Assembly (NCBI RefSeq): GCF_024623785.1
Contig: NZ_JANKBZ010000047.1
Coordinates: 1 to 64,000 of the forward strand
Direction of reading: 5' to 3'
Source of the DNA: Archangium lipolyticum
GTDB lineage: Bacteria; Myxococcota; Myxococcia; Myxococcales; Myxococcaceae
Length of the DNA: 64,000 nucleotides
The translations under genes were made by a program, and so were the position numbers. Of this stretch, positions 1 through 64,000 are shown in pieces. Position 1 is the stretch's first letter. Every line of letters begins with the position of its first letter. The notes beneath the pieces were generated by a model, which was not told the DNA's origin, did no database searches, and was given only the letters and a program-made list of their open reading frames with translations.

Positions 1-166
1 CGACGGGCTCGGAATTTTTTGTGATTTTCCCATTCCCGGGCCCAGGTCCGGACATTGGGGTCCATTCTCCACAGGGTGTGTCGGATTTCGCTCTTTTGAT
101 GGGCTGGGAATAGTTTGCTTTTCTTGTAAACCGGAGTACCGTGTTCTTCCGTAGAGAGACGGCGGA

Positions 167-868
167 ATGAGCTACCTTGCAAATCCAGCGAAGAGGGAGC
201 GGCGCCGGGGTGGCTTCACCCTCGTCGAGGTGCTGGTCGTGGTGGCCATCATCGGCGTGCTGTCCGTGCTGGCCATGGTGACCTACGAGTCGGTGGGCCG
301 GCGTGGGGCGCTGCAGAACGCCGCGTTCGATCTGCAGGGCGTGTTGAGCACGGCGCGCACGAGGGCCTCGTCGACGGGCTACCCGGTGTGGGTCGTCTTC
401 TATCCGAAGGGTGGACGGGGGACGTTGAACGCGGGCAAGGGCGCGTTCATGGTGGTGGAGGATCGCAACAGCACCTTCACGAGCAATGCGTACCGGCTCT
501 TCTCGCTGCCGTTCAAGGTGGACGTGAAGGGCAACACCGGCACCGTGTCGGCGATCCACTACCTGGAAGACTACAGCAAGAAGGTGCGCTTCGGGGCGCT
601 GACGCCCGGGCGCACGGACCTGTTCGGCGCGCCCTTCTCGGGGCTGCCAGTGCGGACGTGCAGCTTCTGCGCGGACACCGACAGCCCGAGCGGTGCCATC
701 GGTTTCTTCCCGGATGGAGCCGCGCGCTTCGTGGACGGATCTGGCCGGTGGATCACCACCCCCAACCAGTCGCTCACCTTCAGCAGCGTGGAGGGGCAGG
801 CCCAGTACCTGTTCGCCATCTCGGGCCCCTCTGGCTACATGGCCACCTTCTCACCGGACAAGACCTAG
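167..868 (+). CDS. fimU: Type IV pilus minor pilin, GspH/FimT (FimU) type
   Basis: A 233-residue prepilin-like protein. A basic leader ends in Gly16 and is followed by FTLVEV, the class III signal cut and N-methylated by prepilin peptidase PilD, with Glu at mature position 5. A hydrophobic helix (about residues 17-40) follows, then a globular domain with two cysteines in the C-terminal half. Minor pilins of this class prime pilus assembly at the inner membrane. It is the first gene of a five-gene block matching the fimU-pilV-pilW-pilX-pilY1 order known from type IV pilus systems. The ATG follows a purine-rich GACGGCGGA stretch. The role is from family knowledge; the motif is seen directly. 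Confidence 0.85.
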   Translation: MSYLANPAKRERRRGGFTLVEVLVVVAIIGVLSVLAMVTYESVGRRGALQNAAFDLQGVLSTARTRASSTGYPVWVVFYPKGGRGTLNAGKGAFMVVEDRNSTFTSNAYRLFSLPFKVDVKGNTGTVSAIHYLEDYSKKVRFGALTPGRTDLFGAPFSGLPVRTCSFCADTDSPSGAIGFFPDGAARFVDGSGRWITTPNQSLTFSSVEGQAQYLFAISGPSGYMATFSPDKT

Positions 869-883
869 AACGGAGAAACCACC

Positions 884-1501
884 GTGGACTCCACTTCCCG
901 CCGCCGTGTCCGCAGCATCCGTGCCTCCCAGCGTGGTGTGTCCCTCATCGAGGGGATGACCGCCTCGGTGGTGCTGCTCATCGGGTTGATGGGGGTGTTC
1001 CAGGGTCTCATCGTGGCCAGCCGGCAGAACTCGAGCGCCAACCATGCGACGCGCGCCTCGGGCATCGCCTCGCAGGTGCGCGGAGCGCTGGACACGCTGG
1101 GCAGGGATCGGGTGATCGGCGTCCCGGGGCACGCTGGCCTGCTGACCGGCGCGGCCTGCGCTCCCAGCTCGGAGGTCGCCGCGCTCACGGGAGGCCTGGA
1201 GAAGCTGAAGCCCGCCACCGGCGAGGTCTGGTCCGTCCACTGCATCTTCGACCTGGACGCCTACGAGCGCTCGGCCACGAGCGCCAACCGGCTGCTGCCC
1301 GGCTACGCGGAAGCGGACTTCGACCGCTACCGGCGCGTGCTGGCGATGATCGAGAAGCCGGACGAGGTCACGGGCGTGCCCATCCACCAGGTCATCATCG
1401 TGGTGTCGTGGATGGAGATGGCTCAGCGCCGCTACGTCCGGCAGTACGTGAGCTTCTACGACTCCGGTCCCTTCGGGAACGAGACCAACGTCGAGATCTG
1501 A
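884..1501 (+). CDS. pilV: Type IV pilus minor pilin, PilV-like
   Basis: A 205-residue protein starting at GTG, with GGAGAAACC just upstream. The prepilin site is Gly18 followed by VSLIEG, with Glu at mature +5 and a hydrophobic helix running through LLIGLMGVFQGLIVA. The remainder is a small soluble domain. It lies 15 nt after the FimU-type gene and 10 nt before the PilW-type gene, so it is probably in the same transcript. PilV-class minor pilins form the tip or priming complex with PilW, PilX and PilY1. The subclass is assigned mainly from gene order and size, so PilV rather than another minor pilin is an inference. Confidence 0.8.
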   Translation: MDSTSRRRVRSIRASQRGVSLIEGMTASVVLLIGLMGVFQGLIVASRQNSSANHATRASGIASQVRGALDTLGRDRVIGVPGHAGLLTGAACAPSSEVAALTGGLEKLKPATGEVWSVHCIFDLDAYERSATSANRLLPGYAEADFDRYRRVLAMIEKPDEVTGVPIHQVIIVVSWMEMAQRRYVRQYVSFYDSGPFGNETNVEI

Positions 1502-1511
1502 GCTGTCAACA

Positions 1512-2705
1512 ATGGCCCATTCCAAATCCCCCCTGGCCCACGCACCGCGCGGCTTCACGCTCGTCGAGCTGCTGGTGGGCGCGGCCACGACGACGATCAT
1601 CCTCGCGGCCGTGGCCGCCGCCTTCGTGGGAGTGCAGGGGGCCTTCCAGCGGGAGTCGCGCGTCAAGGTGGCGGTGGAGGGGTTGCGCACGGCGACGGGC
1701 TTCATCGAGCAGCGGCTGCGCATGGCGGGTTACGGCGTGGAGCCGCGCTTCGCCTTCGACTTCAATGGGGACGCGCTCCCCTCGGGCGCCAAGTCCAACC
1801 ACGTCCTGGCGTTCGGCGGCTCCGTCCCCAACTCCGTGACGGATGACCTGGCCTTCCGCTACCGGGACGCGGCGTGGATGCGCCGGGGACACCTGGCGGG
1901 CACCACCGTCGTGCTGGAGGACACCAAGAGCACGTTCGGCATGAGCTTCAGCAAGGGCCAGCGGCTGCTCGTGTCGTGCGTGGGGGGCAAGGACTACGTG
2001 GTGATGAGGGCTGGCGAGTCGGGGGTGTCGGGAGAGGGCAACACGGCCTCCAACTTCATCCTGGACGAGGCCTTGTCGACGGTGCCCATCGACGCCCCGT
2101 GTCTGACCCGGGCGGGGAACAACTCCCCCTACCTGATGCTTATCCACGAGCTGCGCATCCGCATCGTGGATCTGGACGGCCGCCCGTTCCTGATGGCCTT
2201 CCAGGGACTGGACGAGCTGGACATGTCCAGCGCGGTGCCGCTGGCCGCGGACGTGGAGTCCTTCCAGGTGGCCTACGTGATGAACCGGCCGGCTCCGGGC
2301 AGTCCCAACGCGGGGGCGCAGCCCGTGGACTTCAGCTCGCCGGTGTCCAACTGGGTGCTGGGGGACATCGGCAGCGCGGACGCGGACCGCGTCCCGGATC
2401 CGGACACCGCGCCGGTGCCCCTCTTCAAGCTGCCCTACGAGGATCCGGCCCGCTACAACCGGCACCCCGCCAACATCCGCGCCGTGCGCTTGAGCATCGG
2501 CATCCGCTCGACGAGCCCCGAGCCCAATGGGCGCCGCGCCTTCGAGCGCGTGGAGCTGGAGGACTCGGGTGAGGCGGGGCCGGCGGACGGCTACTACCGG
2601 ACCAACATGACCACGACGGTGCGCGTTCCCAACATGCTGTCGCGCTCGACCTTCAATCCACCGGTGGGTGACGAATCCTCCGGTCTCAACGTGTGGGGAG
2701 GCTGA
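1512..2705 (+). CDS. pilW: Type IV pilus minor pilin, PilW-like
   Basis: A 397-residue protein with a clear prepilin leader: Gly14 followed by FTLVELLVG, then a hydrophobic alpha helix of about 20 residues. It is larger than typical minor pilins, as expected for PilW. The large C-terminal domain has few cysteines. It sits between PilV- and PilX-like genes with 6-10 nt gaps, pointing to one operon. Predicted location: inner membrane before assembly, then the pilus tip. The PilW assignment rests on size, position and the N-terminal motif. The fold of the C-terminal domain was not identified. Confidence 0.8.
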   Translation: MAHSKSPLAHAPRGFTLVELLVGAATTTIILAAVAAAFVGVQGAFQRESRVKVAVEGLRTATGFIEQRLRMAGYGVEPRFAFDFNGDALPSGAKSNHVLAFGGSVPNSVTDDLAFRYRDAAWMRRGHLAGTTVVLEDTKSTFGMSFSKGQRLLVSCVGGKDYVVMRAGESGVSGEGNTASNFILDEALSTVPIDAPCLTRAGNNSPYLMLIHELRIRIVDLDGRPFLMAFQGLDELDMSSAVPLAADVESFQVAYVMNRPAPGSPNAGAQPVDFSSPVSNWVLGDIGSADADRVPDPDTAPVPLFKLPYEDPARYNRHPANIRAVRLSIGIRSTSPEPNGRRAFERVELEDSGEAGPADGYYRTNMTTTVRVPNMLSRSTFNPPVGDESSGLNVWGG

Positions 2706-2711
2706 TCCACC

Positions 2712-3218
2712 ATGCACCTCAAGAAGAGGGCGCCGCGCGGCAATGCCCTCATGCTGACCGTCATCGCCATGGCGGTGCTGCTGCTGCTGGTGGGGGGGGC
2801 CATCCAGTTCACCAACTACAACCGCGAGGCCTCGTCGGAGAAGCTGAAGGGTGATCGCGTCGGGGCCTGCGCGGACGCGGCACGCCGTCACCTGCTCTCG
2901 CGCCTGAAGCTGTTCCGCGCGACCAGCGAGCTGCAGATCCTCGATACGAAGCTCATCGATGATCCGGATCCGAACGCGCGCACGCGCATCATGACCGGCC
3001 ACTACGTCAACTCGAAGACGGACACCGCGCAGGCCACGGTGGTGGGCGTGGATCCGGTGCTGATGGGCGCGTCCGGCCGCCAGGTGCGCGACATCGCCAA
3101 TACCGTTCCCGCCACGGGCGGTTTCATGGGCGGCCAGTACTACCGCGTGGTCGTCAAGTGCAAGGAGACCTCGGGCCGTGAGTCCGAGGTCGAGTTCCTC
3201 TTCCGGTACGGTCTGTGA
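2712..3218 (+). CDS. pilX: PilX-like type IV pilus assembly protein
   Basis: A 168-residue protein. The N-terminus carries Gly10 in a basic leader followed by a non-canonical processing context (NALMLTVIAMAVLLLLVGG) and a transmembrane helix, typical of PilX N-terminal domains that lack the classic FTLIE. The conserved block after the helix (TNYNREASSEKLKGD) resembles PilX proteins. It lies 6 nt after pilW, and its stop codon falls only 11 nt before the preferred pilY1 start. It probably takes part in the minor-pilin/PilY1 tip complex. Confidence is lower than for pilV and pilW because the prepilin motif is weak. Confidence 0.75.
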   Translation: MHLKKRAPRGNALMLTVIAMAVLLLLVGGAIQFTNYNREASSEKLKGDRVGACADAARRHLLSRLKLFRATSELQILDTKLIDDPDPNARTRIMTGHYVNSKTDTAQATVVGVDPVLMGASGRQVRDIANTVPATGGFMGGQYYRVVVKCKETSGRESEVEFLFRYGL

Positions 3219-3229
3219 GGATAGGCGCC

Positions 3230-6200
3230 ATGTTCCGCAAGCTGACGCTCAGCTTCGTTGCCCTCCTGGTGGTGTTGTTGCGGGCGGACACGGCGGCCGC
3301 CATCGATCAGGCGGCCTGCTGCATGCCGACGACGTCCCGTCTGGACGCGTTGATGAACCCGGCCCGGGGCGGCGACGAGAAGTTCTTCTCGCGCCCGGGT
3401 GGGCCTCCCAACATCCTCTTCATCATCGACACCTCCTCGTCGATGCATGCCTGGCCCAAGGACTGGCCCGCCAACCCGCCGCGGGGCTGCTCGGACTCCT
3501 TCCTCAACGGCCTGGGCTACAACAAGGACACCCAATACGACCGGATGTGGACGGGCATCAGCAGCCAGTCCGACAACTGGTTCGCCAACTCCAAGTACTA
3601 CGAGGCGCCCACGAAGGGGTACGGCGTCATCTTCGGCAACGCCCCGCAGAACACCTCCACCTGGGGGACCGCGGCCGACGCGTGCAAGTCCATCAACAAC
3701 ATCGGCGCCAAGGACCAGAACACCTGCCAGACCTGCCTCGAGACGCAGGGCTACTACCTCCACGACGGCAGCACGCGGCGGGTGAAGGGCAACTTCCTCA
3801 ACTTCTACGCGCCGCGTGACTCGGGCGCCGTGAAGGTGATGGCCGACGTCATCCACGACCTGCGCGAGGTGCGCTTCGGCGTGATGGGCTTCCAGACCCG
3901 CGCGGCCAAGACGTGCTGGGGCAAGAAGTCGGGCACCAACGCCCAGTGTCTCTGCATCCAGCAACCCATGGGCCCGACGTGCGCCAAGTCCTACCCGCTG
4001 GACAACAGCTCGGTGGAGAACAACCGCAACTCGGTGCTCAACGACCTCACCAACGTCAACACCAACAACAACAACGGCCTGGACTGGGATGACTGCAACA
4101 CCCCGCTCGCGGATGCGCTCTACGCGGCGGGCTACCTCTTCCAGTCCAAGAGCTCCCCCACGCCCTTCACCTCCTATCTGGGCGGCGGTCACCCGACGAG
4201 CTCCAACTTCAGCGCGGCGGATGGCGTCTGCTTCGAGTGCGGCTTCAACGCCGTCATCCTGCTGACGGACGGCGAGCCCTATGACGAGCAGAAGGTGGTC
4301 AAGATCCCCTCCGCCATCACCAGCGAGAACGTGCCGTGCGATGGCTGCTCGGACAGCCAGCTGCACAAGGTGGCCAAGTTCCTGTGGAACAAGGATCTGC
4401 GCACCGACATGTCGGGCGATCAGCGCGTGGCCACGTACACCATCGGCTTCTCCGAGGACGTGACGGACAGCAAGCTGCTGCAGGAGACGGCGCGGCTGGG
4501 TGGCGGCAAGTTCTTCGCGGCCCGCAGCACCAGCGAGCTCAAGCGCGTGATGCTCACCATCCTGGACGACATCAACGCGCGCAACACCGCCTTCTCCACG
4601 GCGGCCGTCAGCACCCTGCAGACGCAGGACGCGGCGCTGACGGCCATCGTCCCGCGCATGATGCCCGCCAAGGACAACACCTGGGCCGGCAAGCTGTACC
4701 GCTACGAGCAGTTCAACGAGTTCGTCGAGGACCAGGACAAGAACGGCGACGGCGACCGCAGCGACATCTTCCTCGTCGACAAGCAGGGGAGCATCGTCTC
4801 GGAGGACTCCTCGAGCGAGTACCGCAAGCTGCTGTCCGAGAACGGCGGGCCCAACGGCGCGCCCGTCTTCGGCGCTCCCGCCGAGCCCTACTGGGAGGCG
4901 AGCGACAAGCTCGAGGCGCTCGGTCATGCCAGCCGCAACATCTGGACGGTGACGGACAACGGCTCGGCGAGCGGTGGCGGGCTGAAGGACGGGCTGCTGA
5001 CGCAGAAGGACGGGCTCGTCGCCTTCAAGCTCGACAACATCACCCATCTCCGCCAGTACCTGGCCGTGAGTGGGGATCCGCTGTGCCCCAGCGGTCTGGG
5101 CACCACCTACAAGCCGGGCCTCATCCTGAGCCGGATGCAGATGCCCGCGTACACGGACCTGGCCCTGAAGGCCGTGCCGCTCATGGTCGCCGCGGGCCTC
5201 AGGGGGCTGCCGAGCACCCTGACGACCCAGGACTCGTATGATCTGCTGTGCGCGGCGCTGCTCGTCCAGTACGTGCGCGGCCAGGACCTGTTCGACGAGA
5301 ACGGCAACAGCAAGCGCGACGACACGCGGCCGTCCGTGCTGGGCGACATCTTCCACTCCTCGCCCATGGTGGTGGACCCGCCAGCGGACAAGTTCCTGTG
5401 CGACCTCGGGGTCTCCACCCAGTGCGTGCGTACCCTCTACGCCACCAAGCAGAAGATGGGCGTGGAGTCGACGCCGATGGACTCGCGCGGCGATCTGCCC
5501 ACCTCCTGCAGCATCGCCACGCCCCTGCAGCGGGATGCCTACGAGGCCTACCAGTTCATCAACCGCAAGCGCGAGCGGCTCATCCTGGTGGGCGCCAACG
5601 ACGGCATGCTGCACGCCTTCAGTGACGGACAGGGCCTGGAGGACAACGCGACGTGCAACGTGAGCTACCCGAGCACCGCGGCCGGGGGCGGTCTGGAGCG
5701 GTGGGCCTTCATCCCGGCGGACATGCTGCCGCGGCTGCAGGAGATGCTGCAGGGCCACTCCTACTTCGTCGACGGCGACATCATGGTCCGCGACATCTGG
5801 GCGGACGACAACGGCGATGGCCGCAAGTCCTGGGACGAGTACCACACGGTGGCCGTGGTGGCCGAGGGCCGCGGCGGCACGCACTACTTCGCCCTGGAGG
5901 TGCTGTGGAACACGAGCGGCAACGCGACGACCACCGCGAAGACGCAGCCCGGCTTCCGCTGGATGTTCCCGCAGCCTTGCACGGACGAGTCGCTGCGCTT
6001 CGGCAAGACGCTCTTCAGCCTCAGCCCCAAGGCGCCGCCCATCGGCCCCGTGCTGTTGAGCGCCTCCACCCAGGGGCAGAAGCGGCACGGTGAGGAGGGC
6101 CCGGCGAGCACCGAGCGCTGGGTGGCGATGCTGTCGGGAGGTTGGTCTCCCGGCGGCGAGAAGGGCCGCGGCATGTACATGGTGGACGTGTGGAACGGCA

Positions 6201-7795
6201 CCGTGAACGGCCGCAACGACAACCTGCTGTGGAAGTGGGAGTTCTCCGAGTCCGCCTCCGGCAACACGGACGAGCCCCGGAAGTACATGACGTACGGCTT
6301 CGTGGCGCCGGCGGCCATGGCGGACTACGGCGCCAACGACAAGCCGCGCTTCGACGGCTTCTTCGACACCGCCGTGGTGGGAGACCTGGGCGGCCAGCTC
6401 TGGACGCTGCGCTTCTTCCAGCCGGGCGTGCTCGACACCTCCACGAAACTCATCGGCAATTGGAGTGGCGCGCGTTCCTTCTCGATGGACCGGGACGGTG
6501 TGGCCGCCTCCGACGCGCGGAGCATCCGCAACCGCTCGCCCATCTACTACCTGTCCTCGCTGGCGGTGCAGCCGGAGAACCAGGCCCTGCGCGCCTTCGT
6601 GGGCTCGGGCAACCGCTACTCGCTGCTCGAGACCGGCGCGGGCACCTGCCGCTTCGACAACCCGCAGGCGTGCTCCAAGCTGGGGTGCGGCCAGACACAG
6701 GCCACCTACAAGCTGACGCGCAATGGCACGGACTACCAGCGGATGAGCAACGAGTGGGTGGATCGGCTCTACTCGCAGGGCCGCTTCACGCCCTTCTCCA
6801 GCGCGGCGACCCCCGCCTCCAACTTCTGCAGCACGGCCGGAGACCTGGACTACCTCACCGCCGAGTTCGAGTCCCGCAACGCGAACACATGCCCCAGGCC
6901 CAGCGGCGGTGGAACGGTCAACTACGAGTTCGCCCGGACGAAGGTGGAGTGCGGTCAGAACGCGGCGGGGGTCTTCGACTGCCGCGTGCGTGACCCGGGC
7001 AACACGCTGAACATGAACGACCTGGACCTGAGCGCCTCCGCCACTCCCAGCTCGCTCGGCAAGAACCGCTTCTACGGAATCTGGGCCTATGGCGGCAAAG
7101 TGGAGCGCATGTTCGACGAGAGCGTGGGGGCGACGCCCACCTCGAAGAACATGGCCAAGGACTACGATGGGCGGCGGCTGACCGATACCGGCGGCACCGG
7201 GACTGGCAACCTCGTCGACGTGACGAACGTCCAGTGCGACACCACCGGGACGTGCGAGTGCGCGGCCGGCAAGGTGTGCCCCGGTCAGAAGCTGCTGGCG
7301 GGCGAGGAAGACTACGGCTGGTTCTACGAGTACGAGGCGCTGTCCCACAAGACGGCCGGCGGCGCGGCGGTGCTGGCGAGCTGCTCCATGTGGAATGCCA
7401 TGTACCCGGCGCCCACCACCACCACCACCACCACGGCCTGCGCGGGCTCCAACAACAACCTGGCCCGCCTGCATCAGGCGGACTTCATCACCGGTGCCCC
7501 CAACTGCGCCGCGGGCTTCCTCGGCAAGGACGGGTACGCGCGCTACCAGACGCGCTCGGTGCTGGCGCCTCCGCCCGAGCCGGCCACGGCCATCCAGGTG
7601 TCGAAGACGGGTCAGGTGAAGTACAGCACCCTCTTCGTCGAGCCCGGCAAGTCGCAGGCCACCGAGACGCAGGTCTCCTCCGACACGGACGTGCTGCAGT
7701 ACATCTACGAGCTGCCCGTGCCGCGCACCCTGCACACCTGCCGGCACGACCGGATGAACGGCGGCCCGGATGCGTGCGCCGCCTCGGACATGTGA
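3230..7795 (+). CDS. pilY1: PilY1-like pilus tip adhesin/assembly factor with VWA and beta-propeller domains
   Basis: A 1521-residue secreted protein. ATG 3230 is preferred over the upstream in-frame GTG 3215 because GAGGA lies 8 nt before it and it begins directly with a signal peptide ending in ADTAAA. An N-terminal von Willebrand factor A domain has the MIDAS motif DTSSS (67-71). A Ca-binding-type loop (DQDKNGDGDRSD) lies near residue 500. The C-terminal half matches the PilY1 beta-propeller (for example GANDGMLHAF and a second DDNNGDG loop). It is rich in cysteine pairs, suggesting disulfides. A tract of seven Thr is encoded by an ACC repeat at 7415-7435. Role: pilus biogenesis, surface adhesion and calcium-regulated retraction, known for the family. 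Confidence 0.9.
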   Translation: MFRKLTLSFVALLVVLLRADTAAAIDQAACCMPTTSRLDALMNPARGGDEKFFSRPGGPPNILFIIDTSSSMHAWPKDWPANPPRGCSDSFLNGLGYNKDTQYDRMWTGISSQSDNWFANSKYYEAPTKGYGVIFGNAPQNTSTWGTAADACKSINNIGAKDQNTCQTCLETQGYYLHDGSTRRVKGNFLNFYAPRDSGAVKVMADVIHDLREVRFGVMGFQTRAAKTCWGKKSGTNAQCLCIQQPMGPTCAKSYPLDNSSVENNRNSVLNDLTNVNTNNNNGLDWDDCNTPLADALYAAGYLFQSKSSPTPFTSYLGGGHPTSSNFSAADGVCFECGFNAVILLTDGEPYDEQKVVKIPSAITSENVPCDGCSDSQLHKVAKFLWNKDLRTDMSGDQRVATYTIGFSEDVTDSKLLQETARLGGGKFFAARSTSELKRVMLTILDDINARNTAFSTAAVSTLQTQDAALTAIVPRMMPAKDNTWAGKLYRYEQFNEFVEDQDKNGDGDRSDIFLVDKQGSIVSEDSSSEYRKLLSENGGPNGAPVFGAPAEPYWEASDKLEALGHASRNIWTVTDNGSASGGGLKDGLLTQKDGLVAFKLDNITHLRQYLAVSGDPLCPSGLGTTYKPGLILSRMQMPAYTDLALKAVPLMVAAGLRGLPSTLTTQDSYDLLCAALLVQYVRGQDLFDENGNSKRDDTRPSVLGDIFHSSPMVVDPPADKFLCDLGVSTQCVRTLYATKQKMGVESTPMDSRGDLPTSCSIATPLQRDAYEAYQFINRKRERLILVGANDGMLHAFSDGQGLEDNATCNVSYPSTAAGGGLERWAFIPADMLPRLQEMLQGHSYFVDGDIMVRDIWADDNGDGRKSWDEYHTVAVVAEGRGGTHYFALEVLWNTSGNATTTAKTQPGFRWMFPQPCTDESLRFGKTLFSLSPKAPPIGPVLLSASTQGQKRHGEEGPASTERWVAMLSGGWSPGGEKGRGMYMVDVWNGTVNGRNDNLLWKWEFSESASGNTDEPRKYMTYGFVAPAAMADYGANDKPRFDGFFDTAVVGDLGGQLWTLRFFQPGVLDTSTKLIGNWSGARSFSMDRDGVAASDARSIRNRSPIYYLSSLAVQPENQALRAFVGSGNRYSLLETGAGTCRFDNPQACSKLGCGQTQATYKLTRNGTDYQRMSNEWVDRLYSQGRFTPFSSAATPASNFCSTAGDLDYLTAEFESRNANTCPRPSGGGTVNYEFARTKVECGQNAAGVFDCRVRDPGNTLNMNDLDLSASATPSSLGKNRFYGIWAYGGKVERMFDESVGATPTSKNMAKDYDGRRLTDTGGTGTGNLVDVTNVQCDTTGTCECAAGKVCPGQKLLAGEEDYGWFYEYEALSHKTAGGAAVLASCSMWNAMYPAPTTTTTTTACAGSNNNLARLHQADFITGAPNCAAGFLGKDGYARYQTRSVLAPPPEPATAIQVSKTGQVKYSTLFVEPGKSQATETQVSSDTDVLQYIYELPVPRTLHTCRHDRMNGGPDACAASDM

Positions 7796-7819
7796 CGGAG
7801 GCACCGGGGCGTACCCCGG

Positions 7820-7853
7820 GGGCCCGTCCTCGCCACGCGGCGATGGCGGGCCC
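7820..7853 (+). terminator. Hairpin after pilY1, candidate terminator
   Basis: An inverted repeat: GGGCCCG pairs with CGGGCCC, and an inner TCGCC pairs with GGCGA around an ACGC loop, with a short imperfect stretch between. It lies 25 nt after the pilY1 stop. There is no clear T-run, so termination might be weak or Rho-assisted. Confidence 0.5.
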
Positions 7854-7943
7854 TGCCCGTGTTGTTGGTCGGAATGCAAGACCGGGCGAGCAGGCACCTG
7901 ACATCTTCCCGTGGTCCGGGCGATGCCGTAGCCTTCGCTCCCC

Positions 7944-9146
7944 ATGTCCCGGCGCGGTCCGTTCGCCCTCTGTCTCCTGATCCTCGGTGCCTGCCAGAGG
8001 ACCTCTCCGCCGTCCGCACCGGCCGTGCCCGACGCCGGCGCCGTGGCCGTCCTGGCGCCCGCCGCCGCGCCCGTGCCCGCCGCCGTGCCCGTGCCCGAGC
8101 CGCTCACCCCCTGCAAACCGGGCGGTTCCAATCCGCTCGACGCCGCGTTGGACTACCTCGACGCGGGCAAGTACCCGGAGGCCCTCTCCTGCGCCGCCCA
8201 GGCCTCGGCCCTGGAGCCCGACTCGGCCTCCGCCCATTCCGCGCGCGGCGAGGCGCTGGCCGCCCTCGGCCGCACGACGGAAGCGCAGGTGGCCTATGCC
8301 CGGGCGCTGGCCATCGACCCCGAGCACCCGGACGCACTGCTTGGCGCGGCGCACCTCTACGCCGTGCAGCTGCCCTCCAGCCGCGAGTACGACGAGCTGG
8401 GGGCCCTCTACGCCGAGCGCGGCCTCTCCCAGCCCGACGTGTCCCCGGAGATGTTGCCCCGCTTCGCCCTGGTGGCCGCCATGGCGATGAACGACCTGGG
8501 GCAGGCCTCCGAGGCGCTCCAGCGGGCCTCGCTCGTCCTGGCGCGCGAGCCCAACAACCCCGAGGCCGCCTACGAGAAGGCCCTGGCCCTCTTCGAGCTG
8601 TGCCGCTTCGCCGAGGCCAGGACGGCCTTCACCGGCCTGCTGAACGATCCGGAGCGCGGCGCGCACGCGCACTACCACCTGGGCCTGTTGATGGAGCGCG
8701 AGGGCAAGTGGAAGCAGGCCCAGGCGCACTTCGACAAGGCGCATGCCCTCTCGCCTCGGGACTTCCCGGTGCCGCCCATGCCCACCGAGGCCGAGTTCCG
8801 GGAGGACGTGGCCCGCGCGGTGGCGGCCCTGCCCGAGGACATGCGGAGGGATCTCACCGGGGTGCCGGTGCGCGCCGAGGAGCTGCCCGCGAGCGAGGAT
8901 CTGCTCTCCGGCGAGCCGCCCCTGTCTCCCGCCATCCTCGGCCTCTTCCGGGGCCCGCCGCTGAGCGAGCCTTGTGACGGCTCGGAGACGCCCTGCCGCT
9001 CGGTGGCCCTCTACCGCCTCAACCTCGCCCGCGCGGTGCGCTCCCGGGAGGAGCTGCGGGAGCAGATCAAGGTGACGCTGCTCCACGAGGTGGGGCACCT
9101 GCGGGGCGAGGACGACCAGGAACTGGCCGCCCGCGGCCTGGAGTGA
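7944..9146 (+). CDS. Lipoprotein with TPR repeats and a C-terminal minimal zincin (HEVGH) domain
   Basis: A 400-residue protein with a lipoprotein signal (cysteine in LILGAC, residue about 17) followed by an Ala/Pro-rich linker. The central part (about 60-270) is a series of helical TPR-like repeats (for example AHSARGEALAALGRTTEAQVAYARALAIDPEHP). The last ~100 residues resemble the small predicted zinc peptidase family PF06262: HEVGH at 381-385 followed by LRGEDDQE, giving two zinc His, the catalytic Glu and downstream acidic residues. It is probably anchored in the outer membrane or periplasm. The fusion of TPR and minimal zincin is seen directly; the substrate is unknown. Confidence 0.7.
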   Translation: MSRRGPFALCLLILGACQRTSPPSAPAVPDAGAVAVLAPAAAPVPAAVPVPEPLTPCKPGGSNPLDAALDYLDAGKYPEALSCAAQASALEPDSASAHSARGEALAALGRTTEAQVAYARALAIDPEHPDALLGAAHLYAVQLPSSREYDELGALYAERGLSQPDVSPEMLPRFALVAAMAMNDLGQASEALQRASLVLAREPNNPEAAYEKALALFELCRFAEARTAFTGLLNDPERGAHAHYHLGLLMEREGKWKQAQAHFDKAHALSPRDFPVPPMPTEAEFREDVARAVAALPEDMRRDLTGVPVRAEELPASEDLLSGEPPLSPAILGLFRGPPLSEPCDGSETPCRSVALYRLNLARAVRSREELREQIKVTLLHEVGHLRGEDDQELAARGLE

Positions 9147-9157
9147 CACAAGAGTTC

Positions 9158-10342
9158 ATGACCCGTACTTCCCAGCCCACCGCCCGAGTGAGTCTCAAGG
9201 GGGCCAAGGCCCTGCGCCGGGGCCACCCCTGGCTGTACCGCACCGAGTTGCTGGAGCCACCCCAGACGCAGGAGCGTGGCGCCGTGGTGTCGGTGGTGGA
9301 CCCGCAGGGCAACCCCGTGGGCCAGGCCTTCTACGCGCAGCGCTCACCGCTGGCGCTGCGGCTGCTCACGCGCAAGGGGCCCGCCGAGGAGAAGGTGGAC
9401 GAGGCCCTGCTGCGCCACCGCCTGGAGCTGTCGCTCGCCCGGCGCGCGCCGCTGCGTCAGCGCGATGGCGTGCGTCTGGTGCACGGCGAGGCGGATCTGC
9501 TGCCCGGCCTCTTCGTGGACCGCTATGGCGCGGGCCTCACGCTGCAGACGCTCTCCGAGGGCATGGACGTGCGCAAGGAGTGGGTGGCGCGCACGCTGGC
9601 CGAGCTCACCGGCGCCACGCACGTGGTGTGCCGCGACGATGCCTCCGGCCGCGACTTCGAGAGCCTGACGCGCGAGGTGCGGCTGCTGCACGGGCAGGGC
9701 GAGGCCCGCTTCACCTACCACGAGGGGGAGAACCTCTTCGAGGTGGACCTGCTGGGCGACATGAAGACGGGCGCCTTCCTGGACCAGGTGGACAACCACG
9801 TGCGCGCGGGCGAGCTGGCCCGGGGCGACGCGTTGGACCTGTTCAGCTACCACGGGGGCTTCGCGCTGGCGCTCAGCCGCACGTGTGACTCGGTGCTGGC
9901 GGTGGAGCAGGATCCGAAGGCCTCCGAGCGCATCCGCGCGAACGCCGCGCGCAACGGGCGCACCAACGTCTCGGTGGAGAACGCCAACGCCTTCGACGTG
10001 CTGCGCCGCTTCTCCGAGTCCAGCCGCCGCTTCGACACGGTGGTGGTGGATCCGCCGGGCCTGGCCAAGCGGCGCGAGGGCCTGTCCACCGCCCTGCGCG
10101 CCTACCACGAGCTCAACCTGCGTGCCCTCAAGTGCCTGCGCCCCGAGGGCCTGCTCGTCACCTGCTCGTGCTCCGGCAAGCTGTCGCGCGAGGCCTTCGA
10201 GGAGATGGTGCTGTCGGCCGCCGCGGATGCGAAGCGGCCGGTGCAGATCCTGGAGCGCCGGGGCGCGGGGTTGGACCACCCGATCCTCGGCGGCCTGCCG
10301 GAGACCGAGTACCTCAAGGCCTTCTTCGTCCGCGTGCTGTAG
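9158..10342 (+). CDS. rlmI: Class I rRNA large-subunit methyltransferase, RlmI-like
   Basis: A 394-residue SAM-dependent RNA cytosine-5 methyltransferase. An N-terminal PUA domain (SLKGAKALRRGHPWLYR) precedes a Rossmann methyltransferase domain with the SAM-binding region DLFSYHGGFALAL and the catalytic VVDPPGLAKRREG loop, then a TCSCS segment. RlmI (YccW) of E. coli methylates C1962 of 23S rRNA; the same reaction is inferred here. ATG 9158 is chosen over an in-frame GTG at 9143 that overlaps the previous stop; neither has a strong ribosome-binding site. It lies just after the TPR-zincin gene and may share its transcript. Confidence 0.85.
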   Translation: MTRTSQPTARVSLKGAKALRRGHPWLYRTELLEPPQTQERGAVVSVVDPQGNPVGQAFYAQRSPLALRLLTRKGPAEEKVDEALLRHRLELSLARRAPLRQRDGVRLVHGEADLLPGLFVDRYGAGLTLQTLSEGMDVRKEWVARTLAELTGATHVVCRDDASGRDFESLTREVRLLHGQGEARFTYHEGENLFEVDLLGDMKTGAFLDQVDNHVRAGELARGDALDLFSYHGGFALALSRTCDSVLAVEQDPKASERIRANAARNGRTNVSVENANAFDVLRRFSESSRRFDTVVVDPPGLAKRREGLSTALRAYHELNLRALKCLRPEGLLVTCSCSGKLSREAFEEMVLSAAADAKRPVQILERRGAGLDHPILGGLPETEYLKAFFVRVL

Positions 10343-10363
10343 TCCCCGGGGGGCCCGGCATCC

Positions 10364-10858
10364 TCAGATGCCGAGCTCCTCGCGCAGCCGCTTCACCTGC
10401 TTGAAGTACTCGGTGCGGGGGAAGGGGACGTTGAGGATGTGGAAGTCCTTCTTGGAGAGCCCCACGCTGCCGAAGCAGTAGTTGCTGTCGGACATGTTGC
10501 GGCACAGCACCAGGTAGGCGCTGCCGGTGCAGTTCTCGCTCTGCACGCAGTAGGCGCACTGGTGGCACTGCTTGCAGTCCACGCAGTGCGAGCAGTTGTT
10601 GCACAGCTCGCACCGGGTGCAGTGCGTGCACTGGTAGCAGCTGTCGCAGTCGCGGCAGAACATGCAGTTGGCGCACCGCTCGCAGCCCTCGCAGGCGTAG
10701 GAGCCGGGGTTGCCCGGGTCCGCCGTATAGAGCTTGGCCAGCCTCTGGTACTGATCGAGGAACTCGCGCTTGCCCATCGAGCTCACTTCCTGGCGCGCCG
10801 CCGCCTCCTGCGCGAGCACGTCCGGTGCGTTGGCCCGCGTCCCTCTATCCTTCACCAC
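10364..10858 (-). CDS. Cysteine-triplet-repeat protein of unknown function
   Basis: A 164-residue protein on the minus strand. Cysteine occurs at every third position from residue 56 to 104: 17 cysteines in an unbroken C-x-x series, with two more shortly after. The flanks are ordinary soluble sequence with no signal peptide or membrane segment. The GTG start has AAAGGAG 5 nt upstream, within the end of the preceding minus-strand gene, and the two genes overlap by 7 nt, so translation is probably coupled. An alternative ATG at 10777 also has a GGAAGTGAG upstream. Metal, Fe-S or thiol chemistry is conceivable, but no function is recognised. Confidence 0.75.
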   Translation of the reverse strand: MVKDRGTRANAPDVLAQEAAARQEVSSMGKREFLDQYQRLAKLYTADPGNPGSYACEGCERCANCMFCRDCDSCYQCTHCTRCELCNNCSHCVDCKQCHQCAYCVQSENCTGSAYLVLCRNMSDSNYCFGSVGLSKKDFHILNVPFPRTEYFKQVKRLREELGI

Positions 10859-11472
10859 GGATGCTCCTTTCCCTGGCGGTCCGGGCCGCCGGGCGGCTGG
10901 CTCAATCTCGCCAGCCCCTCGAGGTCGATACCACGCGCCACCCGGCGCACCTCCACGGTGCCCGGGAAACCGCGGCTGCTCACCGCCACCACGTAGCGGT
11001 TGCCCACCAGCAGGCTGGCCTCGGCCAGCCCATTCGTCTCGTCGTAGCGTACGAAGCCCACCGCCTCCTTGTCCTTCCAGAAGATGGGGGCGGTGGGATC
11101 ATTCGGCGCGCGGGAGCGGCCCTCCTCGGCCGCGGAGCGGATGGCCTGCCCCAGTTTCTCCCCCAGGGTGGTGTCCACGATGCGCACCTTCACCTCCCGC
11201 TCCTCACCACGAGTGAAGCTGCGCTCGGCCTCGCTGACGGACACGTCGCCGTAGCGGCCGGTGGAGCCCCCGTCCTGGGTGCGGGTGAGGCCCTCCAGGG
11301 CCTCGGGGAGGAAGGGGCGCAGATCCTCGAAGTGGACGCAAGGAAAGGTCTTCGGGGCGTCAGCGGAGGCCGTCTCCGGGCCCCCCGGTGTCGTCTTTCC
11401 ACCACCGGTGCAGGCGGTGCCCGCGAGGAGTGCGAGGAGAAGGAGCCGCCGTGGAAAAGAATAGTCGCGCAC
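10852..11472 (-). CDS. Hypothetical exported or lipoprotein-like protein
   Basis: A 206-residue protein with a basic N-terminus, a hydrophobic core (LLLLALLAG) and a cysteine soon after (GTAC), resembling an imperfect lipoprotein signal. A Gly/Thr/Pro-rich stretch and a mixed alpha/beta domain follow. No family was recognised. The GTG start at 11472 is chosen because longer readings run into the helicase gene and add sequence that is not signal-like; a good ribosome-binding site is not evident. It is divergent from the helicase gene (34 nt between starts) and overlaps the cysteine-triplet gene by 7 nt, suggesting a two-gene operon. Confidence 0.6.
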   Translation of the reverse strand: MRDYSFPRRLLLLALLAGTACTGGGKTTPGGPETASADAPKTFPCVHFEDLRPFLPEALEGLTRTQDGGSTGRYGDVSVSEAERSFTRGEEREVKVRIVDTTLGEKLGQAIRSAAEEGRSRAPNDPTAPIFWKDKEAVGFVRYDETNGLAEASLLVGNRYVVAVSSRGFPGTVEVRRVARGIDLEGLARLSQPPGGPDRQGKEHPW

Positions 11473-11506
11473 GGGGAGATCAAAGGGTATCCCCGGGCCG
11501 CGCGCA

Positions 11507-13630
11507 ATGGACCTCTCGAAGCTCAACGCCCCGCAGCGCGAAGCCGTGCTCACCACCGAGGGCCCCCTCCTGGTGCTGGCAGGCGCCGGTAGCGGGAAGA
11601 CGCGAGTCATCACCAACCGTATCGTCCACCTGCTCGACAAGCGGCCGGGTGGCATCCTGTCCCGCAACATCCTGGCGGTGACGTTCACCAACAAGGCCGC
11701 CACGGAGATGAAGGAGCGCCTGGTCCACATGGCCGGACCCCGGGCGCAGAACGTGCTGGTCTGCACCTTCCATGCCTTCGGCGCGGAGATGCTCCGCGAG
11801 GACATCTACCGGCTGGGCTGGCCCAAGAAGTTCTCCATCGCCGACCAGGGCGATCAGGTGGCCATCATCAAGCGGGCCATGCGGGACAGGCGCATCGACG
11901 ACCGGGCCTTCGACCCGCGCAAGGTGCTCAACCTCATCTCCAAGGCGAAGAACGCGGGCAAGACGCCCGAGCCGCTCGGGGAAGGGCAGGGGGACGACTA
12001 CGACATCATCGCGCACATGGTCTACGAGTCCTACCAGCTCGCGCTCAAGGCGCAGGGCTCGGTGGACTTCGATGATCTGCTGATCCTCCCGTCGCGGCTG
12101 CTGCGCGAGCACGCGGATCTCAAGCAGAAGTACACCCAGCGCTTCCGCTACATCCTGGTGGACGAGTTCCAGGACACCAACCAGGCCCAGTTGGATCTGC
12201 TGCAGCTGCTGGCCAGCGGGGAGACGCGCAACGTGTGCGTGGTGGGCGACGACGACCAGTGCATCTACAGCTGGCGCGGCGCCGAGGTGCGCAACATCCT
12301 GAGCTTCGACAAGTACTTCTCCGGGGCGAAGGAGGTGCGGCTGGAGCAGAACTACCGCTCCACCCAGGTGGTGCTGGACGCGGCCAACGCGGTGATCGCC
12401 AAGAACCCCGAGCGCAAGGCCAAGCGGATGTGGTCCGATCGCAAGGGCGGGACGCGCATCAAGGTGGTGACGGCGCCCACCGAGGAGGAAGAGGCCCGGT
12501 ACGTGGCCCAGGAGATCTCCAAGCTGATGGCCGGAGGGATTCCGGCGGATGAGATCGCCATCCTGTACCGGGTCAACGGCCAGGCCCGGCCCATCGAGGA
12601 GATGCTGCGCGAGAAGGGCATCCGCTACGAGGTGGTGTCGGGCAGCGAGTTCTTCGACCGGCGCGAGGTGAAGGACGTCATCGCCTACTTCAAGCTGATC
12701 GCCAACCCGCGGGACGAGACGGCGCTGTTGCGCATCATCAACGTGCCGGCGCGAGGCATCGGCGACGTCACCATGGAGCGGCTGGTGGCGCACGCGCGGC
12801 GCGACAGCGTGTCGCTCTGGGGCGCCATGGAGCGCGCCGAGGGCTACGAGGACCTGCCCAAGGGCGCGGCCGAGAAGGTGAAGGAGTTCCTCCAACTGGT
12901 GGAGCGCTACCGGCAGTCGTACGAGCAGGGCCAGCTGGCGGCGGTGACGCGCAAGCTCCTGGAGGAGATCGGCTACAAGGACGACGCGCGCTCGCTGACG
13001 ACCTCGCAGGCCAGCGCGGACCGGAAGCTCAAGTCCATCGACCAGGTCATCAACTCCCTGGAGGCCTTCGAGAAGCGCGAGGGCCCCAAGGCCAGCCTCC
13101 TCACCTACCTGAACCGGCTCAGCCTCGACACCCGCCAGGAAGAGGAGGAGGTCCCCGGTGGCCAGAAGGCCGTCACCCTGATGACCGTCCATGCCTCCAA
13201 GGGCCTGGAATACAAGGCGGTCTTCTTCATCGGCATGGAGGAGGAGCTGATGCCCCACAAGGGCATGCAGGGCGAGGCGCAGAACCTCGAGGAGGAGCGC
13301 CGGCTCTGCTACGTGGGCATCACCCGGGCCAAGGAGCTGCTCTACCTGACGCGGGCCGCCATGCGGGTGAAGCGGGGGAAGGAGGTGCCGCGCACCCCCT
13401 CGCGTTTCCTGGAGGACATCCCCCCCGAGCTGGTCGAGCTGGAGGACCTGGACGCCCCCCGGAAGGGCCCCCCCTCGGATCAGGAGAAGAACTTCTTCGC
13501 CAACCTCAAGGAGCGCTTCAAGGCCCAGGGAGCGGGCGGGAAGGCGCCAGCCCCCCCGGCCGGGGCGCCCATCCCCGGCGCGGCGGGAGCGGCTCCCTCT
13601 CCCACGGGAACGGCAGGTGGGACACGGTGA
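11507..13630 (+). CDS. ATP-dependent DNA helicase, UvrD/PcrA/Rep family
   Basis: A 707-residue superfamily 1A 3'-5' helicase. Visible motifs in order: Q-type start (LNAPQREAV), Walker A GAGSGKT (26-32), Walker B DEFQDTN, motif III DDDQCIYSWRGAE, motif IV QNYRSTQ, motif V TVHASKGLEYK and motif VI YVGITRAKEL. The family unwinds DNA in mismatch and excision repair and clears replication conflicts. The C-terminal ~60 residues are a Gly/Ala/Pro-rich tail, probably for partner binding. Whether it is the UvrD, PcrA or Rep equivalent cannot be decided from sequence alone, so no symbol is given. Confidence 0.92.
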   Translation: MDLSKLNAPQREAVLTTEGPLLVLAGAGSGKTRVITNRIVHLLDKRPGGILSRNILAVTFTNKAATEMKERLVHMAGPRAQNVLVCTFHAFGAEMLREDIYRLGWPKKFSIADQGDQVAIIKRAMRDRRIDDRAFDPRKVLNLISKAKNAGKTPEPLGEGQGDDYDIIAHMVYESYQLALKAQGSVDFDDLLILPSRLLREHADLKQKYTQRFRYILVDEFQDTNQAQLDLLQLLASGETRNVCVVGDDDQCIYSWRGAEVRNILSFDKYFSGAKEVRLEQNYRSTQVVLDAANAVIAKNPERKAKRMWSDRKGGTRIKVVTAPTEEEEARYVAQEISKLMAGGIPADEIAILYRVNGQARPIEEMLREKGIRYEVVSGSEFFDRREVKDVIAYFKLIANPRDETALLRIINVPARGIGDVTMERLVAHARRDSVSLWGAMERAEGYEDLPKGAAEKVKEFLQLVERYRQSYEQGQLAAVTRKLLEEIGYKDDARSLTTSQASADRKLKSIDQVINSLEAFEKREGPKASLLTYLNRLSLDTRQEEEEVPGGQKAVTLMTVHASKGLEYKAVFFIGMEEELMPHKGMQGEAQNLEEERRLCYVGITRAKELLYLTRAAMRVKRGKEVPRTPSRFLEDIPPELVELEDLDAPRKGPPSDQEKNFFANLKERFKAQGAGGKAPAPPAGAPIPGAAGAAPSPTGTAGGTR

Positions 13631-13715
13631 ACGCAGTGCGACCTTGACTTGCCTCCCGCCCCCCTCTAAGACGGTCGGCCTTTCCGGGCCAGCCTGGAAG
13701 TTCTCAGGGTGGACC

Positions 13716-13761
13716 CGTGGTTGCTTTGGCTACAGGCGCTTCGGGCGCCAACCACGTTTTT
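13716..13761 (+). promoter_or_regulatory. Hairpin with T-run in the rplM leader, candidate attenuator or L13 autoregulatory site
   Basis: CGTGGTT (13716-13722) pairs with AACCACG (13750-13756). Inside it GGCGC/GCGCC close a TTCGG loop. TTTTT follows at once, then the rplM ribosome-binding GGAG and the ATG 13 nt later. The shape is that of an intrinsic terminator placed just before the start codon. E. coli L13 is known to repress its own operon. A role in feedback here is an inference. Confidence 0.5.
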
Positions 13762-13773
13762 GGAGTTCAAACA

Positions 13774-14220
13774 ATGTCGCAGAGGACCTACAGCGCGAAG
13801 CCGGCGGACATCAAGCGCGATTGGCACGTCATCGACGTGAACGGCAAGGTGCTCGGCCGCGCCGCCAGCCAGATCGCCACCCTTCTCAAGGGCAAGCACA
13901 AGGCGATGTACACCCCGTCCATCGACACGGGTGACCACGTGATCGTCATCAACGCCGAGAAGGTGGTCGTGACGGGCACGAAGGAGCAGGACAAGATGTA
14001 CTACCGGCACCCGCGTGCCGGTTTCCCGGGTGCGCTGAAGATCACCAACCTGGCCAAGCTGCGCCAGCGGCACCCCGAGGACATCATCATCAACGCCGTT
14101 CGCCGGATGCTGCCGCGCAACGCCCTGGGCCGTCAGATGATGACCAAGCTCAAGGTGTACGCCGGTGACCAGCACCCGCACGCCGCCCAGAAGCCGGTGG
14201 CGCGCGAGGTCGAGGCGTAA
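13774..14220 (+). CDS. rplM: 50S ribosomal protein L13
   Basis: A 148-residue protein matching bacterial L13: DWHVIDVNGKVLGRAASQIA, then GDHVIVINAEKV, YYRHPRAGFPG and RRMLPRNALGR near the C-terminus. The ATG at 13774 follows GGAG; an in-frame upstream extension to 13717 lies in the leader hairpin and is not credible. It is a component of the large ribosomal subunit and an early assembly protein. It is paired with rpsI 50 nt downstream, the conserved L13-S9 operon of bacteria. Confidence 0.97.
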   Translation: MSQRTYSAKPADIKRDWHVIDVNGKVLGRAASQIATLLKGKHKAMYTPSIDTGDHVIVINAEKVVVTGTKEQDKMYYRHPRAGFPGALKITNLAKLRQRHPEDIIINAVRRMLPRNALGRQMMTKLKVYAGDQHPHAAQKPVAREVEA

Positions 14221-14270
14221 GCGCTCCTTTCCCTTCCCACTTTCCGCACCTTTTTTAGAGAAGAGACGAC

Positions 14271-14672
14271 ATGGCTACCGCCACCGAGAAGGGTTTCTAT
14301 GGCACCGGCCGCCGCAAGGAGGCCACCGCGCGCGTGTGGATCCGCCCGGGCACTGGTGTTGTGATGATCAACGGCCGCGACATCAACGTGTACTTCGGCC
14401 GCGAGACGTCCAAGATGATCCTGAACCAGCCGCTGGACGTGCTGGAGCAGAAGGGCAAGATCGACATCGAGGTCAACGTGCGCGGCGGTGGTCTGAGCGG
14501 CCAGGCCGGCGCCATCCGCCACGGTCTGTCCCGGGCCCTCTGCAACTACAACCCGGAGTTCCGCCCCGCGCTGAAGAAGGCCGGCTTCCTCACGCGTGAT
14601 GCCCGCGCCGTCGAGCGCAAGAAGTACGGCCAGCCGGGCGCGCGTCGCCGGTTCCAGTTCTCCAAGCGCTAA
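14271..14672 (+). CDS. rpsI: 30S ribosomal protein S9
   Basis: A 133-residue S9 protein. Family signatures: [15 protein letters not shown] near the start, [19 protein letters not shown] in the middle, and the basic tail ending QFSKR whose final Lys-Arg reaches the ribosomal P-site tRNA. It is preceded by AGAGAAGAGACGAC. It is the second gene of the rplM-rpsI operon and is followed by a TTCG-loop hairpin. Confidence 0.97.
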
Positions 14673-14707
14673 GCCGTCCTTCACGGTTTCGCTGGGAGTA
14701 CCACCGC

Positions 14708-14740
14708 GGCGGGGGTTCCTTCGGGAGCCTCCGCCGTCGT
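14708..14740 (+). terminator. Hairpin after rpsI, candidate terminator
   Basis: A roughly 12-bp stem beginning GGCGG and closing with CCGCC, with a TTCG tetraloop and two G-T pairs, 36 nt after the rpsI stop. It is followed by GTCGTGCTTT, a weak T-run. It probably ends the rplM-rpsI transcript before pilT. Confidence 0.5.
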
Positions 14741-14826
14741 GCTTTGCGGGCCTGGGCAGGCGGTCGACCTCGTCCCTGGGGGGGGCCTCTCCGGTCTGGT
14801 TTGGCGTGCTACCATCCCGACCATCC

Positions 14827-16224
14827 ATGGAACTCAACGAGATCCTCCAGATTGCGCTCCGCGGCGGTGCCTCCGACATCCACCTGAAGGCGGGTCTGCC
14901 GCCGATGTTCCGTGTCGACGGCTCGCTGGTTCCGCTGAAGGACGGCAAGCGTCTGCCTCCCGAGGAGGTGGCGCGCATGGCCTTCGGCATCATGAACGAG
15001 TTCCAGAAGGAAAAGTTCAAGCAGAGCAACGAGGTGGACCTGGCCTACGGCGTCCCCGGGCTGGGCCGCTTCCGCGTCAACGTCTTCCAGCAGCGCGGTA
15101 CCGTGGGCGCGGTGCTGCGTGTCATCCCCTTCAAGGTGATGACCATCAAGGAGCTGCTGCTGCCGCCCATCCTGGAGAAGATCTGCCTGGATGAACGCGG
15201 CCTGGTGCTCGTTACCGGCACCACGGGCTCGGGTAAGTCCACCACGCTCGCGGCGATGATCGATCACATCAACGCCACCGAGACGAACCACATCATGACG
15301 ATCGAGGATCCGATCGAGTTCCTCATCCGGGACAAGCGCTCCATCGTGAACCAGCGCGAGGTGGGCGTGGACACGATGTCGTTCGCCCAGGCGCTCAAGA
15401 GCGCGCTGCGGCAGGACCCGGACGTCATCCTCGTGGGCGAAATGCGTGACCACGAGACGATCGAAACGGCGCTCGCGGCGGCGGAGACGGGCCACCTGGT
15501 GATGTCCACGCTGCACACGCTGGACGCCACGGAGACCATCAACCGCATCGTCTCGGCCTTCCCGCCGTACCAGCAGAAGCAGGTGCGCATCCAGCTGGCC
15601 AGCGTGCTCAAGGCGGTGGTGAGCCAGCGCCTCATTCCGCGCGCGGACGGCAAGGGCCGCGTGGCCGCGGTGGAGGTGCTGCGCTGCACCGCCCGCGTGA
15701 AGGAGCTCATCGAGGACAAGGACCGGACGAAGGAGATTCCGGACGCCATCTCCCAGGGCTTCGACACGTACGGGATGCAGACCTTCGACCAGTCGCTGAT
15801 GTCGCTGGTGAAGCAGGGGCTCGTCACCTACGAGGAGGCCCACCGGCAGGCCACCAACCCGGACGACTTCGCGCTGCGCTTCTCCGGCATCAGTGCCACC
15901 TCGGATTCGAAGTGGGACAACTTCGAGGCCAATGGCGCCGCCAAGCCCGTGCCCGGCTCGGCCAGCTTCGGTCAGAACCAGCAGCCCACTCCGGCGCCCG
16001 TGGCGACTCCGGCCCGTGCGGTGCCCGCTCCGTCCGTGGGCCGCCCGGGAGTGCCCGCTGTCGCCCCCGCCTCCCGCCCGGGAGTGCCCGCCGCTGGCGT
16101 GCCCCCCACGTCGCGCGCGGGGATTCCGACGGTTGCCGCTCCTCGTCCCGCGGCTCCCGCGCCCGCCGCCGCGCCCAAGGCGCCCGCTCCGGCCGACGAC
16201 GACTTCCAGATCGAGCGCTTCTAG
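14827..16224 (+). CDS. pilT: PilT-type pilus retraction ATPase with a long Ala/Pro-rich tail
   Basis: A 465-residue secretion-type AAA ATPase. Visible: N-terminal PAS-like domain (ASDIHLKAGLPPMFRVDG), Walker A GTTGSGKST (131-139), Asp box EDPIEFL, Walker B DPDVILVGEMRD, and the His box and retraction motif region AAAETGHLVMSTLHT. The family powers pilus retraction and twitching (S-) motility at the cell pole. The core ends near residue 365. About 100 residues of Ala/Pro-rich, probably disordered sequence follow, ending DDDFQIERF, so it is longer than the usual ~345-370. Myxobacteria carry several PilT paralogues, so this may be one of them rather than the main retraction motor. ATG 14827 fits the family start. 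Confidence 0.88.
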   Translation: MELNEILQIALRGGASDIHLKAGLPPMFRVDGSLVPLKDGKRLPPEEVARMAFGIMNEFQKEKFKQSNEVDLAYGVPGLGRFRVNVFQQRGTVGAVLRVIPFKVMTIKELLLPPILEKICLDERGLVLVTGTTGSGKSTTLAAMIDHINATETNHIMTIEDPIEFLIRDKRSIVNQREVGVDTMSFAQALKSALRQDPDVILVGEMRDHETIETALAAAETGHLVMSTLHTLDATETINRIVSAFPPYQQKQVRIQLASVLKAVVSQRLIPRADGKGRVAAVEVLRCTARVKELIEDKDRTKEIPDAISQGFDTYGMQTFDQSLMSLVKQGLVTYEEAHRQATNPDDFALRFSGISATSDSKWDNFEANGAAKPVPGSASFGQNQQPTPAPVATPARAVPAPSVGRPGVPAVAPASRPGVPAAGVPPTSRAGIPTVAAPRPAAPAPAAAPKAPAPADDDFQIERF

Positions 16225-16227
16225 CCC

Positions 16228-16250
16228 TCCGCCGCAATCCTTGCGGTGGG
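16228..16250 (+). terminator. Hairpin after pilT, candidate terminator
   Basis: CCGCAA / TTGCGG with loop TCC, extended outward by G-T and C-G pairs, begins 4 nt after the pilT stop. A second hairpin (GGCCCC/GGGGCC) lies at 16276-16293. Neither has a T-run. Confidence 0.4.
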
Positions 16251-16378
16251 ATGCTGTAGGCCCGCACCTCTTGCAGGCCCCTGACCCGGGGCCGTGGGAG
16301 GCGTGGGGCTCCGTGGGGTGGAATGGGGATTGCTCCTCGTCAGGTCCGAGGCCCTGAGGCCAGACGGAGACCCTGACG

Positions 16379-18214
16379 ATGAGCCCCGAGTCCCCCGTGG
16401 TTCGTAACCCCTGGTGGCAGGCGCTGGTGTTCGTGGTGCTGCTGGCGCTGGGCTACCAGCTGATGGACCACGTGGAGCGGCCCCCCTCCTTCACGTACAC
16501 CGACTTTCGCGAGGCCCTGGCGGCGGGGAAGGTGCGCGAGGTGAGCGTCTCGCCCGAGCGCATCTCCGGGACGCTGGCCCCCGAGACGGAGGGCGGTGAG
16601 CCCAAGCCCTTCAGCGTCGTCCGGGTGGAGGACGCGGACCTGACGCGCGAGCTGGTCGCGCACAAGGTGAAGGTGACGGGGACGCTGCCGGGCAGCCCGT
16701 GGTTGCGGCTCGGGCTCCTGCTGCTGCCGCTGGGGCTGATCTTCCTGCTGACGCGGGTGAAGACCTCGGCGGGGGGGCCCGGGGGCTACATGTCGGTGGG
16801 CCGCAGCAAGGCGAAGGTGTACGTGGAGAAGTCCATTCCCGTGCGCTTCTCCGACGTGGCGGGCGTGGACGAGGCCCGGGCGGAGTTGCAGGAGGTCATC
16901 GAGTTCCTGCGCTCGCCGGAGCGGTTCTCGAGGATGGGGGGCAAGGTGCCCAAGGGGATCCTCCTGGTGGGCCCGCCGGGCACGGGCAAGACGCTGCTGG
17001 CGAAGGCGGTGGCGGGCGAGGCCAACGTTCCGTTCTTCAGCATGAGCGGCTCGGAGTTCGTGGAGATGTTCGTGGGCATCGGCGCCGCGCGGGTGAGGGA
17101 TCTGTTCGCCCAGGCGCGGCAGAAGGCGCCGTGCATCATCTTCATCGACGAGCTGGACGCGCTGGGGAAGGTGCGGGCCACGGGGCCCAACGCGCACGAG
17201 GAGCGAGAGCAGACGCTCAACCAGTTGTTGGTGGAACTGGACGGGTTCGACCCGCGCGTGGGCGTCATCCTGATGGCGGCGACGAACCGGGCGGAGATCC
17301 TGGATCCGGCGCTGCTGCGCGCCGGGCGCTTCGACCGGCACGTGCTGGTGGATCGGCCGGACCGGGCGGGGCGGCTGGCCATCCTGAAGGTGCACGCGCG
17401 CAAGACGCCGCTGGAGGACGAGAAGGACCTGGAGTTCGTGGCGGCGATGACGGTGGGGGCGGTGGGCGCGGACCTGGCCAACATCCTCAACGAGGCGGTG
17501 CTGCTGGCGGTGCGCCGGCAGAAGGAGAAGGTGGGGCGCGCGGAGCTGGAGGAGGCGGTGGAGCGGGTGGTGGCCGGCCCGGAGAGGCGCAATCGCGTGC
17601 TGTCGCCGGCGGAGCGCGAGCGCGTGGCGCACCACGAGATGGGCCATGCGTTGGCGAGCGTCCTGCTCGCGGCGGGCCAGACGGTGAAGAAGATCTCCAT
17701 CATCCCCCGGGGGATTGGCGCGCTGGGGTACACGCTGCAGCTGCCCACGGAGGACCGGTACCTGATGACGCGCGGCGAGCTGGAGGCGCGGATCGCCGTG
17801 CTGCTCGGGGGCCGGGTGGCCGAGGAGCTGGTGTACGGAGAGGTCTCCACGGGCGCGCAGGATGACCTGCTGAAGGCCACGGACATCGCCCGGAGCATGG
17901 TGAAGGGGTACGGGATGAGCGACTCGCTGGGCCCGGTGACGTTCGACCTGGAGCGCCGCTCGCCGCTGTACGACGGGAGCGTGGGGGGCTCGCGTGGCGA
18001 CTACAGCGAGGAGCTGGCGAGGCGCATCGACCAGGAGATCCGAGGCCTGCTGGACTCGCAGCACGCCCGGGTGACGCGGGTGCTCAACGAGCGCATCGAC
18101 CTGCTGCGGGCGGGGGCGGCGCAGCTGCTCGCCCGGGAGGTGATGTCGGGCGAGGAGCTGGCCGCGCTGGTGGCGGGGGCGGAGACCCCGGACGAGTCCA
18201 GGGAGGCCGCGTAG
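16379..18214 (+). CDS. ftsH: ATP-dependent zinc metalloprotease FtsH
   Basis: A 611-residue membrane AAA protease. TM1 at about 13-29, a short periplasmic domain, TM2 at about 109-125, the AAA domain with Walker A GPPGTGKT (198-205), Walker B FIDELD (255-260) and SRH (RPDRAGR area), then the peptidase domain with zinc motif HEMGH (419-423). The usual HEAGH has Met in place of Ala, which should be harmless. The third zinc ligand lies in GAQDDL. It degrades membrane and regulatory proteins as a hexamer. Myxobacteria often carry more than one FtsH, so this copy may not be the essential one. The ATG is preceded by GGAGACCCTGACG. Confidence 0.9.
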
Positions 18215-18226
18215 AGTGGGGAGGCG

Positions 18227-18967
18227 CTACGCCTCCTCGTCCCCGAGCTGGGCCCGGAGGCGTGACAGCCGCTGGGGGCCGACGAGCCCCTCCCGGGCCA
18301 GCACCTGCAGGAAGTCCACGGTGGCGCGCAGGCCGGCCTCCAGCTCGGCCTCGGGCTTCTCGGAGAGCTCGGCCTCGTAGAGCGCTTCCATGTGCTCGGG
18401 GTTGATGGGGGTGGGGCCCTCGCCCCAGGCGGTGTTCACCAGGGCCCGGGCGATGCGGGCGCGGGTGTTCCGCTCCCCCTCGTCCTTGGCCGCCTTCTCG
18501 AAGCCGTAGATGAGGGCATCCACCTGCTCGCGGGTGAGTGCGGCCAGGGCCGGCACCTCGCCGAGCGCCTCCTGGACGTACGAGCGATCGAACGCCTCCA
18601 CCTCCTCCTCGTAGCCGAAGGCCTCCTCCAACATGATGGAGGCGATGAAGGCATCCGTCTCGTCGGAATTGGCGCCCTCGCTGGTGAGCGCCTCGCGGGC
18701 CTTCGCGGTGGCGGCGGAGAGGGCCGGATCCTCGGCGATGGCGCGCGCGGCGGCGTAGGCGGCCAGGAAGACGACGGCCGCCTCCGCGTCCGAGGAGAGG
18801 TGGCGCTTGCCGGTGGTGCCCAGCAGCACATTGCGCTTGTCGGGGTGGGCGGCGGCGGTCTCGACGAAGAACCGCTCCTCGGGCTCGAGCGGCTCGCCGT
18901 TCTTCTCCTTCTGGAGCGTCTCGCGGGCGGCTTCGGGGCTGAGGTAGCGGGCGATGAGGGGGTGCAT
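18227..18967 (-). CDS. Hypothetical protein, mostly helical
   Basis: A 246-residue acidic protein starting MHPLIARYLSPEAARE. It is predominantly Ala/Glu/Leu-rich and probably all-helical, with no signal peptide, membrane segment or recognised motif. The start at 18967 was chosen because the upstream part of the open frame crosses the divergent recX start. It is convergent with ftsH (13 nt between stops) and divergent from recX (34 nt). No function is suggested. Confidence 0.65.
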   Translation of the reverse strand: MHPLIARYLSPEAARETLQKEKNGEPLEPEERFFVETAAAHPDKRNVLLGTTGKRHLSSDAEAAVVFLAAYAAARAIAEDPALSAATAKAREALTSEGANSDETDAFIASIMLEEAFGYEEEVEAFDRSYVQEALGEVPALAALTREQVDALIYGFEKAAKDEGERNTRARIARALVNTAWGEGPTPINPEHMEALYEAELSEKPEAELEAGLRATVDFLQVLAREGLVGPQRLSRLRAQLGDEEA

Positions 18968-19001
18968 GCCGCGCCTGTTACCACATGCTAGAGAGCAGTC
19001 G

Positions 19002-19508
19002 ATGGACTCCGAGGACTCCACCCCCGAGGAAGTCAGGCGCGCGACGGACGCGTGCCTGCGATTGTTGGCCATGAGGGCGCGCAGCCGGCACGAGCTGCTG
19101 ACGGCGCTCGAGCGCAAGGGCTTCCCCGAGCCGGTGCGTGAGGCGGCACTGGAGAAGGTGAAGGGCTGGGGCTACCTGGACGACGAGCGCTTCGCGCGGG
19201 AGCGGGCGGCGGTGCTGCTGCAGCGGGGCAGGTACGGCCCCCAGGCGGTGCGGCAGCGGCTGCAGGCCCACGGGCTGAGCCGCGAGGAGGCCCATGCGGC
19301 GGTGTCCGCGGCCAGCGAGACGGTGGAGTTCGACGCGGAGGCCGCCGCGCGCCAGGTGCTGGAGCGGCGGGGGCTGCTGGGCCGGACGCTGGAGCCCAGG
19401 GAGAAGGCACGGGCCGGCCGGCTCCTGGTCAGCCGGGGCTTCTCCTCGGACGTCATCCAGCGGGTACTCGGTGACGGGACGCTGGAACCTTCGGGGCTGG
19501 ACGATTAG
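19002..19508 (+). CDS. recX: RecA regulatory protein RecX
   Basis: A 168-residue helical protein of the RecX family: three tandem three-helix repeats, with signatures LLAMRARSRHELLTALERKGF, GYLDDERFARERA and RYGPQAVRQRLQAHGL. RecX binds the RecA filament and modulates its activity. recA is not in this window. The ATG at 19002 gives a normal length; an upstream in-frame start at 18954 would overlap the divergent gene. Confidence 0.88.
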   Translation: MDSEDSTPEEVRRATDACLRLLAMRARSRHELLTALERKGFPEPVREAALEKVKGWGYLDDERFARERAAVLLQRGRYGPQAVRQRLQAHGLSREEAHAAVSAASETVEFDAEAAARQVLERRGLLGRTLEPREKARAGRLLVSRGFSSDVIQRVLGDGTLEPSGLDD

Positions 19509-19520
19509 CTTGCCCCTCCC

Positions 19521-20300
19521 ATGCGTTTTCTTCGAGCCGTCTGCCTGACCGCCCTCCTGTCCTCCGCCGCTGGCTGCGCGGCACTCTCCACCGGCCAGGC
19601 CGGGGAGCCCGAGTACGCCAGCGAGGCCGATGCCAACATCCGTCTGGGCGACGAGGCCCTGGAGCGGAAGGACTACCTGCAGGCCGAGAAGTACTTCGAG
19701 CACGTCCGGACGAAGTACCCCTACCTCGACGTGGCCAACGAGGCCGAGCTGAAGCTGGCGGACCTCGACTTCGCCCAGGAGCGGTACGCCGAGTCGCGGG
19801 AGAAGTACCAGTCCTTCATCAAGCTCCACCCCACGCACCCCCGGGTGGACTACGCCGCGTACCGGGCGGCGCTGAGCCACTTCGAGGACATCCCCTCGGA
19901 CTTCTTCCTCGTGCCGCCCTCGACGGAGAAGGACCAGACGGAGGTGCGGGCCGCGCTGGTCGCGCTCAACGACTTCGTCCGCCAGTACCCCAACTCGCAG
20001 TACCTGGGGGAGGCGAAGCAGAAGCTGGAGCAGACGCGCGAGAAGCTGGCCGAGCACGAGATGTACGTGGCCTCCTTCTACGCCCGGCGCGAGCGCTGGA
20101 AGGCCGTGGCGCAGCGGCTGGAGTCGCTGCTGAAGAACTACCCGGGCACGAAGCTCGAGGAGGAGGCCCTCTTCGACCTGCATGACGCCTATGTGCGGCT
20201 CAACGACGCGGAGCGCGCGAAGCAGACGTTGCAGCGGGTCATCGAGCGGTTGCCGGGGACTCCCGCCGCGGAGCGGGCCCGGCGGATGATGGGGTCGTGA
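19521..20300 (+). CDS. bamD: Outer-membrane assembly lipoprotein, BamD-like
   Basis: A 259-residue lipoprotein (lipobox SAAGC, Cys about 19) made of TPR-like repeats: ADANIRLGDEALERKDYLQAEKYFE, then repeats ending LPGTPAAERARRM. The conserved stretch YAAYRAALSHFEDIPSDFF (about 115-133) is typical of BamD/ComL. BamD works with BamA to insert beta-barrel proteins into the outer membrane. The next gene overlaps by 4 nt (GTGA), showing translational coupling. A related TPR lipoprotein of another system is the main alternative. Confidence 0.75.
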   Translation: MRFLRAVCLTALLSSAAGCAALSTGQAGEPEYASEADANIRLGDEALERKDYLQAEKYFEHVRTKYPYLDVANEAELKLADLDFAQERYAESREKYQSFIKLHPTHPRVDYAAYRAALSHFEDIPSDFFLVPPSTEKDQTEVRAALVALNDFVRQYPNSQYLGEAKQKLEQTREKLAEHEMYVASFYARRERWKAVAQRLESLLKNYPGTKLEEEALFDLHDAYVRLNDAERAKQTLQRVIERLPGTPAAERARRMMGS

Positions 20301-21016
20301 GGAGCACCGACGACTGGGGCCGGTGGGGCGGTGTGCTCATCGCCATACTGGCCGCGGTGGCCGCGTTGTCGCTGGTGATGCCGCGTCTGCTGGGCGTGGC
20401 GGCGGGGCCGGAGGTGGAGATCATCACCGCCCTCAAGGCCACCGAGAAGGACGGACTGGAGCTGGCCATCCCCGGCGCGGGGACGCCGCTCACGTCCAAG
20501 GGGCACCACTTCGCGCGCATCACCGTCAACGTGGAGCCCGGAGGGAAGCGGGCCGTGGCCTGGGCGACCCTGGACTTCACGGGCCGGTTGGACCGCACGG
20601 AGGTCAGCTCGCTGGGCGTGGAGCGGGTGCCCTTCGTGCGTCGCGGGCGCGAGTGGATGCCGGAGGGTCTGGCCGCGCCCCGGCTGGCGGCGGTGGTCCG
20701 CGCGTTGGAATTCCGGCGCCGGGCCCTGGATTCGGGGGACGTGAAGGCCCTGGAGGCGTTGAGGGCCCCGGGCGCACAGGTGGATGGAGGGGGAGGGGAG
20801 GAGGCGGCGGAGGTGGAGAAGGTGCTGGAGCTGCGGCGGCGGCGCTACCGGGCCGAGGCGTGGTTCCTGCGGCTGGAGCGGGACGAGGCGGTGGCCAGCG
20901 AGATGTGGCGGTTGGAGGGAGAGCTGCCCTCCCGTCCGGTGGATGACCGGGGACAGCGCCGGTTATCGCTGATTCGTAGCGGAGAGGAATTCTTGTTTTC
21001 GCCCGGTCTCATGTAG
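20297..21016 (+). CDS. Hypothetical single-span membrane protein
   Basis: A 239-residue protein with one N-terminal transmembrane helix (about residues 10-32) and a soluble, probably periplasmic, domain rich in Arg/Glu. It starts at a GTG that overlaps the bamD-like stop, so it is probably co-translated. No known domain was recognised. The context suggests an envelope role, but this is only an inference from the neighbour. Confidence 0.65.
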   Translation: MRSTDDWGRWGGVLIAILAAVAALSLVMPRLLGVAAGPEVEIITALKATEKDGLELAIPGAGTPLTSKGHHFARITVNVEPGGKRAVAWATLDFTGRLDRTEVSSLGVERVPFVRRGREWMPEGLAAPRLAAVVRALEFRRRALDSGDVKALEALRAPGAQVDGGGGEEAAEVEKVLELRRRRYRAEAWFLRLERDEAVASEMWRLEGELPSRPVDDRGQRRLSLIRSGEEFLFSPGLM

Positions 21017-21128
21017 TCTAGGCCGTCGTTCTCAGCGGGGTCCTGGTGGAGGGTTGGGAGGGGGAGCGGGCGAGGGACGGTAGAGGGCTGAGGCTCGAGG
21101 TACCACTCATCATCGAGGTCGTAGCACC

Positions 21129-22076
21129 GTGAGCACTCCGACGCCGGGCAAGACGTACGCGCTCAAGTTCATCTCCGGCAAGTACCAGGGCGGCGAGTTC
21201 CCGCTGAAGGCGGAGAAGCAGATCGTCATCGGCCGTTCGAGCGAGCTCGACATGGTGCTCGTCGAGGACATGGTCTCGCGCAAGCACGCGCGGATCGTCG
21301 TCAACGGGGCCGGGCAGATCTCCATCGAGGATCTGGGTTCGACGAACGGCACCTTCGTCAACGGCGAGAAGGTCAAGCAGGCAACGCTCAAGGAGGGGGA
21401 CCGCATCCTGATTGGGACCTCCATCCTGAAGCTCATCCAGCAGGGGGCTGGCGTCGGCGAGGTCGACGACGCGATGGCCAAGCAGAAGCTGGAGGAGGCG
21501 GCGGCGGCGCAGGCGGCGCGCACGTCGACGAAGGCCTCGTCGATGACGGGGAAGATCGAGGAGATTCCGCTGCCGGACCTGTTGCAGCTCTTCCACACGT
21601 CGAAGAAGAACGGCGTGCTGGTGGTGAGCAACGAGCACGAGGGGAAGATCTACCTGCGGCAGGGCCGCGTGTACTACGCGGTGATCGACGAGAACCACAA
21701 CCTGGGGCCGCAGAAGAGCTTCAACCGGATCGTGACGTGGGAGCAGGGCGATTTCGAGCTGCGTCCGGCGGATCCGCAGGAGTTCATGGTGGAGCTGGAC
21801 TCGTCGACCGAGGCGCTGCTGATGGACGCGCTGAGGCAGCTGGACGAGTACAAGCGAATCCAGAAGGAGCTGCCGGCGATGGGGACGCAGCTGACGCTGG
21901 CGATGCCGATGACGGCGCCGCTGCGGGAGCTGGCGCCGGAGCTGCTGGACGTCCTGCAGCAGGTGCACAACTACGGTTCCCTGGGCGGGGTCCTGGACCA
22001 TTCGGAGCAGGACGACGTGCAGGCGGCGGAGGCTGTGTTGCAGCTCATCAAGCGCGACTACGTGCGAGCCAGCTGA
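21129..22076 (+). CDS. FHA domain protein with DUF4388 (PATAN-type) domain
   Basis: A 315-residue protein. An N-terminal forkhead-associated domain (about 10-100) shows IGRSSELDMVL, SRKHARI and GSTNGTFVNG, the residues that read phosphothreonine peptides. The middle (about 140-240) matches DUF4388/PATAN, with LPDLLQLFHTSKKNGVL and GKIYLRQGRVYYAVI. The C-terminus is helical. Such proteins in myxobacteria link Ser/Thr kinase signalling to gene or motility control; the partner here is unknown. GTG start. It is separated from selD by 114 nt containing a palindromic repeat. Confidence 0.8.
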   Translation: MSTPTPGKTYALKFISGKYQGGEFPLKAEKQIVIGRSSELDMVLVEDMVSRKHARIVVNGAGQISIEDLGSTNGTFVNGEKVKQATLKEGDRILIGTSILKLIQQGAGVGEVDDAMAKQKLEEAAAAQAARTSTKASSMTGKIEEIPLPDLLQLFHTSKKNGVLVVSNEHEGKIYLRQGRVYYAVIDENHNLGPQKSFNRIVTWEQGDFELRPADPQEFMVELDSSTEALLMDALRQLDEYKRIQKELPAMGTQLTLAMPMTAPLRELAPELLDVLQQVHNYGSLGGVLDHSEQDDVQAAEAVLQLIKRDYVRAS

Positions 22077-22109
22077 AGTCGCACGGCACCGCGCACCCCA
22101 CCCCTCCTC

Positions 22110-22142
22110 CCTCTCCCTCTGGGAGAGGGTCGGGGTGAGGGT
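22110..22142. repeat. Dispersed palindromic repeat, copy 1
   Basis: CCCTCTGGGAGAGGG-type palindrome followed by TCGGGGTGAGGGT, between the FHA gene and selD. It is one of six related copies in this window. Confidence 0.8.
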
Positions 22143-22190
22143 ATAGAGGTCCACGAGTTCCACCCGTTCCACGAGTCGAAGAGGCCAACC

Positions 22191-23243
22191 GTGTCCGAAG
22201 AGCAGAAGCCGCGCCGGCTGACGGAACTGTCACATTGCGCGGGTTGAGCGGCCAAGATCCGGGCCGCGGACCTGGCGCAGGTTCTGCGCCAACTGAAGAC
22301 TGCGAAGGACACGAGGGCGCTGGTGGGCTTCAACACCAACGATGACGCGGCCGTGTATCGAGTGGCGCCGGGGATGGCGCTGGTGAGCACGGTGGACTTC
22401 TTCCCGCCGGTGGTGGACGACCCGTACCAGTTCGGGGCGATCGCGGCGGCGAACGCGCTGTCTGACATCTACGCGATGGGGGCGAAGCCGCTGTTCGCGC
22501 TCAACCTGGTGGGGTTCCCGAAGGACCGGCCGCTGGACGAGCTGTCGCGGATTCTGGCGGGAGGGCAGGCGAAGGCGGACGAGGCGGGCATTCCGATCCT
22601 GGGTGGGCACTCGGTGCAGGATCCGGAGCCGAAGTACGGCCTGGCGGTGACGGGGCAGGTGCACCCGAAGAAGGTGCTGACGAACGCGGGGGCGAAGCCG
22701 GGGGACGTGCTGATGCTGACGAAGCCATTGGGCTCGGGCATCGCGACCACGGCGATCAAGCGCGGGCTGGCGTCGGAGGAGCTGACGGAGCGCGTGGTGG
22801 CGCTGATGTCGGCGCTGAACAAGAAGGCGGGGGAGGTATTCGCCTCGGGCAGGTTCAAGGTGAACGCCCTGACGGACGTGACGGGCTACGGGCTGTTGGG
22901 GCACCTGCTGGAGATGATGACGGGGGCGAAGGCGAAGGCCTTCCTGGACCTGGAGCGCATCCCCATCATCTCGGAGGTGCCGGAGCTGGCGCGGCAGGGA
23001 GTGGTGCCGGGCGGGACGAAGTCGAACCTGGCGCACGTGGGCAAGAAGGTGCGCTTCCCGAAGGGGTTGCCCGAGGACATCCAGTGGGTGCTCGCCGACG
23101 CGCAGACGAACGGGGGCCTGCTGGCCTCGGTCCCGGCGCGTGACGTGGCCAAGGCGTACCGGGCGCTGGAGCGGGCCGGGGTGGACGTGGCCCTCATCGG
23201 CGAGGTGGGCGAGGGCCGTACCGGCATCGAGGTTGTCGGATAG
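22191..23243 (+). CDS. selD: Selenophosphate synthase SelD, itself a selenocysteine protein
   Basis: A 350-residue protein including Sec19. Translation from GTG 22191 (AAGAGG 6 nt upstream) reads LSHCAG-U-AAKIRAADLAQ across an in-frame TGA at 22245-22247, then continues to the stop at 23243. The TGA falls exactly where E. coli SelD has catalytic Cys17 (GAGC), and the essential Lys follows. Downstream are FNTNDDAAVYRV and DFFPPVVDDPYQFG, the ATP- and metal-binding segments. A SECIS-like hairpin follows the TGA. The enzyme makes selenophosphate for selenocysteine synthesis. A gene caller that treats TGA as stop would start at 22323 and lose the catalytic site. Confidence 0.92.
22248..22290 (+). 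promoter_or_regulatory. Bacterial SECIS-like element in selD
   Basis: Directly after the UGA, GCGGCC pairs with GGCCGC. Further on, GGCGCAG (22274-22280) pairs perfectly with CTGCGCC (22284-22290) around GTT. The apical AGGU is about 32 nt after the UGA, within the range known for SelB-binding bSECIS, and it resembles the GCAGGUCUGC apex of E. coli fdhF. Confidence 0.75.
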
Positions 23244-23318
23244 CGGGCCCCGCTTGGGGGGAGGGCACCGGGGCGGATTCGCCGCGGTGAGCCACCTCCG
23301 GTAGCATCCGGTGCTGGC

Positions 23319-24128
23319 ATGAAGCTCCGTCTCACCGCCCTGGTTGGCCTCCTCGTCGTCCTGTGCCTGCCCGCGCCCTCGAGCGCGGCCGAGCGCCCCG
23401 CGCGCATCGTGGTGGATCCCGGCCACGGTGGAGCCGTGGGGGGAGCCCAGAGTCCCACGGGGCTGCTCGAGAAGGACGTGTCCCTGCAGGTGGCCCGCCG
23501 GTTGAGGACGCTCCTGGAGAAGGAGCTCGGGGCGCAGGTGCTGATGACGCGGGACGAGGACGTGGCGCTGCCCCTGCCCGAGCGGGTGGAGTTCGCCAAC
23601 AAGCAGCGGCCGGACCTCTTTCTCTCCATCCACTGCAACGCGATGCCGACGAAGCGCACGCGCGCGCGGGTCCAGGGAATCGAGACGTACTTCCTGTCGG
23701 CCAACGCCTCCAACGCCACGGCGCGAGCGGCCGCGGACCGGGAGAACGCCGAGGCGCCGGTGGCCAGAGGGGCGCAGGGGGACTCGACGCTGGCCTTCAT
23801 CCTCCAGGACCTGGCGCGCACCGAGGCGCACCAGGACTCCTCGCGCCTGGCGTACGCCATCCACCAGAAGCTCATCGCGAGTACGGGGGGCTCGGACCGG
23901 GGCGTGCTGCAGGCGCCCTTCTACGTGCTCAACGGAGTGGAGGCGCCCGCTGTCCTCATCGAGGTGGGCTACATCTCCCACCCGGAGGAAGGGGGCCGCC
24001 TGGGCCGTGCCGACTACCAGGAGCGGCTGGCCACGGCCATCACCGAGGGCGTCAGGGGCTTCCTCGCGGAGATCCGCAAGCGAGACGCTCCGAAGGGGCC
24101 CAGAGTGGCGGCTCCCGCCACGCCCTGA
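23319..24128 (+). CDS. N-acetylmuramoyl-L-alanine amidase (Amidase_3)
   Basis: A 269-residue exported zinc amidase. A signal peptide (residues 1-24, ending PSSAA) is followed directly by the catalytic domain: DPGHGG (first zinc His), GLLEKD (zinc Glu), SIHCNA (second zinc His) and EVGYISHPEE (catalytic Glu). It cleaves the bond between MurNAc and the stem peptide in peptidoglycan, as AmiA/B/C do in cell separation. It lacks an AMIN targeting domain. The ATG start is supported by the signal peptide. Confidence 0.9.
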   Translation: MKLRLTALVGLLVVLCLPAPSSAAERPARIVVDPGHGGAVGGAQSPTGLLEKDVSLQVARRLRTLLEKELGAQVLMTRDEDVALPLPERVEFANKQRPDLFLSIHCNAMPTKRTRARVQGIETYFLSANASNATARAAADRENAEAPVARGAQGDSTLAFILQDLARTEAHQDSSRLAYAIHQKLIASTGGSDRGVLQAPFYVLNGVEAPAVLIEVGYISHPEEGGRLGRADYQERLATAITEGVRGFLAEIRKRDAPKGPRVAAPATP

Positions 24129-24211
24129 CACTGGCCCGCAGTCGCCCCGGACAGCGGCCCCCCGCGTCTGGTAGAGAGGCGCCCGTCTTCCCCTAGCCGA
24201 GGAGCATCCCC

Positions 24212-24928
24212 GTGCGGTCCTTCAACCGTGGGGCGCTGGATCTGCGCCCCGTCACCCTCACCCCTGGTGTCACCCGCTACGCCGAGGGTTCCGCCCAGGT
24301 GGAGTTCGGCCACACCCGCGTGCTCGTCACCTGTTCGGTGGAGGACCGGGTGCCTCCGCACCTGCTGGGCAAGGGCAGTGGCTGGGTGACGGCCGAGTAC
24401 GGCATGCTGCCGCGCTCCACGCACACCCGCTCCCAGCGCGAGGCCTCCAAGGGCAAGCAGACCGGGCGCACGCTGGAGATCCAGCGCCTCATCGGCCGCT
24501 CCATGCGCGCGGCGGTGGACCTGTCGACGCTCGGGGTACGCACCTTCACGCTGGACTGCGACGTGCTCCAGGCGGATGGCGGCACCCGCACGGCCTCCAT
24601 CACCGGCGCCTACGTGGCCCTGGCGCTGGCCTTCCGCAAGCTGCACAAGGATGGCGTGCTCACGCGCATGCCCAAGCTCAACCCGCTGGCCGCCGTGTCG
24701 GTGGGCGTGGTGAAGGGCGAGGTGCGGGTGGACCTGGACTATGACGAGGACTCCACCGCCGACGTGGACCTGAACCTGGTGGCCACCGCGGATGGCCGCA
24801 TCGTCGAGCTGCAGGGCACGGCCGAGCACCAGACGTTCGACCGCAAGACGCTGGACGCCATGCTGGATGGCGGGCTCGCGGCCATCCGCCAGCTCGTCGA
24901 GGCGCAGCAGAAGGTGCTAGGGGGTTGA
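24212..24928 (+). CDS. rph: Ribonuclease PH
   Basis: A 238-residue phosphorolytic exoribonuclease. Signatures: [53 protein letters not shown] and [19 protein letters not shown]. It trims the 3' ends of tRNA precursors. GTG start with GAGGAGCATCCCC upstream. It is followed 4 nt later by rdgB, the classic rph-rdgB pair. Confidence 0.95.
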
Positions 24929-24932
24929 TGCC

Positions 24933-25541
24933 ATGAAGCCTCGTCTGCTCTTCGCTACCTCCAATCAGGGCAAGCTGCGTGAGCTGCGCGGCCTCGTGGG
25001 GGACGCGGTGGAGGTGGTCTCCCTGAGCGACCTGCCCCCGGTGCCCGAGCCCGTGGAGGACGGTCCCACCTTCGAGGCGATCGTCGAGAAGAAGGCCCGT
25101 GAATACGCCGAGGCCACCGGGCTGCCGACGCTCTCCGACGACTCGGGACTGTGCGTGGACGCACTGGGAGGCCGGCCGGGTATCCACTCGGCGCGTTACG
25201 CCGAGGGCAGCGACCAGGCGCGCTACCAGAAGCTGCTCGGCGAGCTGTCTGGCGTCCCGGACGACAAGCGCACCGCCGCCTTCGTCTGCGCGCTCTGCCT
25301 GGCGATGCCGGGCGGGGGCCGCGCCGTCATCGAGGTGGGCCGCTGCGAGGGCCGCATCGGCCACGAGCCCCGGGGCTCGCACGGCTTCGGGTACGATCCG
25401 ATCTTCGTCCTGCCCCAGGGAAAGACGATGGCGGAGCTGACGGCGGAGGAGAAGGCCGGCATCTCGCACCGGGGTGTTGCCTTCCGGAAGATGAAGCCCC
25501 ACCTGTTGGCCCTGGTGGGCGGTCCGGCTGTCGGAGGGTGA
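24933..25541 (+). CDS. rdgB: XTP/dITP diphosphatase (RdgB/HAM1 family)
   Basis: A 202-residue nucleotide house-cleaning enzyme that hydrolyses non-canonical purine triphosphates. Signatures: FATSNQGKLRELR (substrate loop), TLSDDSGLCVDALGGRPGIHSARYA, and GSHGFGYDPIFVLPQGKTMAELT with SHRG near the end. It starts 4 nt after rph and is translationally linked. Confidence 0.95.
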   Translation: MKPRLLFATSNQGKLRELRGLVGDAVEVVSLSDLPPVPEPVEDGPTFEAIVEKKAREYAEATGLPTLSDDSGLCVDALGGRPGIHSARYAEGSDQARYQKLLGELSGVPDDKRTAAFVCALCLAMPGGGRAVIEVGRCEGRIGHEPRGSHGFGYDPIFVLPQGKTMAELTAEEKAGISHRGVAFRKMKPHLLALVGGPAVGG

Positions 25542-25563
25542 GCAGGCGTCAGATACGTTTGCC

Positions 25564-25593
25564 TTGCACGTCCGTTCCGGATGGTTCAACAAT
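25564..25593 (+). promoter_or_regulatory. Candidate promoter of the tRNA-Pro/tRNA-Arg unit
   Basis: TTGCAC, an 18-nt spacer, then AACAAT, ending 12 nt before the tRNA-Pro 5' end. Both boxes match the sigma-70 consensus at 4 of 6 positions, so support is modest. Confidence 0.4.
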
Positions 25594-25605
25594 GCTGGAC
25601 TTTAT

Positions 25606-25679
25606 CGGGGCGTAGCGCAGCCTGGTAGCGCACCTGCCTTGGGCGCAGGGGGTCGGAGGTTCAAATCCTCTCGCCCCGA
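25606..25679 (+). tRNA. tRNA-Pro (anticodon TGG)
   Basis: Cloverleaf: acceptor CGGGGCG pairs with CGCCCCG, discriminator A. The anticodon stem CCTGC/GCAGG encloses loop CTTGGGC, anticodon TGG. The T-arm carries GGTTCAAATCC. CCA is not encoded. Confidence 0.95.
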
Positions 25680-25710
25680 TATCGCAGTACCGCTGTACGG
25701 AGAGAACTGG

Positions 25711-25784
25711 GTGCCAGTAGCTCAGCTGGATAGAGCATCGGCCTTCTAAGCCGAGGGTCGTGGGTTCGAGTCCCGCCTGGCGCG
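25711..25784 (+). tRNA. tRNA-Arg (anticodon TCT), integration target of the island
   Basis: Acceptor GTGCCAG pairs with CTGGCGC (one T-G pair), discriminator G. The anticodon stem TCGGC/GCCGA encloses CTTCTAA, anticodon TCT. The T-arm is GGGTTCGAGTCCC. It is 31 nt after tRNA-Pro. Its last 44 nt are repeated at 45515-45558, marking it as the attachment site of the siderophore island. Confidence 0.95.
25741..25784 (+). repeat. Left attachment-site repeat (attL-like)
   Basis: The 3' 44 nt of tRNA-Arg(TCT), from the anticodon stem to the discriminator base. It matches 45515-45558 at 43 of 44 positions. Confidence 0.8.
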
Positions 25785-25793
25785 ACTCGGTAA

Positions 25794-25845
25794 GGGGCTG
25801 GAATCTTGGGGAATCTCCCCACCGATTCCAGCCCCTGTTTCTTGT
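25794..25845 (+). terminator. Intrinsic terminator after the tRNA-Pro/Arg unit
   Basis: A perfect 12-bp stem (GGGGCTGGAATC with GATTCCAGCCCC) with an inner GGGG/CCCC helix, followed by TGTTTCTTGT. It lies 9 nt after the tRNA-Arg end, just inside the island. Confidence 0.75.
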
Positions 25846-25958
25846 CCCGAAGGCCCTTGCCAACACCTGGCCCACCCTGCGCCCTGCACGTGGTGTCGGC
25901 GTGTCCCCGGCGCGTCTCGGCTCGGTGCTCGAGCCATCGCCGCGCGTCCATACGCTTC

Positions 25959-25986
25959 TTGACAGTACCGCTCGAGCCGGGATACC
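25959..25986 (+). promoter_or_regulatory. Candidate promoter of the siderophore operon
   Basis: A perfect -35 TTGACA (25959-25964), a 16-nt spacer and a weak -10 GATACC. The Fur-like box starts 15 nt downstream, over the expected start region, so Fur binding would block transcription. Confidence 0.5.
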
Positions 25987-26000
25987 CATCGCCGCGAATC

Positions 26001-26019
26001 GATTTTGAAAATCGTTATC
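26001..26019 (+). promoter_or_regulatory. Fur box before sbnA-like gene
   Basis: GATTTTGAAAATCGTTATC matches the 19-bp E. coli-type Fur consensus at 15 of 19 positions and continues into TATCAATATCAA, suggesting overlapping operators. It is 56 nt before the sbnA-like ATG. It implies iron repression of the biosynthetic operon. Confidence 0.75.
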
Positions 26020-26074
26020 AATATCAATTTCTGCTCGGCGCGAAGTGGTGCCCGGGGTCTGAAGGGAATCCGCT

Positions 26075-27097
26075 ATGATCCATGAATCCGTGGCCAGTTG
26101 CATTGGCAAGACGCCGTTGGTCCACCTCCGCCGGCTGTTCCCATCCGAGCGTGGGCCCTCGGTCATCGCGAAGCTCGAGTTTCTCAATCCGGGTGGGAGC
26201 GTGAAGGACCGGCCCGCACGCTTCATCGTCGAGCAGGGGCTGAAGGACGGCACCATTCGCAAGGGGACGCACCTGGTGGAGAGCACGTCCGGGAATCTGG
26301 GCATCGCCCTGGCGATGGTGGCGCGCGTCCATGGGCTGACCTTCACCAGCGTGGTGGACCCGAAGATTTCGCAGACCAACCTGCGCATCCTGAAGTCCTA
26401 CGGCGCCCGCATCGACATGGTCAGCGAGCCGGACGACCAGGGCGGCTACCTGAAGACTCGCATTCGTCGGGTGCAAGAGCTGCTGGAAACGATGCCCGGC
26501 AGCGTGTGGATCAACCAGTACGCGAACCAGCTCAACTGGCAGGCACACTTCCACGGCGCGGGCAGCGAAATCGTCCAGGAGCTCGACGCTCCCATCGACT
26601 ACCTGGTGGCTTCGGTGAGCACCACCGGCACCATCCTGGGGCTCGCGAGGCGGCTCCGGAAGGAGTTCCCTCGGCTGCGCGTCATCGCGGTGGACGCGGT
26701 GGGCTCCGTCATCTTCGGCACGCAGCCGGCGCCACGAGATTTGCCCGGCATTGGCTCGAGCCGCGTCCCCGAGCTGCTGTGCAGAGAGGAAATCGACGAG
26801 GTCATCCTGGTCAACGACTGGGAGTCCGTCGAGGGGTGTCGGGAGCTGCTCACCCATGAGGGCATCTTCGCCGGTGGGTCCTCGGGGTCGGTTGTCGCCG
26901 CCATCCGCAAGCTCGCGCCCACGTTGCCCGCTGGCAGCCGGGTGCTGACCCTGTTTCCAGACAGAGGGGAGCGCTACCTGGACCTGTTCTCCGACGAAGC
27001 CTGGCTGTCGAAAATCCGCCTCCGCGCGGAGCAGCAGGTCCCCATGAGCGTCCCGCTTCCCCTGTCCATTCCCCCCCGCACGGCGCGATCCGCCTGA
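26075..27097 (+). CDS. sbnA: SbnA-like PLP enzyme for 2,3-diaminopropionate synthesis
   Basis: A 340-residue cysteine-synthase-fold PLP enzyme. PLP Lys44 lies in NPGGSVKDRPARF, the substrate loop is STSGNLGIAL, and the glycine-rich phosphate loop is STTGTILG. SbnA joins O-phospho-L-serine and L-glutamate to give ACEGA. Assignment over an ordinary cysteine synthase rests on the adjacent SbnB-like gene and the surrounding NIS genes. ATG 26075 follows GAAGGGA. It is the first gene of a tightly packed operon that runs to about 41.5 kb, downstream of a TTGACA promoter and Fur box. Confidence 0.88.
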   Translation: MIHESVASCIGKTPLVHLRRLFPSERGPSVIAKLEFLNPGGSVKDRPARFIVEQGLKDGTIRKGTHLVESTSGNLGIALAMVARVHGLTFTSVVDPKISQTNLRILKSYGARIDMVSEPDDQGGYLKTRIRRVQELLETMPGSVWINQYANQLNWQAHFHGAGSEIVQELDAPIDYLVASVSTTGTILGLARRLRKEFPRLRVIAVDAVGSVIFGTQPAPRDLPGIGSSRVPELLCREEIDEVILVNDWESVEGCRELLTHEGIFAGGSSGSVVAAIRKLAPTLPAGSRVLTLFPDRGERYLDLFSDEAWLSKIRLRAEQQVPMSVPLPLSIPPRTARSA

Positions 27098-27113
27098 GAA
27101 GGACCGCTTCCTC

Positions 27114-28133
27114 ATGACTACCCGCACGAAGGGGCTGCTCTACCTGAGCAAGTCCGACATCCTCCACCTGGGAGGCGACACCTCCGCCCTGTACATGGAC
27201 GCCATCCACCATGCGCTGTCCCGCCACGCGGCGAAAGAATTCGTCCAGCCGCTGAAGCCATACCTGCGCTGGCGCGGCGCCGAGGGGCACATCGCCGACC
27301 GCATCATCGCCATGCCGGCCTACCTGGGCGGCGCGGCGCCCATGGCGGGGCTGAAGTGGATTGGCAGCAAGCACGACAACCCCTCCCGCCACGGACTGGA
27401 GCGCGCCAGCGCGCTCATCGTGCTCAACGACGCCGAGACGCACTACCCCATCGCCATCATGGAGGGCAGCCTCATCTCCGGGATGCGCACCGCCGCGGTG
27501 ACCGCCGTGGCGGCCCGCTACCTCGCGCGCGAGGGATTCCAGCACGTGGCCTGTATCGGGTGCGGTCCCATCGCCCGGATGCAGCTCACGACGCTCCTCG
27601 AGCAGTTCCCTTCCATCGCCATCATCTCCCTCTTCGACCTCTCACCGGCCGCCTCCGCGCGGCTCCGGGAGGAGCTGCAGCCGCGCTTCCCGCGGGTGGA
27701 GTTCCTCATCGCCGCGTCCGCGGAGCAGGCCATCCGGCGCGCGGAGATGGTGGTGACCTGCACCGTCGCGGCCGAGCCGTACATCCCGTTCGAGTGGCTG
27801 GCCCCAGGCACGTTCATCAGCAACGTCTCCATCATGGACGTGCACAAGGAGGTGTTCCTCCAGGTGGACAAGGTCGTGGTGGACGACTGGGACCAGTCCA
27901 ACCGCGAGAAGAAAACCATCAACCAGCTCGTGCTCGAGGGCCGCTTCTCGCGGGAGCAGCTCCATGCGGAGCTGGGGGAAATCGTCATCGGCCGGCGACC
28001 GGGGCGTGAGTCGGCGGACGAAATCATCCTCCTCAACCCGATGGGGATGGCCATCGAGGACATCGCGTGCGCCCAGGCCGTCTACCAGAAGGCCGTCGAT
28101 GCCGAGGTCGGAACGTGGCTGAGCCTCGAGTGA
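27114..28133 (+). CDS. sbnB: SbnB-like N-(1-amino-1-carboxyethyl)glutamate dehydrogenase
   Basis: A 339-residue member of the ornithine cyclodeaminase/mu-crystallin family with an NAD-binding GCGPIARMQL Rossmann loop (about 149-158) and the KWIGSKHDNP substrate segment. SbnB oxidatively hydrolyses ACEGA to L-2,3-diaminopropionate and 2-oxoglutarate, both used later in staphyloferrin B assembly. It lies 16 nt after sbnA. Its stop overlaps the next start (GTGA), a sign of coupling. Ornithine cyclodeaminase is the alternative, but context makes it unlikely. Confidence 0.88.
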   Translation: MTTRTKGLLYLSKSDILHLGGDTSALYMDAIHHALSRHAAKEFVQPLKPYLRWRGAEGHIADRIIAMPAYLGGAAPMAGLKWIGSKHDNPSRHGLERASALIVLNDAETHYPIAIMEGSLISGMRTAAVTAVAARYLAREGFQHVACIGCGPIARMQLTTLLEQFPSIAIISLFDLSPAASARLREELQPRFPRVEFLIAASAEQAIRRAEMVVTCTVAAEPYIPFEWLAPGTFISNVSIMDVHKEVFLQVDKVVVDDWDQSNREKKTINQLVLEGRFSREQLHAELGEIVIGRRPGRESADEIILLNPMGMAIEDIACAQAVYQKAVDAEVGTWLSLE

Positions 28134-30001
28134 CTCCGCCCTCGCCAGCGCCGGCCATGGCCCCACGGCCCCCATCCGGGTACGCTCTGGCAGAACACGC
28201 TGCCACCGAGCGGCTGCTCAACAGCTATTTGCGCGAGACGGGCCTCACAGATCCTCGCATCACCCTGGAGCAACTGCGGGCGCTGTCCCTCCCCAGCGGC
28301 ATCCACGAGGAGCTGTGCGCGGATGGCTGCCCGTTGCGTGTAGAGCTCCCCCGCACGGGGCGGCTCCTCCTCGGTACGCTGCGCCGCGGCTCGCCTTCGG
28401 GCCACCACCGGTACGGCCCCGTTCTCTGGCAATGCTCGGCAATGGGTGTGCCGGGCCGCAGGGTGGACGGTGCCCTGCACCTGGCGCGAATCCTCGTGGC
28501 TGAGCTGGCCAGCGAGGAGGCGGAGCCCGTGGTCCGCGAGCGGCGAATGGACGCCCTGCTTCGCCACATCCAGAACAGCGTCGACAAGACCGCGCTGTAC
28601 CTGGACCGGAGCGCGCAGCGCGAGCCATGGCCGTCGGACGGCGAAGGCCCCAGTGCCTTTCTGGCCGCCGAACAGCGCATCCTCTTCGGACACCCGTTCC
28701 ATCCGACTCCGAAGAGCTCGGAGGGCTTCACCCCTTCGGACCTGGAGCAATACGCGCCAGAGCTGGGTGCCACCTTCCCGCTCCATTACCTGGCTGCATC
28801 GCCGGAGCTCATCGAGGAGGACTTCCTGCCAGGGGCAGGGGAGAACGTCCTGCCGGCGGCGGTTCGTGAGGAGGCCGCCGCGCTGCTGACTTCCACCCGC
28901 GGCGGGTGGAGCCTGCTCCCGTGCCACCCCTGGCAGGTGCGTCACCTGCACGGCCTCCCCGGGTTCCAGCGGCTGCTCGAGGAGCAACGCGTGGTCCACC
29001 TCGGGCCTCTCGGGAAGAGCGTCCACCCCACCTCGTCGGTGCGCACCGTGCTCGCGGAAGGGCACCCCTTCTTCTTCAAGCTTCCGCTCGGCGTTCGAAT
29101 CACCAACCTGGTGCGCGTCAACCCGCCGGAGCAGCTTCAGCGCAGCCTGGGCATCAGCCGCGTGGTGGCGCTGCTCCAGGCACGGGCGCCTCAGCCGGAC
29201 TTCTCCATCCTCCTCGAGACGGGCTACCGCGCGCTCGCTCCCCGGGACTGGGCACCCGAGGAGCGGCACGCCCTCGCCGAGCACACGGCGGTGCTGTTCC
29301 GCGATGCGCGTCCCTGCGCCCACACACCCGCGCCCCTGGTGGTCGCGGCGCTGCTGGAGCCCTCTCCCGGCCACGGCGAGCCGGCCATCATGCGGGCCGT
29401 CCGGCGGGCCACGGGAGTCGCATCGGGCCCCTTGAAGCCCTCGGGCGTGGAGGCCTGGCTCCGGCGCTATCTCCACGTCTCCATGATGCCGCTGCTTCGG
29501 CTCTTCATCGAGGAAGGGCTCAGCCTCGAAGCCCACGTGCAGAACTCGCTGCTGACCCTGAAGGACGGGTGGCCGGAGCGCTTCCATGTGCGCGACCTCG
29601 AGGGAGCGAGCCTGAGCCGTGACCGCGCGGCGGCGCGGGGGTTCCACGACGCCGGTTGCCTGACGGAGACCCACTCGGCGCTCTACGACGACGCAGAGGC
29701 GTGGCAGCGGCTCGCGTACTACTTCTTCGTCAACCACCTGAGCCACCTGCTCGTGACTCTGGCCCTCCACGGCCCGAGTGACGAGCCCAGACTCTGGAAG
29801 GTGGTGCGGAACGTCCTCGAGAGCAACGCCCTCTCGCTCCGCGCGACGGGTGGCGCGCCCTACCTGGATGCGCTTCTCGACGGGCCCACCCTCCCGGGCA
29901 AGGCCAACCTGACCAGTCGCTTCCGGGAGCGCGGGGAGCGACCGCTCTACCTCGAAGTCCCCAACCCCATTCTCGAGCAGGAGGTGCTCCGATGGAGCTG
30001 A
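28130..30001 (+). CDS. sbnE: NIS siderophore synthetase 1, SbnE-like (IucA/IucC family)
   Basis: A 623-residue IucA/IucC synthetase. ATP/substrate motifs: GHPFHPTPKSSEGF, followed by DLEQYAPE as recalled for S. aureus SbnE; LLPCHPWQV; HPTSSVRTV; KLPLGVRITN; EAHVQNSL; and RDLEGASLSR. SbnE activates citrate and couples it to the first L-Dap. GTG 28130 overlaps the sbnB stop; an in-frame ATG at 28157 is possible. The next gene overlaps by 10 nt. The SbnE equivalence is from memory of motifs and from gene order, not a computed alignment. Confidence 0.85.
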   Translation: MTPPSPAPAMAPRPPSGYALAEHAATERLLNSYLRETGLTDPRITLEQLRALSLPSGIHEELCADGCPLRVELPRTGRLLLGTLRRGSPSGHHRYGPVLWQCSAMGVPGRRVDGALHLARILVAELASEEAEPVVRERRMDALLRHIQNSVDKTALYLDRSAQREPWPSDGEGPSAFLAAEQRILFGHPFHPTPKSSEGFTPSDLEQYAPELGATFPLHYLAASPELIEEDFLPGAGENVLPAAVREEAAALLTSTRGGWSLLPCHPWQVRHLHGLPGFQRLLEEQRVVHLGPLGKSVHPTSSVRTVLAEGHPFFFKLPLGVRITNLVRVNPPEQLQRSLGISRVVALLQARAPQPDFSILLETGYRALAPRDWAPEERHALAEHTAVLFRDARPCAHTPAPLVVAALLEPSPGHGEPAIMRAVRRATGVASGPLKPSGVEAWLRRYLHVSMMPLLRLFIEEGLSLEAHVQNSLLTLKDGWPERFHVRDLEGASLSRDRAAARGFHDAGCLTETHSALYDDAEAWQRLAYYFFVNHLSHLLVTLALHGPSDEPRLWKVVRNVLESNALSLRATGGAPYLDALLDGPTLPGKANLTSRFRERGERPLYLEVPNPILEQEVLRWS

Positions 30002-31863
30002 CGGCACGCTCTCCCAGCGATGGCGCCGGAGTGTCACGTTTCCAGGACCTGTTGGATCTGGAAGCTGCTCTCCGGTCCGAGCAGTTCATCGAGGTACGGC
30101 GGCGCATCTTCCGGCAGTTGGTGGAAGCACTCCTCTACGAGGGCGCGCTTCAGCCGGAGAGTGAGCCGGACGGCGAGCAGCTGCGATTCCGGTTTCACGG
30201 GGAGGATGATGCGGGCAGTCCTGTCCGCTACGAGTGCCAGGGGCGGCGCCGCTGGAGCTTCGAGCGCATCCGACTCGGCCCCGGCCCCATCCTGCGTGTC
30301 CGTGGAGACGAGGTGGGCGAGGCGGAGTCCTTCGCGCGGTTCCTCTCGGAGCTGCGTGCGTCCCTCGGCGCGGACCCGGAGCGCCTGGCGCACTTCGTCC
30401 ACGAGTTGGAGCAGACGCACCTCAAGGACACGCTCGCGCAGTACCGGCGGAGCCGCTCTGGCCGCACCCTGCGGAGCCTCCCCTACGACGCGCTCGAGGG
30501 CGAGCTGATGGACGGCCACCCCTACCACCCGTCCTACAAGTCCCGTATCGGCTTCGACGCCGTGGACCACCTCGCCTTTGGCCCGGAGTTCACGCCCGAG
30601 CTGCGGCCGCTGTGGCTCGCGGCCCACCGGGAGTGGACTCACAGCACGGCCTCCGCCGGGATGGAGCCCCGGGAGCTCCTCGCCCGCGAGTTGACGGAGG
30701 CCACGCGGACGCGCTTCCGTCGGATGCTCCTCGAGCGGGGCCTGGCCCCCGATGACTACGTCCTCCTCCCCGTCCACCCCTGGCAGTGGCGGGAGCATGT
30801 CCTCGCCACACTCTTCCCGGAGCTGCGGGACGCCCGCCTCGTGATGCTCGGGGAGGCGGATGACTTCTACACGCCCCAGCAGTCCATCCGGACCCTCGCC
30901 AACCGCAGCCACCCGGAGAATGCGTCCCTCAAGCTTTCGTTGAGCATCCTCAACACCTCCACCGCGCGCACCCTCGCGCCGCACACCGTGGAGAACGCGG
31001 CTCCCATCTCCGACTGGCTCTCCGGCATCGCTCGCGAGGACACCTACCTCCGGGACGAGCTGCGGACCGTCTTCCTTCGGGAGGTGCTGGGCATCTCCTT
31101 CGAAGCGCAGCGCCCGGAGCCGCTGCGGGCGCGGACCTCCGGCATCCTCGCGTGCATCTGGCGAGAGAGCCTCCATCCCTTCCTCGATGCCGGCGAGGAG
31201 GCGCTGCCCTTCACCGGCCTGTGTCACCTCGACGCCGATGGCCGCCCGCTGATTGAACCGTGGGTGCGGCGGTTCGGGCCGGAGCCGTGGGTGCGCCAGC
31301 TCCTGGAGGTGAGCGTCCTGCCGCTCATCCACCTGCTGTATGCGCATGGCATCGCGCTCGAGTCCCATGCGCAGAACATGGTCCTGCTCCACGCCGGAGG
31401 GCTCCCCCGGCGGGTGGCGCTCAAGGACTTCCACGACGGCATCCGCTTCTCGCCAGCCCACCTCGCCCACCCGGAGCGAAGGCCCGTGCTCCGCGCCACG
31501 CCGCCCTCCCACGCGCGCGTGAATCGCAACTCGTACATCCAGACAGAGGACCCGGCGGAGGTCCGCGACTTCGTCCACGACGCGTTCTTCTTCATCAACC
31601 TGGGAGAGCTCGCGCTCTTCCTCGCGGATCACCTCGGCTTCGAGGAGCGCCATTTCTGGGGGCTCGCGCGCGAGGTCATCCTCACATACCAGCGCCGCTT
31701 TCCCGAGCACCGGGAGCGCTTCGCCCTCTTCGATCTCTTCGCGCCAACCACCCAGGTCGAGCAGCTCGCCATGCGCCGCCTGTACCCGGACACCGAGGTG
31801 CGCATGCACTCCGTACGCAACGCGCTCGCGCCCCAGGAGGGCATGGAGGCGGTACACCGATGA
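29992..31863 (+). CDS. sbnF: NIS siderophore synthetase 2, SbnF-like
   Basis: A 623-residue IucA/IucC synthetase with an ~120-residue N-terminal region (VRRRIFRQLVEALLYEG) not shared with synthetase 1. Motifs: GHPYHPSYKSRIGF, LLPVHPWQWRE, PQQSIRTLAN, KLSLSILNTSTARTL, ESHAQNMVL and LKDFHDGIRF. In staphyloferrin B synthesis SbnF condenses the citryl intermediate with a second Dap. It is clearly paralogous to synthetase 4 at 37.7-39.5 kb, with which it shares the N-terminal block and most motifs. It overlaps the next gene by 4 nt (ATGA). Confidence 0.83.
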   Translation: MELTARSPSDGAGVSRFQDLLDLEAALRSEQFIEVRRRIFRQLVEALLYEGALQPESEPDGEQLRFRFHGEDDAGSPVRYECQGRRRWSFERIRLGPGPILRVRGDEVGEAESFARFLSELRASLGADPERLAHFVHELEQTHLKDTLAQYRRSRSGRTLRSLPYDALEGELMDGHPYHPSYKSRIGFDAVDHLAFGPEFTPELRPLWLAAHREWTHSTASAGMEPRELLARELTEATRTRFRRMLLERGLAPDDYVLLPVHPWQWREHVLATLFPELRDARLVMLGEADDFYTPQQSIRTLANRSHPENASLKLSLSILNTSTARTLAPHTVENAAPISDWLSGIAREDTYLRDELRTVFLREVLGISFEAQRPEPLRARTSGILACIWRESLHPFLDAGEEALPFTGLCHLDADGRPLIEPWVRRFGPEPWVRQLLEVSVLPLIHLLYAHGIALESHAQNMVLLHAGGLPRRVALKDFHDGIRFSPAHLAHPERRPVLRATPPSHARVNRNSYIQTEDPAEVRDFVHDAFFFINLGELALFLADHLGFEERHFWGLAREVILTYQRRFPEHRERFALFDLFAPTTQVEQLAMRRLYPDTEVRMHSVRNALAPQEGMEAVHR

Positions 31864-32669
31864 TTCGACCCAACAAGCTGAAGCAGGCGCTCGCGAAGCA
31901 GCAGGCCGTCTTCGGCATCTTCTGCTCCACCCCCTCGCCGATGGTGGTGGAGATGATTGGCTGCGCGGGATTCGATTTCGTCATCATCGACACCGAGCAC
32001 GCGCTGGTGAACCCGGAGACGCTGGAGAACATGGTGCGTGCGGCGGAGGTCGTCGGGATGACGCCGCTGGTGCGGGTGTCGGAGAACGCCCCGGGACCCA
32101 TCCTGCGGGCGCTCGATGCGGGAGCGCAGGGCGTGGTGGTGCCACGCGTGCGCGGGGCCGCGGAAGCCGAGCGGGCGGTGCGAGCGAGCCGCTACTACCC
32201 GGACGGCGAGCGCGGCATGGGGACCGGACGGGCGGCGCGCTTCGGAGGGGTGAACCTCCCGGAATACGTCAAGCAGGCGAACGCCGAGACGCTGGTCGTG
32301 GTGATGATTGAAGACCAGGCAGGGGTGGAGGACATCGACGCCATCCTCCAGGTGCCCGGCGTGGACCTCGTGCTCGAGGGCTCGGCGGACCTGTCGCAGT
32401 CGCTCGGCATCCCCTGGAGCACGCGCCATCCGCGGGTGCGCGAAGCCCTCTACCGGGTCCAGGCGGCGGCCCGCGCACGGGGCATCCCCTTTTGCGCCAT
32501 CCCCAGGGCGATGGAAGACTCCGTCTCCTGGTGGGAGCAGGGTGTGCGGGCGTTCGTCGCGGGTGACGAGCGCGGCGTGGCGTTCCGAGCCCTCCAGGCT
32601 CAACTGCGGCCCTACCAGCAGCTATCGACGGAGCGTACGGAGCGTGACGTCACCGAGGGTGTGCCATGA
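31860..32669 (+). CDS. sbnG: SbnG-like citrate synthase (HpcH/HpaI aldolase family)
   Basis: A 269-residue TIM-barrel metal-dependent aldolase relative. Visible: GFDFVIIDTEHALVN, VRVSENAPGPILRALDAGAQGVVVPRV, the catalytic-region Arg, and metal ligands in VVMIEDQAGVE and GSADLSQSLG. SbnG makes citrate from oxaloacetate and acetyl-CoA, a dedicated supply when the TCA enzyme is limited by low iron. Start ATG 31860 overlaps the previous stop. Although the family contains unrelated aldolases, its place between SbnF- and SbnH-like genes is decisive. Confidence 0.86.
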   Translation: MIRPNKLKQALAKQQAVFGIFCSTPSPMVVEMIGCAGFDFVIIDTEHALVNPETLENMVRAAEVVGMTPLVRVSENAPGPILRALDAGAQGVVVPRVRGAAEAERAVRASRYYPDGERGMGTGRAARFGGVNLPEYVKQANAETLVVVMIEDQAGVEDIDAILQVPGVDLVLEGSADLSQSLGIPWSTRHPRVREALYRVQAAARARGIPFCAIPRAMEDSVSWWEQGVRAFVAGDERGVAFRALQAQLRPYQQLSTERTERDVTEGVP

Positions 32670-33865
32670 CAGAGTTCAGCAAGGTGGTCCAATCCCTGAA
32701 GGCGGAGCGCTCTCACCCCCTGTGCGCTTACATCTATGACCTGGGGCACCTGAAGCGGCATGCCTCCCGGTGCATCGAAACGCTGCCGGCCCCGTGCCGT
32801 CTCTTCTACGCCGTCAAGGCCAACTCGGAAGAGCCCATCCTGCGTGCGCTTGCCCCCATCGTGCACGGCTTCGAGGTCGCCTCGCTCGGGGAGGTGGAGA
32901 AGGTCCGGTCGGTGGCGCCGGATGCTCCCATTCTCTTTGGTGGCCCGGGAAAGACGGATGCGGAGATCGAGGGTGCCCTCCAGCACCGCGTCAGCCTGAT
33001 TCACGTGGAGAGCGCGCATGAGCTCCGGCGGGTGGAGTACCTGGCGGGGAGGGCAGGGCGCGTGGCGGACATCCTTCTGCGCGTCAACCTGCGCGGTCCA
33101 CTCCCCAGCGCGACGCTCTACATGGCGGGGAAGCCGACCCAGTTCGGCATCGATGAGGAGGACATCCCAGCGGTGATTGGACTGGCGAAGCGGTGCCAGC
33201 ACGTGCGCCTGCGGGGGTTCCACTTCCACTCGATTTCGAACGACCTGGATGCGACGGGACATGCCCACCTCGTGGCACACTACCTGCGGCTCACCCGGAC
33301 CTGGGCCGCTCGGTTCTCCCTGGACATTGCCTACGTCAATGCAGGCGGCGGGCTCGGGGTCAACTACCGCCAGCTCGACAAGCAGTTCGATTGGGAGGCC
33401 TTCACCACGGAGCTGAACCAGCTGCTCCCCGACGAGTGTCCACCCGGCGCGTCCATCCTCTTCGAGTGCGGCCGGTACATGACGGCGGCGTGCGGCGCCT
33501 ACGCGGTCGAGATCCTCGATATCAAGCGAAACCACGGCAAGGATTACGTCATCGTCCGGGGTGGCACGCACCACTTCCGGTTGCCCTCCTCCTGGCAGCA
33601 CAGCCATCCCTTCACGCTCGTCCCGTGGGAGGGGTGGACCTCCCCCATCGAGCGGCCGGAGCTGCGCGACGGAACCATCACCGTGGTGGGGCAGCTGTGC
33701 ACGCCCAAGGATGTGCTCGCCTACGACGTCGCCGTGGAGCGGGTGCGCGTCGGCGATGTGATCCTCTTCCAGTATGCGGGAGCGTACGGCTGGTCTATCT
33801 CACACCACGACTTCCTCAGCCATCCACACCCCGAGCAGATTTTCCTGGAAGGTGGGGGATGCTGA
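32666..33865 (+). CDS. sbnH: SbnH-like PLP decarboxylase
   Basis: A 399-residue fold-type III PLP decarboxylase (DAP/ornithine decarboxylase-like). PLP Lys in FYAVKANSEEP, then GFEVASLGEVEKV, GGPGKTDAEIE, FHFHSISNDLD, GGGLGVNY and ECGRYM. SbnH removes CO2 from the citryl-Dap intermediate, giving the diaminoethane part of staphyloferrin B. It overlaps sbnG by 4 nt and the SbnI-like gene by 7 nt. A second copy lies at 39471-40661. Confidence 0.86.
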   Translation: MTEFSKVVQSLKAERSHPLCAYIYDLGHLKRHASRCIETLPAPCRLFYAVKANSEEPILRALAPIVHGFEVASLGEVEKVRSVAPDAPILFGGPGKTDAEIEGALQHRVSLIHVESAHELRRVEYLAGRAGRVADILLRVNLRGPLPSATLYMAGKPTQFGIDEEDIPAVIGLAKRCQHVRLRGFHFHSISNDLDATGHAHLVAHYLRLTRTWAARFSLDIAYVNAGGGLGVNYRQLDKQFDWEAFTTELNQLLPDECPPGASILFECGRYMTAACGAYAVEILDIKRNHGKDYVIVRGGTHHFRLPSSWQHSHPFTLVPWEGWTSPIERPELRDGTITVVGQLCTPKDVLAYDVAVERVRVGDVILFQYAGAYGWSISHHDFLSHPHPEQIFLEGGGC

Positions 33866-34638
33866 TGGCGGGGAAGTTGCCCGAGCTGCGGTTGATGCCC
33901 GTGGAGCGCGTGTGCATCCATGAAGGGCACGAGCCCAGCAGGCTCGACGAAACCTGTCGGGCCATCGCGGCCGAAGGTGTCCTTCGCCATCCCCTGCTGG
34001 CGACGCCGATGGCGGATGGGCGCGCCCTGATTCTAGACGGCGCGCACCGGACGCAGGCACTGCGGGAACTCGGCTGCGTCCGTCTTCCCGTCCAGTGGGT
34101 CGAGCCTCGAGCATTCAACCTCGAGGCCTGGACTCACCTCGTGCCCGAGGGCCCGTGGCTGACGGAGCTGCGGCGGAATCCTTCCCTCAGGTGGAGCCAG
34201 GAGATGGAGTGCGCGGGGCGCCTCATCGCCGAGGTGGTGGATGATGCCGGGGTGTGCCATCCGGTCCACGCGGCCACGCCGGAGCGGGACATCCTCTCCA
34301 TCCTCCCGGCCTGGCAGCGCGTGGTCGAGGCCTACACGGACACGGGGGCGGTCCGGCGCGTGCCCGACGGAGCGGTCCATCGCCCGGAACCAGGCATGGT
34401 GCTGCTCCGCTACCCCGCGTGCTCGCTCGAGGAGGTGGAGTCCGTCGTCTTGGCGGGGAAGCGGATGCCTCCCGGCGTCACGCGCTTCGTCGTGCAGGGG
34501 CGATACCTCAATCTGCGCATCCCGCTCGAGTTGCTGCGCAGCCCCGCTGACACCGAAGCGGAATGGGAGGCGCTCGTGGCGCACCGGCTGGGGGCACTTC
34601 GTTTCTACGCCGAGGGAGTCTACCTGTGCGAAGCCTGA
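33859..34638 (+). CDS. sbnI: SbnI-like ParB-fold serine kinase/regulator
   Basis: A 259-residue ParB/sulfiredoxin-fold protein. The N-terminal segment VERVCIHEGHEPSRLDET with GRALILDGAHRTQALRELGC, and the C-terminal PPGVTRFVVQGRYLNLRIPLELL, match my recollection of S. aureus SbnI closely over its full length (254 residues there). SbnI is a free-serine kinase making O-phosphoserine for SbnA and, in S. aureus, a heme-responsive DNA-binding regulator. Whether both roles hold here is unknown. Start ATG 33859 (GGAAGGTGGGG upstream); ATG 33865 is possible. Confidence 0.85.
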   Translation: MLMAGKLPELRLMPVERVCIHEGHEPSRLDETCRAIAAEGVLRHPLLATPMADGRALILDGAHRTQALRELGCVRLPVQWVEPRAFNLEAWTHLVPEGPWLTELRRNPSLRWSQEMECAGRLIAEVVDDAGVCHPVHAATPERDILSILPAWQRVVEAYTDTGAVRRVPDGAVHRPEPGMVLLRYPACSLEEVESVVLAGKRMPPGVTRFVVQGRYLNLRIPLELLRSPADTEAEWEALVAHRLGALRFYAEGVYLCEA

Positions 34639-36458
34639 CTCGCGCGGCCGGGGAACAGCAGGTGATGACCGACCTGGTGAACACGCTGCTGGCCGAGGAC
34701 GTCTTCGGGCTTACAACCCGCGGCGAGCTGCATACCCGCGCCGCGGTGCCTTCCTCGGTCCTCGCCGAGCGCGATGAGGCCTCCACGCATCTCTTGCGCT
34801 TCTGGGTGGAGCCCGGCAAGCGGTTCCTCCTCATTCCCATCACACCCGCGGTCACACAGCCGTATCGCACCTCCTCCGGCGCGGTCATCGAAGTGGAGTG
34901 CGAGCCACATGTGGAGAGGCCGCTCTCCGCCGTCGACTTCCTGCAGACCCTGGCCAGCGCTGCTTCTCACGAGGGCTCCGTGAGTCGTCTGTGTGACGAG
35001 CTTCGGCTGGCAGCCGCGCAGGGGGAGCTCTCCAACGGGGCTCTGGACACCCTTCCCGCGCCGCGGCTGACCTCCCTGCTCGACCTCGAGCGCTGGGCGG
35101 CGTTCCGCGACAGGCCATTTCACCCCGTGGCCAAGGCGAAGGTCGGATGGAACGAGGCCGAGTACCGTTGCTATGCCCCCGAGTTTCACCGGGAGGTCAC
35201 CCTTCGATGGATGGCCGTGCGGAGGGATCATCTGCTCCTCGGGCGGGAGGTTCAGGACTGGAGTCCCGCTGAGCTGCTGCTCCCGGAACCGGAGGTCAGG
35301 GCAGTCATGGCCGCCATGGAGCAGGCCGGCCTGAGTCCCGCGGACTACATGGCCTTGCCCGTCCACCCCTGGCAGATGGAGCGGACTCTTCCCCGCGAGC
35401 TCCAGCCGGAAGTGGCGGCCTCAATCTGTGTCCCGCTGCGGGTAGAGGCCGGAGGCTATGTCGCCAGCTCGTCACTTCGCTCCCTGGCGCCGGTCGGAGG
35501 GGGAGGCCGGCACGTCAAGCTGCCCATCGGCATCGAGTCGCTCGGCGCCATCCGCTCTCTCTCCGCCCTCTCCATGCGGAACGGCGAGCGGGGACAGCAG
35601 TTGCTCCACCAGGTCTTGGGGAAGGATTCCATTCTCTGGGAGCGCCTCCACCTCTGCGATGAGACGGTCTGGTTCGCCTTCTACCCACCGGGCAGCGACT
35701 GGTGGGAAGACCGGCCGCGGCACCTCTCCTGCCTCATCCGGGAGTACCCGGCGCGGCTGCTGAGCGACGGTCGAGTTCAGCTCGTCCCCATGTCCGCGTT
35801 GGCGCAACCCGGGACAGCCTCACACGCACACCTCTTCACGTCCTGGCTGGCGCGACGGGGCCAGGGCACCGCGAGCCGAGCGGAGGTGTTGGAGCTGTTC
35901 CGCTCGGTCTCCACGCGGTTCCTCGGCCTCGCGATGCGCCTGCTGCGGCATGGTGTCCTTCCGGAGATTCATGGCCAGAACGTCTTGCTGGTGCTGAACG
36001 ACGGTGAGGTGGAGGGGCTCCTGCTGAGGGACCATGACACCGTGCGGATTCACCTACCCTGGCTCCAGGAGGCGGGCCTCTCGGACCCACACTACGTCGT
36101 CAAGCCGGGCCGGCCGAACTCGCTCTACAACGAGACCCCGGAGGCGCTGCTGGGGTACCTCCAGACGCTCGGGATTCAGGTCAATCTGTATGGCATCGCC
36201 GATGCGCTCTCCCGGAGCTACGCCATCCAGGAGGCCGAGTTCTTCCGCGTGATCGAGAGCAGTCTGTCCCAGGCGGTGGACAGCGCCGGCTTCTCCGCCG
36301 GTGCGCGAGCCGCGGTGGAGAAGGCGCTGTTCCAGGACCCGGAGTGGCCCGTCAAGATGGTGCTGGCACCGTTGCTGGGCCGTTCCGGTCCCGCGGGGAG
36401 CAGCATGCCGTCCGGGTGGGGCAAGACGGGGAACCCCTTCAGGCGGATGGCCCCCTGA
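34626..36458 (+). CDS. sbnC: NIS siderophore synthetase 3, SbnC-like
   Basis: A 610-residue IucA/IucC synthetase. It starts at GTG 34626, well supported by GAGGGAG 6 nt upstream and overlapping the SbnI-like stop by 13 nt. An alternative ATG lies at 34665. Motifs: DRPFHPVAKAKVGW, LPVHPWQMERTL, ASSSLRSLAPVGGGGRHVKLPIGIESLG, EIHGQNVLL and LLRDHDTVRIH, with PGRPNSLYNETP near the end. This pattern differs from synthetases 1, 2 and 4. Because the MFS exporter follows directly, as in S. aureus C-D, it is assigned as SbnC, the enzyme that adds 2-oxoglutarate. Confidence 0.8.
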   Translation: MRSLTRAAGEQQVMTDLVNTLLAEDVFGLTTRGELHTRAAVPSSVLAERDEASTHLLRFWVEPGKRFLLIPITPAVTQPYRTSSGAVIEVECEPHVERPLSAVDFLQTLASAASHEGSVSRLCDELRLAAAQGELSNGALDTLPAPRLTSLLDLERWAAFRDRPFHPVAKAKVGWNEAEYRCYAPEFHREVTLRWMAVRRDHLLLGREVQDWSPAELLLPEPEVRAVMAAMEQAGLSPADYMALPVHPWQMERTLPRELQPEVAASICVPLRVEAGGYVASSSLRSLAPVGGGGRHVKLPIGIESLGAIRSLSALSMRNGERGQQLLHQVLGKDSILWERLHLCDETVWFAFYPPGSDWWEDRPRHLSCLIREYPARLLSDGRVQLVPMSALAQPGTASHAHLFTSWLARRGQGTASRAEVLELFRSVSTRFLGLAMRLLRHGVLPEIHGQNVLLVLNDGEVEGLLLRDHDTVRIHLPWLQEAGLSDPHYVVKPGRPNSLYNETPEALLGYLQTLGIQVNLYGIADALSRSYAIQEAEFFRVIESSLSQAVDSAGFSAGARAAVEKALFQDPEWPVKMVLAPLLGRSGPAGSSMPSGWGKTGNPFRRMAP

Positions 36459-37675
36459 TGCAACTCGACGAACGGGAGCGCAACCTCCGGGTGCTCTGGT
36501 GCAGCCACTTTCTCTCCGTCACCAGTCTGTGCGTCATTGCCCCCCTGTTGCCGTTCTTTCTGAGGGAACTCGGAGCCACGAGTCAGACATCGGCCCTGAC
36601 GTGGAGCGGCTTCGCGCTGGCGGCCCCCGCGGTCACCTATGCCGTGACAGCTCCGCTCTGGGGCAGGCTGGGTGACCGCTGGGGCCAGAAGTGGATGGTG
36701 GTCCGGGCGCTCGCGGGGCTCGCGCTGACGCTCATCCTCATGGGGTATGCCGAGACTCCGTTCCAGTTCTTCCTTCTCCGCCTGCTCCAGGGGGCGTTCG
36801 GCGGAGTGGTCAGCGCGGGCACGGCCCTGGCCAGCACGCAGGCCTCGGCCGAGAGCCGGGGGCGGGTGCTCGGAAGGCTCGAGAGCGCCGTCGCGGCCGG
36901 CTCGTTGGCGGGCCCCATCATCGGTGGGGTGCTCATGGACTGGTGGAGCTTTCGCCACCTGCTGATCCTCCTGGGAGGACTCCTCGCGCTCTCGGCGGTG
37001 GCCGCGGTGGGCTTGCTGAATAGGGACCGCCCGGTGGCGAGCGTCGCTCGGGCCGGCGTCTGGGGCACGTTTGGCCAGCTCCTGGGAGAGCGCCGCGTCC
37101 GGCGGTTCCTGCTGGCCGGCATTTGCGCCAACCTGGGCGTCTACGGGCTGGTGGCCATCCTCTCCGCACGGGTCAAGGAGCTCTCACCCCTGAGCACCCA
37201 TGCGGCCACCTGGGTGGGCGTCATGCAGGCGGTCACGTGGGCCGCCGCCTTGTTCGGGGCCCCCTGGTGGGGGAAGAGAAACGACACCTCCCTGGTGGAG
37301 CGGAACTTCATCATCGCCTCGTTGCTCTGTGGGACTGGCGTCGCGCTCCAGGCCCTGCCGTTGGGCCTCGAGTGGCTCCTCCCCTGGCGTGCCTTGCAAG
37401 GGTTTGGCTTCAGCGCCCTGCTGCCCTCGGCCCTCCTCATCGTCTCGCAGGCGGCGCCCGAGTCGCAGCGCGGCGCTCACATCGGTGCCGCGAACAGCCT
37501 CCTGGTGGTGGGGCAGATCGGCGGCTCGCTCATGAGCGCCTTCCTCGCCCGGAGTCTCAGCCCGGCGTGGATTTTCGTCACCATGTCGGCCTGCTTCGTG
37601 GCCGGGGCCGCCGCGGTGTGGGTGCCCCAGAAATCATCGGACACTGTCGCGCGGGAAGGAGCGGTCCAGTCGTGA
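36458..37675 (+). CDS. sbnD: MFS siderophore exporter, SbnD-like
   Basis: A 405-residue major facilitator protein with about 12 membrane helices and the MFS loop motif GRLGDRWGQKWM between helices 2 and 3. Residues LLQGAFGGVVSAGTALAS are typical of the drug/siderophore export branch. It starts at ATG 36458 inside the TGATG overlap with the SbnC-like stop. It probably exports the finished siderophore across the inner membrane. No outer-membrane channel gene is nearby. Confidence 0.85.
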   Translation: MQLDERERNLRVLWCSHFLSVTSLCVIAPLLPFFLRELGATSQTSALTWSGFALAAPAVTYAVTAPLWGRLGDRWGQKWMVVRALAGLALTLILMGYAETPFQFFLLRLLQGAFGGVVSAGTALASTQASAESRGRVLGRLESAVAAGSLAGPIIGGVLMDWWSFRHLLILLGGLLALSAVAAVGLLNRDRPVASVARAGVWGTFGQLLGERRVRRFLLAGICANLGVYGLVAILSARVKELSPLSTHAATWVGVMQAVTWAAALFGAPWWGKRNDTSLVERNFIIASLLCGTGVALQALPLGLEWLLPWRALQGFGFSALLPSALLIVSQAAPESQRGAHIGAANSLLVVGQIGGSLMSAFLARSLSPAWIFVTMSACFVAGAAAVWVPQKSSDTVAREGAVQS

Positions 37676-39471
37676 ATGATGGCGTCGGTCGGGTGTTTCA
37701 GTCTCCCCAGCATGCCGTGGTGCGGCGGCGGATTTTCCGCCAGCTCGTGGAGTCGCTGGTCTACGAAGGGATTGTCGAGCCCCAGGTGCGCGCGCTCCAG
37801 GACGGGCTGCTGGAGTTCTCTCTGAGCGGGCGTGATGCGCACGATCAGGAGGTCCGCTACGCCTGCCAAGGGAGGCGAGCGTTTGGCTTCGACCGGGTCC
37901 GGCTCACCGCGCAGCCGGTGCAGCGTGACGGGGAGGAGGCTACCTCCTTGTCCACCTTCCTCCTGGAGATCTCACACCTGCTGAAGGCGGATTCACAGAA
38001 GCTCGCTGCCTTCATCGAGGAGCTCCATCAAACCCTGCTCAAGGACACCCTTGCCCAGGACGTCCGGTTCCAGCAGCCGCCGCTGCGGGAGTCGAGCTAC
38101 GACGAGCTCGAGGGCGAGGTGATGGATGGTCATCCCTACCACCCGTGCTACAAGTCGCGGGTCGGCTTCGACCTGGTGGACAACCAGGCCTTCGGACCGG
38201 AGTTCAAGCCAAGGCTCCGGCTCGTCTGGCTCGCCGTAAGACAGGAAGAGGCCAGGACGGCGGTCGTCCCGGGCCTGGAACTGGATGCCTTCGTGCGGCA
38301 GGAGCTTGGCGCGGCCACCCATGCGCGCTTCGCCGACGCGGTGGCGCTCCGGGGGAGCACCCTGGGAGAGTACACACTCATCCCCGTTCATCCCTGGCAG
38401 TGGCGCGAAATCGTGTCGGGCGGCTTCGTGGATCAGCTTGGCGCGGGCCGGCTCATCTATCTTGGCGAAGGGGAGGATGAGTACCGTCCGCAGCAGTCCA
38501 TCCGGACCCTGGCCAATGCGACCAGGCCCGAGAAGGCCTACGTAAAGTTGCCGCTGAGCATCGCCAACACATCGACGAGTCGCATCCTGTCTCAGCACAC
38601 CATCCTGAATGCCCCTGCCATCTCGGGCTGGCTCGGGGGCATCCAGGAGCAGGATTTATTCTTGCGCGAAGAGTTGGGCCTGACGCTCCTCCGGGAGATC
38701 GTCGGAGTCACCTACCATCACCAGGGGCTTTCCGGCATTCTGGAGCCCAGGGTGTACGGGACGCTGGGGACCATCTGGAGGGAGAGCCTCCATCCCCACC
38801 TGCGCCCGGGCGAAGCGGCTGTCCCCTTCAACGCGCTCTGCCACGTCGCCACGGATGGGCGCCCCCTGATTGACGGGTGGATTCGGGAGCAGGGGGTGGA
38901 GGCCTGGACGCGCGAGCTTCTGGAGGTCGCCATCCTCCCGCTCATCCGCCTGTTGTATGCCCATGGTGTGGCCATGGAGGCGCACGCGCAAAACATGGTG
39001 TTGATACACAGGGCGGGCAGGCCGGCGCGCCTCGCGCTCAAGGACTTCCATGATGGCATCCGGTTCGCGCGGCCCTTCCTGCGGACAGGAGACGCTGGCC
39101 CGAAGACGCAGGGGCCACCCGCCAACCATCCGCGCGTGAACCGGAACTCCTTCCTCGAGAGGGACGACCCGTCCGAGGTGAAGGACTTCTTCCACGACGC
39201 GTTCTTCTTCATCAACCTTGGCGAGCTTTCCCTTTTCCTGCTGGAGCGCTACGGCCTGCCAGAGGAACGCTTCTGGGCGATGGCGGCGGACGTGATTCAC
39301 GGCTACCAGAGACGGTTCCCGCACGAGGCCGAGCGCTTCACCGCCTTCGACCTCTTCTCGGAGCGGATTGCCATCGAGCAACTGACGGGCCGCAGGCTGT
39401 TCGCCGAAGCCGGCACGGGTGTCCACATGGTGAGGAATCCACTCGCCGCCTTCCGTACGGGAGCACGGTAG
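37672..39471 (+). CDS. NIS siderophore synthetase 4, second SbnF-like paralogue
   Basis: A 599-residue IucA/IucC synthetase beginning at a GTG overlapping the exporter stop. It shares with synthetase 2 the N-terminal VVRRRIFRQLVESLVYEG and motifs GHPYHPCYKSRVGF, LIPVHPWQWREIV, PQQSIRTLAN, ANTSTSRILSQHTI, EAHAQNMVL and LKDFHDGIRF. The set found in S. aureus has only one SbnF, so this is an extra enzyme, paired with an extra decarboxylase (next gene). Either it replaces or backs up synthetase 2, or it adds a further unit. All recognisable active-site motifs are intact. Confidence 0.83.
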   Translation: MNDGVGRVFQSPQHAVVRRRIFRQLVESLVYEGIVEPQVRALQDGLLEFSLSGRDAHDQEVRYACQGRRAFGFDRVRLTAQPVQRDGEEATSLSTFLLEISHLLKADSQKLAAFIEELHQTLLKDTLAQDVRFQQPPLRESSYDELEGEVMDGHPYHPCYKSRVGFDLVDNQAFGPEFKPRLRLVWLAVRQEEARTAVVPGLELDAFVRQELGAATHARFADAVALRGSTLGEYTLIPVHPWQWREIVSGGFVDQLGAGRLIYLGEGEDEYRPQQSIRTLANATRPEKAYVKLPLSIANTSTSRILSQHTILNAPAISGWLGGIQEQDLFLREELGLTLLREIVGVTYHHQGLSGILEPRVYGTLGTIWRESLHPHLRPGEAAVPFNALCHVATDGRPLIDGWIREQGVEAWTRELLEVAILPLIRLLYAHGVAMEAHAQNMVLIHRAGRPARLALKDFHDGIRFARPFLRTGDAGPKTQGPPANHPRVNRNSFLERDDPSEVKDFFHDAFFFINLGELSLFLLERYGLPEERFWAMAADVIHGYQRRFPHEAERFTAFDLFSERIAIEQLTGRRLFAEAGTGVHMVRNPLAAFRTGAR

Positions 39472-40661
39472 TGGAGCGAATCAAGGCAAGGATTGACGAA
39501 CACATGCAGCGGGACGGGGCGCGCCCGTTCTGCGCGTTCCTGTACGACTTGAAGCAGTTGAAGGAGCACGTCTCCCGCACCATCGCCCTGCTGCCCTCCA
39601 GGTGCCGCTACTTCTATGCAATCAAGGCGAACTCGGATGCGGCGTTGTTGCGGGCTCTTGCCCCCATCGTTCACGGCTTCGAGGTTGCGTCGTTGGGGGA
39701 GGTGCTCAAGGTACGGGCTGTCACGGCGACCAGTCCCATCCTCTTTGGCGGCCCGGGGAAGACCGACGAGGAGATCGCAGGTGCGATCCACCACCGGGTC
39801 AGCCTGCTGCACGTCGAGAGCCTGAACGAGCTGCGGCGGGTCGAACGCATCGCCGCGAGCCATGGGACGGTCATGGAGCTCCTCTTGCGGGTGAACCTGC
39901 GGGGGCCGCTCCCGGTGGGCACCCTCCAGATGGCTGGCAGGCCGACCCAGTTTGGCATCGATGAGGCGGATGTACCCGCGGCAATCCTTCAGGCGCAGGC
40001 GTCGCCACATCTCCGGCTGCGCGGGTTTCACTTCCACTCGCTGTCGAACAACCTCGAGGTGGAGGAGCACCTGGGCATGGTCGAGCACTACGCCCGCAGG
40101 GTGCGGCAGTGGGCCGAGGAGTTTCACCTGGAGGTCGACTTCGTGAACATGGGCGGTGGCATCGGCGTGAACTACGGCGACTTGCAGGCCCAGTTCGACA
40201 TGCCTGCCTTTGCCGCCAATCTGCCCGCCCGGCTTGAGCCGCTTCCTTCCGAACGCGTCTCGGTCCTGTTCGAGTGTGGCCGGTACTCCGTGGCGTCCTG
40301 CGGGTATTATGCGGCGGAGGTGCTCGACGTCCGGGAGATTCGAGGGAAGACGTTCGCAGTCATCGCCGGCGGGCTCCATCACTTCCTGTTGCCCGGCGCG
40401 TGGAAGCACAGCCACCCCGTCGAGCTCCTTCCGGTAGAGCGGTGGGCCTACCCCTTCGAGCGGCCGGAATGCGTCGACCGTCCCGTGACAATCGTCGGGA
40501 AGATGGACAGTCCCAAGGACATCCTGGCGCAGGATGTGATGCTGCCACGGGTGCGGGTAGGGGATGTGCTCGCCTTCCCCTATGCCGGCGCCTATGGCTG
40601 GGTCATCTCCGCGCATGACTTCAGCAGCCTGCCCCACCCGGAGCATCTCTACCTCGAGTAG
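39471..40661 (+). CDS. Second SbnH-like PLP decarboxylase
   Basis: A 396-residue fold-type III PLP decarboxylase parallel in sequence to the first (FYAIKANSDAA, GGPGKTDEEIA, GRPTQFGIDEADVPA, FHFHSLSNNLE, GGGIGVNY, ECGRYS). It starts at GTG 39471, overlapping the synthetase 4 stop by 1 nt, with GGGAG upstream. It differs from the first copy in many surface and C-terminal residues, so this is not a very recent duplication. Substrate unknown; a citryl-diamino acid is likely. Confidence 0.83.
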   Translation: MERIKARIDEHMQRDGARPFCAFLYDLKQLKEHVSRTIALLPSRCRYFYAIKANSDAALLRALAPIVHGFEVASLGEVLKVRAVTATSPILFGGPGKTDEEIAGAIHHRVSLLHVESLNELRRVERIAASHGTVMELLLRVNLRGPLPVGTLQMAGRPTQFGIDEADVPAAILQAQASPHLRLRGFHFHSLSNNLEVEEHLGMVEHYARRVRQWAEEFHLEVDFVNMGGGIGVNYGDLQAQFDMPAFAANLPARLEPLPSERVSVLFECGRYSVASCGYYAAEVLDVREIRGKTFAVIAGGLHHFLLPGAWKHSHPVELLPVERWAYPFERPECVDRPVTIVGKMDSPKDILAQDVMLPRVRVGDVLAFPYAGAYGWVISAHDFSSLPHPEHLYLE

Positions 40662-40665
40662 GCAC

Positions 40666-41502
40666 GTGTCGATGACGCTCGCCGCGATGGATCGTATCCT
40701 TCCGCTCCTGGCGCCCTATGAGAGCCGCCTGCTCCTGGGGGAGCACCTGCATGGACGGAACGTGGTGCGAGCCTCGGTGTACCTCGAGGACGAGCACCTG
40801 CTGGCCGCGGTGCGGCGGCTGATGGAGACGCTCCAGACGGGCGAGCTGAGGGCGGCCGCCTCGCTCTGGCACAAGCACTACAACGCGGCGCTGTTGTCGG
40901 GGTTCCTGGCGGCCATGACGCTCGCCGGGGTAGGGCTGGACGGCTCTATTTCGAACGTGAGCATGACCCTCTCCGAGGAGGGCCTGCCCAGGGCCGCTGT
41001 CCTGCACTCCCTCGCGGGCATCGTGGTCCATCCACCGCGGCTGAAGCTCGACATCTCAGCGCCCCGCGTCGGCTTGGATGTGCTTCACGGGCGGGTGCTG
41101 TCGAGCCTCTTCGCCAACCACCTGGCGCCCATTGTCGAACAGGTGCATCGCGTGACGGGCTTGCCGAAGAGAATCTTGTGGGGCAACGCCGGCAATCTGT
41201 GCGCGGATGTCTATGACGGACTGAGGGCCCGCCCCGAGGTCGCGGCGGCAGTCGAGGAAGACCGGCGAATCCTCCTGGAGCAACCGGACAGCCCGCTCAT
41301 GCCCGGGCCGAACCCGCTTCACCAGTCGGTCCGCTATGAGGACCTGAGCGGATTCGGCCGTGCGTCTGTCGTCCGGGTCCGCAAGACGTGCTGCCAGCGC
41401 TACAAGCTGCCTGGCCTGCTCCATTGCTACACCTGCCCCATCTTGAAGGGCCACGAGCGTGTGGCGCTCCTGCGGAAGCTGGGCCTGCCCGAGCACACCT
41501 GA
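40666..41502 (+). CDS. FhuF-like ferric siderophore reductase ([2Fe-2S])
   Basis: A 278-residue protein with the C-terminal cysteine set CCxRYxLPGxxxCxTCP (about 250-266: TCCQRYKLPGLLHCYTCPI), the unusual C-C-x10-C-x2-C [2Fe-2S] site of FhuF. The mid-part matches the IucA/C-like FhuF fold. It would reduce Fe(III) of the imported siderophore in the cytoplasm. GTG 40666 is chosen, with an ATG alternative at 40672; support for either start is weak. It is the last gene of the main operon. Confidence 0.82.
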   Translation: MSMTLAAMDRILPLLAPYESRLLLGEHLHGRNVVRASVYLEDEHLLAAVRRLMETLQTGELRAAASLWHKHYNAALLSGFLAAMTLAGVGLDGSISNVSMTLSEEGLPRAAVLHSLAGIVVHPPRLKLDISAPRVGLDVLHGRVLSSLFANHLAPIVEQVHRVTGLPKRILWGNAGNLCADVYDGLRARPEVAAAVEEDRRILLEQPDSPLMPGPNPLHQSVRYEDLSGFGRASVVRVRKTCCQRYKLPGLLHCYTCPILKGHERVALLRKLGLPEHT

Positions 41503-41513
41503 GGGAGCCCTCA
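41500..41513 (+). terminator. Short palindrome at the end of the siderophore operon
   Basis: TGAGGGAGCCCTCA, a perfect palindrome overlapping the FhuF-like stop, followed by GCGCCCGGGCGC. No T-run. It may mark the operon end, but support is weak. Confidence 0.3.
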
Positions 41514-41608
41514 CGCGCCCGGGCGCCACTGTGGACTTGTCCTCCGTGACGGCGAGCCGCGCGTCCACGCCCGCTTGACAGCTTCCGGAATGGCGGATAG
41601 ACGCAATT

Positions 41609-41627
41609 GATATTGATTCTCAACATC
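41609..41627 (+). promoter_or_regulatory. Fur box before the PepSY gene
   Basis: GATATTGATTCTCAACATC matches the Fur consensus at 14 of 19 positions, 14 nt before the PepSY ATG. It suggests that this gene is separately iron-regulated. Confidence 0.6.
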
Positions 41628-41641
41628 GCCTCCTCCATCCG

Positions 41642-42766
41642 ATGACGTTCCGCCGGCTCCTCTTCCATGTGCACCTGTACGCGGGCCTCAGTGTGGGCGC
41701 GCTGCTGGCGGTGATGGGGCTGACCGGGGCCGTGCTCGTCTTCGGGGAGGAGCTGGATCGGCACCTGCAGCCCGAGGTGCGGCGGGTGGAGCCCACGGGC
41801 GAGCGGGTGCCGCTCGCACGGGTGGTGGAGGTGGTGACGGAGCGGCAGGGCGGCACGCCGCCGCGCCAGCTACGGATTCCCGAGCGGCCGGATGCCCCGC
41901 TCGAGGTCTGGATGAAGCCCCAAGGCGCCCTCAAGGTGTACGTGGACCCGTACACCGGCGCGGTGCTCGGCGCGCGCACGCCCGGGCAGAGCCTGGTGGG
42001 CACCCTGCGCGAGCTGCACGTGAGGCTCTTCGCCGGCGAGCTGGGCCATACGGTGGTGGGCACCGCCGGCCTCGTGCTCATCGCCCTGTGCCTCAGCGGG
42101 CTCGTCCTCTGGTGGCCGGGTCGTCGCAAGCTGGCCGAGGGCTTTACCCTGCGCCGGCCGCTGCGCTGGCGGCGGGCGAACTACGATCTGCACAAGCTCG
42201 GCGGGCTGCTCTCGCTCGCCTTTCTCCTGGTGGCCGGGCTCACCGGGGCCGCGCTCGTCTTCCCGACCCCCTTCGAGCGCACGCTCCAGGCCGTCACCGG
42301 CACGGGGCCGCGGAGCGCGCCCCCGAAGCCCGGACCCGCGACGGGCGAGCCGTTGCCCCTGGACGCGCTGCTGGCCAAGGCCGACCAGGCCCTCCCCGGC
42401 GCGCGCACCACCCGCATCGACCTGCCCACCTCACCCGGAGCGCCCCTGCGGGTGCGCAAGCGCTTCCCGGACGAGCCGCATCCCAATGGGATGAGCGTCG
42501 TGGACGTGGACTGCCACACCGGCGCGGTGCTGCGCGCGGAGAACGCCCTGGAGGCGCCACTGGCCGCGCGGTTGATGACCCTGCGCTTCCCGCTGCACAT
42601 CGGCTCGCTGGGGGGCCTGGCCACGCGGCTGCTCGCGGTGCTCACCGGCCTCTTCCCCGCGGGCCTCTTCCTCACCGGCTTCTTCCTCTGGCTCGCCAGG
42701 ACCCGCGCTGCCACGGCCCCAGCCCGGCGCGCCGCTCTCATGCCCTCGCGCGAGGGCACCAGTTGA
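41642..42766 (+). CDS. PepSY-associated membrane protein
   Basis: A 374-residue inner-membrane protein with four predicted helices: near the N-terminus (LSVGALLAVMGLTGAVLVF), GTAGLVLIALCLSGLVLWW, LSLAFLLVAGLTGAALVF, and the C-terminal LTGLFPAGLFLTGFFLWLA. Conserved His and Trp residues (RLLFHVHLYAG, ELHVRLFAGELGH, LHKLGGLLS, LHIGSLGG) match the PepSY_TM family. Some members, often next to TonB receptors, are linked to reductive release of iron from siderophores at the periplasm. ATG with a Fur box upstream. Confidence 0.82.
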   Translation: MTFRRLLFHVHLYAGLSVGALLAVMGLTGAVLVFGEELDRHLQPEVRRVEPTGERVPLARVVEVVTERQGGTPPRQLRIPERPDAPLEVWMKPQGALKVYVDPYTGAVLGARTPGQSLVGTLRELHVRLFAGELGHTVVGTAGLVLIALCLSGLVLWWPGRRKLAEGFTLRRPLRWRRANYDLHKLGGLLSLAFLLVAGLTGAALVFPTPFERTLQAVTGTGPRSAPPKPGPATGEPLPLDALLAKADQALPGARTTRIDLPTSPGAPLRVRKRFPDEPHPNGMSVVDVDCHTGAVLRAENALEAPLAARLMTLRFPLHIGSLGGLATRLLAVLTGLFPAGLFLTGFFLWLARTRAATAPARRAALMPSREGTS

Positions 42767-42864
42767 TGACCCCCCCTGGCTTCCGGCATCCCTGAGCCCC
42801 GGGTGGCACGCAGGGGGGGCGGCTCACCACGGACCTCCAGAGTCTCGATACGCGCTCGGGCGTT

Positions 42865-42890
42865 GCGGCGCCGGCGGACACCGGCGCCGC
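42865..42890. terminator. Bidirectional hairpin between convergent PepSY and receptor genes
   Basis: A perfect 10-bp stem GCGGCGCCGG/CCGGCGCCGC with loop CGGACA, between the PepSY stop and the stop of the minus-strand receptor gene, which ends 7 nt away. No T-run on either side. Confidence 0.5.
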
Positions 42891-42896
42891 GGGGGC

Positions 42897-45104
42897 TCAG
42901 TAGCGCAGCGTGTAGCTCAGGCTGACGACCGCGCCGCGCGCGGCGGCGTACGAGTCGTTCCTCCGCGTGTAGAGCATCTGGCTCGCGCGCGGATAGTACT
43001 GCTGGTTGAGGAGGTTGTTCACCGCGAGCGTGGCGGTGCCCTTACCCACATCCAGGCTCGAGGTGAGGTCCACCGTCGCGTAGGGCGCGACCGGCAACTC
43101 GCCGAAGCCGGCGGTGCCCGCGGCCGTCTTCGCCTTGAAGCGGTTGCGGGAGCCCGAGACGGCGAGCACCACGCTGTTGCGCCAGGTGGGCAGCGTCTGG
43201 TGCGCCGCGGCGAGCGTCAGCTGCGGGGGCGGGATGCGGTAGCCGTTGAGGAAGCCCCACGCCCCGTCCCGCTTCAGGATGCCCTCGAGCCAGGTGAAGT
43301 TGGCGTCCAGCGTGAGATTCGCGAGGGGGCGCGCGCCGAGCGTGGCCTCGAGCCCGTACACGCGCTCGGGGGCGCGCACCGGCTCGACGCCGAGGCCGCC
43401 GGAGGAGGTGCCGAGCGCCGAGCTGTTGATGAACGCGCCGAGCGAGCCGTAGACCACCTCGAAGTTCGTGCGCAGGCCGGCCTCCACCATGTCCACCCGC
43501 TGCGGTGCGGTGTTCAGCGTGGCCACCGAGGCTCCCGGCCGGTTGGCGTTGCGCAGGATGAGGCCCACGTCCGGCAGCGAGTAGCCCTGCGAGAAGTTGG
43601 CGTAGACGCTCAGGGCCCGCAGGGGCTTCACCACCAGCCCCGCGTTGAACACCGTCGAGCGGAAGCGCAGGTTCGCGCCCTCCACCGGGTTGTCGATGAG
43701 CGTCACGTAGTCGTCCACCGAAAGCCAGATGCGCTCGTGGCGCACCCCGGCGCGCAGCGTGAGCCACTCGCGCGCCGCCCACTCCAGCTGCCCGAAGGCC
43801 GCCACGGTGCCGATGTCCATCGGCGGCACCCAATCGCGGTCCCCCACGGGGACGAACGCGAGCCCGCCGCTCGCGTCGTAGCGCTGCGGGTCCATCACCG
43901 TCACCGGCTGCGCGGTGCGCTCCTGGGCCGCGTCCAGGCCCCATAGCGCGTTGAGGCCCTCGAGGATGGGCGTGCCGATCTCCAGGCGCGCCCCTCCCTT
44001 CTGCGTCTCCAGCCGCGACTGCATGATGGCCTTGTAGGTGGCGACGGTGCGATCGTCGGACGGGAAGAAGTTGGTCCAGAAGTTCCGGTAGTAGAGCTGC
44101 GCGCGCACCGTGCTGCCGAGCACCGCGTCGTGGTCGTAGGTGAGCGAGAGCGTGGTGTTGCGCGTGGCCTCGGGCTGGCCGAGCTCGAGCCCCTCGAGCA
44201 CGCGCGACTTGGAGCCGAAGAGCGGCAGCTGGTTGACGCTCGGGTCCGTGGTGAAGCGCGTGTCCTGCCGGCCCTGGAAGTGCGCGGCCGTCAGCTTCAG
44301 CCGCTGTTCTCTCGTGAGCTTCCAGGTGAGGGCGCCGGACAGGTCGTAGCGCAGCGACTCGGCGAGCCCGCCCTGGCCGTACGGGTTGGGCGGGATGCGG
44401 TCTCCTTCCGCGTCGTACTGGGCGGAGGTGCGCTCGATCGCGCCGGTGAGCGAGAAGCCCAGCGGGCCCACCGCCCCGTCCGCCGTCTGGGCGAGGCGCC
44501 CGCCCAGGCCGCCGAGCGGCTGCACCACGGCGGTGGTGGTCTCCAGGGTGGTGGAGAAGCGGGGCTGCCCGGTCCCGGTCGGGCGGGTGATGATGTTGAT
44601 GATGCCGCCGGAGGCGCCCTCGCCGTAGATGGCCGTGGTGCCGCGGACCACCTCGACGCGCTCGACGGCCTCGGGGGACAGGGTGTGCAGGTCGTGTGAC
44701 ACGTTGCGCACGGCGCTCTGCGGGACGCCGTCGATGAGCACCAGCACGGTGCGGCCGCGCAGCGTCTGCCCGTAGGTGGACGAGGACTGGTTGCCCAGCG
44801 CGAGCCCCGGGACGAGCTTGCCAAGCGCGTCCGCGATGTTCTGGCCGCTCGCCTTGAACTGGGCCTGAAGCTGCTCGCGTCCGACCACGGTGACCGCTCC
44901 GGGCACGTTGGCGATGGCCTCGGGACGGCGCGTGGCGGTCACCACCACCTCCTCCGTGAGCTCCTCCTCGCTCAGCCGCTCCTCCTCGGGGATCTCCGCC
45001 AGCGTGGGGGCCGGCGCCTCCTGCTGGGCGAAGGCCGTGGGGGCGAGGGCGAGGCCGAGCGTGAGGAGCCAGGCGGGGGGGGGAGGCGGTCGGCGGGGCT
45101 TCAT
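42897..45104 (-). CDS. TonB-dependent siderophore receptor
   Basis: A 735-residue outer-membrane receptor. Signal peptide to about residue 26 (PTAFAQ); TonB box region EEVVVTATR near residue 50; a plug domain with GQTLRGRTVLVLIDG and VERVEVVRGTTAIYGEGASGG; then a beta-barrel ending in LSYTLRY (aromatic last residue). It probably imports the ferric siderophore made by this island; substrate cannot be read from sequence. It is transcribed leftward, convergent with the PepSY gene, from a Fur palindrome at 45171-45185. No TonB/ExbBD or ABC importer is in the window. Confidence 0.93.
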   Translation of the reverse strand: MKPRRPPPPPAWLLTLGLALAPTAFAQQEAPAPTLAEIPEEERLSEEELTEEVVVTATRRPEAIANVPGAVTVVGREQLQAQFKASGQNIADALGKLVPGLALGNQSSSTYGQTLRGRTVLVLIDGVPQSAVRNVSHDLHTLSPEAVERVEVVRGTTAIYGEGASGGIINIITRPTGTGQPRFSTTLETTTAVVQPLGGLGGRLAQTADGAVGPLGFSLTGAIERTSAQYDAEGDRIPPNPYGQGGLAESLRYDLSGALTWKLTREQRLKLTAAHFQGRQDTRFTTDPSVNQLPLFGSKSRVLEGLELGQPEATRNTTLSLTYDHDAVLGSTVRAQLYYRNFWTNFFPSDDRTVATYKAIMQSRLETQKGGARLEIGTPILEGLNALWGLDAAQERTAQPVTVMDPQRYDASGGLAFVPVGDRDWVPPMDIGTVAAFGQLEWAAREWLTLRAGVRHERIWLSVDDYVTLIDNPVEGANLRFRSTVFNAGLVVKPLRALSVYANFSQGYSLPDVGLILRNANRPGASVATLNTAPQRVDMVEAGLRTNFEVVYGSLGAFINSSALGTSSGGLGVEPVRAPERVYGLEATLGARPLANLTLDANFTWLEGILKRDGAWGFLNGYRIPPPQLTLAAAHQTLPTWRNSVVLAVSGSRNRFKAKTAAGTAGFGELPVAPYATVDLTSSLDVGKGTATLAVNNLLNQQYYPRASQMLYTRRNDSYAAARGAVVSLSYTLRY

Positions 45105-45165
45105 CGAGGGTTCCTTTTCGAACGCGAGCAGTGCCGGTGCGCGGGGGTTGTGAGCGCGCTGCGGC

Positions 45166-45384
45166 TTACCTGAGAACGATTCTCAAAGTCAAAGTTGCTT
45201 TCCCATTCCCCTGTCCCTTTCGCGCTTCGGACGGGTCGATGCGGAGGGCCCCGGACACGCGGATGAACCGAAGTAGCCCACGTGAACAGAGCGAGTAGAC
45301 GGTCGCGGTGCGGACCGACAGCCGGGCGGCCACCTCCCGGACGGTGAGGAGCCGCGCTCCCGGGCCCGAGGCCGCACCTCGCAG
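45166..45384 (-). pseudogene. Decayed excisionase/MerR-type HTH protein
   Basis: On the minus strand, a 72-codon frame after a TAG has no ATG and no convincing in-frame start before the domain. It contains RLLTVREVAARLSVRTATVY, then SLCSRGLLRFIRVSGALRI, the HTH_17 fold of excisionases and Xis-like proteins. It is cut short at TAA 45166-45168, and its 3' end runs through the Fur box of the receptor. Such genes typically accompany tRNA-targeting integrases. Probably a relic of the island's excision module. Seen: the frame and motif. Inferred: loss of function. Confidence 0.6.
45171..45185 (-). promoter_or_regulatory. Fur box of the receptor gene
   Basis: TGAGAACGATTCTCA is a 6-3-6 inverted repeat of the Fur type, 67 nt upstream of the receptor start (minus strand). 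Its half sites resemble TGATAAT..ATTATCA. Confidence 0.7.
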
Positions 45385-45514
45385 CTAGGATGCAGCAAGA
45401 ACCTTGGTGGACCCTGGAGCCGGGTGTGGCGGTTGGAAAGGCCCTGCTGCCGGAGCCTCAAATGGTTACGGGGGTTTGCGAAAGCCTGCTAACCGTTGGA
45501 GGATTCGCCCCTCC

Positions 45515-45558
45515 GCCTTCCAAGCCGAGGGTCGTGGGTTCGAGTCCCGCCTGGCGCG
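45515..45558 (+). repeat. Right attachment-site repeat (attR-like), tRNA-Arg 3' fragment
   Basis: Repeats tRNA-Arg(TCT) 25741-25784 with one change: T at the second anticodon-loop T-A junction is C here. No matching 5' half (GTGCCAG acceptor, D-arm) lies upstream, so this is not a tRNA gene. A 16-nt palindrome (GCCTGGCGCGCCAGGC, 45549-45564) spans its outer edge. Confidence 0.8.
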
Positions 45559-45650
45559 CCAGGCCTCCCGTTGTGACAAAGGGCTTGAACAGTGACGGTT
45601 TCCACGGTAGGGAAGCCGCCACGTTTCAAGGCGGTTGTTCGCCCATGACG

Positions 45651-45724
45651 GCGGCCATAGCTCAACTGGTTAGAGCGCAGGACTGTGACTCCTGAGGTTA
45701 CCGGTTCGATCCCGGTTGGCCGCC
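45651..45724 (+). tRNA. tRNA-His (anticodon GTG)
   Basis: Acceptor GCGGCCA pairs with TGGCCGC, and G at 45650 can pair with discriminator C (the G-1:C73 mark of tRNA-His). The anticodon stem CAGGA/TCCTG encloses CTGTGAC. T-arm CCGGTTCGATCCCGG. Confidence 0.95.
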
Positions 45725-45746
45725 CTTCTGAAACCCCCCGCTTTTT

Positions 45747-45820
45747 GCGCCCGTAGCTCAACTGGATAGAGCATTGGCCTTCGAAGCCAAGGGTTGGGGG
45801 TTCAAGTCCCTCCGGGCGCG
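45747..45820 (+). tRNA. tRNA-Arg (anticodon TCG)
   Basis: Acceptor GCGCCCG pairs with CGGGCGC, discriminator G. The anticodon stem TTGGC/GCCAA encloses CTTCGAA, anticodon TCG. It lies 22 nt after tRNA-His; probably one transcript. Confidence 0.95.
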
Positions 45821-45879
45821 CAGCAGCACCCCCTCTCGAGGGTGCCGCCACGCCGGGGAACTCTGACTCCCGTTGAAGC

Positions 45880-47058
45880 TCAGGCCTCGGAGCCGCTCGT
45901 CGTGGGGACGCGGCAGCGCAGCTCCGCCTCCGCCTCCAGCGCCGCGAGGTTCTCGCGCATCGCCCGGGCCCACTTCGCCTTGGGCTGCTCCATCAGCTTC
46001 TCGTGGGCCAGGTCGATCGTCTCGGCCAGGTCCTCGTCATTGAGCTCCGACACCGTCTTGCCCTTGTGCGTGCCGAAGGCCACCACGACGGACGAGCTCT
46101 TCAGCTTCGCTGGAGCCTCGACGGTCGGGGCGGGCGCGGGAGCAGGAGCGGGCTCGTGGGTCTCCTTGGCGACCACGGGCTCGCGGACCTCCTTGGCCGA
46201 AGTGGCCGCGGAGCGTCCCTTCGCCTTCACCGGCGCGGGGGCCGGCTCCGGCTCACGCGTGGGCTCCTTGAGAGCCTCCACGTGCTGCTGGGTCTGCACT
46301 GCTGGTGTGGGCTCCTTCTCCTCGCGGACCTCGCGCACTTCACGCGCGGAGGTCGTGGACGGGGGAGGGAAGGACGCCTTCACGGGGCCGGGACGCGCGC
46401 CCAGCACCTCGTAGCCACCATGGCTCGTCGCCGGGGCGGGCTCCGCCGCTGGCTCGAACTCCTCGGCCGGCATCTCCTCGCGCACGTACAGTCCGCCGAA
46501 GGCCTCGGGGTACGCCTTGCGCAGCGCCGCCACGCGGGCGCACTTCTCGATCATCGTCGTGGGAATCTTGGCCCACAGCGGCGTCTGCTGGACGTAGCCC
46601 GCGAAGTCCAGCCACACCACCACCGGCAACTTCCCATCGCGCACCACGCGCGACCAGGCTCCCACCAGGCTGCCCTTGCGCTTGGCCGGGTTGAAGCGGT
46701 GCACCACCTCGCCCCTGCCCTGATCCACGATGATCTCATCCTCGGCGTACACCGCGCTCGCCTGGATGCCCTTGAAGTCCGGGAAGCGCTCCGCTCGCGC
46801 CAGCATCCCCGCCTCGGAGGGCTGGAACTCGTAGCGCGTCACCCAGTTGGGCTTCTCCCGGTTGCCCGCGTTCTGTCTGCGAGCCACGCAGAAGGCCTCC
46901 TTCAGCAACGGGTCCAACCCGGAGCGCTTGCACTGCTCGATGAAGAGGGCGAACTCGTCTTCCCCGATGCCCTTGGGGCAGATGGTCCGCTTGATGAGTT
47001 CCACGCGCTCGGGGCTCCACTGGCCCGACGCCGTTTCCGCCTTGTTGTGTGCTTCCAT
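45880..47058 (-). CDS. bet: Bet/RecT-family single-strand annealing protein with extra C-terminal domain
   Basis: A 392-residue protein. Residues about 15-215 match the phage recombination protein Bet family (PELVELIKRTICPKG-type start, DEFALFIEQCKRSGLDPLLKEAF, and a core ending PTTMIEKCARVAALRKAYPEAFGGLY). These proteins anneal single DNA strands during recombination and repair. A Pro/Ala/Glu-rich linker (about 215-325) leads to a C-terminal block FGTHKGKTVSELNDEDL like a small exonuclease-associated domain. It stands alone, without a partner exonuclease, next to the tRNA array. Its ribosome-binding site is weak. It may be a domesticated phage gene. Confidence 0.75.
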   Translation of the reverse strand: MEAHNKAETASGQWSPERVELIKRTICPKGIGEDEFALFIEQCKRSGLDPLLKEAFCVARRQNAGNREKPNWVTRYEFQPSEAGMLARAERFPDFKGIQASAVYAEDEIIVDQGRGEVVHRFNPAKRKGSLVGAWSRVVRDGKLPVVVWLDFAGYVQQTPLWAKIPTTMIEKCARVAALRKAYPEAFGGLYVREEMPAEEFEPAAEPAPATSHGGYEVLGARPGPVKASFPPPSTTSAREVREVREEKEPTPAVQTQQHVEALKEPTREPEPAPAPVKAKGRSAATSAKEVREPVVAKETHEPAPAPAPAPTVEAPAKLKSSSVVVAFGTHKGKTVSELNDEDLAETIDLAHEKLMEQPKAKWARAMRENLAALEAEAELRCRVPTTSGSEA

Positions 47059-47251
47059 GCCGCTGCTCTGTCTCCGCCTTCGACGAAAAGGGCGAACGAC
47101 CTCCGTCCGCCCGCACCTCGGGGAAGATTCAACCCTGGAAGGCGCGCTTTGGCATCCCCACTACTGAACGGGTGTCCAGGCCCGGCAGGAGGGCAGGCGG
47201 GCTCGGGGAAACGGGTGCGGAGGGGTTGCGCCGGGGCTCGAAAAAAAGCAT

Positions 47252-47280
47252 TTGACGTGGACGGCAAGGCCTCGTACAAG
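47252..47280 (+). promoter_or_regulatory. Promoter of tRNA-Lys
   Basis: TTGACG, a 17-nt spacer and TACAAG, with an A7 tract just upstream that could act as an UP element. Start predicted near 47287, 42 nt before the tRNA. Confidence 0.6.
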
Positions 47281-47328
47281 CCGTCCCCGTCAACGCGCGG
47301 TGACGAGCCGCCGCGGTGCACAAGAGTC

Positions 47329-47401
47329 GGGAGCGTAGCTCAATTGGCAGAGCAATGGACTCTTAATCCATAGGTTGTGGGTTCGATTCCCTCCGCTCTC
47401 A
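47329..47401 (+). tRNA. tRNA-Lys (anticodon CTT)
   Basis: Acceptor GGGAGCG pairs with CGCTCTC (one G-T), discriminator A. The anticodon stem ATGGA/TCCAT encloses CTCTTAA, anticodon CTT. T-arm GTGGGTTCGATTCCCTC. Confidence 0.94.
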
Positions 47402-47404
47402 CAG

Positions 47405-47445
47405 ACCGGGGCTCTCTCAGCGATGAGAGAGCCCCGGTGTCTTTT
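47405..47445 (+). terminator. Intrinsic terminator after tRNA-Lys
   Basis: A perfect 14-bp stem ACCGGGGCTCTCTC/GAGAGAGCCCCGGT with loop AGCGAT, followed by GTCTTTT. It lies 3 nt after the tRNA. Confidence 0.85.
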
Positions 47446-47507
47446 GGGGTCCTGGATTCGCGTGTGCCGGACCCCGGTTTTCGAGGTAGAACGCACGGTG
47501 TGCGCCC

Positions 47508-47589
47508 GGGCGGGTGGCGAAACTGGTAGACGCGCCAGACTTAGGATCTGGTACCGCAAGGTGTGAGGGTTCGAGTCCCTCCTCGCCCA
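47508..47589 (+). tRNA. tRNA-Leu (anticodon TAG)
   Basis: Acceptor GGGCGGG pairs with CTCGCCC, discriminator A. A long variable arm (GGTACCGCAAGGTGT) is typical of tRNA-Leu. The anticodon stem CCAGA/TCTGG encloses CTTAGGA, anticodon TAG. It lies 125 nt upstream of tig. Confidence 0.94.
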
Positions 47590-47714
47590 TTCCGGCCATT
47601 TCGCGTTGACCGGATCGGACCTATCTCCTAAAGGCGCACGTCCCTAGTCTGCACTTCTTCACCCATTCGACACGCCGGCGTCGATGGCACGCCCGGCGCG
47701 AGCGAGGCATCCCC

Positions 47715-48995
47715 ATGAAGGTCCAGGTCGAGGAGCTCTCTCCCATCGAGAAGAAGCTCTCCATCGAGGTCGACAACGCCCGCGTGGCCGAGGAGCTCAC
47801 CCGGGCGTATACGGCGCTCGGCAAGCAGGTGAAGCTGCCCGGTTTCCGGCAGGGCAAGGTGCCCCGCCGCATCCTCGAGCAGCGCTTCCGGGAGCGGGTG
47901 GAGGACGAGGTCATCCAGCGCGTGGTGCAGAACGCCTGGCTGGAGGCCGTCCGGGAGCACAAGGTGGAGGCCGTGGCCCCGCCGCAGGTGACGAACAACT
48001 CCGGCCTCAAGGCCGACGCGCCCTTCTCCTTCGAGGCCCGCGTCGAGGTGAAGCCGAAGCTGGAGGCCAAGGACTACCAGGGTCTGCCGCTCACCCGCTC
48101 CGAGACGAAGGTCGAGGACAAGGAGGTGGAGGACCGCCTCACGCAGCTGCGTGAGAACATGTCCCGGCTGGATGCGGTGGAGGGCCGCGACGTGGCCCAG
48201 GCCGGTGACTTCGCCATCGTGGACTACGACGCCTCCGTGGACGGCAACACCTTCCCCGGCAGCAAGGCCGACGACGTCACCGTGGAGCTGGCCCCCGGCG
48301 AGCTGGTGGAGTCCAACGTGGCCGCCCTCGAGGGCACCAAGGTGGGCGAGACCAAGGAGATCGACTACGTCTTCCCGGCCGACTACCGGGTGGAGGAGGT
48401 CAAGGGCAAGACGGCCCGCTTCAAGTTCACCGTCAAGTCCCTGAAGCGCAAGGTCACCCCCGAGCTCAACGACGAGTTCGCCAAGGAGACCGGTGGGGCC
48501 CAGACGCTGGAGGAGCTGCGCACCCGCATCCGCACGGATCTCGAGACGGGCAAGCGCAACAAGGCCCAGGGTGAGGAGCGTGCCGCCCTCATCAAGGCCC
48601 TCATCGAGCGCAACCCCTTCGAGGTGCCGCGGTCCATGGTGGAGCGCACCATCGACAACATGCTGGAGAACCGGCTGCGCGCCATGGCCCGCATGGGAAT
48701 GGATCCGCGCCAGCTCAACCTGGACTTCAACCGGCTGCGCGAGGACCTGCGCGAGGAGGCTGTCCTGGAGGTGAAGGGCGCGCTCCTCTTCGAGGCCATT
48801 GCTCAGAAGGAGAACATCCAGGTCTCCGACGAAGAGGTGGAGAAGAAGATCGAGGAGCTGGCCAAGGAGGCCAACCAGGCCGTCTCCGTCGTCCGCAAGT
48901 ACTTCAAGGGCCCGGAGGAGCGCCAGGGGTTGAACCTCCGACTCCGCGAAGAAAAGACGATTGAATTCCTGAAGGGTCAGGCGAAGTATTCCTAG
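47715..48995 (+). CDS. tig: Trigger factor, ribosome-associated chaperone
   Basis: A 426-residue chaperone and peptidyl-prolyl isomerase. The ribosome-docking N-domain carries [20 protein letters not shown] (the GFRxGxxP signature). An FKBP-type PPIase domain (about 155-245) and a helical C-domain ([15 protein letters not shown] onward) follow. It binds nascent chains at the exit tunnel. It is followed by clpP and clpX, the classic tig-clpP-clpX order. The ATG follows GAGGCATCCCC. Confidence 0.96.
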
Positions 48996-49030
48996 GAGTT
49001 CATCCTCCTTAGACCCTTCACGAGGTTGTC

Positions 49031-49648
49031 ATGCCCTTCATGCCCGTTCCCTACGTCATCGAGCAGACCCACCGTGGGGAGCGCTCGTACGACATCTACA
49101 GCCGGCTCCTGAAGGACCGGATCGTCATGTTGGGAACGGAGATCGACGATGACGTCGCCAACGTCATCGTCGCCCAGCTCCTGTTCCTCGAGTCCGAGGA
49201 CCCGGACAAGGACATCAACCTCTACATCAACTCGCCGGGTGGGTCCGTGACGGCGGGTCTGGCCATCTACGACACCATGCAGTACGTGAAGCCCCAGGTG
49301 TCGACGATCTGCGTGGGGCAGGCGGCCTCCATGGGGGCCGTCCTGCTGCTGGCCGGGGCCAAGGGCAAGCGCTACGCGCTGCCCAGCTCGCGCATCATGA
49401 TCCACCAGCCGCTGGGCGGGGTGCGCGGCCAGGCCACGGACATCGAGATCCAGGCGAAGGAAATCCTCCGCATGCGGGCCAAGCTCAACGAGCTCATCGT
49501 CAAGCACACCGGCCAGTCGATCGAGCGAGTGGAGAAGGACACGGACCGCGACTTCTTCATGGGTGCCACCGAGGCCAAGGCCTACGGCATCCTGGACGAG
49601 GTCCAGAATCCCCGGAAGGTCCTGCTGCCGCCGGGCGAGCGCAAGTAG
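49031..49648 (+). CDS. clpP: ATP-dependent Clp protease proteolytic subunit ClpP
   Basis: A 205-residue serine peptidase. Catalytic Ser100 in GQAASMGA, His125 in RIMIHQP, and the Asp in the EKDTDRDFF segment (about 171-175). [18 protein letters not shown] is the hydrophobic substrate groove. It forms the double heptamer that works with ClpX and ClpA. It lies 35 nt after tig and 207 nt before clpX. Confidence 0.97.
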
Positions 49649-49855
49649 GGCCGGTTTCAAGGGAAGTGCACGGGCCGGAGCCGCGGGAATGCTGCACCGC
49701 GTCTCCGGCTTCTGCTTTCTGCGCCGGATGTTTTGGGGTGTTAAGTACCCCGCAGGCACGTGGACGCCCCGGAAGGGGACTGACTAGATTGGCTGTAGGC
49801 AGGGGGGCGGGCCGGTTGGGGAGCGCACCTCCAGGCAGTTGCAGCGAGGGCATAC

Positions 49856-51136
<1,281 letters not shown>

Positions 51137-51143
51137 GCACGCC

Positions 51144-51178
51144 TACCCTCACCCCGACCCTCTCCCAGAGGGAGAGGG
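51144..51178. repeat. Dispersed palindromic repeat, copy 2
   Basis: ACCCTCACCCCGACC followed by the CTCTCCCAGAGGGAGAG palindrome, starting 7 nt after the clpX stop. It is in inverted orientation to copy 3, 16 nt away. Confidence 0.8.
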
Positions 51179-51194
51179 CCCAACCCGAGGATGT

Positions 51195-51230
51195 CCCCTC
51201 TCCCTCTGGGAGAGGGCCAGGGTGAGGGTA
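51195..51230. repeat. Dispersed palindromic repeat, copy 3
   Basis: CTCTCCCTCTGGGAGAG followed by GGCCAGGGTGAGGGT. With copy 2 it makes a longer inverted pair between clpX and the peptidase gene. Confidence 0.8.
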
Positions 51231-51356
51231 TGGGGTCCTTTGGTTTGGACCCGTCGCCCCACCGCGCCTCATGGACGCCCCCGTCAGTCCCGCGTTTTTC
51301 GTGGGATGACCGGGGGCGTTGCCTTATCTGCTCTTCCACCCATGGAGACGAAGCGG

Positions 51357-53432
51357 ATGAACTACCCGGCGACGCGGGCCGAGTCGGTGGTGGACACCCT
51401 GCACGGGGTGGCGGTAGCGGACCCGTACCGTTGGCTCGAGGACGAGAAGTCCCCCGAGGTGCAGGCGTGGATGAAGGCCCAGGATGCCTTCACCCGTGAG
51501 CACCTCTCCCGGTTCCCGGGCCGCGAGGCCCTGAGACGGCGCTTCACCGAGCTCTTCTACGTGGAGTCCGTATCCGCTCCCGCGGTGCGAGGTGACCGCT
51601 ACTTCTACGTCCGCACACACAAGGACAAGGAGAAGGCGGTCCTCTACTGGCGCGAGGGAGAGAAGGGAGAAGAGCGCGTCCTGCTCGACCCCAACACCTG
51701 GAGCCCGGACGGCACGGTGTCCCTGGGACTGTGGGCCCCGTCGTGGGATGGTCGGAAGCTGGCCTTCACGCGGAAGCCCAACGCGGCGGACGAGGCCATC
51801 CTCCACGTGCTGGACGTGGACACGGGGAAGTGGAGCGAGGTGGACGTCATCGAGGGGGCCAAGTACGCCTCCCCGAGTTGGACGCCGGACAACCAGGCTT
51901 TCTATTACGAGTGGTTGCCCACGGATCCGTCCATCCCCGTGGCCGAGCGGCCCGGCTACACCGAGCTGCGGCTGCACCGGCTGGGTACGGACCCGAGGAC
52001 GGACGCCGTGGTGCACGAGCGCACCGGGGACCCGAAGACGTTCCTCGGCGGAGGCGTCAGCCGGGACGGCAAGTACCTCTTCGTCTACATCACCCGTGGC
52101 TGGAGCGAGAACGACGTCTGGTGGAAGCGGGTGGGGGAGAAGGACTTCCGCCTGCTGGTGAAGGGGCAGGAGGCGAAGTACTCCGTCGACGTCTGGGAGG
52201 ACACCTTCTACATCCTCACCGATGAGGGAGCGCCCCTGGAGCGCGTCTTCAAGGTGTCCCCCGAGCGGCCCGAGCGCTCGGCCTGGAAGGAGATCGTCCC
52301 CGAGGATCCCTCGGCCGCGCTGCAGGGCGTGAGCATCGTGGGCGGCCATCTGGCGCTGGCGTACCTGAAGGACGCCACCACCCGGGTGAAGCTGGTGACG
52401 CTGGAAGGCCAGCCGGTGCGCGATGTGGAGCTGCCGGGCGTGGGAGCGGCGAGCAACCTCTACGGGCTGGAGGACCGCGACGAGGCCTGGTTCGTCTTCA
52501 GCTCCTTCACGACCCCGCCGCAGGTCTACAAGACGTCCGTGTCCACCGGGCGCGTGGAGACGTGGGCCCGGGTGGACCTGCCCATCCTCCCGGAGCGCTA
52601 CACCGTCGAGCAGGCCTTCTACCGCTCCAAGGACGGCACGCGGGTGCCCCTCTTCCTGGTGCACCGCAAGGACCTGAAGAAGAACGGCGACAACCCGGTG
52701 CTGCTGTCGGGCTACGGCGGCTTCAATGTGAGCATGCTGCCGTCGTTCCGCTCGAGCATCTACCCCTGGCTGGACGCCGGAGGCGTGTACGCGGTGGCCA
52801 ACCTGCGCGGCGGTGGCGAGTACGGAAAGGCCTGGCACGAAGCCGGCCGCCTGCACCTCAAGCAGAACGTCTTCGACGACTTCCACGCGGCCGCCGAGTT
52901 CCTCGTGCGCGAGGGCTATACCCGGCCCGGCAGGCTGGCCATCTCCGGAGGCAGCAACGGCGGCCTGCTGGTAGGGGCCGTGATGACCCAGCGTCCGGAG
53001 CTGTACGGCGCGGTCGTGTGCTCGGTGCCTCTGCTCGACATGGTGCGTTACCACCTGTTCGGCAGCGGGAAGACCTGGATTCCGGAGTATGGCTCGGCGG
53101 AGGACCCGGAGGACTTCCGGGTGCTCCACGCCTACTCGCCCTACCATCACGTGCGGCCGGGCGTGCGCTACCCGGCCCTGCTGATGATGGCCGCGGACCA
53201 CGACGACCGGGTGGACCCCCTGCACGCCCGCAAATTCACGGCCGCCGTGCAGGGCGCGGGTCATGACGCACCCGCTCTGATGCGCGTGGAGGCCAACGCG
53301 GGCCACGGCGGAGCGGATCAGGTGGCCAAGGCCATCGAGTCCAGCGTGGACCTCTACAGCTTCTTGTTCCAGGTGCTTGGCGTCCAGGCGGACGGAATTG
53401 CATCCGCTGCGAGCGCAAATCGGGGCCGCTAA
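51357..53432 (+). CDS. Prolyl oligopeptidase (S9A prolyl endopeptidase)
   Basis: A 691-residue serine peptidase of the POP family, similar in length and wording to the M. xanthus prolyl endopeptidase I recall (start [27 protein letters not shown]). A seven-bladed beta-propeller (about 70-410) gates an alpha/beta-hydrolase domain with catalytic Ser in GGSNGGLL, Asp in ADHDDRVDP and His in NAGHGG. It cleaves after proline in short peptides. ATG 51357 is chosen because GGAG lies 8 nt upstream and it fits the family start; an ATG at 51342 is possible. No signal peptide. Confidence 0.94.
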
Positions 53433-53469
53433 AGCACCGGCCGGACACCCGATGGCCCCCAGGTGTTCC

Positions 53470-53497
53470 CTTGCTTGCAGGCCAACATCCCCCATCT
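53470..53497 (+). promoter_or_regulatory. Candidate heat-shock (sigma-32 type) promoter of lon
   Basis: CTTGCTT, 13 nt, then CCCCATCT. The -10 part matches the sigma-32 consensus CCCCATNT exactly, and the -35 part matches CTTGAAA in 4 of 7. It lies 134 nt before the lon start. Confidence 0.45.
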
Positions 53498-53630
53498 TTC
53501 ACGCGGGGAACGGCGGCCGGAGGGGCCGTGTTATAGAGACCGTCTTCACCCGTACGCACTCTGGGAGTGCGAGCGGGCAACATTCCAGGGGCTTGCAACC
53601 ACGGGTGGCAAGCAGGCAGGTGGCGAATAC

Positions 53631-56081
<2,451 letters not shown>

Positions 56082-56112
56082 GGGTTCCAGGTTGAACGGG
56101 TGAAGTGAATCG

Positions 56113-56147
56113 CGGGCCCCGGGGACTCCCCTGGGGCCCGTTTTTTT
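56113..56147 (+). terminator. Intrinsic terminator after lon
   Basis: CGGGCCCCGGGG pairs with CCCC and GGGGCCCG (one bulged T), loop ACT, followed by T7. It lies 31 nt after the lon stop. It is the strongest terminator in the window. Confidence 0.9.
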
Positions 56148-56155
56148 CGCGGTAG

Positions 56156-56190
56156 ACCCTCACCCCGACCCTCTCCCAGAGGGAGAGGGA
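56156..56190. repeat. Dispersed palindromic repeat, copy 4
   Basis: ACCCTCACCCCGACC followed by CTCTCCCAGAGGGAGAG, just after the lon terminator. It is inverted with respect to copy 5. Confidence 0.8.
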
Positions 56191-56214
56191 CTCATCAGGT
56201 TCGTCACCGTGTAT

Positions 56215-56251
56215 GTCCCCTCTCCCTTTGGGAGAGGGCTAGGGTGAGGGT
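56215..56251. repeat. Dispersed palindromic repeat, copy 5
   Basis: CTCTCCCTTTGGGAGAG followed by GGCTAGGGTGAGGGT. It pairs with copy 4 in the second inverted pair. Confidence 0.8.
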
Positions 56252-56308
56252 GTTCCCTTGCTCGGTGGTCGCATGCTCCCTCTCTGACGCGATACAACCC
56301 ACCCCCCG

Positions 56309-58003
56309 GTGGCTCCTCCCTCGCGCTCCTCACGACTCGCCTTGATGCTCGCCCTGGTCCTCGTGGCCGGAGGTTGTGGTCGCTGTGGCTTCCAGCCCGA
56401 CCCTGGCGTCAAGGTCGTCGTCCCCGCGATGCCCACCACCCTCGACTGGAGCTACTCCGACCCCACCAGTTGGGCCAACTACCCCGTCATGCTCGCCAGC
56501 CAGCGCGGGCTCACCACCCTCGCGCCCGACCACTCCGTCCAGCCCGGTCTCGCCGAGCGCTGGGAGCGCTCCCGCACCGCCCACGGCCACGAGGTCTACA
56601 CCTTCCACCTCCGGCGGGACGTGCGTTGGTCCGATGGTGTCACCCCCCTCTCCGCCCAGGACTTCGTCCTCGGCTGGCACCGCGCCCTCCAGGGCCGCGA
56701 GCGCGGGGAGCTGGCCGACCTCCTCGGCGCCGAGGAGGTGCTCTCCCTTCAGGACCAGGGTGCCCCCGCCGAGCGCCTCCAGGCCGCCCTCGCCCGCGTG
56801 GGCATCGAGGCGATCGATCCGCATACCCTGCGCGTCACCCTGGCTCGCCCCCGCAGCTACTTCCTCGCGCGGCTCGCCAACGTCTACCTGTTCTTCCCCG
56901 TGCCCTCCGCGGCCCTTGCCGGCAGGTCCGAGGAAGCGGTGCGCGACTACTTCGACCGGCCGCGCGAGGGCCACCCCCTGGCGCTCGGCCCCTACCGCGT
57001 CGAGAGCTGGGACCGCGCCGGCGAGCGCGTGAGGCTCGTCCACAACCCGCACTCCATCTTCCAGCCGCCGCTCGGCCCCGGTGAGCGCCCCGCGCCCGTG
57101 CTCACCCTCCTGAAGTCTGAGATCGGCCCCGCCCTCTACGAGCGCGGCCGGGTGGACTTCGTCTTCGTGGACAGCGCCGTGGCCCTCCAGGGCCGCCACC
57201 CGGAGGACCTCCAGCACGAGCCGCTCCTCTCCACCTACTTCCTCGTCTTCAACACCGAGCGCCCACCGCTCGATCGGCCCGAGGTGCGCCGGGCCATCTC
57301 CCGGGCCATCGATCGCGAGGCCCTCATGAAGGGCCTGCTGCCCGCGGCGCGTCCCAGCCACGTCCTCCTCCCGCCCGAGCTGCCCGGCGCCGCCACCCCC
57401 CAGGAAGCCGCGCGCCTGCCCCACTTCGAGCCCGAGCGGGCCCGAGCGGAGCTCTCCGGGGTGCCGGGAGTGGACCGGCCGCTGCGCCTCGTCTTCCGGG
57501 CGGGGGACTCCTTCGTGCCCGAGGCCGCCATCGCCGAGCGCCTGGCCGCGCAGCTCGCCGCCGTGGGCCTCCAGGTGACGCTGGACTCGCGCTCGGACTT
57601 CTCCGCCGAGGTGGCCCGCCGCACTCCCGAGGGCCCCCGGGCCTACGACCTCTACCTGCGCCGGCTGGGCGCGGACTACGCGCACCCCAACACCTTCTTC
57701 ACCCTCTTCGAGCGCACCGGACTGCACCAGTCGGGCTGGGAGACGCAGCGGGGCGGCGAGCCCATGAGCCGCTTCGAGGCGCTCCTGGACGAGGCCGACG
57801 CCGAGCCGGACGAGGCCCGCGCGCGTGCCCTCTACGGACAGGCCCAGGCGGTGCTCCTCGACGAGATGGCCGTCATCGCGCCCCTGTACCACCCGGACCG
57901 CTACTTCCGGACCCGGGCCTCCCTGCGCGGCGTGGACGTGGACCCCTTCAACTTCCTCTCCCTGCGCGAGCTGCGCCTGGGGACCCCGGCGGAGGTGCGC
58001 TGA
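56309..58003 (+). CDS. Peptide/oligopeptide ABC transporter substrate-binding lipoprotein
   Basis: A 564-residue family 5 solute-binding protein. Lipobox VAGGC (Cys about 23), then the cluster C domain with WSYSDPTSWANYPVM near the start, FHLRRDVRWSDGVTPLSAQDFV, and ISRAIDREALMKGLLP. Members deliver peptides, nickel or other solutes to a permease pair. Two permease genes follow directly. Substrate unknown. GTG start; the lipobox supports it. Confidence 0.88.
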   Translation: MAPPSRSSRLALMLALVLVAGGCGRCGFQPDPGVKVVVPAMPTTLDWSYSDPTSWANYPVMLASQRGLTTLAPDHSVQPGLAERWERSRTAHGHEVYTFHLRRDVRWSDGVTPLSAQDFVLGWHRALQGRERGELADLLGAEEVLSLQDQGAPAERLQAALARVGIEAIDPHTLRVTLARPRSYFLARLANVYLFFPVPSAALAGRSEEAVRDYFDRPREGHPLALGPYRVESWDRAGERVRLVHNPHSIFQPPLGPGERPAPVLTLLKSEIGPALYERGRVDFVFVDSAVALQGRHPEDLQHEPLLSTYFLVFNTERPPLDRPEVRRAISRAIDREALMKGLLPAARPSHVLLPPELPGAATPQEAARLPHFEPERARAELSGVPGVDRPLRLVFRAGDSFVPEAAIAERLAAQLAAVGLQVTLDSRSDFSAEVARRTPEGPRAYDLYLRRLGADYAHPNTFFTLFERTGLHQSGWETQRGGEPMSRFEALLDEADAEPDEARARALYGQAQAVLLDEMAVIAPLYHPDRYFRTRASLRGVDVDPFNFLSLRELRLGTPAEVR

Positions 58004-58006
58004 CCC

Positions 58007-58891
58007 ATGTCTCCCGCGCTCGTCCGCCTCGGCCGGCAGCTGGTGCTCGTGCCCCTCGTCGCGCTCGCGTCCTACTTCCTCATGGCCGCGCTGCCGCTCA
58101 CCACCGATGACGACGCCAAGCGCCAGGTGGCTCCGGAGGTGCTCGCGTCCTACCGGAGGGACCTCGGCCTGGGGCAGCCGCTCGGCTTCCTCCGCCCGTG
58201 GGTGAAGCTCTTCCGCGGCGAGCGCCTGGGCACCAGCGCCCAGGGCGTCACCGGCGACGAGCTGCTGTGGAAGCTCTCCGGCAGCGTGGGCGTGGGATTG
58301 GTGGCCCTGGTGCTCGCGCTCGGGTGGGCCCTGGCCTTCGCGCTGCTGCGGGCGCGGTGGAGACGGGGCCGGCTCGCCGTGCTCGGGGACGCGCTGCCGG
58401 CCGTGGCCTTCGGGACGCCCGTCTTCATCCCCGCGCTGCTGCTCGCGCCCGCGGTGGTGGAGCGCGGGCACCTGCTGCCCGAGCTGTCCGCCGCGCTCGT
58501 CATCTCCGTCTGGCCCGGCATCTTCCTCGGCACGCTGGTGGCGGACGCGCTGGACACGGAGCTGTCCCGGGACTACGTGCGCACCGCGCTCGGCAAGGGC
58601 CTGTCCCCGCACTCCGTGCTGTGGCGCCACGTGCTGCCCAACGTGCTGCCCGCGCTGCTGGACGCCGTGGGGCCCGTGGCCACCGCGCTCCTCGCCGGCT
58701 CCTTCGCCGCCGAGCGCGTCTTCGGCCTGCCGTACTTCGGCCAGCTCTACGTCCTCGCCGTGCTGCAGAAGCAGGTGGCCGTCGTCGTGGTGGCCACCAC
58801 CGTCTTCGCCTCGCTGCTCGTCGCCGTCGGGCTGGGGGTGGAGCTCGTGCGCCTCTGGGTGGATCCGAGGGCCCGGGAGGCCCGGACATGA
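58007..58891 (+). CDS. ABC transporter permease, OppB/DppB-like
   Basis: A 294-residue inner-membrane permease with six predicted helices and the binding-protein-dependent transport loop near TALGKGLSPHSVLWRHVLPN (EAA-like). It starts 3 nt after the binding-protein gene and overlaps the next permease (ATGA). An extra N-terminal cytosolic/periplasmic stretch is normal for OppB-type subunits. Confidence 0.86.
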   Translation: MSPALVRLGRQLVLVPLVALASYFLMAALPLTTDDDAKRQVAPEVLASYRRDLGLGQPLGFLRPWVKLFRGERLGTSAQGVTGDELLWKLSGSVGVGLVALVLALGWALAFALLRARWRRGRLAVLGDALPAVAFGTPVFIPALLLAPAVVERGHLLPELSAALVISVWPGIFLGTLVADALDTELSRDYVRTALGKGLSPHSVLWRHVLPNVLPALLDAVGPVATALLAGSFAAERVFGLPYFGQLYVLAVLQKQVAVVVVATTVFASLLVAVGLGVELVRLWVDPRAREART

Positions 58892-59703
58892 GCACGCGCC
58901 GCGTCCCCACGCGGGCCTGGGTGGGCCTCGTGCTGCTCGTGGGCCTGGGCCTGGCGAGCTGGCTCGCCGCCCGCGTCTTCCCCGAGGCGCTCGCCTCGAC
59001 CTGCCCGTTGGGCACGGACCCCACCCACCCGGACCGTACGGTGTGCGAGCTGGCCTTCGGGGGCCTGTGGGTCTCCCTGGCCGTGGGCCTGATGGCCGGG
59101 GCCCTGTCCACCGCGCTGGGGCTCGGCGTGGCCATGGGCGCCCGGGCGGCGGGCGGCGCGGTGGAGCACCAGGTGCTGCGCGCGGTGGACGCCGTCTTCG
59201 CGCTGCCGGACGTGCTGGTGGTGATGGTGCTCCAACTTGCGGGCCAGTCGATGCTGGACGCGGGCCACGCGGGCGGACTGGGCCCCTTCGGGCTGATGGT
59301 GGTGTCCCTGGCCCTGGTGGGCTGGGCGGGTCCGGCGCGCATGTTCCGCAACCGCCTGGCCACGCTGGAGGGCCAGGAGTTCATCGCCGCCTCGCGGGCC
59401 CTCGGCGCCGGGCGCTGGCACCTGCTGCGCGTCCACCTCTGGCCCGCGCTGCGCCCCTTCGTGCTCGCCGTCTTCCTCAGCCGCCTGCCGACCGCCATCC
59501 TCGCCGAGTCCACCGTCAGCTTCTTCGGCATCGCCCGCATGGAGCCGATGTCGCTCGGCCGCTACCTGGGCACCAGCTACGCGGCCCTCATCTACGAGGG
59601 CGGCGCGCGCGTGGTGCTTCCCGCCTGGGGGTTGCTGGTGCTGCTCGTGCTTGGTGCCTCGCTGGCCTCCCAGGCACTCGGGGCTGGGACGCGCCGCGCC
59701 TGA
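58888..59703 (+). CDS. ABC transporter permease, OppC/DppC-like
   Basis: A 271-residue permease with an N-terminal helix, a periplasmic loop (with CPLGTDPTHPDRTVC) and five further helices. The EAA loop (AASRALGAGRWHLLRVHLWP) contacts an ATPase. ATG 58888 overlaps the previous stop; a longer in-frame reading back to 58198 is the shadow of the first permease. No OppD/OppF ATPase follows, so the ATPase must be encoded elsewhere. Confidence 0.86.
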   Translation: MSTRRVPTRAWVGLVLLVGLGLASWLAARVFPEALASTCPLGTDPTHPDRTVCELAFGGLWVSLAVGLMAGALSTALGLGVAMGARAAGGAVEHQVLRAVDAVFALPDVLVVMVLQLAGQSMLDAGHAGGLGPFGLMVVSLALVGWAGPARMFRNRLATLEGQEFIAASRALGAGRWHLLRVHLWPALRPFVLAVFLSRLPTAILAESTVSFFGIARMEPMSLGRYLGTSYAALIYEGGARVVLPAWGLLVLLVLGASLASQALGAGTRRA

Positions 59704-59801
59704 GGGGAGCGGCGGTTCGCCCCCGGGGACGTTGTGAGTGTGGAATTCCGAGCATGCGTGTGGCCGTTCCCACCACACAACCCCCTCTCCCCGGAGCCAC
59801 C

Positions 59802-60257
59802 ATGTCCATCGTCAACGAGGAGCTCCCCATTGCCACCGGCCACAGCCGCTCCAGGACCCAGGCCGACGACAATCTGAAGCTGGAGCCGGTGAAGGGCTCG
59901 GTGCTCATCGTCGAGGACGACCCCGCCCACCGCGAGCTGCTGGTGGAACTGTTGACGCAGTGGGGCTACGCGCCGTTGCCCGTGGGCAGCGCGGAGGAGG
60001 CCGAGTTCGCCGTGCGCAACAAGCGCATGGACGCGGCCATCGTCGATGTCTTCCTCCCGGGCCGCAGCGGCACCAACCTGATGACGCGCCTGCGCGAGAA
60101 GTTCCCCCAGTCCGTGCTCATCGGCGTGAGCGCCATGAGCGATGCGGCCATGGCCCGCAAGTGCAAGGGGCTGGGCGCGGATCTGTTCATCGGCAAGCCG
60201 CTCGCGCCGGAGAAGCTCGCCCAGGCGCTGCAGTCCCGTCACAACAGCTGGCATTGA
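59802..60257 (+). CDS. Single-domain response regulator
   Basis: A 151-residue protein: a short N-terminal tail (1-30) then a receiver domain. The acidic pocket is VEDD, the phospho-acceptor Asp lies in AAIVDVFLPG, and the switch residues are Ser (GVSAMS) and Lys (GKPL). No output domain, so it acts through protein contacts. The ATG follows CCGGAG 5 nt upstream. No kinase gene is adjacent. Confidence 0.85.
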   Translation: MSIVNEELPIATGHSRSRTQADDNLKLEPVKGSVLIVEDDPAHRELLVELLTQWGYAPLPVGSAEEAEFAVRNKRMDAAIVDVFLPGRSGTNLMTRLREKFPQSVLIGVSAMSDAAMARKCKGLGADLFIGKPLAPEKLAQALQSRHNSWH

Positions 60258-60315
60258 TCCGCGGGCCGGGTTCGAATGGGTTGCGCGGAGGGGGCGAAGG
60301 TCGGACACTTCCCCT

Positions 60316-60861
60316 GTGCAGACACTCGCTCCCGGCTTCCTCATCGCCATGCCCCAGTTGGGGGATTCGACCTTCAAGCGCTCGGTCATCCTCATGCTCG
60401 AGCACAACGAATCGGGTTCCATGGGGCTGGTCATCAACCGGGGCGCCTCGCTGACGCTGGGTGAGCTGGCGAAGAATCAGTCCCTGGGCATCGCCCCGGA
60501 ACGGGTCAACCAGCTCGTCTTCGTGGGCGGCCCCGTGGAGCCCCACCGGGGCTTCGTCCTCCACGACGACGAGCGTGTGACGGAGAAGCACGAGGTGGTG
60601 CCCGGCCTCTTCCTCAGCCTCACCCTGGACACGCTGGGCCCCCTCCTGAAGGATCCATCGCCCCACCTGCGCTTCTGCCTGGGCTACGCCGGCTGGGGCG
60701 CCGGGCAGTTGGAGAGCGAGCTCGCTTCCGGCTCCTGGCTCTACGCCGAGGCGTCCGCACGTCCCGTGCTCGAAGGGGACCCGGGTCTGATATGGGACAG
60801 CACCCTGAAGAGCATGGGGGTGGATCCCGCCATGCTCGTGAAGGGGAAGGGACTGAACTGA
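60316..60861 (+). CDS. yqgE: YqgE/AlgH family protein
   Basis: A 181-residue protein with the family signature QTLAPGFLIAMPQLGDSTF at the N-terminus, then HNESGSMGLVINR, VFVGGPVEPHRGFVLH and the C-terminal FCLGYAGWGAGQLESEL. A widespread protein of uncertain function, once linked to alginate regulation. The GTG 60316 start removes a spurious upstream frame. It overlaps bolA by 1 nt. Confidence 0.85.
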   Translation: MQTLAPGFLIAMPQLGDSTFKRSVILMLEHNESGSMGLVINRGASLTLGELAKNQSLGIAPERVNQLVFVGGPVEPHRGFVLHDDERVTEKHEVVPGLFLSLTLDTLGPLLKDPSPHLRFCLGYAGWGAGQLESELASGSWLYAEASARPVLEGDPGLIWDSTLKSMGVDPAMLVKGKGLN

Positions 60862-61118
60862 TGCTCGATCCGAATGCCATCCGCCAGAGGATTCTCGGCG
60901 CGCTGCCCGGCTCGGAGGTGGACGTGCGCGACACCACCGGGACGGGAGACCACTTCGAGGCGCGCGTGGTGAGCCCCGCCTTCGGGGGGAAGTCCATGGT
61001 GGAACAGCACCAACTGGTGTACGCGCCCCTGCAGGACTGGCTGAAGTCCGGCGAGCTGCACGCGCTCGCGCTCAAGACCTATTCGCCCGAGCAGTGGAAG
61101 AAGCTCGGCAACCGCTGA
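60861..61118 (+). CDS. bolA: BolA family protein
   Basis: An 85-residue BolA/IbaG-type protein: ALPGSEVDVRDTTGTGDHFEARVVSPAFGGKSMVEQHQLVY, with conserved His residues (DHFE, EQHQ). BolA proteins pair with monothiol glutaredoxins to bind and hand over [2Fe-2S] clusters. The CGFS glutaredoxin gene follows 15 nt later, so the pair is explicit. ATG 60861 overlaps the yqgE stop. Confidence 0.9.
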   Translation: MLDPNAIRQRILGALPGSEVDVRDTTGTGDHFEARVVSPAFGGKSMVEQHQLVYAPLQDWLKSGELHALALKTYSPEQWKKLGNR

Positions 61119-61133
61119 CGAGGAATCCGAACC

Positions 61134-61454
61134 ATGACTCCGGAATTGAAGGCTCGTTTCGACGAGGAGATCCGCAACCACAAGATCGTCCTCTTCATGA
61201 AGGGCAACGCGCTGTTCCCGCAGTGCGGCTTCTCCGCGCGGGCGCTGCACATCCTGCGGCAGCACGGGGAGGTGCACACGGTGGATGTGCTGGCCGATCC
61301 CGAGATTCGCCAGGGCATCAAGGAGTACTCCAACTGGCCCACGATTCCCCAGGTGTTCATCAACGGGAAGTTCGTCGGGGGCTCGGACATCCTCATGGAG
61401 CTGGAGGAGCGTGGCGAGCTGGCCGACCTGCTCTCCGGCAAGGCCCCGGCCTGA
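61134..61454 (+). CDS. grxD: Monothiol glutaredoxin (Grx4/GrxD type)
   Basis: A 106-residue monothiol glutaredoxin with the CGFS active site (PQCGFSARA), and glutathione-binding features WPTIPQVF and GGSDIL. It binds a bridged [2Fe-2S] cluster with glutathione and works with BolA in iron-sulfur trafficking. It lies directly after bolA. Confidence 0.94.
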   Translation: MTPELKARFDEEIRNHKIVLFMKGNALFPQCGFSARALHILRQHGEVHTVDVLADPEIRQGIKEYSNWPTIPQVFINGKFVGGSDILMELEERGELADLLSGKAPA

Positions 61455-61465
61455 CCGTGTACGCC

Positions 61466-61501
61466 CCCTCTCCCTCTGGGAGAGGGCTGGGGTGAGGGTC
61501 T
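61466..61501. repeat. Dispersed palindromic repeat, copy 6
   Basis: CTCTCCCTCTGGGAGAG followed by GGCTGGGGTGAGGGT, between grxD and the sulfite-oxidase-type gene. It stands alone. Confidence 0.8.
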
Positions 61502-61522
61502 GCCGACCCCGAGGAGCGCCAC

Positions 61523-62221
61523 ATGTCCACCCGGGACGAGAAGCTCCAGCGCATCGTGGAAGCGCGCCTGAAACTCCGGGAGCGCTTCCTGGAGAGGATG
61601 GCGCGCACGCCAGGCGTGAGTGACGAGCGCCCCCAGGGCAGCGGTCCGCCGAACCGGCACGGCATGCCGAAGCTGCCGCCGGATCAGACCGAGACACGCA
61701 AGTGGCCGGTGCTGGACCTGGGTGTGCCGTTCGATCAGCCCTCGCTGGACGAGTGGGAGCTGCGCATCGACGGCGCGGTGGAGCAGCCCCTGACCCTGAG
61801 CTGGACGGACTTCCGGTCTCTGCCCCAGGCCGAGGATACCAGTGACTTCCACTGCGTCACGGGCTGGAGCCTGATGGACGTGCAGTGGAGGGGGGTGCAG
61901 TTCGCGACGCTCGCGGCGCTCGCCCGCCCGCTGCCCGGGGCGGCGTTCATCCTCGCGCACGCCTACGACGGCTACACCACCAACCTGCCGCTCGAGGAAG
62001 CCCTCAAAGACGACGTGCTGCTGGTGCACACGTACAATGGCAAGCCGCTGCCGCGCGAGCACGGTGGCCCGGTGCGGATGATCACGCCCCAGCTCTATGC
62101 CTGGAAGGGGGCGAAGTGGATCCGCCGCATCGAGTTCCTCCGGCAGGACCAGCCAGGCTTCTGGGAACAACGTGGCTACAGCAACACCGCGCATCCCTGG
62201 AGAGATGACCGCTACTCCTGA
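61523..62221 (+). CDS. Sulfite-oxidase-type molybdopterin protein
   Basis: A 232-residue protein with the molybdopterin-binding core of the sulfite oxidase/YedY family: SWTDFRSLPQ, then the Mo-coordinating Cys in DFHCVTGWS (about 113) and PREHGGPVRMI. No Tat signal is visible (N-terminus MSTRDEKLQR), so it may be cytoplasmic. There is no heme or dimerisation domain. Substrate unknown. Its stop overlaps the DUF2914 gene by 17 nt. Confidence 0.82.
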   Translation: MSTRDEKLQRIVEARLKLRERFLERMARTPGVSDERPQGSGPPNRHGMPKLPPDQTETRKWPVLDLGVPFDQPSLDEWELRIDGAVEQPLTLSWTDFRSLPQAEDTSDFHCVTGWSLMDVQWRGVQFATLAALARPLPGAAFILAHAYDGYTTNLPLEEALKDDVLLVHTYNGKPLPREHGGPVRMITPQLYAWKGAKWIRRIEFLRQDQPGFWEQRGYSNTAHPWRDDRYS

Positions 62222-63461
62222 GCCGGGCCTGGGCGTCGAGCCGGGCGCGGAGCAGGGGCCGCTGCTCGTTCCCGTCGCGGATGTGCCCGCCACCACCGCT
62301 CCGCCCGAGGACCTGGTTCCCACGGAGACGCGGCCCACGCTGGGAGAGCGGGTGCGAGGCCTCCGCACCCGCTACGCGAAGTGGGAGCTGGCGCTCTTCT
62401 TCTTCGCGGGCTTCGCCTACGACATCCTCACGCTGCCGCGCATCGACAACCGGTTCGTGCTCACCAAGCACGGCCTGTACCTGGCCATCCTGGGCCTGTT
62501 GCTGCTGGCGGAGCTGCGCTGGAGCTGGGGAACGGAGCCGCCGCGCCGGCTGGCCCGGGTGTGGCGCTTCCGCGAGGACGCGCTGCACTTCTTCCTCGGC
62601 GGGCTGCTGAGCCCGTACACGCTCTTCTATTTCAAGAGTGCCTCCGGGCTGACGGCGTTCCTGTTCCTCGCGGGCGTCTTCGGGCTGCTGGTGGCCAACG
62701 AGCTGCCACGCTTCCGGGCGCTGGGGCCCGTGGTGCGCGTGGGGCTCTACAGCTTCTGTGTCACGTCCTACTTCGCGTACCTGCTGCCGGTGCTGTCCGG
62801 CTACTACAGCGGGAAGCTGTTCGTGGCGTCGGCGGGGCTGTCCTGCGTGGCGACGCTGCTCCTCTCCCTGCTGGCGCGTTGGTGGAGTGGGGACTGGCGG
62901 CGCACGCTGCGGCACGTGGCGCTGCCGGGGCTCGGCATCCAGGGGCTGCTGCTCGGGCTGTACCTGCTGAAGGCGATTCCCCCGGTGCCGCTGTCCATGC
63001 TGGCCAGTGGCATCTACCACGGCGTGGAGGTGGTGAAGGGACCGAAGGGCCGGGACTACCGGCTGCTCCACGAGCGCCCCGAGTGGAGGCCGTGGCAGCG
63101 CGGGGATCAGGACTTCCGCGCGCGTCCAGGCGACAAGGTCTACTTCTTCGCCAGTGTCTTCGCGCCCGCGAGCTTCAAGCCCCAGCGCGCGGGCGACAAG
63201 GGCACCCGGCTCGTCATCCGCTGGTACTACGACGATCCGGAGAAGGGCTGGAAGGAGTTCCACGCCTACGACGACCTGTACCTGGGGCAGGGCGGGCGCG
63301 AGCGGGGCTACCGGACGTTCGCGAGTCTGACCAATCCCCGCGCCGGCGACTGGCGCGTCTCCATGGAGACAGAGGACGGGCGGGAGATCGGCCGCCTGTC
63401 CTTCACCGTGACGCCGGACGAGAGCACGGCGCCCCGCGTGTTCAAGGCGGACGCGGGATAG
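62205..63461 (+). CDS. DUF2914 membrane protein
   Basis: A 418-residue protein with about eight hydrophobic segments between residues 63 and 275 and a soluble C-terminal DUF2914 domain (VYFFASVFAP, VIRWYYDDPEKGWKEF, YRTFASLTNPRAGDWRVSM). Function not known. ATG 62205, with TGGAGAG immediately upstream, is chosen over an earlier in-frame start inside the previous gene. Confidence 0.75.
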   Translation: MTATPEPGLGVEPGAEQGPLLVPVADVPATTAPPEDLVPTETRPTLGERVRGLRTRYAKWELALFFFAGFAYDILTLPRIDNRFVLTKHGLYLAILGLLLLAELRWSWGTEPPRRLARVWRFREDALHFFLGGLLSPYTLFYFKSASGLTAFLFLAGVFGLLVANELPRFRALGPVVRVGLYSFCVTSYFAYLLPVLSGYYSGKLFVASAGLSCVATLLLSLLARWWSGDWRRTLRHVALPGLGIQGLLLGLYLLKAIPPVPLSMLASGIYHGVEVVKGPKGRDYRLLHERPEWRPWQRGDQDFRARPGDKVYFFASVFAPASFKPQRAGDKGTRLVIRWYYDDPEKGWKEFHAYDDLYLGQGGRERGYRTFASLTNPRAGDWRVSMETEDGREIGRLSFTVTPDESTAPRVFKADAG

Positions 63462-63487
63462 GCCGCGTCCACCACGAAAAGAGAAGC

Positions 63488-64000
63488 ATGCGGACCGCGT
63501 CTCATGGGAGACGATGCCCGGAGCAGTTGGGATTGATCTCCGAGCGCTTGAGTGAGCGCAACACCCGGCTCTTCGCCCAGGAGTCCTCCGCCGTGGACTA
63601 CGCGGCGGCCTGGACGGATACGCTCGACTCGCTGCGTTCCATCCAGCTCCCGCCGCTGGTGGAGCGATACATCGCCGCCTATGAGGAGGTGGGCCACCGT
63701 GGCGCCTTCCTCTGGCGTTGGTGTTGGCGTGGCGTGGAGGAGACGAGCCTGCCGCTGGTTCCCGCGGAGTGGAAGGAGCACCTGCTCACCACCAAGCTGC
63801 TGGCCATCATCCTCAACGTGCTGCTGGACGACCTGGCGGACCAGCGGGGCTCGGAGACGCTCCTGGAGACGGCCCTGTCCATCCCCTTCCATCCCCAGGG
63901 ACGGGCCGCTCCCGCGCCGGACGTGCCTCCCGAGGAGCGGCGCTACTTCGCGCTCATCGCGGAGCTGTGGCACGTCCTCGAGGAGCGCGTGCGCGAGTTG
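63488..64000 (+). CDS. Isoprenoid/terpene-synthase-like protein, partial at the window edge
   Basis: 171 codons from ATG 63488 (AGAGAAGC upstream) run open to the window end. The protein is helical with FLWRWCWRGVEET and a possible class I isoprenoid-synthase aspartate motif, NVLLDDLADQRG (about 114-125). The lack of other visible motifs keeps the assignment tentative. No stop occurs, so the gene continues outside the window. Confidence 0.5.
   Translation, partial: MRTASHGRRCPEQLGLISERLSERNTRLFAQESSAVDYAAAWTDTLDSLRSIQLPPLVERYIAAYEEVGHRGAFLWRWCWRGVEETSLPLVPAEWKEHLLTTKLLAIILNVLLDDLADQRGSETLLETALSIPFHPQGRAAPAPDVPPEERRYFALIAELWHVLEERVREL

What the first reader, a model, noticed from the sequence alone, without database searches (positions are those of the whole stretch)
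26075..41502. Staphyloferrin B-type NIS siderophore locus in a myxobacterium
A nearly gapless operon encodes likely equivalents of every S. aureus sbnA-I product (A, B, E, F, G, H, I, C, D), plus a FhuF-like reductase. The order A-B-EFGHI-CD differs from ABCDEFGHI by moving one C-D block. Myxobacteria are known mainly for catecholate siderophores (myxochelins), so a carboxylate-type pathway here is notable. Motifs and order are seen; product class is inferred from the sbn pathway.
Basis: partly seen in the sequence, partly recalled or inferred. Interest (0 to 1): 0.88.

Follow-up and report, generated by a model that had tools for sequence, protein, structure and literature searches.

The report
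Mobile hybrid carboxylate siderophore island
A soil myxobacterium carries a transferable block of iron-scavenging genes that looks like the Staphylococcus staphyloferrin B pathway plus an extra pair of enzymes related to a second pathway, so it probably makes a related but different iron-binding molecule.

Summary
It encodes four, not three, NIS synthetases (E, F1, C, F2) and two, not one, SbnH-type decarboxylases (H1, H2). A, B, E, F1, G, H1 and I resemble the staphyloferrin B set. The 'moved C-D block' is really C-D-F2-H2. F2 falls on the branch that also holds achromobactin AcsC-type enzymes; C is split from every canonical SbnC in the tree by a strong branch and lies between them and AcsA-type enzymes. 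The six-member H2 clade has lost the otherwise invariant catalytic cysteine and a citryl-binding arginine, yet is under purifying selection. Tumebacillus avium has the same two blocks, divergently arranged. Here the operon lies in a 19.77-kb insertion flanked by an exact 37-bp repeat of a tRNA-Arg 3' end; four of six relatives examined have the empty site. Near-identical copies (94-97% nt) sit at other sites in Archangium lansinium and in a second genus. Fur-box-like sites precede the three transcription units. Best reading: a horizontally mobile, iron-regulated staphyloferrin B/achromobactin hybrid pathway with an unknown carboxylate product; staphyloferrin B itself is possible but not the best fit. 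New variant of a known kind.

The parts
25748..25784 (+). attL-like copy of the 37-bp direct repeat, the 3' end of tRNA-Arg(tct) 25711-25784
   Evidence: exact 37-bp match at both ends, expected 0.00 by chance; empty site in four of six relatives
26006..26020 (+). Fur-box-like site upstream of A
   Evidence: 2 mismatches to TGATAATNATTATCA; 3 sites in window, expected 0.05
26075..27097 (+). A: SbnA-type enzyme, first step to Dap
   Evidence: TIGR03945 418.6 bits over cut-off; SbnA 5d84 428.8 bits
27114..28133 (+). B: SbnB-type dehydrogenase, second step to Dap
   Evidence: TIGR03944 410 bits over cut-off; 4m54 431.3 bits
28130..30001 (+). E: type A NIS synthetase (SbnE/AcsD-like); start codon uncertain
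   Evidence: Pfam IucA_IucC; AcsD best in PDB, 147 bits; SbnE side of tree
29992..31863 (+). F1: type C NIS synthetase on the canonical SbnF side
   Evidence: SbnF model 590.5 bits, below its 900 cut-off; trees
31860..32669 (+). G: SbnG-type HpcH/HpaI-fold citrate synthase
   Evidence: 4tv5 238.8 bits
32666..33865 (+). H1: SbnH-type PLP decarboxylase with the catalytic Cys
   Evidence: 6knh 426.4 bits; C345 present
33865..34638 (+). I: SbnI-type serine kinase/regulator
   Evidence: NF033589 191.2 bits, below cut-off 350; SbnI 6nr6 163.7 bits
34662..36458 (+). C: type B-like NIS synthetase between SbnC and AcsA clades; start 34662 or 34665
   Evidence: SbnC model 450.4 bits, below 700; 7cbb 347 bits; trees
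36458..37675 (+). D: MFS exporter
   Evidence: Pfam MFS_1
37672..39471 (+). F2: second type C NIS synthetase, in the two-F-cluster clade on the AcsC side
   Evidence: SbnF model 592.9 bits; AsbB 3to3 487 bits; clade 100/99
39471..40661 (+). H2: second PLP decarboxylase; catalytic Cys to Asp, citryl-binding Arg to Leu
   Evidence: 6knh 383 bits
40672..41502 (+). FhuF-type siderophore-iron reductase; start uncertain
   Evidence: TIGR03951 91.7 bits over cut-off 63.85
41608..41622 (+). Fur-box-like site upstream of the PepSY gene
   Evidence: 2 mismatches
41642..42766 (+). PepSY_TM membrane protein, probable iron-reductase/uptake partner
   Evidence: Pfam PF03929 230.7 bits
42897..45104 (-). TonB-dependent receptor, probable ferri-siderophore receptor
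   Evidence: Plug + barrel; best NCBIfam RhtA 213.7 bits, far below its 1100 cut-off
45171..45185 (.). Fur-box-like site upstream of the TonB receptor
   Evidence: 3 mismatches
45200..45400 (-). HTH_17 (excisionase-type) fragment, approximate limits
   Evidence: PF12728 33.7 bits, cut-off 27
45522..45558 (+). attR-like second copy of the 37-bp repeat

Best explanation
A horizontally mobile genomic island carries a complete iron-regulated carboxylate-siderophore system that is a hybrid of the staphyloferrin B and achromobactin lineages. Shown: gene content, phylogeny, island borders, empty sites, Fur-like sites. Inferred: A and B make Dap (I feeding phosphoserine, G citrate); E joins citrate and Dap; H1 decarboxylates it to citryl-diaminoethane; F1 adds a second Dap; H2, with its remodelled pocket, acts on a later, bulkier and less charged intermediate (most likely the citryl diamide) rather than on citryl-Dap; C, and F2 for an alternative amine addition, complete an alpha-ketoglutarate-capped citrate scaffold resembling staphyloferrin B plus a further unit, possibly with two alpha-ketoglutarates as in achromobactin. 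D exports it, the TonB receptor imports it, FhuF/PepSY_TM release the iron.
For: Four NIS and two decarboxylases, sharing the family's conserved positions. F1 and F2 are old, distinct lineages: a myxobacterial duplication is rejected (p-AU 0.00013) and F2 of two-F clusters forms a 100/99 clade. C is separated from canonical SbnC by a 100/99.6 branch. The H2 clade (6 of 81 rows, SH-aLRT 99) lacks the catalytic Cys in 6 of 6, against Cys in 74 of 74 other rows with a residue there; R304 (SbnH numbering) is L in 6 of 6 against R in 75 of 75. PMC7857480 (passages) puts R304 on the ligand and describes the Cys loop. H2 dN/dS is 0.16 and 0.29. T. avium has the same two blocks. Island. Fur-like sites recur in both other copies and in T. 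avium (no chance control there).
Against: No chemistry. F1 and F2 differ at only two group-diagnostic columns, so a distinct F2 substrate is not shown. Loss of the catalytic Cys could mean a weak or non-decarboxylating H2. In the unrooted C tree the window rows also join canonical SbnC, with weak support (88/68). No Dab aminotransferase (the achromobactin precursor gene) is in the operon. No integrase is in the island, and the tRNA-Arg repeat was not found (up to 6 mismatches) around the other two copies, so how the island moves is not shown.
Confidence: 0.68

Rival explanations
1. Ordinary staphyloferrin B locus: A-I make staphyloferrin B; F2 and H2 are redundant or boosting copies.
For: All SbnA-I counterparts are present; C retains 347 bits to 7cbb; F1 and F2 are identical at 313 of 596 aligned positions and differ at only two diagnostic columns.
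Against: F2 and H2 are old lineages kept in unrelated phyla and under purifying selection; H2 has lost active-site residues; C is split from canonical SbnC.
Confidence: 0.22
2. Two siderophores from one operon: block 1 plus C makes staphyloferrin B, block 2 (C, F2, H2) makes a second analogue from shared precursors.
For: Block 2 is a separate divergent unit in T. avium; 16 of 77 loci have A, B, E, two F and H without C or G, so two-F pathways occur alone.
Against: Only one exporter and one TonB receptor are in the island; T. avium and the three myxobacteria keep both blocks together.
Confidence: 0.25
3. H2 is a catalytically dead regulator of H1, like antizyme inhibitor for ornithine decarboxylase (analogy recalled).
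For: Catalytic Cys absent in 6 of 6 H2 rows; each of the six genomes with H2 also has an H1.
Against: The PLP lysine is kept in all 81 rows; the substitutes D, N and H could in part serve as proton donors (inference).
Confidence: 0.15

Closest known systems
Staphyloferrin B sbnABCDEFGHI of Staphylococcus
   Same: Counterparts of all nine products; Dap-supplying A/B, citrate synthase G, serine kinase I
   Different: Four NIS and two decarboxylases instead of three and one; C outside the canonical SbnC group; different order; TonB receptor, FhuF and PepSY_TM; on an inserted island
Achromobactin acsD-acsE-yhcA-acsC-acsB-acsA (Pseudomonas, Dickeya; similar locus on a Sodalis plasmid)
   Same: F2 and C lie nearest the AcsC and AcsA lineages; same enzyme types
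   Different: No Dab aminotransferase (acsF); E is on the SbnE branch; SbnA/B supply Dap; extra F and H
Tumebacillus avium NIS locus (NZ_CP021434.1; no report found)
   Same: Same two blocks A-B-E-F1-G-H1-I and C-D-F2-H2 in the same internal orders; H2 without the Cys
   Different: Blocks divergent; C 48%, F2 58%, H2 62% identical; E split across two frames in that record
Bacillus badius plasmid pPM400 / Paenibacillus two-F loci (no report found)
   Same: A, B, E, F1, F2, H
   Different: No C, no G, single ordinary H

Membership tests
Staphyloferrin B locus | SbnA/SbnB Dap pair, not cysteine synthase/OCD | tested here: met
   TIGR03945 and TIGR03944 over cut-off; cysteine synthase and ornithine cyclodeaminase models under theirs
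Staphyloferrin B locus | SbnE type A synthetase | tested here: met
   E on SbnE side of tree, AcsD best in PDB; NCBIfam showed no SbnE model hit
Staphyloferrin B locus | SbnF type C synthetase | tested here: met
   F1 on canonical SbnF side; below NCBIfam exception cut-off 900
Staphyloferrin B locus | SbnC in the SbnC clade | tested here: inconclusive
   450 bits under cut-off 700; split from canonical SbnC by 100/99.6, but next to it in the unrooted tree, 88/68
Staphyloferrin B locus | SbnG, SbnH, SbnI counterparts | tested here: met
   I is under the NF033589 equivalog cut-off
Staphyloferrin B locus | Exactly three NIS synthetases and one decarboxylase | tested here: not met
   four and two
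Staphyloferrin B locus | Product is staphyloferrin B | not testable with these tools
   needs LC-MS
Achromobactin locus | Dab aminotransferase acsF in the cluster | tested here: not met
   none among the operon, PepSY and TonB genes; the rest of the genome was not searched for one
Achromobactin locus | AcsC- and AcsA-lineage synthetases | tested here: inconclusive
   F2 on the AcsC side in a clade of its own; C at the base of the AcsA side
tRNA-integrated genomic island | Direct repeat with tRNA 3' end; empty site in relatives | tested here: met
   exact 37-bp repeat; site contiguous in 4 of 6 relatives fetched
tRNA-integrated genomic island | Own integrase | tested here: not met
   no integrase among the island genes; only an HTH_17 fragment

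The most novel reading that the evidence does not exclude
H2 founds a new enzyme subfamily, a cysteine-less citryl-diamide decarboxylase (or decarboxylating transaminase), and with F2 and C makes a new class of citrate siderophore that joins the staphyloferrin B and achromobactin logics, shared between Bacillota and myxobacteria and spread among the latter on a mobile island.
Probability: 0.35. Interest if true: 0.7.

Novelty: new variant of a known kind. Interest (0 to 1): 0.6.

Why it matters
It would be a four-synthetase, two-decarboxylase extension of a well-studied siderophore pathway, and a clear test case for how NIS pathways grow by block shuffling. H2 offers a natural experiment on the catalytic cysteine of alanine-racemase-fold decarboxylases. 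The island shows a whole iron-acquisition system moving between genera of predatory bacteria that already carry a myxochelin receptor (MxcH over cut-off in this genome and in 5 of 5 congeners). A carboxylate-only siderophore would add a third type to the two named for myxobacteria in PMC10127202 (passages).

Tried and rejected
Lineage-specific duplication of F in myxobacteria: rejected (p-AU 0.00013). A 19-bp Fur consensus: 0 hits with up to 3 mismatches; the shorter 7-1-7 form gave 3. Plasmid SbnI hit in Staphylococcus epidermidis as an sbn reference: it is not an sbn locus. AlphaFold of H2 from a single sequence: mean pLDDT 35, discarded, no fold search run. tRNA 3'-end integration for the other two copies: in G138 the island lies on the 5' side of a tRNA-Leu, no tRNA was found in the stretches read at the G062 copy, and the 37-bp repeat was not found at either; tRNA targeting is supported for the window only. 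The G062 empty site was not resolved. G064 as an island hotspot: its DNA beyond tRNA-Arg does not match the window for the 9 kb fetched, but none of the five ORFs scanned there matched an integrase. Nearest-neighbour F1/F2 labels were not trusted until trees were built. A first check of the PLP lysine read the neighbouring column (Ala52); redone.

Weak points: trees are short searches; loci reach at most 10 kb on each side; only 78 of 335 relatives were kept by the scan, so other four-synthetase loci may be missed. Flanking genes at the G062 and G138 copies were partly named by eye; Pfam confirmed a Ribonuclease T2 gene and a class II DAHP synthase at G062 and a DDE_3 transposase at G138, with no hit for one further ORF, and ffh and MxcH were confirmed; the myxochelin NRPS and its two neighbours were named by eye only.
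Full report
WHAT IS THERE. Between 26075 and 41502 a compact + strand operon encodes A, B, E, F1, G, H1, I, C, D, F2, H2 and FhuF. SbnA and SbnB models score 418.6 and 410 bits, over their equivalog cut-offs, while cysteine synthase and ornithine cyclodeaminase models stay under theirs. Four genes are IucA/IucC synthetases; they are the only four matches in the 12.6-Mb genome. F1 and F2 score 590.5 and 592.9 bits to the SbnF model, C 450.4 to SbnC; all are under the 'exception' cut-offs of those models. Two genes are SbnH-type decarboxylases, 426 and 383 bits to 6knh.

TWO BLOCKS, NOT A MOVED C-D PAIR. A scan of one genome per species found 335 relatives and kept 78 loci. Gene content was scored in 77: A. 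lansinium was left out because it is a copy of the window operon, and T. avium was represented by a longer stretch. 17 of 77 have two or more F-type synthetases, 12 of 77 have the canonical single-F set with I, 16 of 77 have A, B, E, two F and H without C or G, and 1 of 77 (T. avium) has two F and C. T. avium holds A-B-E-F1-G-H1-I on one strand and C-D-F2-H2 divergently on the other: the same two blocks, each in the window's order. The window operon is these blocks head to tail.

PHYLOGENY. In a 47-row careful tree, F2 of two-F clusters forms a clade (11 rows, 100/99), and a myxobacterial duplication giving F1 and F2 is rejected (p-AU 0.00013). In a 107-row quick tree F2 lies in a 62-row group (SH-aLRT 97) with the F-type enzymes of the achromobactin-like Pseudomonas and Sodalis loci, while F1 is on the other side of that split with canonical SbnF rows. 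The AcsC and AcsA labels rest on the Pseudomonas gene order in PMC3329529 (passages) matched. For C, a 41-row tree separates the window and T. avium rows plus the AcsA/Paenibacillus rows from canonical SbnC at 100/99.6; against this, the branch joining window and T. avium to canonical SbnC on the other side has 88/68, so C is intermediate. In the larger tree with E rows the window C is in the AcsA-side group (39 rows, SH-aLRT 100), and E is on the SbnE side.

H2 IS REMODELLED. H2 of the window, two other myxobacteria, T. avium and two Paenibacillus form a clade (6 of 81 rows, SH-aLRT 99). PMC7857480 (passages) places R304, S308, W309, K347 and H379 of SbnH at or near the bound citryl group and describes a catalytic Cys loop; I mapped these through the 6knh alignment. 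In the six H2 rows R304 is L (75 of 75 others R), Cys344 is D, N or H (74 of 75 others C, one gap), H379 is A (67 of 75 others H, but 6 also A), S308 is A (23 of 75 others also A), K347 is K in four and R in two, and W309 is kept. The PLP lysine is K in 81 of 81. dN/dS of H2 is 0.157 and 0.291 against G062 and G138: the lowest and the fifth lowest of 13 genes; H1 has 0.169 and 0.146. So H2 is conserved but not an SbnH replica. Loss of basic residues at the citryl group fits a substrate in which a citrate carboxylate is already an amide; this step is inference.

A MOBILE ISLAND. An exact 37-bp repeat of the tRNA-Arg(tct) 3' end lies at 25748-25784 and 45522-45558. I fetched the site in six relatives. 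In four (G065, the closest by flank identity; G062, G061, G138) window positions 25784 and about 45512 abut, overlapping by one 44-47-bp copy, and the tRNA-Pro-Arg-His-Arg array is uninterrupted. In G092 about 1.8 kb with a Peptidase_M24 gene lies between tRNA-Arg and tRNA-His, and in G064 the 9 kb fetched beyond tRNA-Arg does not match the window. The insertion is therefore about 19.77 kb. Only 3 of 195 phylum genomes show four IucA_IucC matches: this one, G062 (A. lansinium, same genus) and G138 (another genus of the family). Their copies are 94-97% identical in DNA to the window, while flanking DNA at the tRNA site is 86-91% (G062) and 71-83% (G138). Protein identities of the 14 island genes exceed those of 16 flanking genes (Mann-Whitney p 0.002 for G062 and 0.00002 for G138, values). 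The copies sit elsewhere: in G062 near the myxochelin receptor MxcH at 8669400, in G138 between tRNA-Leu and ffh, which are next to each other in congener G122 (12 bp between the matched stretches). In G138 the TonB block is inverted. No integrase is in the island; an HTH_17 fragment lies beside the right repeat, and a DDE_3 transposase gene lies beside the G138 copy. The 37-bp repeat is absent around the G062 and G138 copies at up to 6 mismatches.

REGULATION AND TRANSPORT. Three Fur-box-like sites, the only ones in 64 kb at up to 3 mismatches (expected 0.05), precede A, the PepSY gene and the TonB receptor. Counterparts lie at the matching places in the G062 and G138 copies, and four lie in the divergent promoter of T. 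avium; further matches lie outside (G062 near the end of the stretch, T. avium at three other places), and no chance control was run for these loci. The consensus is recalled.

MECHANISM. From the S. aureus pathway (PMC3179956, passages; PMC9301485, passages): SbnE joins citrate and Dap, SbnH decarboxylates, SbnF adds Dap, SbnC adds alpha-ketoglutarate. A, B, E, H1, F1 and C could do the same here. F2, H2 and the AcsA-side C point to an extra unit or to a second decarboxylation. That AcsA installs alpha-ketoglutarate in achromobactin is recalled. The exact product is not known; staphyloferrin B itself remains a rival.

LITERATURE. Searches in the held open-access library (titles and abstract starts seen) listed no paper on a staphyloferrin B-type locus in myxobacteria or on a four-synthetase locus of this kind. 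I opened passages of the nearest ones. The paper describing A. lansinium has no occurrence of staphyloferrin (PMC10435759). The survey of conserved Myxococcota clusters names five, none of them NIS (PMC12766979). NIS clusters with one or two IucA/IucC genes are reported in marine myxobacteria (PMC6226438). The one paper listed with both 'staphyloferrin B' and 'myxobacteria' uses the former only in its reference list (PMC9248904). Subscription papers are not covered, and supplements were not searched.

VERDICT. Real, more unusual than reported in enzyme content and mobility, less certain in product. New variant of a known kind.

Noticed in passing
window 45880-47058 (-): RecT/Bet-family gene between tRNA genes, found at the matching place in G062, G138 and G065 (79, 69 and 95% identity), so chromosomal rather than part of the island.
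   Followed up: partly
L036 (NZ_CP121498.1) 5519-10221; L037: SbnI-like and SbnA-like genes with no NIS match nearby on a Staphylococcus epidermidis plasmid and in the stretch of a Bacillaceae plasmid, suggesting another pathway that uses this pair.
   Followed up: no
L043, L044, L045 and similar: Eleven genomes of the same family have exactly two NIS matches, a separate locus; the three examined have one E-type and one F-type enzyme.
   Followed up: partly
L052, L054, L060, L063 and 12 more: 16 of 77 loci, 12 of them Paenibacillus, hold A, B, E, two F and H but no C or G: a Dap-citrate pathway for which I found no report.
   Followed up: partly
L129 15796-17543 (-): The E gene of Tumebacillus avium lies in two reading frames in the record.
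   Followed up: no
L039 (G062): In A. lansinium the island sits beside a myxochelin receptor, a class II DAHP synthase and, by eye, myxochelin-type synthetase genes; that genome has a second MxcH match.
   Followed up: partly
L134 1-9050 (G064): Beyond tRNA-Arg(tct) this congener has 9 kb of other DNA, a possible second insertion at the same tRNA; no integrase among five ORFs scanned.
   Followed up: partly
L046, L047 (G139): A fragmentary genome of the same family has pieces of another locus with H-, G-, E- and C-like genes at contig ends.
   Followed up: no
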